From the NCBI RefSeq assembly GCF_000004075.3, contig NC_026658.2:2852001-2916000 (forward strand): DNA of 64,000 nucleotides, in the 5' to 3' direction. Position 1 is the stretch's first letter. Every line of letters starts with the position of its first letter. Shown here in pieces: positions 1 through 64,000 of this stretch. The stretch is from Cucumis sativus. Its lineage: Eukaryota > Streptophyta > Magnoliopsida > Cucurbitales > Cucurbitaceae. The position numbers were made by a program, and so were the translations under genes. The notes under the pieces are model-generated. The model was not told the DNA's origin and searched no databases. It was given only the letters and a program-made list of their open reading frames with translations.

Positions 1-1800
1 TTTGAATAAGAACAAAACACATATGAAAAGGAAACACCAAAAAGGGTAAAAATGAATAAATTAGTGAACAACCCACAAGTGTATGTCCACATGCCATCTG
101 GATCTAACCACCACTATGAGATGAACTCATATTGTAAATTTGTAATACACATATTTACATTCATATTTCCTTTTGGCTTCTCACCAAAATCACTTTTATA
201 TTTAATTTCACACTTTTGAATATACTTTTTATCACCATCAAATCTAAACATGCTAGTTAGAGGGTTTTTAAATTCAAATTTACTCTAACAAATATTGTAT
301 TTGAATGGATATAAAAATACATATATCCCCACAAAAATATTTTATCGGATTTTATTTTCGTTTATAGAGATGATTTTTAGTTTTTTATAGTAAGATAAAT
401 TAAAATATTTAGAAAATTTAAGATTTTATACTGATAAAAACTGATATATAGAAAGACCTATCAAAAGTCTGTATTAATAGAATATTACGAAATTTTGTTG
501 TCAAATTTTCCATTTTTGATCATTTTTATGTATATATATTATTTTGAAAAATTAATGGGAAAAAGGAGTGAGAAAAAAGATATAATTATTAATTAATGTT
601 TTAGTTCATTTACATTATAGTTACTTTGAAAGGTTTCTAATGATATCTCATAATTAAAAAATTATTGTACTTTTAGTTTAGTCTTGAGAGCAATGATTGA
701 TGTTTGTGAATGACGTTAATAATGGATAAATATTATATTCAAAATGTTTTTGTATAAAAAATAAAAGAAAAAAAAAGTTAAATTTAAAAAGTAGTTATCG
801 AAGATCAATGGTAAATGACAAAACTCATCATCCCACATATTTAGTACACACGACTCCAAAATGTAGGAATGAACCTTCAACCTCTCGAGATAGATGTCAT
901 GCCGATACCACTAAGCTTAGTTTACAAAGAGAAATCAATATAGATATATATTTGTTGTTTATTATTAGTGCAATTGATGTAGAAAGATTTAAAAGAGAAA
1001 CATTCTCTAAATAATGCTTAACTGAATTGAAAGTGCATTTTATATTAGCACAAAGTTGTAAACGTTGATTAAATATTAGAAACATATATGTTAAGTATCG
1101 GTGAAATGTTCATAAACATCGAGGAAATTTAAAATTTATTAATATATAATCGATATTTGGGTCTATATAACAATATGTTAATCACCAAACTCAAGTAGGA
1201 TGGTATAATTGGTTAAAATATATACTATCAATTAAAGTAGCAATTTGTTTCATAAACTTAGAATTTTGTTACTTGCTTTCAATTTGGTAACAATTTAGTT
1301 CATATATTTTAATACGTAACAATTTAGTCTTGGTACTTTCAAATTTATAACAATTTAGTACGTAGAAAATATTAAAACTAGATGTTATTTCTAGACTATG
1401 TATTTTGTAAAAGATATTAAGTTTCGGTTAGTTTATTGATTTTAAATTGATCCGTATGAATTCGAAAATGAAAGATTTAAAGATTAAATTGTTATAAAAT
1501 TATAAATACAAGTTACAAATAAATTGAAGTTTAGATACTAAAAGTAATTTTTAATTTAAAAAAATTGAGAAATGAAATAACAAATGAGTTTTTTTGAAAA
1601 ATAGAAAAGAAGAACGATCTAAAAAAGAATAAAAGAATAAAAGAATTCTTTTACATTTTATTTTTATAAGCGTAAATAGTTAGTGAATTTATATTGTATT
1701 TTAAAGGTTTTGTTTTCCAGCTCCAAGCCAATAACAATGGAAGACAATGAATATAAGCAAGCTCTTGCTAGTGGCGGAAGGATGATTTGCTGAATGTGAT
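1..1800. other. AT-rich intergenic region
   Basis: No gene is supported here. The stretch is very AT-rich with short interrupted reading frames only. It contains one SINE-like copy near 845-920, listed separately. The right end grades into the CT-rich leader of the receptor kinase gene. Confidence 0.6.
840..925 (-). repeat. tRNA-like SINE copy
   Basis: On the minus strand there is an A-box-like TAGTGGTATCG at about 905-915 followed by a B-box-like GGTTCATTCC at 866-875. Spacing and surrounding words match the other SINE-like copies in this window (for example the one at 13317). Confidence 0.45.
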
Positions 1801-1804
1801 GCAG

Positions 1805-3702
1805 TTCCTCTTCAGGCACCACCACCACTCTCTACAATTCTTCTTCTCTGAGCTTCGTATTTCTTAACCCATCACCGCCCTTCTTCCTCTTTCTTATTAC
1901 TCTCTCTTTTTTTTTTTTTTCTTTCAGGTTTAAGAATCTTGAGGATAATCTTTCTCTTTACTCTGCCCCAAATCTACTTCTCCTATTCCCAGGTACTTAT
2001 TTTGGTTCTTCTTTAATCTTTCAGTACCCTTTTCGATTTAATCTCGTTTCTCTTCTGGGTTTTGTTGATTACTCATTTGCTTATTGATTTTAATTAGCTA
2101 CTTCTCTCTTTTGTTTTTTTGTTTTTCTCATTTTCTAGGGTGATTTGGTTTTCGTTGCAGAGCTAAGTGGCAGAGATTTTATAGAAAATTGGAATGTGGA
2201 AATAAAAGAAATGGTAATTAATTTATTTACGAAGTCTGAATTTTTTTTTTAGTTTCCATTTTAGTCTTCTAAAGATTATAAGGATATTGTGATGTTTGAA
2301 TATCGAATGCAAAAAATTCAACTTAACATGACTTTTATTTTATTTTATCCTGTTTTGAGTGATAAATTTTAAATGTATGAGAAAGTCATTTATATTCATC
2401 AATCTCGAAGTTCAACCTGAAGGTCAACTTAAGAACATTTGGGAGAAGTGTGAACAAACTAATGAATTTCAAGCGCCTTCCTCCTTGTGGTATTTTGATG
2501 ACCACGAAAATTTGTGTTTTTTTTTTTTTTTTTTTTTTTTGAGTACTATTCTTCAACCATCAACCATCAACCATCAGAGCCCTCTTTTCTAGCTTAGTTT
2601 TTAAAGTTGGTTAGATTGATAAAGTCATTCAGCTGGTTTGTGTTAGATTGCCACCAAAGTTCTACTTAGGAAGGGAAAAGATATATGGTACACAAGCGAG
2701 GACAATAATCTCTCAAGAGGTATAAAAGATATTTTGAGTGAAACAAGAAACAATGTCATAAGGGTTATACCCAAAGTGACCATTGTGGAGATATATTTGA
2801 GAGTTTGTTGTCCCTAGCAAAGGGTATGAGAGCCACGCCTCTTACATTTAGTTGTGTAGTGCGTCTGGATGACGTAGTCAATTGTGATCCTGGTTGAGCT
2901 AATCAAATAGGGGATGGGCTCTAGTGAAAAGGAGTTATTTGGGTTAAAAGTGATTGTCGAGAGTGCTCATGGATTGATGACTATTCGAGGGGATGCCAAG
3001 AAAGTCTTGCTTATTATTGTTATTAAATTCTTAAAAATATTTATTTAATTTTAATATGTATAAATTGACCACATATATTTTTGGTTTTTCATAAATTTTT
3101 AATTCTTTTTTTCAAGTATGAGTAGAAAATTATGATAAAAGAAGAAATTTTGAAATAAAATCACAAAATCATATAGTTTTTCCTAATTCTAATATTTTTC
3201 CACGAAATCAATAATTTAAGAGCCCTAAAAAGGTAATTCAACGTACACCAATCAGTAATTAGTTTTTAGATTATACTTTGTTAGATTGGAGGCAATTTTT
3301 AAAGGTCGCCTCCCTTTTTTATGTGTTCTTCTTTGAGTTTTGTTATTTAATTTCTTCTCAATGAATGTTTAGTGTATTCTTTAATTTTTTCTCCATGAAA
3401 GTTGCATTCATCATATTCTGATTTTACAAATCAAGATTGGTGCCTATAGCTATTGTTCAAATGCTCTAGAACTGCTATGCTAGTAGTCTGATCCATTCTT
3501 TTTAATGTGGCCTTATCTTCTTCAAGGATTTGTTGGTAGACTGTGGATCATTAGGTATCTTGTACCAAATAATTTGGGACTTATTACCATGCCAATATAT
3601 TTGACTAAAAGAATGGTTGGTTTTGCAAATATGGCAATGACTCTATTAACCTTTTTTGCCCAGATTCTTAACATTACGCGATGAAAGTGATTTTTAGCGG
3701 AG
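1805..3702 (+). other. Probable 5' leader and leader intron of the receptor kinase gene
   Basis: A CT-rich stretch at about 1805-1990 looks like a transcribed plant leader. A donor-like AG|GTACTTATT lies near 1991. An acceptor-like TTTTTTGCCCAG ends near 3663, about 40 bases before the start codon. The intron would hold a poly-T run at 2518-2540 and unrecognised repeat-like sequence around 2640-3010. The exact transcript start cannot be seen. Confidence 0.4.
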
Positions 3703-6700
3703 ATGGCAAAACTCTATCTTACTGCTCTAGTTTTGGTTTGCTTTCATTACTTTGCGGTGTCTGATTTTCAAGGTATGAACTGCATCTCAAGGTAGCTTAT
3801 GAAAATTGAGAACTTACTGTACTGCTGCTCATAGTCTTTTGTATAAACATCTGGTCTATGGCAAAAAGATTGTCCATCTGATTTATCTTCATGATGTTTG
3901 AAACAGTATGTAGTTTTGAATAGAAATTGAAATTCTTTTAGCATGTTTGTCAGTTTTAATAATATTAAAAGAAAGATTATGGAAATCACTTCCAAAATGA
4001 CTTTTAATAATTCAAAGTCAGTTTTAATAATATGAAAATTGTATTTGAAAGTGTAAAATTATAACCAACTAAGTGTATTTCGTATTGATTTTGAAGTGAT
4101 TTTAGCAATTTTAAAATCAATCCCAAAATACACATTTTCATTGGCAAAGACAGTATTAAGTGTTTCTAATTCTTTCTTTTTTTTGTTTATTTTTCACACT
4201 ATCTTTGGATATGCTACAAGTCTTTTGTCACATGGAAGATACCTTTTCCATCAGTTCGTCTTTTTGCTCATTTCTTGTGAGTTGGTAGAAAAGCTAGTCT
4301 GAAGTTATCAACAAGTGTGAAAGCCTTTTTTCCCTTGTAAAGGGATACAAATTTGAAAATTTTGTGAGATTAAATCATTAAATAATGTAGTTTTCTTTTC
4401 AATTTCTGATTGCTTCCAGTTGCGCAAATTTACCTGGAATTACTATTATACTGATATTCTCTAATTGCTTGATCACTTGATGAATGTACGTTGTTCTTAT
4501 CACCTTCAGGTGACGCACTCTATGCATTTAAGAAGGCATTGAATGCAACAAGTAGTCAGCTTGGAGATTGGAACCTAAATCATGTCAATCCATGCAGTAG
4601 TTGGTCCAATATTATGTGTAATGGGAACAACGTGACAGCTATGTAAGACATAATTAAATTAAATACACTCTTTTGCTGATCTTTCTATCCATTTAGCAAT
4701 AATCATGTCACTTGTGAGTGCTTAGATGCTCTATATAAATGACTTATTTATTTCATTGTATGAAATATTTTACTTGCCAATATTAAAGGTTTCAAGTCTG
4801 CCATTACTTATATTAAATCTAATTTTCTCAGAACCTTGCCAACGATGGGATTTACTGGAACCTTGTCTCCAGAAATTGCTGTCATAAAATCTCTTTCAAC
4901 TCTGTGAGTACTGTGTTATTTTGTGGACGAGAATTTGCAGCTCTAAATACTTGATGTTTGTGCAATTTAAGCCGGCTTCTTTTATTATTATACTCCAAAT
5001 TCTGGATTTTATTGATCATAATATTCATTGTTGTCTTAAAAGTAAGTTTTAATTCTTCAAGTCAGGTGCTTGGCTTACTTAAGGTTATCTATTCATGTTG
5101 CTCGAGAAAGAGTTCTATTTTGCACATGTATATATAGTATTAAAATTCCATAACTGGAACTTTCTTTATACTATTTTTTTCAAAAGATTGTAAATTAGAA
5201 GATCACCCACTAATACCAACTGGGATAAACTATTATCAACAAAGAACTAAAATCTGTTTTCTTATGATTGGAATTCCTGTAATTTACTAAGCGCAAGACT
5301 TCGTCCTCTTCAGAGATCTAATTTTCTCACATCCCTTGGTCGGATATTTTCTTTTAACCTTCTAGTTTCAGGGAAGTGTTGGACGTTAGACATCCGTATA
5401 TCTGAGATAACCTTAGCTTTGAAAAGCATATTATGATTATTTGGACACTAAATTTGGTTAACAAAACTGGTTTTTGAAATAATCTTCTTATTGGCAATGA
5501 GAAACTTAATTAATATATATTAATCTACTGCAGGAACTTGGAGGGAAATTACATAACTGGAGGGATACCAGCGGAGTTTGGAAACTTGACAAATTTGGTC
5601 ACTTTGGATCTCGGAAATAACAGCCTAATTGATCAAATACCATCGTCCCTGGGTAATCTTAAGAATCTACGGTTCCTGTAAGTAATGGGTTTCAAATTAC
5701 TCAAATTTCAAAGATACCTTATGAGCATTTGCAATACACCTGGGTTTTAGTTGAGATAATGACTATTGACTCCTTATTCTCATTGAAGCAGAACTCTGAG
5801 TCAAAATCATTTAACTGGGAGTATTCCTGAGACGTTGTCAACCCTTCCTAGCTTGATCAATCTGTATGTTTTCAATTATGCATAAGGCTATTAATGGAGA
5901 TTTTCAGATTCGGGGATCTGTGTTCTGTTCTCAATGCCTTGATTGTTACTCTCCTACAGTTTTCTTGATTCGAATAATCTCAGTGGCCAGATTCCGGAGC
6001 AATTATTTCAAGTTTCAAAATTCAAGTACGTGGAACTTTTGAATACTATCAAGGTAGATATTATCATACCTATATATCTGCTATAACATGGCATTAGGAA
6101 ACCAACACCAATTCCTAAAATTAGTGATATTAGGAAACACATCTATCTGATATTTATGGCACGATCATATAGCTCAACAGTTTAAAGCATCTACTTTTTT
6201 TTGAGAATGAAGGTTTGATTCTTTACCTTAAATTTTAGTTTCTAATGAAAGTAAAAAAAGACAATAATTAACTTAAATTTTTGAAGCTAACATTCAAAAT
6301 CTAAAGCATCACTGATCGACAAATGAAAAGGAAATACCATATGTTGCTTGGACATGACAAATCCCATATCCAAAATTGATTTGGTCAAAAGAAAGTAACC
6401 AAAATTATAAAATTTAAACACTTGCTGTTAAGAAAAATTTCCTATTACTACTGTCAGGAGAAAGCAGCAAATAACGGAGAACTTAAAAGAAAGCAATAAA
6501 GATTGGAAATATAAGAATTAACGTGAATAACTCAAACTGAAAGAAAAACCGTGATCAATCAAAAAGAAGTTCACTATGTGAAAATTATTACAAACACATA
6601 GAATTCTCTTGCTGATTCCAACTCCAACACTCTCAAAACTTTTATGCTACTCACACCCTTTTCTTTACTTTCAAACTAGAAAATACAGAAAGATAATTCA

Positions 6701-9700
6701 ACTAGAATTAGGTCACCCAAGCTTTTAGAGTGCTTGGAGCTCATCGCTCTCAGAACTTTTTTGATGTAGAATTGTTCTCATTTAATAACTTGTCAAGAAC
6801 CCTACAATCACAATCTCTATTTTTCAATAGATCTTACAGTGCAATGTAATTTCTATATTCTTTGTCATCCGTTTATTTATTTTTCACCTTCCAAATATTT
6901 TTTTCACAGCTTTTCTGGAAATAAGTTGGATTGCGGCAACAATTCACGTTGGTCCTGTGATTCGGACAGTACAAATTCAGGTTATTGGATCGGATTTGCC
7001 TTAGGTCCTTAGGCTTGTGGAAAATCTTTTCCTCCGTTTTGATAACTTAGGCACCCTTTAGCAGAAAGAGAAATGTGAAAGTTTCGTCATTTTCTCAGGT
7101 GCTTCAAATAAGTCGAAGGTTGGGCTCTTAGCTGGACCTATTTCTGGGTTAATGGTTACTCTTCTTTTGGTCGGATTATTGCTTTTGTTGTGCAAGCATA
7201 GATATAAAGGCTACAAGGGTGAAGTCTTCGAAGATGTTCCCGGTAATTGTTATGACTATCATTGAATTTTCAAAATGGATTATGCAAGCATCATTTATGG
7301 TGACTAGGTTTCATGGATATCGATATCAATGTAAATATAATTGTTTTCTCGGTGCAACCTTTTTTGCCAATTCTTAGTAGCGTTTGTACGTATTAGCACC
7401 TATCTAGAAATACAACTGTGTTGTATTTGTGATTTTTGTCTGAAGCATAGACTATCTAGATGCTACTCATCTAGAGAATTATTCCTTAAAATTTGGTCCT
7501 CTACTAGCATATTGAATTGCTCGAGATAATTGATATGTGATTCGTAGTTGCATAACAAAAATATTTTCCCAACTGGATTCATGAAGAGCTTGTAGAAATA
7601 GTTTCTCATGTTTCTAACTCTTTGATGTAAGTTTTTGTATTACTTGTCAAGTTAACCATCTTATGTCTTAAATGAAATTACTGGATAATTTGAGGTATAG
7701 TTATAATGAATAACAATTTTAAGAATAATAATTAAGTATATAATAACATTTTTTTAAAATCGCAAATATAGCAAAGTCTATTAACGATAGACTTCTATTG
7801 CTGATAGATTCTTATGATTTATTAGATATGGTATATCAGTGATAGATTTCTATCATTGAGATTTTGATAGATTTCGACAGATTTCTCTATATTTGCATTT
7901 TTTTAAATTTTGCTATATACTTAATTATTTTGAATCTAATTGCTATATTTCCAGTTATCGTACTTTGAGTCATTCATTAGTAATTTTATGAAACACGCAA
8001 TAATTTCAAATGTAATCAAGTCACAAGCTGGAAAAGGGAATCAAAATTCCATATGCCTCCACCCCATCTCACCCGCACTAGAACTGAATTTTTTGTTCAT
8101 GGAAGCGTGTCTAAATGTTTTTTTTCCCTAATCTCTCAATTAGGTGAAATTGATCGAAAAATTGCATTTGGTCAGCTGAAAAGATTTGCATGGAGGGAGC
8201 TACAGCTAGCTACAGAAAATTTTAGTGAGGAAAATGTTATAGGACAAGGAGGCTTTGGAAAGGTTTACAAAGGGGTGCTTGCTGATGGCACCAAGGTTGC
8301 AGTGAAACAGTCAACTAATTATGAACGCCTTGGGGGAGATGCTTCTTTTCTGCGTGAAGTTGAGATGATTAGTGTAGCTGTTCATAGAAATCTATTGCGG
8401 CTGATTGGGTTTTGTACAACTCAGACTGAACGCTTATTGGTGTATCCCTATATGCAGAACTTGAGTGTTGCCAACCGTCTTCGAGGTATTAAATCATTTG
8501 CTTGTTTTGGATATGAAATTTGAAAAAAAAAAAAAATCTCACAATTTCTGTTTTCGTTTGAGCAGAAATACTTCAATGTTTGCATATTACATCATATATT
8601 AATGATCTGTAGATCTTGGTTTGGGCATAGGGAAATGAGAGAGTAACCAAGAAAACTTTAAAACTAAGGTCTAAGAGATCAATTGAGTGTCAGGTGCTTG
8701 AGTAGATCCTGGTTTGGGCAGAGGGAAATATTGGCCATGGGCTATTTCTTTCCTGTATCTACTTTTTTCATTTTTCGTAGTACTTGCTCAACCTTCAAAT
8801 ATTTTGATTACGGCCGACTTTTTAAGTCTAAAAAAAATATACATGAAGGCATTGTGCCCCTGTCATGTCCTTGGAAAGTAGCACCATTGTCTTAGTCCAG
8901 AGAACAACAAAATTTTCTACTCGTTTGTATTTAGTACTGAAGAAAGGAGTCCTCCAGCCTCTATAGGGGCCACTAGTTGGAAAATGACTTTTTGTGAGAG
9001 GGCGTGGTGGGTGCGGATTATCACATTCTTGAACTGGAAGGTGGTCTCAAGATCTTTCCTGGGGCGGGCTGCGGATAGGTGAAATTGTTGGGTAATTTAG
9101 CTAACTGGTTGCTACTTTCCCGTTACAACTTGAAGCTTTATAGAATATGATTGTTGTCAGTAAGTATGAACATCATTTCGATAAGTGATTTATAGGTGAG
9201 TTTCAACTTTCATTGTTGCATAGAGAGAAACAACCTTGATAAGTCTTTGGATAGTTGTCCTTTTCCGGTTAACTCCTTGCTCGATTGCTCTGTTCATCAC
9301 CTTCCTGCTCTCATCATTTTATCAGTTAGTCTTTTTCTTTGTCGTTTTTACTTTTACTCTTCTCAATGAAAGCTTATGTAAAATAGTCTTGCAGGATACT
9401 GAGCATACAAGTTACTCATTTAATTCACAAGATGAACTTTGGCCAATTGTTATTGTATTGCCTTACTGATAAATAATTACTACCCCTCTAGCTGATTTCT
9501 TTTGTAATCTCCTATGCCAGAACTTAAGCCTGGGGAACCTATTTTAGATTGGCCTACACGAAAACGTGTGGCATTGGGGACAGCTCGTGGTTTTAGGATA
9601 TCTTCACGAACATTGCAATCCAAAGATTATTCACCGAGATGTTAAGGCTGCTAACGTCTTGCTTGATGAGGATTTTGAAGCAGTTGTTGGTGATTTTGGC

Positions 9701-10349
9701 CTCGCCAAGTTGGTTGATGTTAAGAAGACTAGCGTCACAACTCAAGTTCGGGGGACAGCTGGCCACATAGCACCCGAGTACTTATCCACTGGGAAATCGT
9801 CAGAAAAGACTGATGTTTTTGGTTATGGCATTATGCTTTTAGAACTTATTACAGGACAACGCGCGATCGACTTCTCACGCTTCGATGAAGATGATGATGT
9901 TTTACTGCTAGACCATGTAAGCAAATTATATCAAAATCAGCACATCTCCATTTGAATCTATTCCTTCTTTATGCCAACTTCAATTAGCTCTACTATCATA
10001 AATATAATTTTGGCTTATTCATCTCTGTTTCTTAAAGGTCAAGAAATTGGAAAGGGAGAAGCGACTGAACATTATTGTGGACGAAAACCTGACTAACTAT
10101 GATATTAGAGAGGTGGAGACATTGGCTCAAGTTGCGCTACTGTGTACGCAGCAATCTTCGGCTAGTCGGCCAACAATGTCGCAAGTCATTCGGATGCTGG
10201 AAGGCGAGGGACTCGGAGAGAGGTGGGAGGAATGGCAGCATTTAGAGGTGATTCGCAGACAAGATTATGAGAGAATGCAAAGAAGATTTGAATTAGGGAA
10301 TGATTCCATTTATAAACAGGAAGCTATTGAGTTATCTGGTGGAAGATAA
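3703..10349 (+). CDS. LRR receptor-like kinase, subfamily II, frameshifted
   Basis: This is a membrane receptor kinase close to Arabidopsis At5g10290/At5g65240. Eleven exons: 3703-3772, 4510-4642, 4832-4903, 5534-5677, 5792-5863, 5960-6025, 6910-6980, 7099-7242, 8144-8485, 9521-9916, 10038-10349. The 72/144/72/66-nt LRR exons are typical of the family. In order it has a signal peptide ([15 protein letters not shown]), an LRR cap, about five LRRs, a membrane helix near residues 217-241, then the kinase: [11 protein letters not shown] (about 291), VAVK lysine (about 312), [23 protein letters not shown], and C-terminal IELSGGR. Exon 10 has one extra T in the run at 9591-9594. Read literally, translation ends at a TAA at 9643 after 412 residues, losing the catalytic loop. 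Without that T the sum is exactly 606 codons. I think an assembly error is likelier than a real truncation. Confidence 0.88.
6160..6245 (+). repeat. tRNA-like SINE copy in intron 6
   Basis: The A box TAGCTCAACAG at 6170-6180 fits the TRGYNNARNNG consensus exactly. The B-box-like GGTTTGATTCT follows at 6212-6222. It lies inside the longest internal intron of the receptor kinase gene. Confidence 0.5.
7726..7930. repeat. Dispersed hairpin-rich AT repeat
   Basis: The segment carries several copies of short complementary words (CTATCA, GATAG, TGATAGATT). It is flanked by mirrored outer parts, AATTAAGTATATAATAAC on the left and TTTGCTATATACTTAATT on the right. Related segments occur at 11240-11400, 12440-12660, 15170-15300, 16215-16400 and 26835-26945. 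It may be an old non-autonomous DNA element. Confidence 0.5.
8610..8729. repeat. 27-bp direct repeat in intron 9
   Basis: TAGATCTTGGTTTGGGCATA at 8610 recurs with two changes at 8703, and both are followed by GGGAAAT. The spacing is 93 bases. Nothing else in the intron is recognisable. Confidence 0.6.
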
Positions 10350-12332
10350 GGTAGCAATTACCAAGCTTTTTGATCCTCATCTATATGTCAGTTTTTTTCT
10401 GTTAGATTAGTTTGATTTGGGGGCCATCCTTATGAAATCATTGCCTTCTCATATCCTACTTTTGTACATTTCATTCACTTTTGTTTATATTTTTTTGGCT
10501 GTGCTTCTTTGTGTAATCTTAATTCCCTCAATTTAACACGTGCTGTGGCTGAAGTTTGTATTTGTAATACAACTGAGTGAATAGAGTCGTTATTTTCATA
10601 CTTGGCATTGCATTTGCCAACATTGTAACTATAGAATAATTATTGTTTGAGCTTAAATAAAATTGTTCTTCGTTTCTAAATTGTTCTTGGTTCTGTGCTT
10701 GCTTAATAAGCATTTAAAGTTTTAATTTTTATTATTTTTTAAATAGTTTGTGTAAGTTTCAAATTACATATTTTAATTTTGTAATCTAATTATATATCAC
10801 ATGATAATGTAACATTTTTCATAGGATAAAATTAACCATATAAAAAAAAGAAAATTATAATATTCCCAAAGGCTCACGTGATTTAGAGTCAAACATTTGC
10901 AATGACCCTTCAAATTCGTCAAAAATGGGTTACTGAAGACTAACACTTTTCTTCTTTCTTTCTTTACAATAATATTGCATTTTAAAACAATGATGAACAC
11001 AACATCCCTTTTGACCTAATTTCCACATTTAGAAAAAACAAAATAAAGTATATATTTAATTTATTTATAAAAAAAATAATAATTTCCTTTTGCTATGTTT
11101 GAGTATGAGCTTACATATTAATTAAATATTGAGTTTACAAGCGAAAAGTTAATGTAATTTTTTTTGTAAAATTATAGTTTACCTATTGTGGTGTATATAT
11201 TATAAAATATAAATAATGAGTAAAATTTTAAATTTAATTTCAGCCTTTGATTTTTATAAATTAGACTTAGCAAATTTTTATTATCTATCACAATAAATTT
11301 CAGATAATATCGATCACTTTAATGATATATATCAATATATGTCTATTTAGATATATTGTGGTGTATAAGATTTTGTTATATTTATAAATATTTTCAATCA
11401 TTTTACCCTATTTCAAAACAATTTAGTTCCTAAACTTTAGTCGGTGAATGTTTAGTCTCGATACTTTAAATTATTATTACTAACAATTTTAGTCCTTAAA
11501 CTTTTAATAAAAAACATAACAAAACCTCCCCACTTAGCTTTGATAATACCTTTTAACTTTAAAAATCTACATTTTTTTTTAAATTATTTGAAGCTAACGT
11601 ATTTACAAAATATAACCAAAAATCTATAATATATCAATAATAGGCACCGTAAATGCATATATTAATAAACTTTATTGATGTCTATCAATGTGCCTATCAT
11701 ATATAAAATACGAAGTTTTGTTATATTTTGTAAATATTTCGTTTCATTTTACTATATTTTAAAACATATTAACTCTAACATCTAACCAAAACATTATGGA
11801 ATATCTTTTTGAAAAAAAAATTCTAAATGAACCAATATACGAACAACCATAATTAAGTTAGCAACATTATCAGATAATCAAAGACAGAAGAAGGAAAAAA
11901 AAAATCAGATAGTACAAGAGAACATAACATTCCTTTGATCATGATTCGTTGTTTTGGTCATGGACTCATGCGTGTCAAACAACAATACATATATAAAAGT
12001 AAAATTCAGAATGTGAACATACATATCTATATATATATAAGGAAATAATACATTAAAGTTATTCTTCCAAAAAATAAGGAAGATTTTTTTGTGTATTTGA
12101 AAGGTAAAAAAGGCGCAAAGTTCACATGAGATATTGAATGTTTTTTGTGTCCATAAAGTTGGTATTTATTTGCACAAAAGAAGCAAATTATTTGGATGAT
12201 TTCATGTATATGATTGCATGCATGACGAAATATCTTTTAGTTTTCTCTCTTTCAACCTATGGTCAAATTAATCACATACATATTTTTATGGATGGATAGT
12301 TACTAATTAATTAAATGCAAAACTTTAACTCC

Positions 12333-12333
<1 letters not shown>

Positions 12334-12361
<28 letters not shown>
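12334..12361. repeat. (TA)n microsatellite
   Basis: An uninterrupted alternating TA run of about 28 bases. Similar runs occur near 15776-15791 and 43573-43610. Confidence 0.9.
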
Positions 12362-12366
<5 letters not shown>

Positions 12367-12439
12367 CCTACCACCTTGACTTTATTTAGTCAGTCTCTAA
12401 ATTTCAAATAAATTATAGTTTGAGATTTGTTTACTAAGG

Positions 12440-12660
12440 TAATTGTGATAGGTAGTTGTATATATAATAATATTTTTTAAAAAAATTATAAATATATATA
12501 CAGTAATCTATCGATCATAGATTTATGTTATTGATAAGTTGTTATATGGTCTATCTTATTGGTGACAAACTTCTATCATTAATAGACGATGACAGATTTT
12601 GTTATATTTGTAAAAAGTTTTTAAATGTTGATATATATGCTAATAATTTAAATTTAATTA
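12440..12660. repeat. Dispersed hairpin-rich AT repeat, second copy
   Basis: It shares with the copy at 7726 the word order of an ATAATAATATT-like opening, CTATCGATCATAGATT, CTATCATTAATAGACGATG and a closing TTGTTATATTTGTAAA. The copies are well diverged, so the family is old. Confidence 0.45.
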
Positions 12661-13316
12661 TTATATTTACAACTATAATCTTGATTGGTGATGATGCATA
12701 CTTTAACTAGTTGAGTTGCACCCATGTAGATAAACACTATGGTCTCGACCTTGATATCATTTGGCTTGATAAAAATCATCGGTGTATCCCATGTTTGGGA
12801 GTGATTTTTATTTAATCACTTTTTTCATATTCAAAATTACTTTGAGATGTGTTTTGAATCAATTAAAATTAATTTAATATTTAATTTCACACCTTTTAAA
12901 TACTATTTTCATTTCATCAAAGTTAATTTTAAATGACATATAATAGCTTTAAACCTAAAAGGCTATCAATATAAGATGTAGCAAATCAAGTTATCCACTC
13001 CCCTTGGTTCAACCTAAATGGGCATACCTATACACCATTGACCTCGAGAAACTAAATTAGTATTTATCTTAAAATTAATCGACAATTAATAGAAGAATTA
13101 CCTCATATACTATATAATTGTAACATCCACACTTTTTTCAATTTGAGATATTCATCATGTTTCTTTAAGATAACGTACCTTTTTAGTTTTTCATCATGAC
13201 CGAATTTTCACATTGCCTTCATTAGAATAACCAATACCTTATATTAAGAAAAATAGATTAGAGTTCTATCTTAAAATTAATGGACAATACAAGAAGTAAT
13301 CCACCAAAAAGTGAGT

Positions 13317-13395
13317 TTGATTTAGTGGTATTGACAGGACCTATGAGAGGACGGAGGTTTAATCCACCACCTCATAGTTATTGTACTAAATAAAG
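13317..13395 (+). repeat. tRNA-like SINE copy
   Basis: A-box-like TAGTGGTATTG at 13323-13333 and B-box-like GGTTTAATCC at 13356-13365 are followed by the ATTGTACTAAA tail words seen in other copies in the window. Confidence 0.5.
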
Positions 13396-13637
13396 TACAA
13401 AAAGTATTAACTTCAAACGTTCCACCACTAGGACGTAATGACCGTCGTCATAAAAAATAAGTAATTAAAAAAAGGAAGAAAAGAGATCACTAGCTCACAC
13501 GTGAACATCACACCCTTAAATTATAACTTACCCTTCAAAACCCTAAATGAGTTCCCAATTTTGAACAACCTTTTTCAATGTTTGATTCTTATGGAGCCCG
13601 TGAGTCCTTATTCATCATCTGCCCTTCAAAGTCTATC

Positions 13638-13645
13638 TATAAATA
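13638..13645 (+). promoter_or_regulatory. TATA box of the first small SLEALAMAG gene
   Basis: TATAAATA lies about 150 bases before the ATG at 13796, which would place the transcript start near 13670. The surrounding 100 bases are repeated, with changes, upstream of the second copy, so the promoter was duplicated with the gene. Confidence 0.5.
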
Positions 13646-13795
13646 TCCCAAAATCATCACTTTCCAATTCTTCATCAAACCCCAAATCAACTTTATTAAC
13701 CTCAGCTCTCTACAAAAATTCCCATAAAACATATATCCATATATCTATATCTTTGTAAAGCAAATTAGTACACACTTCTGTACTATAGGTTTTCC

Positions 13796-14197
13796 ATGTC
13801 GGTTTCCTTGGAAGCTTTGGCAATGGCTGGGATTGATTCCAATGAGTGGGCTATGGACGCTGAAGAATGGGAAAGAAACGAGATCGACGTTGTTCCACCA
13901 CATTTATTAGCCGATGAAGAAGATGACGAGGATGGTGATGAACATGTAACGACGAGTACTATTAGTAACTATTGCTTTCCCGTTGATGGGTCATTCGAGG
14001 GATGGCGTGGGAGAGATTGCAAAGCTGATGGTGGCCATGGCCATGGCATTTTGGGGATTTTTTGTAGTCTAAGCAAAGTCATAGAGAAAAGGGCTTCTAA
14101 TGGGATGAGTTCAGTGAGAATAATAGTCAGAACTATTTTAGGGTTTTTGATGGTGATGACCATGAAGATAATTAGTGCACAAAGATCCAAGATGTAA
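13796..14197 (+). CDS. Small acidic SLEALAMAG-family protein, copy 1
   Basis: An intronless gene for a 133-residue protein of unknown function. The N-terminal third is the conserved part: SLEALAMAG (4-12), then NEWAMDAEEWE and PPHLLADEE followed by an acidic stretch (DDEDGDEH). A glycine/histidine-rich linker follows, then a C-terminal part with a hydrophobic stretch (IIVRTILGFLMVMTMKII) that could be an amphipathic or membrane helix. I recall related small plant proteins with the same opening, including one near the Arabidopsis LRR-RLK/PABN block, but none with a known role. The ATG at 13796 is favoured because the second copy starts at the same place in the alignment. A diverged tandem copy lies 2.1 kb downstream. 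Confidence 0.75.
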   Translation: MSVSLEALAMAGIDSNEWAMDAEEWERNEIDVVPPHLLADEEDDEDGDEHVTTSTISNYCFPVDGSFEGWRGRDCKADGGHGHGILGIFCSLSKVIEKRASNGMSSVRIIVRTILGFLMVMTMKIISAQRSKM

Positions 14198-15600
14198 CAA
14201 ATTTGGTGGATATATTTTGCAAGAAAAAGTTGATATATATGTTTTTTTTTATTTACATTCTTTCAGAATACATTATGGTAATATAGGAAGAAAGAAAGCT
14301 TTCGTTTTCATCTGCTGTAGAGAATTGAATTACGACCATTTTACGTGAAGATGTTTTATGCTAATTGAGTTATACTTATTTGTTAAAGAATGATAAGAAA
14401 AGATTCGTTGAAATACTTGAGTTTTCTTTTTTATATCATCGTAAGTGTTCATTAAGGATATTAATTATGAAAGTTTAAACTTAGATAATAAATTAATTGT
14501 AGTTAACCCAGATAAAAATATAACATTTTAACCAAAATAATATAAAAATGTTTTAGAGTTAGTATCAACTTACTAGCAATGATAATATGCACTAGATCCT
14601 ATATCATCATACCCTTCACTTTTAAATACGTTTAATTTTTAGACGAGAGTAAGTTTTAAGTCGAGTGATCATTTGAAAAATCAAGTTATAACGACGAATG
14701 ATATTATTTCATAAGAAATCAGTAAAACTTAACCCTAGGTTGTTTCTAAATTATTATATATGTGAACAATATATTTTGTTGAAAAATAATATCCTCTTTA
14801 AAATATCGAGAAAAGCTATTTTATAAGTTAGACCTACTACAATGTGATGAATATTCATAATAACCGTGCAAGGATAGTATGTTTGTAGAAGCATCGTAAC
14901 TTTGGATATTTTTCAAATAGAAAAAAAATTATCCGATCATGTCGATCTCGTTAATTAAATCCAAATCAAAGCGTTCTTTGTCACAAAACAAATGAATAAT
15001 CCATCTTTTTAGTTCACGTATGTTTCTTCTCTACGTAAAGTAAAGACGATATGTACACTCCGTCTGTCTCCTTGAAATAAAAGAAATAACAATCCTGCTT
15101 TCAAGAACACGATAGTTATAACTTTGATCACACACATATATATAAAAACTAAAACAGTAAACCTTTTGAGTTAATAATTAAGTACATTGTATAACATTTC
15201 TAATAAATTACAAACAATATAGCAAAATCCATATGTAACGGACTCTATCATTTAGTAGATAACTTCTATAAATCTAAAAAAAACTATATCTAAGATTTGG
15301 TGCATTATGATTGGTATTATTTGAAAAGGTGCATAAAAATTATGGATATAGATTATTGGAGATAGTTCTAACACACACCTATACATCCTACGATAATGAA
15401 AGATTAGAAGCCATGCCTTTGGCTGTCTCATTGAACAATTTCTCTATCCAACCCTCAGCTCGAATAACCCTAACAATGTGTTGTGCATGTAACCATCCCT
15501 CAATGATCCTCCATGTCGTCACTTCGAGCTAACCACTTAGTAAGTTTAATTTTCAAGATTGGCGTACCGAAGCTTATAGCCAAATTGCATCATTTGCTCA
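14198..15600. other. Spacer between the two tandem copies
   Basis: AT-rich DNA with no supported gene. It would hold the 3' UTR of copy 1 in its first 200 bases and a diverged copy of the hairpin-rich repeat near 15170-15300. Confidence 0.5.
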
Positions 15601-15888
15601 CGAGAAAACCACCATTTTAATTATTTACCAAGCCAAGACCATTCAAACCCTAATCTGTTCTCAAATTTGAATAAACTTTTTCCAATATTTTGATTCTTAT
15701 GAAACTCGTGAGCTTAATTATTCAACCTTCTTCACAAAAACCCACACATCACCTCTAGCTCTTCAAATCTCATTTATATATATATATATATGTTTGTATA
15801 TTATCATTCATCACATTCAAGAAATTAGCCCATTTAATCTCTCAATATTATTCCCAAATTATCAAACCTCTCTGATTTCTTATTAACC

Positions 15889-16158
15889 ATGAGGGTTTCT
15901 TTAGAAGCTTTGGCAATGGCGGGGATTGATTCCAATGAGTGGGCTATGGATGCTGAAGAATGGAAAACAAATACTCATCAAATGGAGAACGACGACATAA
16001 TTCCACCGCATTTATTAGCCGACGAAGACGAAGAAAATATAGCAGCCAAGGAATTATGCATTTCCGGTCACCGAAAAGATGACGGACTGGTGGTGTTTTG
16101 TGCTTTCCGGCGATCATATGCAATTTTAAGAAAAATGATGGAGAAGAGAGCTTCCTAA
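15889..16158 (+). CDS. Small acidic SLEALAMAG-family protein, copy 2
   Basis: An 89-residue tandem paralogue of the gene at 13796. The first 25 codons are nearly identical (VSLEALAMAGIDSNEWAMDA) and PPHLLADE is kept. The middle has diverged and a KRAS segment is shared near the end. Here copy 2 reads GCTTCCTAATGG and stops at TAA, where copy 1 reads GCTTCTAATGG and continues. One extra C therefore removes the hydrophobic C-terminal third. After skipping that C only eleven more codons are open and they match copy 1 poorly, so I treat the short form as the annotated product. Upstream DNA from about 15620 resembles that of copy 1. Confidence 0.65.
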   Translation: MRVSLEALAMAGIDSNEWAMDAEEWKTNTHQMENDDIIPPHLLADEDEENIAAKELCISGHRKDDGLVVFCAFRRSYAILRKMMEKRAS

Positions 16159-18600
16159 TGGCCTGAAATCAGACATTATACCCAATTCTTGAGAACCCAA
16201 TATGTATATTTTGCTAATTTACCCCATTTTTTAAAAAATGTAAACATACCTACATATATATAACCGAATATATAATAGAAGATAAAACGGTCGAAAATAT
16301 TTATAAATATAGTAAAAATTTTTATTTTACGATTATAGATATTGATAAACTTCGATTTATAATCTATGATTATACTATTTGTTATTACGTGTAATCTAAA
16401 ATTGGCCATAGTTCACCGTTGTGTCATATGGTCATGTTTTGTAATAAAAGAAACTAAGTTCATCATCCATTTCAAGAGTCGATGGACCTCTTTTAAGGCC
16501 AATGTCATCACAAGAAGAAGAAGAAGATGATGGAGACCTTCCCATATTCTACTTTTTCTTTTTCTCTCTTATGTTTTTATTTTTTCTTCCCACTTTCTTC
16601 AAGATCAACTTAAAAATTTAAGTTCATGTAAAAGAAGTATACTTAGCTTAGATGTTCTATTTTATTTTATTTTACTTTTTCAAAATTTTAATGGAAGAAA
16701 ATGGTGGCTTCCTACTTGGAAACAAAAATGTGTTTGTTTTTTGTTGATCTAAATTGTGGATGCCCATTTTTATCTAATTTTCCACAATATCAACTGCATT
16801 TCTATTTTGGTTAAGTTGTTTTTTTCTTCTTCTTTTAAGTTGATCTTAAATGTGTTTGGATACTCTTTTTGAGCTAATAAATGAAAATTATTGCATTAAA
16901 AATTATTTGGTTTTGTAATGTAGATTGTTTTTGTCACTTCTTCACATGCATGTTTCCTCTTTTGTATCATTGTCTATATATTTTATTGTTGGTTGCATTT
17001 TGATTGGTTTGGTTTGTTGATTGAGTTCATGAGTAAATTTCTTAATTTAAGTTTTAAGTTCATAGGAGTATATTATTTTCATAAATTACGTAAGGATAAT
17101 TATATTAAATAAAAGGAAAGGAAAGGGAAAGAGAGAGGAAAAATTCCTAAATTTTGTCATTAATTTGTTTCCAATAAAACACCCCAATTTGTTATTTTGT
17201 TAAAAAAAAAGTTAAGACTCGAAACTATTGTTGTGGAACAAAATTAAGTTGGCACACAAACACCTTCTCGATGTTCTAATGCTCCTAATTTTCATCTAAC
17301 AAGTTTCAATTTTCATCATAGTCATTCTAACAAATGTTTATTTCCTATGAGTTTTGAAACATTTACGAAGACTAACAACAATATCACAACAATATAACAA
17401 GTACAAAGTTTTGAAATAATAATAATAGGAAACACTTGTTCAACTCAAGAAAAACTTGTTGAAATATTTCAAAGATTGCACTCCAATTTTAATCATCTAT
17501 TGTAATTTTGCACTTTTTAATCGATAAAAATGAATTGAACTTGTAAGGACGATTAGGAAATCTTTTTCTTGAAAGAAAAAGAATGAGAAGATGTCACTCT
17601 AACCATGCTTTTTAGTTTGTTGTTGTTTTAATATAAATATTATGGGGTATAATCGATGACAACGAGTCAAACCATGATCTCCTCGGAGGCATTCGTTTCC
17701 TCTTAATTTTTTTAGGCAGGAGGTAATATCGACGGATACTTGTTAGCAAACGAACAAGCAGACAAATGAATATGTTGCTTTATACAATATTTGAGGGATG
17801 CACCAAAAGCTTTTGGCTCAAATTTGGAATGCGATCACGAAAGCTTTGGCATGAGTTGTTGGGGATCATAAATCTAAAGGAATGGAGACTATTTCTTGCC
17901 ACTAAAACGTGCATTGTCCTTCTGCATATCGGTTTTGGTTCTCTTTGGAAAACTTTGAGTTGGTTGGTTGGTATCATTTCCTATATCCATAATCTATGTA
18001 TGATCTTCTGACATCTTTGAGGAGAACGAAATGACAACACTTTCAAGAATGTTTCTTCTTCTTTATAGCTTATATCTTTCTTCTCGAACTTCATGTTCGT
18101 AACTTACATATAAGGTACTTGGTGTTCATTTGTTCCATGCAATTTCCAAACCTTCCATAAGCATAGCATTCATTAGATGAAAACTCTTGAGACATATATC
18201 AGTTGTGCTTATGATCACCCCTTTGATTGAAGAACTCTCCAATACTTTTTACTCATCAAGTCATCATAGTACATCAAAATTTGAGACTGCTACAAGATTC
18301 AACAAGCATACATACAGGGGCAGAAAGCCTACAAATCATGTTTCCAGAACTAATATTCAATTTTGAGACAATGTTTCATTCAAAATCATAGTAGTCTAAA
18401 TCTTCATGGTATGAAAAGAAATGACAATCATATTCCTTCAGGCAAAGTTATCAAGTGGCTATAGCAACTCACTCGAAGGCAGCAAGAAAAACAGCCAACC
18501 CAGGAAATATTTTTTGAAAAATCAACCAATTGAAAGGGAGAGAATTTACTAGGATTCCCAGTTTTGTATACACACAATCACAGCAAAATCAACTACTTGA
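16159..18600. other. AT-rich intergenic region
   Basis: No gene supported. It contains a hairpin-rich repeat copy near 16215-16400. Around 17640-18010 there is GC-richer, repeat-like sequence with short open frames on both strands, perhaps a decayed transposon fragment; I could not identify it. Confidence 0.5.
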
Positions 18601-18703
18601 AATTCTCTATGATGCATCCTACTGCTCTATTAACCAAACAAAACCTTGAAAGAAAACTTGGGATTCATCAAAAGTAGAGATGAAAAACTTAACTTTCAAA
18701 GGC

Positions 18704-19774
18704 TTAACCTTCTGTGGGAGAGATTTTGATGGTGTCAATCCGCTCATCCTCCGGCAAAATCGACCAGTTCGGAGACGGCACGGCTCGTAACCAACGAAAA
18801 TCATCTACATTTTCCCAATTCCCTGTCTCCACGCCAAGGGTTGCATCTGTGAGATCTTCTTCAATTCCTTCGTAGCTCACACGATAGGGAGCGAATCGCA
18901 CGCTGCTACTATCTTCAATGATCGGCCTACTCCTGACTCTGAGATAGAAATCGCTTTTCTTAGCGTTGTGAATCCGGATTTGATGGGAGGCCATTGCAAA
19001 GGTACATTCCTCAACATCATCAATTAGAATTGAACCCATTACAGGTCCTGTGTAAACTTTGCAGTTTCTTAGTTTGTGAATAAATAATGCCCTAACACTA
19101 CCGATCAACTTGACCTCACAAGAACTAAGACCCGAGATAGTGAATTCCCCAACATCTGATCCCTTGAAATTCTTTACCAGAATCTCTCCGTCCTTGTCTC
19201 TGATTCCTGGAGAATCCCGCGCGCTGTAACTCGCTTGCTGTTGCTTGTTCATTAACATAGAATCAGCATTTTCAAGCCCTGGATCTTTCGACTCTGATTT
19301 TTGGTCTTTCTTCGTGGCTTTGTTTTTGAATGAGAATTTCTTTTTAGGTAGCAACTCAGAATTTAAATTATCGAGGGCTTGTTTCAATTCCGAAATGGAT
19401 TTGAGTGAAGCTCGTACCTCGTATGAGGGCAAAGAGTAAGAGGATTCGGCAACGAGCTTCTCGAGGTCGGAGATTGAGGTGGATATCCCATCGAGGTGAG
19501 ATCTGAGTTGAGCGGGGTCCGGCGGTGTGAGGCGGCATTGGGCGAGTGCCGACTCGATGGCGCGCTTGGAGTCGGAAAAGCGGTCGAGAAAGGAAGAAGT
19601 GGAAGAGGTAGAGGAATCGGATTCCGATCTGCGAGTTATGGAATTCTCTAAGCGAGTTTGATTGCGATTGGCTAGGCGTTCGATGACTGAAGCATGCTTC
19701 TTTTGGAGATTCGCGTCTGAAGGATCTGAAGGAATAGAATTAGGGATCGACGAAGGTTCATCAGCGTCCGCCAT
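18704..19774 (-). CDS. TBCC: Tubulin-folding cofactor C (TBCC/PORCINO)
   Basis: An intronless 356-codon gene. Cofactor C acts in the last step of making alpha/beta-tubulin dimers, as a GTPase activator on the cofactor D/E-tubulin complex in the cytosol. The N-terminal 140 residues are charged and helical (KKHASVIERLANRNQ; heptad-like region 95-140). A lysine-rich linker follows. From about residue 193 the beta-helical TBCC domain begins (GEILVKNFKGSDVGEFTISG) and contains QIR at 265-267, which fits the Q-x-R arginine-finger motif. The Arabidopsis homologue (At4g39920) is also intronless and of similar size. No frame problem is seen, in contrast to its neighbours. Confidence 0.92.
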   Translation of the reverse strand: MADADEPSSIPNSIPSDPSDANLQKKHASVIERLANRNQTRLENSITRRSESDSSTSSTSSFLDRFSDSKRAIESALAQCRLTPPDPAQLRSHLDGISTSISDLEKLVAESSYSLPSYEVRASLKSISELKQALDNLNSELLPKKKFSFKNKATKKDQKSESKDPGLENADSMLMNKQQQASYSARDSPGIRDKDGEILVKNFKGSDVGEFTISGLSSCEVKLIGSVRALFIHKLRNCKVYTGPVMGSILIDDVEECTFAMASHQIRIHNAKKSDFYLRVRSRPIIEDSSSVRFAPYRVSYEGIEEDLTDATLGVETGNWENVDDFRWLRAVPSPNWSILPEDERIDTIKISPTEG

Positions 19775-19799
19775 TAATGGATGCTTCGGTTGCAGCCGC

Positions 19800-21200
19800 G
19801 AGTTTTTTAATTTAACGATGACGGAAAATGGGTTGCGTTATACTTCAATTTTGAAACCAACCTTATTTTATTTAATATATAGAAAACAAATCTATCTTTT
19901 AATTTTCTTTTATAAAATTTCATCTATACCCTCATCCATGAAATTCAATCATTGCAAAACTAATTATTATGAAATTTCATTATTCTAAATTTACTACAAA
20001 AATTAAATGCAATAAATTAAATAAAAGTGGTTATAAATATTTTGAAATTCTATAAAATATATGTATATAAATTTGAAGGTTTAGCATAATTCCGAAGTAC
20101 ACAAGCTCTTAAGTGAATTGAGAAAATGGAAATACAAGTAGGCTTTTGTTATTAGAAGAGTTTTTATGTTACTTGATAGTTGATTTTTCGTAGGAAGCTA
20201 GCTTTGGTAGAGCTCTCATCTCTTATGGTAAAATGGATTTTGACAACTAATTAGGCAAAATCAGTTATTTTAATTGTGAATTTTAATTTTATTTTCTTCT
20301 ATAATTTTGTGAGTGTTTTTCTAATGAGAAATACGGAAGAGGAGGGAGAGATAATGTAAAAGTGAAGAATTTGGAGAATATTTTAATGATAATTTTTTTA
20401 AAAACATATTAGTTTTAAAGTCGGAAGGATTGTTGGATTGTTTAACAAGATCATCTAAATTTGACACCCTCGTATTACATGGATAGGTGATTTAAGTAAA
20501 ATTTACTTTGGTCTTAAATTAGGATATAAATTTTACGGTACTAATATTAATAATAATTCTAAAATATTAAAATCAAGTTTTTTTTAAAGAAATATTTTAA
20601 AACATGATAATTAAAAAATAAAATTTAGATAAATGTTTAAATAAGTTTTATTTAAATGATAGAAAAGAAAAACTTTTAAATAAAAGTTGAAAGAGAGCGC
20701 CCATCTCTCTTCACTGTTTTTTTAAGACTCGACCTTTCTTTTTATTTATTTTTTAAAACAAGATTCTTCCTTCTTTTTTTTCTTTTTCTTTTTTTTTATT
20801 TAAAAAAAACGTAAAAATCAACTATATTTATGTAAAATATTTCGAAACAACATTATTTTGATATAAAAATATTCAATTCAATAAAATAATAGTATAAGAA
20901 AATATTAAAATGTATAGCATGGTATTACACTAGTAGTTAGAAGTAGTTAATGGGCTCAAATTTATATTAATTTTTGCAACTGAAATTCATGTCTTAAAGT
21001 TACAAAAGAGTAAACTACGTGGTAGACCTATTTGAATAAAAATAGGTAGGTGCATTACGAACATCACTCATAATTATACACCCTTTCTTACCACTAAAAT
21101 ATATTTCAAAAACCAATGCATAAAAATTAGTAGAACCAACAATCCCCTATTTAGGAAGGCTATTTCATCAACATTTGTTACGAGGTTATGAGGTTACTAT
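19800..21200. other. Intergenic region between two minus-strand genes
   Basis: The right part would hold the 3' UTR of the next gene; the left part is the promoter region of TBCC. It is AT-rich with polypyrimidine runs at 20715-20800. No further gene is seen. Confidence 0.5.
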
Positions 21201-21206
21201 CACCTT

Positions 21207-24200
21207 TCATGTTTGAATATTTGACATAACAGATGCTCGAAACGACTCCTCATCTCGTATCAGAGGTGGGATACTCCACGATCCAAACCGATGTGCTGAC
21301 ACCTTACCACCTGATTACATGTCAAAATGATTTGATATGTCTTCATATTTCAGGAATTTTGTGCTTTAAAATGTTGGACCAGTTACCTTCTTTAGTGGCC
21401 TCTTCACATCTCCTTTGGTAAAGTGAGGATAAATGAGGATCCAAAGCTTTTAATAGTTCGTCATACTTTTCCTCAGCCTCGCTCACATATTTTGCCTGAA
21501 AATGGTTACCACACAAACTTAGTATTAAGAATCAAAGACGTGGTACAAGCTGTATATATGCCGGTTACCATGAGTAATCTGTTGAAAAGGATTATGTTTT
21601 GTTCAGTTACAAATTTAATCTTTGAACTTTGATCTTGGTGTTTATTTAATCTTCCAATTTTAAGCTTAACACCAAATCTCTTCTATGTAATTTGGAGCTG
21701 CTTCAGAAATCAAATGAAATTAAAGCTACCTCAAGCACTCACCAGCGCTGTTGGAGCTGAAGCTCCATACATCCGGACAAACATCCGCAGAATATTGAAA
21801 TTATTCTCTAGTACATCATCCTACATGAAGATCATAGCTTTTATTTGCAGCTAAAAGGGTCAGAAAATATATTAGAGAATTGGTAAACTCACCTCATAAT
21901 CAAACCTAACAGAAAGTCAGTGAGTCAACCCAGCATCAAGGGAAACCAGTGTTGTGCTTGCCAAATGATATTCAAATTAATTATTAGTAGACATCAATTC
22001 AGGAGTCAAGCAAAGCTATTGCCTATTAGCAGAACTCAAAATGGGTGATTGTTCAGAGTGCTTGGAAGCAGGAGGAGAGGGAAGAATACTTACAAATCGT
22101 CAGCTATCTCAACTAGCAATTCTGAGATTGATAGAAATTCCATGTGCAAGTCATTAACCTTCAAAAAAACTTCAGCACGACATAATCAAACTAACAAAGT
22201 AAGGTGGATAGCAGATCAAAAACAAATTGCAACGCTAACACATCAGTTAACAACTTAATATAAGAAAAAATAGTAACAAACACAGTTAAATCAGAAGATT
22301 GACAAAATTACTAAAGAACACAAGAAGGTAAGTCCATTAGGCTTATAATTCAACCACTGGAAGCCCCCAGATATTGTCTGTAGGACTAGTACATATCGTA
22401 ATGTATTATCTCTAGCAAGTACTTCATGAAAAGTTAGATTATTAAGCTTCTAAAATGAAATATTAAATGGCCAAAGCTGTAATTGACATAACCTTCTATC
22501 CTAGAAGTGGAAAGTTCGATCTCCTATCCTATTATTGTTGTGCTAAAAGAATGAAATATTAAACAAGAAAGAATTACCTTCTTTCCTCTCAACTGATACA
22601 AAAGAAGGTTCAACACTCTATAATCAAAAGATTTCAGATGAATAGCCCGCATTACATCCTCGATAGAGACCTAAACAAAATAGTTGGGATCAGCATGAGC
22701 ACAAGGAGTCCCAACAAGAAATAAATAAAAATAAATTAAGACTACAACAACTACCTTCCATTGCTCGCCAATGCACCACATAGGTCCCTTTCCAAGGCCC
22801 AATACTCCTCTCCACTTCTCAGTTCGTGGACCAATCTAGGCATTGGAACAAACAAAGAAGTCAATATTGCCATTCAAAGTAAGTCCCCAACTTCTCAAGT
22901 GGAAAAGAACATGGTTTGGAGCAAATCATCAGACCTGTCTGTCAATAAGCCATGTGATTTAAGGAGATTAATAAGTGGTTGAAGTGGATCAGATCTGATA
23001 GCACTTAGAATCTTAGTGCTCTTTTCATTTGTTTCCTAAATCTCAGTGGAAAAATCATATGAAAGTTCGTCAGCTAAATGCACAAGTGCTTAATTGCCAT
23101 GTTTCATCTTATCCAGTATTCTATTAACACCTGAGATTCTCCAAAAGCAAATCCACCCAAAACTATCTTCTCATTCAAAGTGTCCAGCTGCAGCATGAAG
23201 ATAAATTCATTATGCACAAACAAAACAGAACCCAAGGTCACTGAGATCATAGTAAAGACATGATTGGGTTATAGAAGTGGCCAAGTGGGCATGAGCATCA
23301 AAAATAGAAAAGGTGAGCCATCTGATTTACCAACCGAACCAGCTTCAGTAAGTCGACTTAATGATACATCTTGATTTGGGCCAGTTGCTAAAGCCCATCA
23401 AAAAAATTGTTTTAAAAAGAAGAATAAATATAAACAAATAAATAAACGTGTGTTTTGTGGCAATGTGTTGCTGCGGCTCCTTAGGAATAACTTCTTCCTA
23501 TTCTCGTGTCTCCTTTCTCCACCTTTATTTTCTTCTCCTTTCTCCACCTTTATTTTCTTCTCCTTTCTTCTTCTTTTCTTTCTTCTTTTCTTTCTTCTTT
23601 TTGCTCCTCTTATCTTTCTTCTCTTCTCTTTCTAGCTTCATCTCTTCTTTCTTCTATTCTTCTTCCTTCTCTTCTCCTTTTCTTCTTTTCTTCTCCCTCT
23701 CTTCTTTTTAATCTTCTCCTTTCAGTACTTTTTTCGTTCATTTCACCAAACAATGAACCTCTTCAAAACTAGTTAGCTGAACCCAAAACTGACACCGAAT
23801 GATCAATGATCTCCTCTATATAGATGTACTACTTCAAGAAACGTGTATTTATATTCACACCACACTCGGATGAAGTTTCTTCATTCTGTCAAAGTTCATT
23901 TTAGCAAAAGATATTCAAATATTCTCCATCCACTAATTCCTGTAGTTGTTTACATTGAGACCAAAGCAAAATTCAAATTCATTTCTTCTTACTTTCTTTC
24001 TTTCTTTGTGTTTTTCTTAATAAGAAACAATTGATGTAACATCCTCCAACCTTCGTATTAATCATTGAAGAGTTTTTTCTCTTCTCCCTCTCTCTTTCTC
24101 TTTAATTTTTTTTTTTCTTAACTGCAACATTATCCTTGAACCTTTGTACATCTAATTTTCCACCAAAGACAACTAAAGAAAAGAGTAGGACATAACCTGA

Positions 24201-26678
24201 TATATGTAACTTTCCGTAAATGACAGAATGGGAAAGTATTTGAATACAGATTGAGGTTTGTTTGCATCCATTCCGTGAAACATGAAATAAGATCTGAACT
24301 GCAGAATGAATTATAATGTCAGCTTGTTATATGGCAGAATTGTCATAGCCTAAGTTTACTAATCCAAAAGATTCTAGACATAAAAGAATTATTTTAAAGG
24401 AAAAAGGCCTAAAATCCGAAAAGAAAATCATGACAGTAATTGTATGCCTTGAGACCTGAATTAAAACAAGAACCGAGATTACAAAATGGGGAGAGGTGAT
24501 AAGACATCTAACAAGCCCGTAATATGACTGTTAAAAGCGGTAAAGTAAAATAGACACTGAGTTACATGGAAACCCAAGTACCGGAAGAAAAACCACAATT
24601 GGCTCTCTTATTAATTTCTCATATTAACAAAAGATACAAAAGGGAAGACTTATGATAAAAGGGATAGGAAATTAGGGTAAATCCTTCCTTGGGCCAAGCC
24701 CATTAATTCTAACAATGACTTACAACAGCACGTAAATAAATAAATAAATAAAACCTTCCCAGTTTAGACCAGAAGAAGAGGAAAAAATCAATAAAAAGAA
24801 AGTCCCTCAATTGAACAAACTAACCACTTTGAAGACAATGTTTTTAAATCCAACCGATTCCAACTTCAATTTTGACATGTTGTACCACTCCTCAATTTTC
24901 ACTCCATGTAACCACCTTCTAAACTAAGAAGCATAGATACGAATACAACACACACATAGGACACGACACAAACATCATGACACTTCATTTTTTAAAAGTC
25001 TAGGAAAGCATTACAAAATATACATTGTTAAAAATATATACCATTTTAATATAAGGAAATACAAAGTTAAAAAGTTGATGCATTTGTATGCTTAAAAAAT
25101 GAATTTGGTGCATTTTGTTCCCAAAATTTATTCGAAGTTAAGTGTTCTAGACATGTCTGACAATGTTGGACCTATATTGCCTTTGTATAACTAGTAAGTG
25201 GTAACTAGCACATCCACTGCAATAACAAGTGTCCAATATATGTCCAGCAAGTATCAGAGTGTACAAGTGTCTAAAACGTGTCAAACACGGACACCCTAGC
25301 CAAATCAAAGTGTCTGCTTCTTACTTCTAAACCTGAGATTCCAATGTGTTGGAGAGGAAATACCAGCAGTTCGTCACAAAATCAGCAATAGTGAATTCTT
25401 CGGTGAGCACCTCCAAGTTCCTCAGTTAGACCCACTAACCCTAAAACCTTAGCTTTTCTCCATCAACTGATTTACTAGTGGAATATTGCTACAAAAGAGT
25501 CCTGCACTCAGCTAATTTGAAACCCCTTACTTTGGAAACAAAGAGGGGACAGCAAGGAAGAGACTGAACCAACCCAGCCCAGCCCATCCACAGGTCTGAA
25601 CCATATATGCTGCCGATACGACCATATGCCATCAGAGGTATTTGCCAATGGAAGTCCCCAAAATATTTAATATTCAATCAAAGATTCAAAACAAAAATAA
25701 AAAGTCTATACCATGCACTTACAAAATCTTCAAGTGTAGAATTTGCACGCTGCATTGCATCCAAGCCAACCATAGCCATTTCCCCACAATAGTTCTGGGA
25801 AGAACCAAGATCCAGCTTATTGTCACAATAAGGCTGCAAAGTGTTTTCCATCTCCTTTCCCCTATAGTCTGAAAACAAATTAAACCATAGCAACCAATCA
25901 ATAGTAGGGCCACTACCTCCGCAACAAACAAATAAAATCTCTCTCCAAGATTAAACATCAATATATAACCCTACAACAAATACCAATAAACAAAATCATT
26001 CCACAACTTTCCTTATTTTATTGATCTACATCTACATTTCAGTTAGATCATAAGAATAGATATCAAAGCAAGCTTAGCTAAGTTGTAATTGACATAACAT
26101 TCCATCCTAGAGGTGGGAGGTTTGAATCCCAACCCCCAATTGTTGTACTTAAAAAAAAAATCATAAGAACATAGTACCTCATCATCGCCAAGCAGCAATG
26201 ATACATCGCCAAGAAACTCTTCCGAAAACTGTAGAACAAAAGAAAAGTTGATGGGCAGGAGTCAAATGAATCAAAGTCATCAGTGGTTTAGCTTGCACTC
26301 ACCTTCAGGCATGTATTCAGAAACCAAATCGAATTTATCGTCAAAGTCAAGCTCTCCACATGGTTGCACCTAACATACAAATACAATTCAATTATGAAAC
26401 AAACTCACATCAGAACAACGATTCATCAGCACCAATAAATCAAGCTGCAATCAAGAAACATACCATTTTACTAGGGGAAGTGGAGGAATTGAAATGTTCA
26501 AATTGGATGAGGAATTTAGAACGTAAAGCAGAGATGAAGTTGAGTGAGAAAGTACCAAAAGGAGAAGGAAATTGGCAATGAATCGATTGGAGGAAGAAGA
26601 AGAAGTGATGGGGATTCCGCGGGAGTCCATTAATGTAATGAGTGTATGTACTTGTTCTAGTTTCCTTAGTTCTTCCAT
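21207..26678 (-). CDS. Conserved plant protein of unknown function, 14 exons
   Basis: Exons on the minus strand: 26556-26678, 26303-26369, 26178-26228, 25723-25868, 24197-24298, 23131-23187, 22935-23035, 22755-22835, 22578-22670, 22094-22158, 21893-21905, 21743-21820, 21387-21495, 21207-21310. The product would be about 396 residues, mostly helical and soluble, with no signal or membrane helix. Landmarks are MEELRKLEQVHTLITLMDS, FMFHGMDANKPQS, SGEEYWALERDLC, HLKSFDYRVLNLLLYQL, LHMEFLSIS, NNFNILRMFVRMYG and RRCEEATKEG. The pattern feels familiar from other plants, but I cannot name a function. One exon is only 13 nt. Frame across exons 3, 4 and 8 works only if one T is removed from 26225-26228 and one G is added in each of two runs (minus strand of 25861-25864 and 22757-22758). 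With those changes the exons sum to exactly 397 codons. Confidence 0.72.
21893..21905 (-). other. 13-nt micro-exon
   Basis: On the minus strand the segment reads GTTAG, then GTTTGATTATGAG, then GTGAG. It supplies the residues FDYE between ADDL and DDVLENNF, and it is the only way to keep frame between exons 22094-22158 and 21743-21820. Both splice sites are canonical. Confidence 0.8.
22460..22565 (+). repeat. tRNA-like SINE copy in an intron
   Basis: A-box-like TGGCCAAAGCTG at 22468-22479 and B-box-like AGTTCGATCTCC at 22513-22524, with the TGTAATTGACATAAC word between them and ATTGTTGTGCTAAAA at the end. The copy at 26075 shares these words. Confidence 0.5.
23480..23730. repeat. Polypyrimidine tract with short tandem repeats
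   Basis: About 250 bases of almost pure C/T on the plus strand within an intron of the unknown gene. Near 23509 a unit of about 25 bases (CTCCTTTCTCCACCTTTATT and following) occurs twice in a row. The open frames across it are only low-complexity Ser/Phe/Leu. Confidence 0.8.
26070..26160 (+). repeat. tRNA-like SINE copy with A tail
   Basis: A box TAGCTAAGTTG at 26075-26085 matches the consensus fully. B box GGTTTGAATCC at 26119-26129 has one change. The element ends ATTGTTGTACTT plus ten A residues at 26151-26160. It is the best preserved copy in the window and lies in an intron. Confidence 0.65.
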
Positions 26679-26729
26679 TGTTTTCCCTTTCTTCTCGTTC
26701 TCACCCACAAATTTGATGACTCGCAATCA

Positions 26730-27840
26730 ACTCGTCTTTTAAATTTGTTTTCTGAAATCTGAAACAATAATATATATATACTCCACACTTCCTGCCCACC
26801 TTGAATTTCATTTTCTACTATTCAAAATAAATTTAAGGTAATTATAATATGCAGTAATATTTTTAAAAAATTATAAATACAGTACTGTCTACAATTCCTA
26901 ATAGACAATTATTTTAAATATAATTGTTATATTTGCAACTTTCAAATAAATAATGCTGGGAAAATTTAGAGATTAATTTAAGGAAAAAATAAAGTGTATT
27001 TAGTGATACCAAAATGTTCAAAAATTGAATTTTTATTTAAATAATTGTTTAAAATGTATTTATTTTTAAAAAATGGTTAAAAATATAGTAAAATATTTAC
27101 ATATTTAATAGAAAAAAATTAAAAATAAATTGAATTTATAATTTGACATATTTAAATGTTTCAATTAATTTTTGTTTAATATAATCTTGTATTTTAAAAT
27201 TTGAATATAATGAAAACATGAAAGATATTGTTTATGTATTTGGAGAGTTAGAATGGTAAAATTCAAAAATAATTTTTGGAAACATATTTCATATTGCTAC
27301 ACAAATGATATTTGTTGAAGTGAAACATACTCTAAATATTTCCATTTTTTAAAAAGATTTTTCATTTAGAAAAACAGATAAAACTGTGTACTCTAAATTG
27401 TTTGTGTATTTGTACTCTAAATATTAAAGCTTAAAGCTTAGATGTTTAATACTTTAGTCTATCCCAATGAGTAGGGAGAATTACGGGTGGAGTCTCAATT
27501 TTTATTTCTAATTTGATATTTTCTCTCAAATAATAAACTATTATTTGTTTGTGTGTGAATATAATTAATCTATTGTTAGTAAATCGTAGAACTTTAGTTT
27601 GAATTCTCCATTGTTATTGTTCATCAAAAGCATGTTTAGAAGTGATTTTAATAAAATTATAGTCTCAAGCATTTTTTAAATTTGGTTGTCATTCATCTGT
27701 AAATAACGGAACTTTTACAATAGATACTTCTCCTATACTGATAGTAACACATCCCATCAACTTAAATCAAACCTGTGTGAACAAATTTTTACCATATACC
27801 AGACACAAAAAGAAAAAAGAAAAAAAAAAAAAAAACCTTT
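26730..27840. other. AT-rich intergenic region
   Basis: It holds the promoter region of the unknown minus-strand gene and, on its right side, the 3' flank of the peroxidase gene. A hairpin-rich repeat copy lies at about 26835-26945 and a weak SINE-like segment at 27560-27625. No gene is supported. Confidence 0.5.
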
Positions 27841-27842
27841 GT

Positions 27843-30362
27843 TTATATGATCACAGATTGGCCATTCACTACCCGACAGTTCCTTCTCACTTCCCCGGCC
27901 GGCCAGATTGCAAGTCGCCCATCTTCGACATACCTTCCACAAATGCATCAAAAAATGCACTTTGATTTTTGCTAAAGAACCTCACGTACTTTCTAGTTTC
28001 ACCGAATGTGTAAAGAGTTTCATCAGAATTCAACAAACCCTCCCACCAACCAAGTCCTTGAAGTACTGATTGTCAAAAACGTAAGGTGTGGAATCAAGGT
28101 TGAGTGTCACATTTTCATCCACGCCATGAGGGCATCGCTTGAAGAGCTCTTCTCTGAACCTAGGCTCGATTGCTGGGTCTGGTCGTCCTGTGCCGGATTG
28201 GTTGTAGAGTCGAAACATGATGGAGAAACATCGGCCTTTGCCAATTGAGTGCGAACCTGAAAGAGCTACCAAATCTTTGACGGAGAGGTTGTATTTGCTG
28301 AAAAGGTCAATGAGAGAAGTTGCATTGGCTCTTGGACTTGGCATGATTTGGTCCGAGTCCTCTTGGCTTGCTGTTAAACTGTCCAGCCGTCCCAGTTCTA
28401 CTGGCCAATCAGGGCCGCCTGTCTGAATAAATACAAGTTATGTTCATAAAAATGTGAATTTCATCTCAAAATTAATTATAAATTAGAGAAATAGCTCATA
28501 ACTTCATCCTATTATCTTATTTTTGTTTTCAGATTGAATATATTCCTTCAGACTTAATGAATTTATTTCTTTCTTGTTTATGACATATAAGTGAAAGATC
28601 GAACATTCTAAGTTGATAATTCAAATGTGAATCGATTGAGTTATGTTTATTTTAGCTTAATGAATTTAGATTCGATAGGGTTAAAAACAATCAATAATAA
28701 AAGTGGTTATATTTTGATTTCTTTGGACGTGAATTCTTGACAAAATGAGCAAGAGGATGACATTTGGAAAAGTAGTTGGGGTGGGAGGATGGGGATGGAC
28801 CAGTTTGTTATGAATTTTTGGCAGGATTGTTGGTGGAGCTTTTAAACCATTGGAAGTTACTTGCTTATGCAAGGGTTACTGTCCAACTCTGCTTTATTAA
28901 CAAGCTACTATTATTATTGGGTACCTTACTAATTCAGTACAAGGTATCAATCCCACTTAACTCTTTTCAAACAACTTATGAACCATACAAATAGTTGTGA
29001 TACTTTTCTCATCACTTACACCTCATTTCGTAACTCTTTGAATTTTGATTTTTTAAACTTAAGCTTATATACATCATTTCACAACCATTGTTTAGGACGA
29101 TGTTTGATTGTCTATATTTTAGGAGTATTTTTTACTAAGAATGAGAAAACTATGAACATGGAATTAAGAGAAAATGAACCCAATTTAAAAATGAAAATAA
29201 TAATTCTACCCCATCTTAGATCGACTGAATTAGGAAACATGCATGAAAGTTGATTTCTCTCTTTCGAAGATAAAAAAATATCATATGCTAAAAATATTCT
29301 CTCGTGTGTTTTAAGTTGAAAAATGGTGTCACATCATGTCGGTCTGATTTTCTATGTCTCATACAACTTTCTTTTGTTGTAGGGTAAAAGATATAACAAT
29401 AGTTCGATTTTTATAATACATATATACACATTACTCCGCTCTTTCTTATACGGTAGAAATACTCTCTGATTCTATAAATTCTTACTTTTCAATTCAATGT
29501 TCTACTTCTTATCCTAAATATTTCTTTTTAAATTAAAATCCAACGATTATCACGAAGTATTCAAATTCTATATTAAATCGTTTTAAAAAATGGAGTTCAC
29601 TCAAATTTGGACTGTTGTTTGGTAGCAAAAATTTCAAAACAATTAAGTGGAATTAATGGAACTGAAATGTTAAATTGAAAGGCAGTGTTGGTTGATTCGT
29701 TCCTCTTTCTTGTGTTTTCGGAATTTCGATTTGTGGATTTTAGGAGAAGGATTGAGAGTGAAAAACGAAAGCAAAGAAGATAAACATCAAGAAAAACAAA
29801 TCTCAGGCTCCAATAAGAATTTCATAGCACAAAAAACAGAGAGGTAGAAGAAACGGAAGTACTCACCAAAAAGACAGCGTCTCTGGATGCCATAATTATG
29901 ATATCTGCACAAGAAACAATGCCAGGACAAACCTTCTCCAAAGTCTCTTTCACTTCATCAACGACTTCGTAAGATCTAAGCGAATTAATGTTAGCAAGAG
30001 AGAGTTTCTCTCCAAGCATCGTCGGCGTATCATCTAGCAACATAGAAGCATCACAGCCCTGAATTAGACAAAGGAAACGCCGATTCAGAAGCCAAACAGG
30101 TAAAGAAAAAAAGCAAAATCCAAAAGAACGAACAGTTGGGGGGATCAATTACATTAACAAAGCAATCGTGAAACTGGAAACGCATAACGGAGGCGACACT
30201 ACGAGGTTCTCTGATGAAAGCTTTGTGCATCACAGAACGGACTATGGCTTCGGCCTGAGGGCATGAGTTGGAGTAGAAATTGAGCTGGAGTTTGGCCGGA
30301 GAAAGGGATGGAAAGTGGAAGAGGAGGAAGAAGAGGAAGAGAGGGAAGAAGGTATTGGCCAT
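27843..30362 (-). CDS. PRX17: Class III peroxidase, PRX17-like, frameshifted
   Basis: A secreted haem peroxidase of plant cell walls, using H2O2 to oxidise phenolics. Three exons: 30153-30362, 29867-30058, 27843-28422. The signal peptide starts at MANTFFPLFLFF; an in-frame ATG nine codons upstream (30389) is the alternative. RFQFHDCFV carries the distal Arg and His (about 61 and 65), GCDASMLLDD the calcium site, and LSGSHSIGKGRC the proximal haem His (about 192). The closest family member I recall is Arabidopsis PRX17 (At2g22420). Read literally the frame ends at a TGA at 28030. Adding one C to the run at 28038-28040 and one to 27893-27896 restores the usual C-terminal part (KMGDLQSGRPGE, NCRVVN) and gives 327 codons plus stop. 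Confidence 0.87.
28580..28648 (-). repeat. tRNA-like SINE copy in peroxidase intron
   Basis: On the minus strand an A-box-like TAACTCAATCG (about 28632-28642) is followed by a B-box-like AATGTTCGATC (about 28599-28609). Confidence 0.4.
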
Positions 30363-30479
30363 TGGTTGCGCGTTGGGAATAGAATTCATTCAGTATTCAC
30401 TAAAAAAGTTGTTTAGGTTGGAAAGCTTTCTTATAGCAGAGCACAATAGCAATGGCAATGGCAAGTTATAGACGACAAA

Positions 30480-32145
30480 GGCTATATGGGCTAAGGATGG
30501 CCAATAATTGCCATTTCTTTGGTCCTTGCCTCCTTTCATGCATCAACTTTAGCTATGACAAAATTAGGAATATTAGAACCTGCATATAGAGCTATTGGAG
30601 GACTAAAAATAAATTTATGTACTTTTAAAATTATTTTTATAATTTAAAAATGTAATGAAGTGAATTTTATTATCATAAATTTTTTTTTTTTGCTATTTTT
30701 TGCAATGTCCCTTTTATTTAATTCCTAAGATTGAGGTTACAACTTTTCTACCAACTTTTTCATATTTTGATTTTAATTTAGTTTTTAATAAAATTAAAAT
30801 AGATGAATTATAAAAAAAAATGGCAATGGACAATCTATTTAAATTGCATAGTAAATAGTTTGGTCATTTTTTAAAATAGTAAAATAAATTAAAATATTTA
30901 TAAGTTATAGCAAAATTTTGGAAAATATTTCGTCGAATTTACTATTTTTTACTATTTCCTCGTTGTACTTTTTTATATTTTTTGAAAAACTCCACTAAAA
31001 TATTAGACTTTTATTTTTACATTTATATTTTGTTTCAATTTGGTTGAATATCTACGTTCTTAACCTCAAATTTTCACTAAATATTTATTAATTTTCACTA
31101 AATACTTATTTTTGTATTTACGTAGGTTAATAAATTTAAAATAGTTAGAGTGATGTTTAAATTAAATTTCACTATATTTCATCACTTAAAAGTAAATTTG
31201 AAATTGTCATTCATAATCCTTCTAAATTAATAAATAAACATAGACATTTGTTTGAAAATGAGTAACGATAAATTGACTAATTGAAATTTAAAATATAAAT
31301 AAAACTATTTCCTATTTCCTATTTGACACATTAATGCTTCATTCCTTTTATGAAAGTAGCAAATTAAAAATTGATAGTTTTTTATAATCTTATAACCATT
31401 TGATATTACTAATTATTTGTCATATTTGGTAATATTTACTTTGACTGTTTTTTTCTAAATATTTTTGTCAAATAAATTAATAATGAACGCGTGTCGAAGT
31501 ATGAGTGGTGAATGGGGGCATTATGGAGATTCCATTTACTTTTCTAAAATTGTAAAGTAATTATGGGATTGATTAAGCTTTATTATAAAATGTTAAGTTA
31601 ATATTTTTGTAAGGGAAATGGAAGGTGGGAACCACGAGTTTAGGATACATATGATTCCAAATGTTGACATATGGTTTAGTTTGTGTAAAGAAAACTTTTA
31701 AATAGGCAATTTCTTCCTCCCTCCAATGAATGAAGGTCCTAATTTGGGTTTCTGTTGGAAAAAGGCTTAGGCCTGGGTGGTTTCTTGTTTCTTTCAAAAG
31801 GATTTTGTTTTCTTTCTTTCTTTGAGATGTGGTGTGTGTGTGTGTTATTGGGGGAGAGATTGTGAATTTGAGCAATGATGGAGGAATTCAGAGTTTTGGA
31901 GTGGGGTGTTACTTGAGGTTAGATAGTTGTTGGGAGGGATGCATGTAGTCTTGTAGTAATGTTTTGGTGAATGCGTTGGTTCGTCTAAATAGAGTAAGTT
32001 AATCTATGTACTTGTTTTATTGAAGGAACGAAACGAAAGCAATGGGAGATCTTACATTAATTTAATTTGAAACTTAAAATTATTGTAAATTGTTAAACAA
32101 TTGCATAAACAAATTTTCTTATAATTTTAACTAAGGTTAAACATA
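30480..32145. other. AT-rich intergenic region
   Basis: No gene supported. A TG-rich microsatellite lies near 31828-31845. The plus-strand stretch 31690-31930 is less AT-rich and could be transcribed, but it contains only short frames and I cannot assign it. Confidence 0.5.
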
Positions 32146-33905
32146 TGTTTAAACAAATTATAGATTAGAGAACTATAGAATAGAGGAATTTACTCTTGAC
32201 GACGTCTCTGAATCTACAAATCACCAAATTTGAGACATTACTCGTCGGAGACCTTTATATCCTCTAGGTTGAGATTGGTTTGTGAGAATTCATTAGAATG
32301 ACAAAAAGTTTTGAGAGAATTTCTGATACAATTTGCAAGCAACGACTTAGGTTTAAAAACTTGTTTTGTATTTATAACTCACTCTTCTAGAGAATCAGAA
32401 GATTCCATTAATTTAAAAAATATTAAATTAATAGAAATATCAAATTAATTATTAATTATATCATATTTAATTAATATTCTATTTAAAACATATTTAATGA
32501 ATATCTCTCGTATATTTTATAGTTTTAATTTAATTAATTTAATAAAATTAAACAAAAACATTAATTGATCCTTCAATTACTAAATTAAATATCTTATATT
32601 TAATTTTACTCAAATTTGAATCATATCCAAATATAAATTTCTCTCTCGTTACCAATAATTTTAATACGAATCAAATTCACATTAAATTAATAGTTCAACT
32701 CATTCAAATATTTTATCTCTTATAAATTAATTAGGAATCATATTCAAAATTAAATCTATATAATAAAGTTTAATTAAAATATAAACTTTATATTATAATG
32801 TATCACCATACAATATATTAATTCCTAAAGTAAATTTGAACATTTCAAATTACAACCAATATAAATAAATTTCATTACCCTTTACGAGCTAGGAAGAAGA
32901 TCTAATGAACCTATAGATCAGAAGTTAAAACGATATAAGATTAATTGGCTAAATTCATTAACCACATTAATCAATGTTCGCTAACTGTGTGTACACTAGA
33001 TTCACATTTGAACTCTTCTTACTGTAGATATATTTTTGTGTCAATGCATATATACCAATAACAGTAAGTTAGTCATTCACGAGTGTTCGTAACACCAACT
33101 GGGTCAAATTACTATTTTATCACTAAGTTACTTCTAGTCCTTAAATACCAGTGCTCCTCTAATGAACAACCTATTTATGGTTCAACTAATAAACATAAAC
33201 CTCTCTCGTGCCATAGAGTGGATAGACCCTTTTGTTCAAGTCCTAGAGACATCATTTAAGGAAACACTCATTTACTTATCCTAAAGTCGGGAAGAAGTGA
33301 ATTCCACCTTGTGTGATTATGTTCTTAGCTCCCCACTTGGTCTTGTTCTCAAAATGATAAGCATATTAAGTCGACAATTTGGCCTCTCTCACCCGTACAA
33401 ATCAAAGGACAATCCCTCGCGAACAGGAGTTCATAAATACACTCAGTACTAAAATTAAGTTACCTAGGTCATCCTAATAAAATAAAAACTCAACTAGTTA
33501 ACAGAGTTACATCTAGTGGTTACTATTTCGTGGTTCAGTCTTATGCAAACTCATTGAATAAGATACCTTCACTCACATTTCACCTACACGAACACATTAA
33601 ATCATTGCATTTGTATCAAATACAAAGTGAGTCGTATCCATAGTGTTACTTGGATAATCTACCCAACTTTATCTCTATACTATAGACCCTTTAAGTTTAT
33701 CTCGAACATTGATTCATGTATGTCTCTACATACTGTTCAAGACTCCTCAAACAACTTAGGATGTTAGTTTATTTGATTTAGGTTATTGAGACAAAACTAA
33801 TAATATAATCAATAACACTAATTGAAATTATAATAATAAAATTTTATTAATAAATAACGGTCAATTAATTATATTTACTATCTACGAATTTTAGGACAAA
33901 TCCCA
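32146..33905 (-). mobile_element. Solo LTR of a retrotransposon (probably Copia-like)
   Basis: Read on the minus strand the segment begins TGGGATTTGTCCTAAAATTC and ends in TTTGTTTAAACA, giving the usual TG...CA termini over about 1.76 kb. A TATA-like TTATAAATAC lies near its 3' third (around 32366-32375), followed by a CT-rich stretch as in R/U5. No gag or pol frame adjoins either side, so it appears to be a solo LTR. I could not find a clear target-site duplication; the ends are therefore approximate. Confidence 0.6.
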
Positions 33906-36080
33906 ATGGTTTTGGTGTTGCTTCTTGGGCGATTTTGGAGGATCATAGAAAGGTGAATAATTTCATCTTGGTTGTGCTTCCCCATAGTATGGTGGGTAGA
34001 TTTATAGTTATTCCTTTAAAATTTCATGGGATGTGGTAGATTTTGTTCTTTGTTCTATTTTGGTTAGGGTTGATGTGCAATCCATTTAAAGAACTAGGAT
34101 GGGTTCCAGATTATTGGTGTTGGTGTTACGACTAAGTTTATCATTGCTCATTTGTCTAGATAGTGTCCTGTGACAATAGGTGTGGTGACTCAACGTTCAT
34201 GTTGTGTATCACCCTAACAAAATGGGAATTGATTTGGGTTTGATATCTTGAGAAATAGAAGTGGTAATTTGGTTGTTGCCTAAACTTTACTTTTGCTTTG
34301 GGACACGTAGATGTAGAAGTTAGAGAAAAAATTTGGCCATTCCGATCGAGATAGGTTTGTAGAGAAGATTCACTTTTATGTGATTTGACTTGTATCGATG
34401 TTAATGGTGTGGTTAAAATCTTCTCTATGTTTCTTTCTCTCATCCCTTCCTATTTTTGGGTAGTTTGTGCTAAAACTTATTCTTTGCTAAATTGTGTTTG
34501 TGGCCGACTTGAGTTATGTTGTAATAAGGTGGCCTATAATTTGACCTACTATGTCTTTCATATTTTGATTATTATCATTAGACCAGTGATTTTGGTATTG
34601 CTTCTTCTTATTTTTGGAATCCACTCATTTGTTTTAAGAAAAAAAATTTAACAAAAAAGAAAAATAGTTCTAATTGATTTATCTTTTGGTAATGGTGTGA
34701 TACTGTCAACTTCAGGTATAACAAATCCTCATGGTCATTTTACTTTTGGTTTCAAACTTAGTTTCGAATCAAAATATCTCATACTAATGGAGGTATTTGT
34801 ATGAGACATTTTCATTTTCATTTGCCAAATTTATCAAAGAGTAAAATTGCTGACATTAATTTGAAACTCAAGGTATAATTTGATAAAATTAAAACTCGTG
34901 TATTTGTTCGAGTTAAAAAAGTCGTATATGTGTACATATATATTACAAAAATTAAATCTAGAAAGTTGAGTCATAGAAGTGTAAGAAGAAAGTGAAGTTT
35001 GTTGTAACTTACAAGTAAAGGAAGCCAAGCATAGCCAACCAACAAGGCAAAAAGAATGAAAGGGGAAGTGGGAAGAAGTAGAACCATAATAATTCACACT
35101 TCATCTTAGGGTTGTGATTTTCACTTTCAACGTTCCTTTTTGCTTTATCACTACTAGGTCAAACACACTCACATCAAGAGTCTATTTATTGTATCTCACA
35201 CTAATGTATTTTTTAAAATATGACGATATTAAAATGAAGTCCACAAATAATATTTATGTAGATAAAATTATAGTGCTAGAAAAATTCATCACAAGTAATC
35301 ATTCCCTCTACAAGTCCAACCTCCACCCATTTATATGCATATATAAAATCACAAAATGAAAAATATATTCATATATATAAAGGAAATTTCATACGTGACA
35401 ATTTTTAATTAGGCATGATAGTGAAATGCACAAAGATAAATACAACGCAAGATACGCTCGTATTTCTTATAACATATCCCTTTATTACATAGGTGAGCAT
35501 GCAGTAACTGTACCTTATTAGAATATGACAAGAGAAAAAGGGCACGCCATAAACTTTTTGTATGATAATTAATGAATGGAGGTCGTATGAAAAGTTGTTC
35601 ATACAATCTAATACTATGAATTTGTTCACGAATGGTTGACTTGAACAAATATTGAATAGTTAGAAGGATTGTAGATTAAAGTTTCTTTCCTCTCACTTTG
35701 TATTGCAATATGAACTCGAAATTTCCTTGGTCCATAAATCACACACCTCTGAGAGGAAAGTACCAAGAAAATGCATATTTCATTTTATAAATTTATCATT
35801 GCTATTATCGTAACCGAATTGATAATTTTCAACTTCACAATTAAATTGTGTTTGTTGATTATGTATTTAATTATATACCCAACGTTTTATTATGACTACA
35901 TTAGTAAACTAAACAAACGTAATAATCATCTTGTAAACAAATAACAAATGTAATCAACATGTGTTTGTTATTTAAATTAATTTTACTAATTTGCCACCAT
36001 CATTATGCCTAAATGGGCCAATGTTGGGCCGTTGGGCCGTGAAGTGAAGTAACTTTTTAAGGGCCCAACAATTCCGATTC
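33906..36080. other. Intergenic region with decayed repeat-like sequence
   Basis: From 33906 to about 34650 the DNA is less AT-rich and carries broken frames on both strands. It may be a decayed mobile-element or gene fragment, but no domain is recognisable. The rest is plain AT-rich DNA ending in the PABN leader. Confidence 0.45.
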
Positions 36081-36147
36081 TATGCAGTTCTACGCATCGA
36101 ACGAGGAGATTTCTAGAAACCAAAGCGGAATTGTGAGCGAACGAGAT

Positions 36148-39100
36148 ATGGAGGAAGAGGAGCACGAGGTATACGGTGGAGAAATCCCAGTTGAAGGGGA
36201 GATGGAAGGAGACGTTGACATGTCTGCCGGCGACGACGACGCTGTCAAGGTTGCCATTTGTTCTTTCTCTTTCTGGTTCTCGTGCTTTGGAGAGAATCAG
36301 AAGAATTACAATTGTGATCGTTTATGTATTTCAGGAGCTTGACGAGATGAAAAAGCGCTTGAAGGAGATGGAGGAAGAAGCAGCGGCTCTTCGAGAAATG
36401 CAGGCCAAGGTTGAAAAAGAAATGGGAGCTGTGCAAGGTTGTTTTCTCATGATTACGCATTATTGTTTTCGTTTAGAAACATCTAGTCATGGAATCTCTT
36501 GAATTTGGATTGTGATGTTGTAAGCGATGATTTGGGGCTTGAAATTTTTGATGTGTTGTTGTGATATATTTGCTAGTATTACCACATATCTGTTTCGTTT
36601 CTTGCAAATTGCTAGCATATTACCACATAGCTGTGCAAGGTTGACAAAACTCTTGACATTATGGTTCGTAATTGTTACTTTTAAATTTTAGAATATGTTT
36701 AAGCTTGTGTTTAGTTTTATGTAACCTAGGGGAGTAATAATCGTATGTGATTATGGTTTTAGACAGAAACCAATATTGAATTATGCGATCATGTTGGTTG
36801 AAAGTTTCTTAAACTGGATGAATTTTAAAGTATGGTATTATAGTTAGTTTGTTTCTATAATTATTCTCCAATTTGGCCTATCTTATTTTACCTATTGTTG
36901 TTATGTTTGATGCAGATCCTGCTGGTACATCAGCTAGTCAAGCAGGCAAGGAGGAGACTGATTCACGATCAGTATTTGTTGGCAATGTGAGAAGAAAAAT
37001 GTCCCTACTGATGTTCTTTAGATTTGAGAAAAACTTTTTAGTTATTTGATCTGTGGAAAAATGTTATTGAAATGAGGAATTTCTGCAAAAATTCAAAAAG
37101 AAAAAAAAAAGAAGGAAGAAGAATAGAAAGAAAGAAGAAAACTGTGAACGATGGTTGAAATACTGGTATAATGGGAAAAAATCAGTGAGAAAAAGAAAGA
37201 AAAAAAGAAAAAGAATCTGAAACATCAAAAACCATTAGTGAGTTGTTGCATTTAGAACAAAGGGACTGTTGCTAGTAGAACTTATGTTGCTGTAAAACAT
37301 GCGCTTTGGAGGCTGGGACCGTTAAATGTGGAATAATGATGTCGATGGCTCAACTCTAGGTGACAACTCAAATGTCTCCGAGGAAGCAGAGGCGAGTCAA
37401 GTGCATGCAATTTTAGTTGCAGAGCCTTGTCAATGCTCGCAGTATTATCGTTTGTCTCACAAATGAGCTAAAAGGTGGAGGCGAGGGTGTAAGATAAACG
37501 CTTTTTTGTGGAATTATTTTTCTAGTTTGTGCTTCATTTGACTCGGTTAGACCAAATGTTGGATTTTAATGCATGCATTTCACCTTAACCAGGTGATCTT
37601 TGAAAGACTATTAGTCCTTTTCTTCATATTAGAAAATTTTACTAGATTTATTTATTAATCTAGACTTTTCCTTTTAGTTAGAAACTCAACCTGTCATCTT
37701 CCGGCAGAGAGTCTTCTAGTTTCATAGTGGTAATTTTATTTCAAAACTATGTGAACTAAGATTAATGTGAGAAATCCTCCATGTTGAAGAATAAATACCT
37801 CATTCTCAATCATATCTAATGTGGAACTGTTTTCTACTACTTATAATTGATCTATTAGCAGAGGGAGGCATGCTTGGACATGCATCTGCCATGTGAATCT
37901 CATGCCTCTGATTGACTGCTACTTCTACATATGTTCATTGAACATATGAGTTGGATTTTCGTGGTGATTTGGTGATTTTGTTCATAGTTAATAATTTCTG
38001 ATTCACTTCCCATGCCATTGGAAGTTTATTACTTCTTAATGTTGCTCTGGTGTATTTATCCCCAAGCCTTGTTGATTACATGTGATGAAGTTTGCTTTTC
38101 TTTTTTTGTTTTTGTTTTTGTACAAAGCTTCTTAGCGTAAAACTTTATTAAGAAACCAAACAATTAAGTCACTGAAAAAGTAAGTAGTATTTATATTTAT
38201 ATTAAAAGCTAAACAACAATCATAAGACTTTTTTTTTAAAACATACTAACTTAATTATTGCTGTCTGATGTGTTCTTCGAACAGAGAACACTAGCTTTGT
38301 ATTCACTTTTATAGAACTTAACTATTTTATGCTCAAAGCTCTACTTCAACAATCAACGTCCTTGTTTTGAAGGTTGACTATGCATGCACACCCGAAGAAG
38401 TGCAACAGCATTTCCAATCCTGTGGTACTGTCAACAGAGTGACTATTTTAACTGATAAATTTGGTCAGCCGAAGGGCTTTGCCTATGTAGAATTTCTTGA
38501 AGCTGAAGCTGTTCAAGAGGCTCTCGTTCTGAATGAATCTGAGCTACATGGGCGGCAACTGAAGGTGAGTCTTCCATTCTCTAGGTTTTCCATAAAAAAT
38601 AAAAAGGTTTTTCGTTCACAAAAAAAAAAAAAAAGGAAATTTCTGGAAGGAGAAACCTTTCTGGTTCACTGGTTTGGTTTGGTGTGAATAGATAGATATA
38701 GGTTAAATTTCAAATTTGGTCGTAGGGTTTGAGTGATGTTAGTTATGTTAGAATTGAGTCGTAATGGTTCGTAATTAATATTTACTCCCTACGGTTTCAT
38801 AAAACCTTCACAGATAGGTTCAACGATAAAGACATTTATGAGAATTTTATCAAATAATAGGGACTGTCTGTGAGGTTTTGTCAAAACTATAGAGACTAAA
38901 TTCTATCTTTACTCTAACACTTCAATTTCACAAACCCTAGGAACAAATTTGTAATTTACTTCAACCAGATAGATATCATGCAACGCTTGGGAACTTCAAT
39001 ATCACTCTGACCAATATTGACATTATTTGCTTGATTACACCATTCCAGGTTTTGCCCAAGAGAACAAATGTTCCTGGTATGAAGCAATATCGTGCACGTC

Positions 39101-39304
39101 GCTATAACCCGTACGTGGGATTTAGGAGACCTTATGCACCACCATATTTCTATTCACCTTATGGATACGGGTACAGTTTCTAGTTTCCTAATCTTGCATT
39201 GTCATGGAAATTGTTGATTCTGCCAGTTTCTTGATCCTTCAATATCCCAATGCAGGAAGATGCCCCGGTTTCGTAGGTCCATGAGGTACATGCCTTATTA
39301 TTAG
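36148..39304 (+). CDS. PABN: Nuclear poly(A)-binding protein (PABN/PABPN1)
   Basis: Six exons: 36148-36249, 36335-36437, 36916-36986, 38373-38564, 39049-39170, 39256-39304; 212 residues, no frame problem. PABN binds growing poly(A) tails in the nucleus and stimulates poly(A) polymerase. The start [14 protein letters not shown] is the family start; an in-frame ATG 22 codons upstream (36082) is unlikely. An acidic N terminus is followed by a coiled coil (35-68, [20 protein letters not shown]). The single RRM has RNP2 VFVGNV and RNP1 KGFAYVEF. The C-terminal Arg/Tyr-rich tail ends [10 protein letters not shown]. Intron 3 (36987-38372) is the longest and holds an A-rich tract near 37090-37215. 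Confidence 0.95.
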
Positions 39305-40900
39305 ATGATGCCACATCATTGTTCAGGTTTAATAAGTTTGTCCTGAAAGAGTTGGCAGTTGCTTTTGATCCTCGAGAGAATAGAGAAAGGATATATGTCT
39401 ATATTCATGTTATATTGTTATCTGTCTATTGCTTTTGTTATCTTGGATATAAATTACTTTGCCGTTTCAATAAGTATATATATATATATTTTTGCCTAAT
39501 TACTCGTTCATAATACACTGATGCTGTCCAGTTTTAAGGGGGCGTTTTAATTAACCTTTTAGTGTTTATATGTGAAAAAAAATGTTTGTAAATGCTAAAA
39601 AAAAAAAGTTTATAAACACCAAAAAGTCGATTCAAATGGGTGCTTGCGTTTGATAATGATTCTTCTCAATAATTGCTGGAAAAAAAGTTAGGTTATCGTT
39701 GCTTCTACTAAATTGCATAAACTCAACGATATTAAAAAAAATTATGGTTCAATTATAGAGTACACTGCTACATTTTCATCGAGAAAATTCATGGAAAAAA
39801 GATAATTTGATCTAAATTGGGTGATGATGCTCTGTTTTAGGACTTCGCTAATTGATCATATACTTACCTTTTTATCTATTTTGGAATCTCTTGTCCGCAA
39901 AATGAAATCTCTTCCTCCATTTATTTTCTCTTAAATCACTATCTTTTGTCTGTCTAGTGTTGCATTTTAGTTTTTGGTCTTGCTTTTACACTTCTCTCTC
40001 TTCCACATTCAAACTCCTTTGGTAATACAAACTAAAAATGAGGGAGTTTTAAAAAGAAGTTGGGGGTATGGTCTAGGAAGGAGGGGGTGATTTGGAAAAG
40101 GGTAGGATTAAAAAAAAATTGAGAAAGATGGATGATTTGAAAACTATTTAGCTAAAATTTTGGCTTGATTAGAATGCTTCTCTTGAAAAGTTAGTAAGGT
40201 GGAAGAAGAGACTCAAAAAAGCAAAAGAAATCAGAATGTATTTAATAGACGTGACAAGAGAAAGAAATTTAATAGTTACAAGAGAGTTGATTTGACAAGG
40301 GAGAGTTCCTTTACTTTCCGCGATCCTTCTCTTTTTTTCTTCCGTAAAACTTAGCTTGTAAATTTACTTGTAACAAAAGAAAACTCCCTAATATATTTCT
40401 TCAATCTTTCATCAACGTTTCCTTCACAGCCGCGCAACTTCACCTTCAAATTTCATCCATTTTTTCCTATTTTTTTTTAAACTACCCCTTTTCCAAATCA
40501 CTCGAACAAAAAGTGAGTAAATTTAAAACTTATAAAAAATGCATAAGGTAAAATTTGAACAAATTGTTAAACTCACAAGCCAATTGATGAAGCTGAAGAT
40601 GGGGAAATTTGATATAACTTGAACTTACTCCAATTAATAATTAAATGACTTTGTTAGGAAAATTAGAGACATTTTGTTGATCATGCAACTTTAATATATA
40701 AAATTGGATAATATATTGAACGAAAGATTAAACACCTTGCTTTCAAATTCGATAGAGTCATGCTCATTTTAGCATACTTTAGTTATTCAAATAGATAATC
40801 TGATGATAGCTTCGATATTCTCGTTTCCTCAGATGCTTCAAAATCGTTCCTGTGTTTTGCTATAAGCGCCTGAATCACCAAAATTCTCCATTGATGGTAA
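39305..40900. other. 3' UTR of PABN and intergenic DNA
   Basis: The first 200 bases probably form the PABN 3' UTR, with a TA run at 39475-39490. The remainder is AT-rich with no supported gene, and the right end is the promoter of the next gene. Confidence 0.5.
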
Positions 40901-40937
40901 CGATGCTCTAATCTATCTTTGTTCTTCAGAAGAAGCT

Positions 40938-43571
40938 TTGGAATCTCTTCAACAAACTCAAATTCTTCTCTCTATTTCTCTACAAATGTTACTGCCTTCT
41001 CAAAATCTCTTCAGATGTTCCAACCGTCTGAAGCTTTGTTCCTTCACCAACTCCCTTCCCAGAAACAACAATCACTTCTGTCCCTCATTTTCATCTTTAT
41101 CCCTCCAAAGCCTCAATCGTTTCCACTTTCATGCACATAAGTTACTGACCACTCATAACAATTCAACTTCCCGCCACCGGATTTATTGCCATTACGGCAT
41201 TGGAGTTTACGAATCCGAAGACAATGCACGGAGTGGCGATTTCAATTTAGAATCGGTTCTTTTGCTTTCGGAATTCATTTTTCTCTTCTCTTCTGCTGTT
41301 TTCTTGGTTGTTTTTGTTTTGAATTTCGTGGGTTCTAGTTCGAAAAAGGGGATTTTGATGTTGATGGGTGATAGGGGTTTAGTGTGGGGTTTCCTCTGCT
41401 GGTGGCTACGGTTGTTCTTAACTCGTGGATTCGAAGGTTGCAATGGAGACGAATAAGTTGGGGGAAAACGAGTGATGGGTTGAAGGTGAATTTGTTGGAT
41501 AGGTTTGAGAAATTGGAGGAGGATTTAAAGAGCTTGATGATTGTGATTCGGGGTTTGTCTCGGAAGCTTGAGAAGTTGGGCATAAGATATATGGTTACAC
41601 GAAAAACACTGAAGGATCCAATTGCCGAGGTATTATTATCTCTCTCTTTTTTGTCTATGATCTGTTTTGATACTTGCAACATGTTCATGAAAGATGAATT
41701 GAGTTGGTTTTATTCTCCTTCGGGTTTAAACCTTTTCAATCCAGTCTCCTTGAAGAGAACATGATATGTATAGCCATTTTTTGTTTATCTAAACCTGAAA
41801 TGCATTCAGCATTTCCATAATCATGCTGAATTTCTGTGGGTTGTAAGCAGAATTCGAGAAACTGAGGTAACAATATGTAGGATGAGAGATGGAAATTGAT
41901 GTATGAGCTCGTCTATTTGTTGTTGAAAATTAAAACATGTTTTTACTCTTGATACATTATACATGTACACGAGCGAACATTTAATCAAGTGTATGTGTGT
42001 ATAGTTTTGTAAGATAAAAAATCATGAAAGAATACTAGGGCATACAAAAATCTAGTCCACCAAAAAACAAGTCTTTTAAGATGATTAATTGTGGATATAT
42101 GTAGCCAACATGAAGCATAATTCACTTGTTAACACTTGCTCTTTTCCTTGGGGTTGGGGTTCAAACCCCAAACTTCACATTGTTGTAGGCAATATAAAAC
42201 AAATGTAGGTCAATGTATATTGATACATGGGATGGGAATTATTGTATGGTTTAGATTTTTCATTGTGCTCCCTAAAAATTGTAGGGTTTCTTTGTTGGGT
42301 TTGATGCAATTATGTGAAGAACAAGAAAACAAAAGACAGTTTAAAAGAAAGTGGTGAACTAAGTTTGTAGTATGTTGAAAATTTTCAATACAATTGATTT
42401 CGTTTCCTCTCATTTCTCAAGTAAGTTTTATTTGATTACTTTTTATGAGTTCACATGCTTCCAACAGTCGCTGTGCCCAACTTCTATGAAACTTTGAGCG
42501 GATGTTTTGTTGTTATTTTGTTTTTTGTGTGTGTTCATTTCTTTAAGATTGAGTGTGAAATCTGACTTTTAACCCACTATTTTCCACAAACCTCTAATCA
42601 TTTGCATGCTATTAAAGACTGCAGTTTTAGCTCAAATAAATTCTGAGGACACTCGAACTTTGGCTGTGCAAGAAGATATTCTTGAAAAAGAATTCCTTGA
42701 GATGCAAAAAGTCTTGCTAGCCATGCAGGTAAAATTTAAAATGATTATTATAACTGATAAACAGAACTCTTTAATTATTTTCAAATTAATACCCTCTATG
42801 TGCTGTTTATTGGATGGATGTTTGAGAGGGGATGAAGGCTGTTTTCACAATTTAAATTAACACCCTCTATGTGCTGTTTATTGGATGGATGTTTGAGAGG
42901 GGATGAAGGCTGTTTTCACAATTTATAGGCAATTGTAGACAGGCTTCTATGATTTGTGGAATTCTTGATTTTGTTGAACTTGTTTGATTACAGAATCTTC
43001 TGATACATCTTTATGCTCTTGTGGTACTCTTTTTTTTTTTTCCCCTTGTGATCCTGAAGTTAGCTTTATATAGAAAGACGGTGATTTTATTAAGATTTCA
43101 TTGTTTGTTAAAAACTGATGGAACTTGCTGTAATGAGTTAATGTGTAGGAACAGCAACAAAAGCAACTGGAACTGATTGTTGCTATGGGAGAAAAAAGGA
43201 AACTCATGGAAAGCAAACAAACGCGGGATCAAGAACAGACAAGAATTGATGGACAAAATTCAGCCAATGTGGAATCAAAAGAACTGGAAGCTTATGAAAT
43301 CTGAGTTAGGATCTTCATTAAAAAATTTCCATTCATTAATTATTCACTTTTTCTTGTGATTTTGATCTAAAACCTGACTCTTCCTTAAGCTTATAACTGA
43401 AAGAAGTAAATAATTAATTAATATCTGTAAGGAGCATTCAAAACTTATTAGGCTTAAGTTTTCACTAAAACCGAAGTGGACAAAATTTAACGGAATTGTA
43501 GCACTTCACGGCTGGTGGTTATGGTGTTGGTCATGTAGCTTTCACTGGTAAACAAGGATTCTAGCAGGGAT

Positions 43572-43613
<42 letters not shown>

Positions 43614-44071
43614 CCACGACCCTTCTTTTTAACCAACCCAAAAGACAATCCCTTATATGGGAAGTTAGGAAGTAGTAGATAAAAAGAAGGGTTGAGGATT
43701 CACTTAAAAAATAGAAGGGTTTTGATATATGCTGCCAACCTCTGGTAGGGACGTTTCTTAGTTTGAACGAATAATGCTATCTTTTCTTATTTTGCTTGCT
43801 GACTACATTTTAGATATGTAAAAAACTCATATTTGGATGATTGGATCTAGAAAGCACTTAGATATTCTAAGAGCAATAAGCACAACAATAATATAATAAA
43901 TTCTTGGTATAACTTTGACGATACAGGTGTGTCACAAAGGATTTTGTTGATGAAACGAGACTGAAGTGGAATTTCTACACAGTAAGGTGGATTGTTTCTG
44001 TACTTGTGATCTTGATTCTTGTGGCTGCTGTTTTCAAAAAATTTTTATTTGGTAGTTATAAAGCTGGATAA
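40938..44071 (+). CDS. Predicted plastid membrane protein, function unknown, frameshifted
   Basis: Proposed exons: 40938-41629, 42618-42728, 43149-43304, 43927-44071. The N-terminal 90 residues are rich in Ser, Asn and basic residues and look like a plastid transit peptide. A strong hydrophobic stretch follows (SEFIFLFSSAVFLVVFVLNF), a second one (GFPLLVATVVLNSWI), a coiled-coil part (DRFEKLEEDLKSLMIVIRGL; LEKEFLEMQKVLLAMQ) and a C-terminal membrane helix (WIVSVLVILILVAAVF). By position beside PABN it could match Arabidopsis At5g65250, but I cannot confirm that. Exon 1 changes frame near 41374-41389 as if one G is missing from a run. Exon 3 joins exon 4 in frame only if one A is removed, for instance from the AAAA at about 43277. 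With both, the total is 367 codons plus stop. Confidence 0.6.
42110..42190 (+). repeat. tRNA-like SINE copy in intron
   Basis: B-box-like GGTTCAAACCC at 42158-42168, then ACATTGTTGTA as in the other copies. The A-box side (TAATTCACTTG near 42119) is degenerate. Confidence 0.4.
42783..42924. repeat. 71-bp exact-like tandem duplication in intron
   Basis: A 71-bp unit starting AAATTAAT/CACCCTCTATG occurs twice head to tail (42783-42853 and 42854-42924) with at most one or two differences. It must be recent, or an assembly artefact. Confidence 0.85.
43573..43610. repeat. (TA)n microsatellite
   Basis: A TA run of about 38 bases in the last intron of the membrane protein gene. Confidence 0.9.
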
Positions 44072-46853
44072 GAATGCTGGAGATATGAAGAGGACTTGAG
44101 CCTTTTTCAGCAATGGTATGTATGGAATTTTGGAATATTCATAACATAATGAAGAATTTGTATTGTCTGACAGTCATAGTGTAGATTTAGGCGAATTTAG
44201 AGTCAAGTTTTGGTTGATTATGAAATGAAGGATGTAGACAGCCTCACAACCACCTATATTGGAAGTGACGGAACCAAAACGCAGGAACCAATGATAAAGA
44301 AGAAAGAACAGTTCCGGAAGCCAATTCGAGCCTAGTTTAACTAGTTTTAACACAACCAATCGACCAAAGGGTCAAAAAGAGTTGAATCGTCGCCTCTACT
44401 TGTTGAACTAATAAAAGAATTGGTGGTGAGAGGAATTGGAAATGCTAAAGACTTGTTAGATGGCTCCTCTAATTTTTGGTAACATAATTGTACCACCAGC
44501 CTTAGAAACTGATGCTTGACGTCTTTAAGGTTGATCCAGTCGACAAAAACATAGTTTCATCTTTTGAAATTAACTCATCTTCATATATGGGAGTGTTGTT
44601 AAATAGATGGTTGATCAAACTAAAGATCTAGCAACAAATAAATATAGTGGTTTATAGACTAAATAAGTTTAGTTCAATCATAATTGATTTATTCGATGTG
44701 TTAGTTGTGTTTATTAGCTGTAATTTTAACATTTGTGAAATAAAAATTGAAACATAGTTTATCTGACTAATTATTTCTTTGTAAATATGCCTAAGTTTGA
44801 AGAATATGGAATCACACCTCCTTTTTATTTATTTGTTTGTTTTTTTATTTTTTGTCACACACCTTGAGGATAAAGGATTATGTTAATAATCCCTGAGCTT
44901 AGCTTAGTTTGGTAATCTAAAGGTTCATAGATTAATAATTTAACTTAATGAATATGTTTGGTAACACACATGGTTCACTTTGAAGGGGTTTGGATAAACC
45001 TTAACAATTTTTCAACTAGAAATTCAATCCAAACCCATAAAAAGCATCTTAAACCTTTTCTTTTTCTTTTTCTTACTTAAAACACTTTTTTATTTAAACT
45101 TTGTAATATTCAATTTTTTAAGATTCTTGAAAGTGTTAAGCTTACGGAGTATATATTATATGCTTGATATTTTTTATATATATATACTTTGCTTTCATTT
45201 TCCTAGACGTACATTTATATTTTTTTGTGGTATTTATCCATTCTTTATGTGCATAGGAGTACGTGTGGGTCCTATGTACAAAATTAACTTTATTTATAAA
45301 TTTAATTCCAATATGAACATAAATGAGCAGTCATGGCAGAAAGAAATTATTTGATTTTTGGAATTTAAGCATATAAATACGGCTTTTATAGAAAAATATT
45401 TTTTTAAAAAAGAGAATCTTAATTTATTGGTTTCATTTAATGTTTAATTCTTTTAAAAAAGTTTTTTTTTATTGATTTTGTTTAACTATAAATTTTAATC
45501 AAAATAAGACTTGTTGATTGAATTAGCGAGTTTAGTTGGGTTGCATGCGTGTTGTAAGTATGTTAGGGTCGTATTCATATAGCTAATCTAAATTTTATTC
45601 GGGATACAATTAAGTCAAGATGCTCGAAGTGATAGCTATTTGTAAAAATTTTGATTGTATATTGACTCTATTAATGTTCAACTTCTCGTTATGGAATCAA
45701 ATTGTTTAGAGGTTATTAATACAGTGAATGATGTCTCTTTGTAACTCATTGTAGTTTTTTCTTTCGTTAACGAAACAAAAAAGTCAAATACGATTAAGTT
45801 AGGTGAGGTGATGCTGGTATTATTCTAATAATGTTCTAGCATACTCTTTGGTGTATAAAGTATTAGGTGATTCTCTTCTTTACTCTCCTTATCCTAGGTA
45901 GTTTTTGTTTCACGTGTGCCTTTTAATGTAATTCCTTAATTTGATCTTTTTGTTGTATGATTCCTTTAACATTAATGTAATTCCTTAGTTTGATCTTTTT
46001 TGTTGTATGATTCCTTTAACGTAAATAAAAAAAAGGCATAAGGCACAATATTATGTGCTTAATAGTCCAAGACATTAAAGGTGTTCAAAAAATTCAATAA
46101 TCAGAAAAGATCCAATGCATTATGTGTAGTTGGGATTAGGTTATTGACTCATCTAGATTAGATTTGGTTCAAATAAACAAAAATCTTACAGATTGGATTG
46201 ATAGTTCACTAAAATAACCCAAATTCAAATCCAAACTTAAATATTATTTAATTCCATTAATATTTATCCAAAAACTCCTAAATATAGTTTTTTAACTGTT
46301 CGAAAATAAATTTAAAATCAATTTTTTTCTAAAACTAAAATTTAAATAAATAATCGAGTAACTTGATCCAACCAAACTCAATAAAATTTGTAAGAAACAA
46401 TCGAGTTTAATTCTATTTATGTTTTAATAAATATTATTTTGATCCACAAAATTTAGTGTCCAAGCAAGCAAGTTGAACCTAAAAATCTTTCAACTCAACT
46501 CATGAATACTGTATTTGTAGTACACCATTGTTCAATAACACCATCGATTACAATAAAGAGAGCTCCCCACGTTGTTTCTTTGCTTTTCGAAAATTATAAT
46601 TATAATTTGTTTATTTTCTTTCTTTCTTTTAGAAAAACTAAAACAACAAACGTCATTCGCGTGTGTCTACGGAAATAATAATTCAATTTATTATTCGTAA
46701 AAGCGCGTGTTTCACACTTGCAATCCCGACCCACCGTTTATGCTCTCCCCAACCGCCATTGATTTTCCCTTTTAACACCATCACTCCAAAACACAACTCA
46801 CTACCCTCTCCCTCCCTCTCCAGATTTCATTTCAATTCCTTCTTCTTACACTA
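44072..46853. other. Intergenic region
   Basis: No gene supported. Around 45600-45740 one frame reads LLVMESNCLEVINTVND, which resembles the RNase H-like tail of plant LINE elements, but it is broken. A 49-bp unit is duplicated at 45923-46022. The right end (46560-46853) is CT-rich and is the promoter and leader of GCL1. Confidence 0.5.
45923..46022. repeat. 49-bp tandem duplication
   Basis: TAATGTAATTCCTTA followed by TTGATCTTTT and GTTGTATGATTCCTTTAAC occurs twice in a row, with a one-base difference in the T run. Confidence 0.8.
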
Positions 46854-49800
46854 ATGTCTTCCCTCCTCCACCTCGCTTCATCTCAGGAAGATCGAGAAGA
46901 AGGTGGTGGAGGAGGAGGAATAATCCAGATTATTCCACCCAACACTATTCTTCTTCCTTCTCAAACCTTTCTCTCTGCAGCCGTCTCTTTCAAGAATCAG
47001 GTTTGTTTTACCTTTTTTTTCTTTTCTCGAGCTCCCAAGCGTTCATGGAAACGGTGTTGATTACACTGGTTTTTTTTCTCTCTGCTGTTGAAATTTTGTT
47101 AGGTTGTGGAGCTTACTTGGAAACAGAGAGGTAACGCGGATATTGGAGTTGATCCGACGGTGTATAACGGCTTACTTGGGACGGCGGTAACTTGCCTGAG
47201 ATCGTACGAGGCCACCGGAAACCACCAGGACTTGGTATTGTGTTCTGATATTGTAGATAAATGTACGGTTCTAGCACGTGCCTCTCACAGGTGATCATGT
47301 GACTTTTGCTTTCCCTTTCTCTATCCAATGATATGATTTATTTGGTTTGTTGCCTTTCCAATCATAAAATTTAAAACGTGAAGTTCATAAAATAGACGTC
47401 CAAAATTCAAGTTTTTGTTTCCAGTTTTTCGTTTTACCTAAATTTAGTTTTTCCTTTGATAATCTAAAATGAATTTCATAGGAAATGGTTTTTTTTTTTT
47501 TTTTTTTTGAAAATTCAAAGTGATTTTAAATCCATTTTTACTTTTAAAAAAATCTGATTATAATAGGATTTTGCAGTGTTTTATAGGATTTGGATGTTAT
47601 TACTTAGTTAACTTTCTCAATTCTGTACAGCCCTTCCATAAAATTGTTAGATCTACTATCGACCATTGAACTTTTTGATTTTTTTAGTATAAGGGTTAGT
47701 TTTTGTGGTACAATTTGGCTCCAATTTATTATGGAGTTGTTCTTGCATTTTTACACCTGGGCCAACCATGAATTGTCATGTGTCAATGCATTATCTTTTA
47801 GTTTTCCCATCAAGCGATGACACCTCTTGGCTAGCAATGAAGAGTGAGTTTTTCCGATAAAGTAAAATCATCTTTCTTTAAAATTCTCTCCGTTTGTACT
47901 AACTAATAAAATTGTTCCAAAAAAATATATAAAGTAATTAAAAAAAGAAAACTCAGATAGCAACGGAATATGTGATTAGATAATTTTTTTTTAATATTTC
48001 CACAAAGCTTCTGGACCCAGTTAGACCTGTTTGTGATTAAAATAATAAAAATCATCATATAATAAAATAGAGCAAAAAAACGAGTGCCACAAATATTGAG
48101 TTTTCAGAAAAATTTCAAAAGAGACAAACTTCTTTTGTCATATAAAAAATATCTCATGACCAGGCCTCTGGAATTATTTTTCCCCTTGATTTTAAATTAT
48201 CTGCTCCTCAAACCCACTTTGAAAAGCAGAAAGTGTACTACTAAAAAGTAGTCTTCTTTTTTCTCATGATTTCTTTCTGTTTTTGGCGAAATTTTGTTGA
48301 ATGATTAATGAGTGAAATAAAATCGTATTTTGAGACATGATATTATATAAGGTGGGGCAGTTCTTATGAATTTTGTTTTCATAATCTTCATTTCTTAAAA
48401 AATATAATGATGAAATTTATAGTATTAACCTCCCGGTTAAGTTCTTAGTTTAGTTCGTAAGCTTTCAAAAGTATTTAGTAGGTATTTGAAGCATAATAAG
48501 TCCTTTCAAAACTTTAAGTCCTTTTGATAATTGGTCTATTATATGTACCTTTGGATTTTGTTTCTAATGGAACCTTAAAGTTTCACATTGCAGAGGTATA
48601 AGGACTTATAAATACAAAATCAATAAAATTGTACGCGATAATTTTTCATGAAGATATTACCTTCCTGACATCTGAGAGATGATGGGTAATTAGTAACTGT
48701 TTTGCTAAAAGAAATAAATAAAGAAAAGAAAATAGGTATTGGAAGTATGGGATAGAAGTTAATGCTTATTTATTATTGTTGTTGTTTCCTTTTTAAAAGG
48801 AGAAATTATTGGTTTTAGGCATATGTTCTTTTTAGTTAATATATCACTTGGAAAGAATGTGGACCATATAGTTCTTGGAAGAGTTTGATGTGAAATAATT
48901 GAATATTTTGTTACTTTGGTATGGGCAGGCACTTGACTTTTCTTTGTGGTAGAGGAGGAGTTTATGCTCTTGGCGCCGTGGTATCTCATTACATGAGGGA
49001 CCCTCAAAAGCTTGACTTCTTCTTCAATCTTTTTCTTAAGGTCTGGTCTCCACTTTTGCTGGTCTAATTATATGTTAAAATTATGAAGTTACATTTTTCT
49101 CTCATATAAATAAATAAAGTTATATTTCTCGGTATGCAGGCCTAGGTTTATATTTGGTTGCATTTGGATCATTAGTTTTTAAACTTGATATTTGAACTTT
49201 TTTGGTCTTGGTTAGTTCTTGAAGTTGACTTACTAAACATATTTTCTTTTCAAGTACTATAGGTGGGGGATTCAAACCACAAACTTTGTGGTTATGTCAG
49301 TTGAGTTATGCTCTCTTGGGCTGATATCAGTTAAATATTTTTTTAAAGTTGTTTAGGAAAGATATATCAATTATTGTTCTCTTCAAATTGGAAATTTTTT
49401 TTTTCTTTATATATGTTTTCCTTTTTCTCTTTTCACTCTCCTTCACACTGCCTGCCTATTTTCTTCTTCTTTCCTTTCCTTTTTTTTTTCTTATCCAAAC
49501 TTCTCGTTCTTTGGTCCTTTGAACATTGTCACGTAGGAGACCTGTTCCAGATATGGAGTTGCATATCTGGAACATTGTGTTGTTTAAGATCTTGCATGTC
49601 TCATCAGCGCTATACCAACAAGATTAAAACCACTTGGAACATTTGGTTTAGTTTAAATCTCAAACTTCTTGGTCGAAGATGTAATATGCCTAAATATATT
49701 CAGCTACTTTAATTCCCTAACACCAATAGGTAGTATCTGAAAATTTAGCACCACCGAGCCAACTCTCACTGGAAATTGGCACTGCATTAAATTGACATGT

Positions 49801-50268
49801 TTTGTTTATAACCAGTGGATATTAGTTGGACACCTGAAAATTGCGAGTAAGGTTTGGTTTTGACAATTATTTCGGTTTGGGCGGTTTTCTTGTTCACCCC
49901 TAGTAAAAATCTTTTAAAAAACCTCCCATATGTCACCTATTAACACAGTTGTACTGAGCCACAGCAAATCGGTAAAGGAGTAATTTATCATTCTTGGCAA
50001 GTTTGGGGTAGGAAATAAGTTTCGATAGCTTGTAGACGATGTTTATTCAGAAATTACGTGTAACTGAATTCTTAATCAGCTCCATATATAAGCTTTAAGA
50101 ATTCAAGAAGTCTGAACAAGAAACTGAGTTGAACAGAGAATGAAAATACAATTTTCAAACAGACGATGGATATCTAAAAGTGTTTGAACTCTAAAGATAA
50201 AAGGTAAAAATCTTAAAAAGGTACCACCAAGAATTTGGTTAAAACAAAAAAACACTTCACAATTACTA

Positions 50269-50299
<31 letters not shown>

Positions 50300-51835
50300 T
50301 TAAGAAGCCTAGGCATAAAATGGCAATCCATTGGATTCTCAGTTTCTTATTTACTGTTTATGATGTTTCAAAACAAGTGCTCTCCATGTTTACCGTCTTT
50401 GGTGGTTTGCGTATATGCATATCAAAATTAAAGCTGAAGAAGACAAAATTACTCTTGATTTTATATTTTATATTTCATGTGAAACTTTGGAGTACAAGAA
50501 AGAAGAGTGTAGCTAAATCTATGCTATATAACTAAAACGAGAGAAAAAGAAACAAATATAAGGTACGAGAGTGTCTTAAAATGTCCTATAACCTTTTATA
50601 ACAGGCAGCAGAAGAGAAAGCACTCCCTATTGGACCTGAAGAAGGAGGTTTTGGAATGTCATATGATCTCCTGTATGGGCGAGCTGGGTTCTTATGGGCT
50701 GCCTTATTCATTAATAAGCATCTTGGAGAGCAGAGAATACCTCATGATCTTCTCATGTCCGTAGTTGATGCTGTTTTAGCGGGTGGCAGGGCGGGTGCAT
50801 CCGACAACCCAGACTGCCCTTTGATGTTCAGATGGCATGGGACGAGATATTATGGTGCAGCCAACGGCCTGGCTGGTATCTTGCAAGTACTTTTGCATTT
50901 CCCACTTTCAAAAGAGGACACTGATGATGTTAAGGGGACGTTGAGATATTTGATGAGCAAAAGATTTCCACACAGCGGTAACTATCCCTCAAGTGAAGGC
51001 AGCCCAAGGGACAAATTAGTGCAATGGTCTCATGGGGCCACTGGCATTGGCATTACCCTCTGCAAGGCTTCACAGGTTGGTTCATTCTTTCGTGTCTAAC
51101 TTTTTAATGTGGCTCAATGCTCATTCTTTCGACTTCAATATCGTCCTTCTATTAGGCATGGAGGTTCTAGTATCTTTTTGTTGTTCAGTGTAGGGGTGAG
51201 GCAGATTTCTTAGTCTTGTTTATCCAGTGGAACACATATAAAACAAAAATCACGAAATCATGTTTACTAGGAAAGAAGTTCTTGGCCTTGATGTTTTAAG
51301 AAATTTTCAGATTTGTTGTCAACCATAGACCACAGCGATTAAGGTTAAGCTTCACTGGGAAAGGGTTGGATTAATTTAATAACTTCAATCTGGGATCTTT
51401 ATTTTTCTATCATAAACTGCATAGTAAAGACTTACATTCCTGAATGAAATACATAAGGTGGTTACAGGAGTTCTGATTTTACTCGAATTTCAGGTTTTCC
51501 ATGAAGACAGGGAGTTCAGGGACGCTGCAATTGAAGCAGGGGAAGTAGTATGGAAAAATGGATTGGTAAAGGAAGTTGGACTTGCTGACGGTGTTGCCGG
51601 CAATGCATATGCCTTTCTTTCCCTTTATCGCCTTACCGGAGAGAGTGTCTATGAAGAAAGAGCCAGAGCATTTGGAACCTACCTGTATCATAATGCTAGC
51701 AAGCTTGTTGCTACCCAAAACCAGGTTGGAGGCGACCGTCTTTTCTCTCTTTTCCATGGACTAGCTGGAACTGCATGCCTTTGGTTCGATTTGCTTGAAC
51801 CTGAGAAGTCAAGGTTCCCAGGTTATGAATTATAG
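46854..51835 (+). CDS. GCL1: LanC-like protein GCL1
   Basis: Five exons: 46854-47000, 47103-47290, 48929-49040, 50605-51075, 51494-51835; 419 residues, intact. It belongs to the eukaryotic LanC-like family (plant GCR2/GCL1/GCL2), a double alpha-barrel fold. The Arabidopsis member is At5g65280. Landmarks are NGLLGTAVTCLRSYEATG, FLCGRGGVYALGAV, SYDLLYGRAGFLWA, the internal WSHGATGIGITL and GLADGVAGNAYAFLSLYRLTG, and the end SRFPGYEL. In catalytic LanC proteins and GCL2-type relatives the corresponding motifs are WCHG and (L)CHG, whose Cys and His bind zinc. Here they are WSHG and LADG, so the metal site is probably lost, as I recall for GCL1 in other plants. Intron 3 (49041-50604) is long and carries a SINE-like copy and an ATT microsatellite. 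Confidence 0.92.
49258..49325 (-). repeat. tRNA-like SINE copy in GCL1 intron 3
   Basis: On the minus strand an A-box-like TAACTCAACTG (49298-49308) is followed by a B-box-like GGTTTGAATCC (49268-49278). Confidence 0.5.
50261..50300. repeat. (ATT)n microsatellite
   Basis: About 40 bases of ATT repeats with two ACT interruptions at the edges. Confidence 0.9.
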
Positions 51836-52506
51836 TTGAAGCTCAACTCAAAAGCATCCCCCTTGGAGTATGAAGTTGTGTATATTATTCCACTGATGTC
51901 TTGATGTTTGGATCTTTTGGTGTGATGGACTCGTTAATAATCAATTGTACAGTGCCTAAGATGTGTTACGATAACACACCAATTGAAGTTCTAGAATTGG
52001 GTTTTCAAGAATGAAAACAAGTCAAGGCAGGGGTGTTGATTTCTTGACCTTGAAGTTTGAAATCACATTTCACGTGCTTGAATAAAAAAAAAAATTAATT
52101 GATTAAAAGAGAACTCACTGTTAATTCTCTGTCGTGGTGATTGTTTAATTATAAAAGGTAGGTTAACATTTGATACGTGGGAACTATGGAAGAGCCTATT
52201 GATTCTCACATTTTTTTAAAAAGAGGAACACTCTGTTCAAAACGAGTTTCTTCAGTTTTTATAATTTTAGCTATAATTTCTTTCATCGGATAGTGTAGGG
52301 AACTGGAATATCTTGAAACCAGCTAACACAAACTATTCTCATTTGATTGAAGAAGAAGACATCTTTAGGCACCAAAAAGAAAAAAGAAGAAAAACCACAT
52401 AAATACACAATGTAAACTACTTGTATGAATTTACAGTTTTACAAAAAGATCAAAAGAAAAAAAAAAAAAAAAAATCAAAACTGCATTAACATCACAAAAA
52501 CTTCAC
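51836..52506. other. Facing 3' ends of GCL1 and the coiled-coil gene
   Basis: Two genes converge here. The stretch should contain both 3' UTRs. An A run lies at 52457-52475. No other feature is seen. Confidence 0.6.
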
Positions 52507-54574
52507 TCAGGTGATTGTTCCTTCTTTCTGTTGAAAGCTCCTCCTCCTCATCAAAAGATCCCAAATCTCCTTATCAATGCCTTCTTCTTCCTTGAATTCC
52601 TATCTCCTTCTAACTCATCCAAATTCCCTTCTTCCAACTGATCCAGATCCTCACCATCAAAATGCATCAGCTCCCCATCTTCACTATACTGAGACAACGA
52701 TGGCCTCCTCTCGTGCAGCCTTGCCGAACCAGGTGAATCAACATTCTCGTCAAAAATGGACCCTTTAAGCGTCTCCTCCATTTCAGGCTCTTCATCTTCT
52801 GCTTCTTCTTCCACCTCCTTCTTCTGTGGTGAGATTCTCAACTCCAAGAAACTAAAACTGAAAGCTTTCCCTAACCTTTTCCCAAATGTATCCTCCTTCT
52901 CGGCTGGACTCGGACTTGGATTCTGATTTGGACTTGGACTCAACGGCGGTTTTGATTTCGTCATCTCCACTTGCTCTTTTCCTTCTTCTTTGTTCTTGCT
53001 CTCCTCTTTGCTCTTGTTCTCCTCTTTGCTCTTGCTTTCCTCTTTACCGTTCCCTTCTTTCTTGGTTGCTTCTTCTAGCAATTGCTTCAACTCCTTAATC
53101 TCCTCTAGAGCTGAAGCTTGGCTGACTTTTAGAGTCTCATTCTCAGTGCTAACAAAATCCAATGCATTTTCCTTCTCGACTAAACAATCTTTTAGCTGTG
53201 AATTCTCCTCTATTGCAATTCCTGCAGCTTCCTTGGCCACAGTAGCTTCATTTAAGGCTTGTTTTAGAATGTCTCTTAATTTCTTGATCTCTTCTTTTGA
53301 TGTCATGTTCTTGAGATCGGCTAGCCTCAGCGAATCCATTAAGCGGCGATTCTCTTGTTGCGCATTGTATCTGTCATCTTCAGCTCTTCTTATACAATCC
53401 ACTAAGCTTGTTTCTCTTCCACTCCATGCTAATAGAGATTCTTCTGCTTCTAATCTCAGCCTATCTACTGTGCTTTTGTATAAATCAGCCTCTTTTCTTG
53501 CCTCTTGTAACAGAGTTTTGTTCTTTTCTTCTATGGTTTTCAATGTTGTTCTCAAGTTCTCTGTTTCTTCCTTTCTTTGCTTTAATTCCTCTTCACTTGT
53601 GCTGTATTTTCCTTTGAAATGATTGGCTTCTGTTGCTACTTCTTTTAATGCCATAGCTAGATCATCCATGGCCTTCTTGTTGTTTTCCTCTGCTTCTGTG
53701 GCTAACTTTAGCTCGTTTTTTAGCAGAGCCAGATTTTGTTTCGTCGATTCGAGCTCGAATTTTAGGCTTTCGAATTCGTGGTTTCCTGGAATGTTGTGGT
53801 TGTCATTATTGGTGTTGGAAGAACATTTTTGGAGCTTTTCATGAAGGGATTGGATTTCTAGCTTTGACTCTTCGAGGGAAACCTTTGCTTGTTCTAGCTG
53901 TTCTGTTTGTGCTAATATTAAATCCTTTGTTTTCTCCTCTGATTCTTTGGAAATTCGGTACTTTTTCTCCAGTTCTTCGATTCTTGATTCTGTTTGTAGT
54001 TCAGAATTTTTCAAAACAGAGAGCTGCTCTGTTTTCTCTGCCAATTGAAGCTTTAATCCCTCAGCATTTTCCACGGCGGAGTCTTTGTTTCTCTTCACAG
54101 ATTTCAATCCCTCAGCCTTTTCCACGGCGGAGTTTTTGTTTCTCTTCACAGATTCCAATCCCTCAGCCTTTCCTACGGCGGACTCTTTGTTTCTCGATTC
54201 CAACTCAGAATTAAGCTTTGTATTGATCTCATTCGCCATTTTCTTCACATCTTTAAACTTTGGAAGCTCTGTTGAATCATCTTCTTCCACATTGAATTTC
54301 ATACCTACCTTCTCCATTGGTTGATGTATTTCATAAACTACGATCAAATCCTCTGTTTTTAAGGAAAAAGAAAGGAAAGAAAAAACACAAAACACAACTG
54401 ACCCCAACAAACAAAAGCAAAACCCAGTTTCTATAACTATGGAAACATTGTTTTTAATATAACAAAAAGAATGAAAAATTGAAGAAGAAGATGAAGCAGA
54501 AAGGGTCAATTAGAGAGGAAAGAGAGAGAGAAACTTACAGAATCAGAGTAAGTTGGAAGAACACGCAATTCCAT
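52507..54574 (-). CDS. Long coiled-coil protein, WEB/myosin-like family
   Basis: The main exon runs 52507-54352 and codes for about 603 residues from MEKVGMKFNVEEDD (ATG at 54317). A short upstream exon at 54539-54574 (MELRVLPTYSDS) probably precedes it; joining them in frame would need one further base, so the true start is unsettled. Most of the protein is heptad coiled coil with LEAEESLLAWSGRE and KLRDILKQALNEA, as in plant WEB-family proteins of chloroplast movement and related filament-like proteins. Near the N terminus a 17-residue unit (AEGLKSVKRNKNSAVEK) occurs three times. A Lys/Glu repeat and a Ser/Pro-rich stretch lie toward the C-terminal acidic region. The frame ends early (stop at 52551); adding one G to the run 52560-52562 (minus strand) gives an RRFGD ending with a basic tail, stop at 52507. 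Partners and exact role are unknown. Confidence 0.78.
54055..54205 (-). repeat. 51-bp coding tandem repeat, three units
   Basis: Three head-to-tail units of 51 bases code for three versions of a 17-residue block in the coiled-coil protein. Plus-strand anchors CCACGGCGG, CCACGGCGG and CTACGGCGG lie at 54071, 54122 and 54173. Confidence 0.85.
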
Positions 54575-54749
54575 TGAGAAAAAACGAAAACGAAGTGTTT
54601 GTAATTTTTGGTTTTTTGGAGAAAGAAAAAGAAGATCAGTAGAAGATGAATTTAGAGAGAGAAGAAAAGAGAAGAGAGGTTTGAGAATGAAGGAAAGTCC
54701 GAAGATGGCGGATGTTCCATTAAAGGAATCAATGGGTTTCATTCGATCT

Positions 54750-57700
54750 TTGTCGATTTCATGAAATGTTTAAAATTATGTTAATCAATTAGCCATTGGA
54801 TTTGACGATGTCCATTTTGCCTTTTTCTTTTATTACTTTTTTAACTATAAAACTACTTTGGTAGTTGCATGGATTATGGTTTTAAAATACAAATACAAAT
54901 TAAAATCTAACACTAAAATTTCAATTTTATTGATAATAAATATTTATAAATAAAGTTCCAAACATTTTTAAAAAATATCAAAATAAATTAAAAAAATTTA
55001 GTAAAATTTTAGATTCTATTATATCACCTGTGAATTTAATTTGTTATAAGTTGTAAATATTTTGTAAAATCTACTATTTTCACAAATTCCTCAATTTTAT
55101 TTATATATTTGTCTCTATCTTTATTTTTTTATATAAAAGAAACGTATAAAAATTGTGGGTAATATGTGAATAATTAACACATTGTTTATTTAAATCCAAT
55201 ACAAAAATCAAATTGATCATAAACTAAAACGGATTAGACTTCAAAGTACACACACCAAAATAAAATTTTAAGAGAACTATTCTTAGTGATTGGAAAGTTC
55301 GATAAAAAAATGAAAAACTAAGAAAAAGAAGAATTTAATTTTATGGTGGCTAATTATGTCTATGTTTAACCAATACACTTTTTTTTTTTACTATCAAAAT
55401 GTTGTAGTGTCAAAGATGTTATGTCGTGAAGTCGATAGAGGTATGTGTAAGCTGAAGACATAATTTTTTATGAATCTTTGGATTGAGAAAATTGGAATGG
55501 AAATAAGATATCGTAAAAAATTATAATTATATATATATAGATGGAAGCGGCCGGTCGGCAGAGAGTGGTGGTTAGATGGCAACATCTAACGGCCGTTTAA
55601 CTAATTTTCTTTTTCTTTATTTGAGCCGATTGTGTATATACGTATATATGTGTATATGTTTCCATCCATATGTCCATAGAATATATTATAAAATTAAAGT
55701 ATGAAAAAACTAAAATATTTACAAATATAACATTGTACTATTTGTCATTTAATTATTTAATTATTAATCAAGATATATTTATCGTTTATGGATAAATTTA
55801 TTTTAATACATTTTTAAATATTTTTAAAAAGATTTGTTAAACATAATAATTTTCTTAAAATTAAGGATAAATCAAGATTAATTTTAAAGATAAGTTATCA
55901 TTTGTGAATATTTTCAACATATTTATATAAAGACAGTTACAAAATATTTTGAATAATATCTTTAAATTTGGAAAAGATGGTTTTTCAAAAATAGAAAAGT
56001 TTGACGAGTTATTTAGGGCTCATAGAACAAAACCACTCAAATACAAAATTTATTACGGTTCGATTTTTTTCAGATTGGGTGTAAATATTTTGTCAAATGC
56101 TCTATTTTTGACAATTTTCCTATTTTTTTCAACTATGGTACGGTTACCTAAATAATTCAACTTTAAGAAGTTCAAATTACTTATTTTGTATTACTAATTC
56201 TTTTTTATCGTTTTCAAACATAGTATAATTAACCAAAATATTTAAAAAGTTGTCGTTTACAATAATTTTTATGTCTATGTTCTTATACAAACGATAAATG
56301 ATGGTTTTTTTAACACTTTTTGAAATATCACAGTATTGTTAAAAATTTTAAAAGTTAAACATTTGAAACGATATTTTGCTAAAAGCAAAAAGAACCTAAA
56401 CTTTTAAATGAATTTATAGGTGAAAGAATCATTAACAAGTCAAAACGTAGTCTAAATCAAAGGTTCAAATTTCTCACTTTTCACGCATATTTTGAACCAT
56501 ATGCAGAGAATAAATAAAAGAGTTGCGTCAAATTTTTAATTACAAATTAAAATAAAGGTTTGTTTAGAAGAAAAAAGATTCAAGTTGGGCTGCAAAGAAT
56601 GGTATTGTTAAGTAGGGAGAAAACGATTTATTTATATTATCAAATGGAAGGAAGAACTTTTCAAGGCTGCAATAAGGAATTTTCTTCTTTCAAAGGAACC
56701 ATCTTTGATCACCAAAACGTTTATTCCATTTATCAGTTCTCAATTTCTTAATTTGTTGTTGTTTTTTCCTTTTTTTGGTTCGTTTTAATTCAATGGTCTT
56801 GTTGTAAAGTGACATTTAGAGCTTGTTTATAGTTCAACTATTTAAATAATATAGGTACACATATAAGAATTGTTGTCAATATAGACTAATTCTTCTCAAC
56901 AATTTGACTTTGAAGAAAACAATTCAAAGTTTTTTCGTTCTTTTTCTCCAATAGCAACGACTAAAACATTACTCGATCAAAAGGATAGAAGTTAAAATCT
57001 TTACATGAATTCAATGAATATAAATAATTTTGATCCATTAGATACAATTAAAAAGAGCTTGAAAATGCTTTGGCCAAATATTTTAGTGATCTCTTTTGCT
57101 CTGATAGTCCCATGGGAGGAGGATTAGTTGGTTGAATTTAAAATTAGTGAAGGTATGAATGAGAATGTCGTGAGAGATTACTCTGAGATGGGGATTAAGG
57201 GTGCAGTATCCTGAATAAATCTTCCCTGTAAACACCAATGTATTGGCAGAGAAGAGAGAAAATAACGAGGCTGCTGTTCGTGAGATCTAGGGAATGCTCG
57301 ACTATCTTCGACAGATGAAATGGAGGCAATATGGCCCTGTTGAAACTAGTTGAACCTGAATGGAGAATTTGGGTGTTCGTGAATCAGGATGGCTGCGCTT
57401 AGTTCTTTCTCATAGGCTTTTTCTAATAGAACGACCCACCATTCTCCATCTTATTGACGTTTGATGAAGGGTGAGAGTGGGGCTTCTTTATTTTGATTTG
57501 TTACCTTTAAGAGTGACATTACTAAGAAATGTATTTTAGGCTTGAGTTGTTTTAGAGAATGAAAACATCAGTTTAGCAAAGAAAAATTAGAAGCTTTTCA
57601 CCCGAAGATATATATAATTATCGCAGTGACAAAATTAACTTTCAAAACCCAAATGAAAACTTGGAATGATGAGAGAAATGGTATAAGAATGAAGAGAACA

Positions 57701-58369
57701 AGTGCGGGTTCTGAATGGATTCATCTTTTAGGCAAAATCATAAAGCCAGTAAATATAGCAATGATCTGATGTCCCTTCACTCTACAACATTTTTATATCA
57801 TGAACATAGCATAAACCACACGTGCAGCTGATTTAAAAAGTCGAGGATAGTAGCCAAATGATAAGAACGAATTATAGATTTAGGGATGAAGGCGAAGATA
57901 AAACAACAGCACACCATATCAAATTGCAGGAAGAATTACGTTGCATAAAGGAACATAAACATGAAACCACACATTAGCAGGTGGGAAAAAAATGATGAAT
58001 CGAGACAAATCTGAACTACAAATTAGATATGATAGGTTTAGGTTATCCAACAAATATTAGTTTGGCTGCAATACCCCAAAAACACAATTCATCAATGGAA
58101 ATACAGAATTAAGCTCCTCCATCCTTTTTAAAAGAACAAAAAACAAAATCATCCACAACTAAACATTAACATGCACAACCAAAAGCATTATGCCTTTTTT
58201 ACCATATTCACTACAAGTTTTCTAGTATAAAACTATACTACCAACCCTTGCTAAAAACAAAAAATAAGAACCACCCCCATCATCATCCCTTCATCATCAT
58301 CATCAATTAGGTCTTTTGATCACCTCCTTTGCAGCCAATACCATTCACCAAACAACAATACAACATCTT
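54750..58369. other. AT-rich intergenic region
   Basis: No gene supported over 3.6 kb. There is plain AT-rich DNA to about 57000, then a GC-richer stretch at 57040-57530 with only broken frames, possibly a decayed mobile element. The part right of 57800 probably includes the H3.3 3' UTR. A CATCAT run is at 58275-58303. Confidence 0.5.
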
Positions 58370-59091
<722 letters not shown>

Positions 59092-59569
59092 CTACAGAAA
59101 AACAAACCCCAACTCCAACTCAATCACAATTCGACATCATCCAACACAATTTTCATTCTAGGAATCTTTACAGAACGCCTACACGAGATTTCAGAAAGTC
59201 GAACGGCACTACCACACAAATCCTCCTATCTAATTAATACCCAAATCTATTTCCTAATCGCATGCACTCATAAACTAAAAAACATACAATACAAAATCAC
59301 TAAAGACATTCAAACGGGAGAAATTCGAAAAGGCATCCGAACTATGTAACCCAGGGAGATCCAGAAAGCCCTAATCTCTCCTAAACCTAAGCCCAGAAAC
59401 AAAATTGAGAGCGTTGAACGACGGCAAAGAAATAAACCATAGAAGAAAACAAAAAGATCTGGAAACAAATTGACTACTTGAAAATCAATCTAAAAACCTG
59501 GCCGAATTTCAGAATAATGATGAAAGAAGAAAAGAAGAAAAGAAAAAAGCGAGAAGAATTAAGACAAAC
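59092..59569 (-). other. Leader intron of H3.3
   Basis: On the minus strand a donor CTTCAG|GTTTGTC lies at 59570/59569 and an acceptor TTCTGTAG ends directly before the ATG at 59091. Plant H3.3 genes commonly have a leader intron, and these often raise expression. Confidence 0.7.
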
Positions 59570-59659
59570 CTGAAGTCGCTACGGCGGTTCTTCTCTCTCG
59601 AACAGATCCTTCTCTTCGTCAAAGAAGCCAAAAGTTCAACGATAAGTGCAGTTAGAGCA

Positions 59660-59667
59660 TATATATA
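59660..59667 (-). promoter_or_regulatory. TATA box of H3.3
   Basis: TATATATA about 90 bases upstream of the leader donor site on the minus strand. It would place transcription start near 59630, leaving a leader exon of about 60 bases. Confidence 0.6.
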
Positions 59668-59699
59668 GCGTCATAAAAGAAGAAAGAATCTGAAGGATC

Positions 59700-61078
59700 G
59701 AACGGTTAAGAGAGCATATCCGTGTGTTTTTTAGGTGTACGAATCTAACGGTAAATGAGGGATTGAGTTGTGTTTTCTCGAGTACAGTGAACGGCCACGA
59801 TGTGATAGTGAAAGGGTAGACGAGGATCGTGAGAATACAATACTCGTTTCCTATTGGTTGGAATCGCGATAAATCTGTGGCAATTCCTTTATTTTGGGTT
59901 ATTGGGGGATTAGAGAATGAAACGTGAGATGATTACCCTTTGCAGGGCAGTTTAGATTTTGAATTTGTCAACAAAAAGTTTCCTATTTCTTTTTCTCTGT
60001 TTTTCTTTTTCCATTGGTGGACTAAAAACTGACCAATCAACTCATGCCATGTAGGATTTATCCTTTTTTAGGAGCTGGAATTTCAATTTTTTTCTTGCAA
60101 ACATTTCTTTAAAAATTATAATTATCTGTCTTTCTTTTTGTCTATATAACAGAGTCCTAATATTGGTGATTGAAAATTTGTGAAATGTTTGCATATTTTA
60201 TATGTTAGGTGGCAGATCGAACTTATTTGAACTCTTAATTATCAGTATTTATATAAATAGACTAATAGAATCCTTAACATTTAAAACTTAGTTATTTGGT
60301 CTTTTTAAGGATTGTATCAATTAAATTCCAAAACTTGACTTTCATAAGTAAATCAATTATAAATCTCAATTAGCATTACTTATAAGACCCATCCATTGTA
60401 TACATGTAAGAAGTGTTGCATTGAGCTCGAGATCAAAAGCTTGATTCTCCCCAGGTGAAACGAAGCTGAAGCAAGCAAGCAAACATAGTTTGAGAAGAAG
60501 TTCATGAACTTGGAAAGGGTTCCATATAATAATTGATAATTCAAAATCGAACAAACTCAAGTTACAAAGTGAAACTTCTAAACATCTGTCACTTTAGTAT
60601 AAGAGAGAGAGTTCTACAAAGGAACCGATTTTACAATCCCGATCTGCCACCATTTCCAGATAAATTGAAAAGATGCTGATTTTGCCGGGTTTGGAGAGGG
60701 AGACGAGTTTCATTTTTTTCATATGAATTTCAATTCCAAATCTTTTCCCTTCCCTTTGTTTTTCTTTTTACAGTAATAAGCAAAAAGAAAGAAAGAAAGA
60801 AGAAAAGAATCTTCAAAGCTTAATAGAAACCTACAATAAATTATCACACTCTCGGCTAAACTAAACACTAAACCCACCTTCAAACTTAAGAAACCAATAA
60901 AGATGCCGACCACCGTATCACACTACCAGTGATTCATGACACCAATTTGTGAACTGTGATTATACTTCGACTCTTGAGAGACCAATGGTATTATGTTTGA
61001 TCGTGGACTGACCTTGAGAAGGCAGACTTTGAACACGAATCAGGTGGGTGGTCGGCATTCACAATATCTAGACTGTGA
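59700..61078. other. H3.3 upstream region and 3' flank of SCAI
   Basis: The left part is the H3.3 promoter region. The right part is the 3' UTR and flank of the SCAI gene; it contains a 12-bp inverted pair (60902-60913 and about 61047-61058) and two near copies of ACTGTGATTAYACTTCG (60954 and 61071). No other gene is seen. Confidence 0.5.
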
Positions 61079-64000
61079 TTACACTTCGTGAAAGTTAAAT
61101 AAGTCAGCGACATTAAGGTGCTTTGCAAGACGGCGAATTGCTGAGCTGACAACTCCAGAATTTGAAGAGACGGAGTCGGGAAGACAAGGCAGGCAAACAG
61201 GAAGGTCGTCGTCTTCTTTAGTGTTGAAGAATGATAGCACGGATCGGCAGAATATAAATCTGCAGATTATGGAACAAAAGAAAGAGAATTGTTATTTACA
61301 TTAACAATGGCTAGAACATAAGCTTCTGTATGTATTAGCATTGCATAAGTAATGCGAGCAGCGGGAAAATACCTGAGAATGAGACGGCGTAAAAAATGAT
61401 CAGACAAAACTTGGGCCCAAACGATATTTAAGCTAGTTGATGTACAAAGAAATTATTTCCCAATCGGAAAATGCAGAGGAGAGTATGGTATCAGCATCGT
61501 TGTAAACATCCTATAAAGGAGAACAAGTTGTGGATTAAATGGAAGTCCCGAACATATATTGAAGAGCAAGTTTTGATCTTATAATTAACTTACTATATCC
61601 AAATTGGCCGAGGACAGGCCAACCATTTCGCAAAATGCCGGTAGAGGTGCAGTCAAGAAAAAAGTAAACTGACTTCCTGATTGAATTGTATCAACATTTA
61701 AGGGATTCTTGAATGCAGGTCTCAATGGTGAAAGAAGTATGGCGGCAGTTTCTCCTCTCTCTGCCCCATGTAGAACCTGAAAATAATATAAATTGACAAA
61801 TTGAAATGACTTCTTCTTGGAAGAGTGCATGTATTAAGAACATATTAAATTTTAACGCGAGACCAGACAGGTCTATCAACAAGAAACTATCAGTCAGATA
61901 CTGCCGAACTAGCTTTTGTTGTCTAAATGAAAACTTTCATAGTGAAAGTGCAGCAAGAAAGGTCAACGCAATATTCTCCCTCAAAACGCTGTTGTTTTGT
62001 ATGAGAAAAACAAATCAATTAAAGGCATCGAATGGCCTTATCTATGTCATCTCATTCTCAAAGCCAAGTAATCACATATATGATGATACTCAGACGAAAA
62101 ATGAGAAATATCCACCTATTAAAAGGAAATTTAATTTCCAATATAGCAGAATGAAGCAAACCATTATGACCTGGCAACACTTGTAAAAGTTTTGACAAAC
62201 CTGCCTTGAATGCATGGCTGTTGTTACTGTCAACTATCAAGAAAACAGGTCTACGTGTAAAAGGTATTATATCACCAGGGTATAAAACGTTTGGACCTGA
62301 AAATTAAAGATAAAAAGAGGTCCATGTCATCAATGAAATTGGAAACAACAGAGAGTTGGAATGAGTAAGTATCCACATCATTCAATAGCAAAGACCATTG
62401 AGAGAGGGTATGAGAGAATTCTGTACCTCCACTACCCCTATGCCCAAACCACAAATACTCATCATAAAGGTCACTTGATCCTGGCTTCTCACTCTTACAA
62501 GATTCCGCTAGAGCATTACAATTTTCTCGTGAATTCTGGGCTGTGACTTTATTTTTCAAGGATTTTCTTGATTCCCCAACACTCGCCATTTGATTGACAC
62601 TGTTTTGACAGCACTTCCCTACACCAGTTATCATTGAATGTCAATAAACAATATTAAAAATGAGAATAAGAAACTAAAATCACTTTCACTTTGTTATAGG
62701 ACATTAACCTGCTGCAGACAGATAAATTCAGCATGATACTATCTGGGAGGAGCTCCTCACAAACTGTCGCCATGACCTGCTCACAAACCAAGAAGCTCAA
62801 TTATAAGTTCTTCCAATTTTGAAAGCCACACCAAGCACCTATTTTGCACATATAGAAGGTGATGGAGAGTAGAACATAATGGGTTGGGTCTTGGCAGAAA
62901 AAGTTCGGAAGGAGTGGATTTACCAAGCCAACAGAAAAAACAGAGCTTAGAGGGTATTTTTTCAGTCTAAATTCTTTGCAAGTGTGGAAGTTAGTGCTAT
63001 CATTTCAACTTGTTATGTCAAGCATTACAACACTGAGGTCAGAAAGGGCTAAAGTTGTATGGCTGGCGAAGACTTTTATACCCAAATATAAGAAGTGCTT
63101 TCTATCTCATGATATGGATACCTTCAAGTCACAATGGCCAGTGAGAAGATATTGGCCGTATCCTAGTTCTGTAGGCAAATGATAAAAGTACCCTATCTAC
63201 CGTGTATAAATAGCCACTGAAGTCACGTTGGCCACAATCATCATTGAATGTCATCTAAGCTCATAGATCATCACCGAGAGGACAAGGTAATACCCAAGTA
63301 GCAGGCATTGGAAGTTATTAACCAGTAACCACTAGGCCAATCCATAGTGGTTGGTAGTTTTTAGTGTTTGTTAGAGGAGATTGTTAATAGCCAGATGGAA
63401 CCATACACAAAGGAAGAAAAGAGACTAGATAGGTACATATTTAAAAACAGAACTATTGGAGAAAGATCCCTCTATACATGCTATCAACCTTTGTATTCTC
63501 CTTTACTCTAGTAGTATATATCGGTTCTTACCATTATTGGATCACATGCAAAGCTATTCAAAGCGAAAAGTGCAAACAGACTCAATTCATAACTTCAGGG
63601 CATTCTATAACATGTAACAAGCTATAAGGCATAACTCGTAAGTCCTAACTAATTCAAACAAGTAGTAAAGCAATATCTGGAGACCAGAACATCCAAAGAA
63701 ATAAAATGCCAAAATTGTCCAATTAAAAAAATAATAATTAAAACACAAATACTCACTAAAAGAGGGAGAAAAGGCTGCAAATTGAATAAATAAAAAACTT
63801 TGCTATGCAACTGAAGCAGAAAGAATGTTGTGAATAAATTTAATTAAACTTACAGCTATCAAATGAGTCACAGAAGGTCGATGGAGGATAGCTTTCTTCG
63901 GATTTGGAGGTAAAGATGGATCGGTAACATCAGTAGCTAAGTTGATATCAATTATTCCAGATGCCCCAGAATGATCAATGCCAGCTCCATTTTCATTTGG
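61079..64000 (-). CDS. SCAI: SCAI-like protein (UPF0682/DUF3550), 5' part outside window
   Basis: Seven exons visible: 63854-64000 (continues past the right edge), 62709-62776, 62427-62618, 62205-62296, 61594-61776, 61373-61510, 61079-61259. It matches the plant SCAI family (Arabidopsis At3g03570). Animal SCAI is a nuclear cofactor that represses MRTF/SRF transcription and takes part in double-strand break repair; the plant role is not settled. Landmarks are ATVCEELLPDS, YPGDIIPFTRRPVFLIVDS, VLHGAERGETAAILLSPLRP, FTFFLTAPLPAF, LNIVWAQVLSDHFLRRLILR and the end LFNFHEV. Exon 62709-62776 has one extra base (T run at 62727-62728 plus strand) and exon 61373-61510 one extra A (61450-61452). Removing them restores YLSAAGK and WEIILCTSTS. 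The intron after exon 62205-62296 starts with GC. Confidence 0.9.

Follow-up and report, generated by a model that had tools for sequence, protein, structure and literature searches.

In the VGP false duplication drawn in Extended Data Fig. 11a of PMC8081667, a second copy of the sequence draws the reads and the other keeps its frameshift indels, and the TLK1 frameshifts described there arise via the same polishing mechanism. Likewise, Fig. 1A of the Polypolish paper (PMC8812927) depicts residual errors that stay in repeats after short-read polishing, by the same mechanism. Cucumber 9930 v3, which fits the assembly analysed here, is described in PMC6582320 as a PacBio assembly polished twice with Pilon at -minmq 10; this corrected 156,931 indels, and 30,546 small homozygous indels were detected afterwards. 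A word search of the main text of the manual 9930 re-annotation (PMC11207753) gave no hit for frameshift, assembly or sequencing error, indel or scaffold, and our literature searches listed no paper on the sites discussed below, which is not proof that none exists.

The window, a 64,000-nucleotide stretch of Cucumis sativus chromosome C4, has three further near-identical copies in the same assembly, all in unplaced contigs. Comparison of the contigs revealed that the whole window (1–64000, unstranded) recurs twice in contig C57, in inverted orientation and with mirrored coordinates of constant sum 407,917, and that C59 holds a further copy, compared over 7210–64000. Over 64 kb, 3 or 4 substitutions separate the C57 copies from the window, beside 45 or 43 indels; C59 shows no substitution and 152 indels over 56.8 kb. 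With 0–4 substitutions but 43–152 indels, the copies appear to be a single stretch of DNA that was assembled several times, with errors in the consensus. The window is rarely the shorter copy (one extra base in one C57 arm, at 60693, and none in C59). Only at 57050 and 58259 do C57 and C59 both have a shorter run than the window, implying that hardly any surplus base is private to the window and that it was made from better data or partly polished. This counts against the explanation favoured below, as does the excess of A over T, 20 to 6, among the bases missing from C57. Compared with the described systems, the near absence of substitutions is consistent with one inbred haplotype, whereas the VGP case, as that figure presents it, involves two haplotypes; a single contig carrying the segment twice, inverted, is likewise a property of this region and not of the VGP case. 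The repeats in the Polypolish figure are true bacterial ones, while those found here are probably false and made by the assembler.

A first-pass annotation of the window had proposed twelve one-base frame breaks. Six of these we regard as demonstrated, two as well supported and three as plausible, and one, at 43277, did not hold up. For four of the eight demonstrated or well-supported sites a fitting length is found in another copy, and at the other four all copies agree with the window. These eight breaks fall within some 8.1 kb of coding DNA (its boundaries approximate and set by us, and the gene with sites 22757, 25861 and 26225 left out), where the published rate of residual indels would predict 1.1. 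Codon scores, which are weak at several sites and whose training genes overlap the tested flanks for the receptor-like kinase (RLK) and the peroxidase, were relied on mainly at 41374, 43277 and 52560. Elsewhere in the window, TBCC is open over 377 codons, and two LANC-like ORFs are open too.

Four sites carry a surplus A or T, and each has its fitting length in a twin copy, supplied by C59 for H3.3 and by C57 for the others. In the RLK kinase exon (9591–9594, plus strand), the T run is one too long in the window and C59; C57 reads TTT and its exon continues without a stop, and TTT is also found in a tandem paralogue, 86% identical, at C4:2848857 and in the three copies of that paralogue. The H3.3 exon (58692–58696, minus strand) has an A run one too long in the window and C57, while C59 reads H3.3 exactly, its letters being identical to PDB 7ux9_E over 136 residues. 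At the first SCAI site (61450–61452, minus strand) the A run is one too long in the window and C59; C57, with one base fewer, stays in frame, and its reading matches PF12070 at 115.9 bits versus 55.0 for the window reading as far as its stop codon, although the C57 query also takes in the remainder of that exon and a portion of the following one. The breaks at these three sites are thus established by another copy, a paralogue or homology. We place the second SCAI site (62727–62728, minus strand) one grade lower: its T run is probably one too long in the window and C59, and C57 is again one base shorter, but the window exon has no stop of its own and the joined reading across the site reaches 17.2 bits with PF12070, below the cut-off of 25.

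The other four sites lack a base, and all copies have identical lengths there. With no copy that holds the missing base, the argument for an error at these sites comes from homology or codon frame. The last exon of the peroxidase (minus strand) lacks one G at 28038–28040 and a second at 27893–27896. PDB peroxidases cross both positions uninterrupted, and family-conserved residues persist in the shifted frames of the exon up to the C-terminus, with its conserved GE(I/V)R.NC end. The four copies of the window peroxidase stop at model position 213, while 73 of the 150 listed matches elsewhere in the assembly reach the C-terminus (model position 231–237). In the membrane protein (41374–41389, plus strand), one base is missing at a point where the codon score changes frame and where a paralogue at C6:26856330–26856725 is open across; neither the mended protein nor the unmended frames matched Pfam. 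We consider these three breaks demonstrated by homologues or the paralogue, together with the codon score at 41374. The break at the 3′ end of the coiled-coil gene (52560–52562, minus strand) is well supported, a grade below, by a codon frame switch in which the best scores, 10.6 and 5.8, lie in different frames. The C-terminus of this protein shows what we take to be a family-like pattern; a paralogue match on C2 was not significant (E 0.57).

Three further proposed breaks lie in one minus-strand gene. A possible missing base at 22757–22758, at an exon end, is suggested solely by the phase in which that exon is spliced to the following one. The other two compensate each other around a single 51-nt exon (26178–26228), which is shifted by one relative to both its neighbours: the break at 26225 lies at the start of this exon, and a missing base at 25861–25864 is needed only if the exon is included. 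Its coding-like codon score was unmatched by any of 17,290 noncoding 51-mers, part of which also trained the background of the codon model. Skipping the exon, however, also leaves the gene in frame with no change, and the evidence at 26225 and 25861 does not fix which base is involved. We grade all three breaks as plausible. The unmended frames gave no Pfam match and the protein none in the PDB. PF22524 was considered for the mended protein, but the match lay below the cut-off (E 0.13) and was taken as chance. As for the claimed break at 43277 in the membrane protein (43274–43303, plus strand), the same frame scores best on both sides and continues to its stop, and the 51-codon open frame ends alike in all four copies; this is probably not a break. 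A paralogue match on C6 covers this frame up to residue 36 of its 51.

That the breaks reflect assembly error rather than gene decay, as had been proposed, is supported by near-identical contigs that differ almost only by indels and by the fitting lengths they hold at four breaks. We consider it highly probable, on sequence comparison, that the breaks are residual long-read consensus indels kept through redundant assembly of the C4 region, and that the plant itself probably carries intact genes. The C4 segment would have been assembled redundantly, with C57 and C59 holding the same DNA; short reads would align to whichever copy is right, or ambiguously and be discarded, which would leave the wrong copy uncorrected in polishing. 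The errors that every copy has, in the peroxidase, the membrane protein and the coiled-coil gene, may stem from long-read data used in common and persist via ambiguous alignment. This mechanism is already described in the literature, and the feature is likely an artefact. A real and recent segmental duplication into several copies, some of them with decaying genes, would also account for three extra near-identical copies, yet it is hardly credible when there are more than ten indels for every substitution, opposite to what ordinary divergence produces, when the C57 copies are mirrored, and when the intact sites differ from copy to copy and H3.3 is among the broken genes. Pseudogene decay should bring substitutions and nonsense changes beside indels, but the copies differ by 0–4 substitutions only, and we noticed no nonsense substitution in the frames that were read, in agreement with the earlier remark. 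The agreement of all four copies at 27893 and 28038 could mean that some all-copy sites, such as these two, are true frameshifts in this line, which we regard as quite unlikely given the conserved residues that follow in the shifted frames and the same kind of break in neighbouring genes.

The first-pass annotation had further attributed the breaks, all of one kind, to a systematic base-call error that lengthens A/T runs and shortens G/C runs. The eight supported sites follow this pattern, splitting into four surplus A/T and four missing bases (two-sided Fisher p 0.029), although evidence fixes the base at six only. As a general rule it is not supported: the single-base losses of C59 are spread almost evenly over the bases (A 30, C 32, G 31, T 34). 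A genome-wide base-specific error of this type is improbable, if less so than the biological readings. It draws on the single-base differences, which divide between A/T and G/C as 26 to 9 for C57 versus the window and 64 to 63 for C59 (Fisher p 0.013), on C59 G/C losses above composition (63 of 127, binomial p 9e-5), and on five informative C57 coding differences, where C57 is better at three, all A/T, and the window is in frame at two, both G. Against it, where the window is taken as in frame, the 27 C59 losses in coding intervals comprise 17 G/C and 10 A/T by hand count, and losses of 2–7 bases and at single bases outside runs also occur. Moreover, breakage on this scale is not seen in the matches from the rest of the genome: none of 86 UDPGT (glycosyltransferase) matches has a stop and five H3 matches are full-length, though such controls may hide breaks as truncated matches, for instance a short UDPGT match (C7:5133010) and two peroxidase matches that end at 156–157. 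We would give little weight to the idea that a two-sided consensus bias dependent on base class (A/T insertions, shared G/C deletions) persists wherever a region is falsely duplicated and might serve to flag such regions genome-wide.

Genes that lie beneath redundant contigs can appear broken in this reference, as do those for H3.3, SCAI, the peroxidase and the receptor kinase here. For annotation, the practical warning is that a chromosome segment which also turns up in an unplaced contig needs re-polishing, or a comparison with its twin, before any of its genes is declared a pseudogene; here the twin supplies the fitting reading for four of the eight supported breaks.

Three pieces of the window (C4:2852001–2916000), searched against its own assembly (226,625,048 bases in 88 contigs), each recovered three more near-identical places, two on the unplaced contig C57 (410,025 bases) and one on the unplaced contig C59 (208,472 bases). 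We aligned 70 + 70 kb from C57 and 60 kb from C59, the latter compared over window 7210–64000. At full length the window (GC 28–36% in 4-kb steps) differs from the first C57 stretch by 3 substitutions and 45 gap openings, and from the second by 4 substitutions and 43 gap openings; C59 shows 0 substitutions and 152 gaps. The C57 copies, at 7,811–78,000 and 330,001–400,106, are inverted with mirrored coordinates (sum 407,917 for every pair added up), and differ mutually at a handful of places (57050, 58258–58259, 60693 and 62935). Being nearly alike, they were counted as a single witness. From its two arms, C57 is probably a palindromic contig produced by an inverted-read or graph artefact.

In truly diverged duplicates, substitutions are expected to predominate. 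Here they make up 3/48 and 4/47 of the differences in the C57 copies and 0/152 in C59; since nearly all differences are indels, unlike true duplicate divergence, we read them as consensus errors. Relative to the window, 44, 43 and 152 of the differences are bases absent from the first C57 copy, the second and C59, respectively, and one extra base is confined to one C57 copy. Single-base losses are enriched in runs, with 8/35 (C57) and 26/127 (C59) falling outside runs at single bases. Only two runs, 57050 and 58259, are short in both a C57 copy and C59, of which an exact-position comparison recovers 57050 alone. One stretch inside the unknown gene (window 25439–26555) holds 25 copy-difference entries within 1.1 kb and is poorly determined.

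The sister contigs expose a surplus A/T base at four sites. In the H3.3 gene (58692), the C59 exon lacks this base and reads as a complete H3.3, identical to PDB 7ux9_E across 136 residues. In the RLK gene (9591), it is absent from C57 and from an 86% identical tandem paralogue present at four places; C59 retains the surplus T and has lost a G shortly upstream, recovering the frame after a garbled stretch. The SCAI exon at 61450 is in frame in C57, whose reading matches PF12070 over model 418–526 (115.9 bits) against 418–489 (55.0 bits) for the window reading up to its stop, the C57 query being longer and including part of the next exon. The second SCAI break, at 62727, is well supported: C57 is shorter by one base and yields a SCAI-like stretch, with a PF12070 score under the cut-off; the window frame is itself stop-free at the site.

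At the four missing-base sites, which all copies share, the evidence comes from homology and codon usage. The peroxidase gene is short of a G at two sites, 28038 and 27893. Once these are restored, it matches 25 distinct peroxidase sequences in the PDB at E up to 1e-20, including many horseradish C1A variants, and the two displayed alignments pass both sites to reach the conserved GE(I/V)R.NCR.(V)N end. For the membrane protein (41374–41389), a 47% identical paralogue on chromosome 6 spans the site stop-free over residues 2–134 of the mended query. In the coiled-coil gene the best codon frame switches at 52560, and what we take to be its C-terminal pattern supports the break; a paralogue match on chromosome 2 is not significant (E 0.57).

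Of twelve breaks proposed by the first-pass annotation, these eight are supported; one was too many and three are doubtful. The candidate at 43277 was dropped: the same codon frame scores best on both sides (8.0 and 3.2), and the open frame ends at an identical stop in 4/4 copies. The candidate breaks at 26225 and 25861, both in the unknown gene, offset each other around one 51-nt exon, whose codon score exceeds those of all 17,290 noncoding 51-mers, a pool partly used to train the background as well. That gene is also in frame with the exon skipped, and the data do not fix the base at either site; the break at 22757 is implied by splice phase alone. Elsewhere, a 142-codon open frame (13769–14197) has an acidic start and a later part that may be out of frame; a Pfam search with it returned no match.

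The proposed rule that A/T runs are too long and G/C runs too short survives as a tendency. The supported sites split into four surplus A/T and four missing bases (two-sided p 0.029), base identity being fixed by evidence at six. Among five informative C57 coding differences (two more, at exon edges, were excluded), the three better in C57 are A/T and the two with the window in frame are G. As a rule it is too strict, as C59 loses all four bases in similar numbers (A 30, C 32, G 31, T 34), although its G/C losses exceed the composition expectation (63/127, p 9e-5). At coding positions where the window is taken to be in frame, 27 single-base C59 losses comprise 17 G/C and 10 A/T, a hand count that excludes 58692 and one two-base loss. 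Of the single bases missing from C57, 20 are A, 6 are T, 7 are G and 2 are C, a strand asymmetry (A vs T, binomial p 0.005).

The eight breaks lie in ~8.1 kb of coding sequence (approximate, author-set intervals), against 1.1 expected at the published residual rate, which derives from mapped reads and is possibly low for such regions. The assembly is likely cucumber 9930 v3; the passages of PMC6582320 describing v3 give 7 chromosomes and 78 unplaced super-scaffolds (226.2 Mb), with 30,546 small indels left. Genome-wide controls support a local anomaly without proving it, since a break could hide as a truncated match and some H3 and peroxidase matches contain stops, maybe introns. Among 150 listed peroxidase matches of 175 found (hand count, duplicated places counted separately), 73 outside the window gene extend to model position 231–237, two others end at 156–157 and the rest match earlier model parts; in all four copies of the window gene the match stops at 213. 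All 86 scored UDPGT matches (131 candidates) lack an internal stop, and H3 has five full-length matches elsewhere. Within the window, TBCC is open across 377 codons, and the two LANC-like ORFs are open too.

These searches also returned other repeated places. Two UDPGT matches, at C24:96385–100374 and C4:13487873–13491862, share scores and spacing (3,519 bases), and C24 is perhaps another redundant contig. Same-score peroxidase matches ~753 kb apart on chromosome 5 (8163290–8174562 and 8916716–8927982, plus one inverted) are either a real segmental or a false duplication; another pair, alike in scores and spacing, lies on two chromosomes, at C1:11506345–11507922 and C3:40328113–40329690. Three H3-like matches (C3:18073966, C3:18518870 and C6:14396067), covering model 37–122 only with stops inside each, are perhaps dispersed H3 fragments.

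Redundancy would explain why polishing failed. According to the pipeline passage of PMC6582320, Pilon was run twice with -minmq 10, a setting that, as we understand it, ignores reads with a mapping quality below 10. An excerpt of PMC8812927 describes reads in repeats favouring the error-free instance and leaving none over the erroneous one, and one of PMC8081667 reports TLK1 frameshifts that persisted in one copy since reads were drawn to the other; this pattern agrees with what is seen at the four sites whose fitting length is present in a sister contig. There, short reads would align to the correct contig and leave the window error in place. Where all copies are wrong, reads would be ambiguous and discarded by the quality limit, and the error would stay. 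The frame breaks are an ordinary artefact whose cause is already well described, and the first-pass annotation was probably right that these genes are whole in the plant and broken in the assembly only, given near-identical copies that differ mostly by indels.
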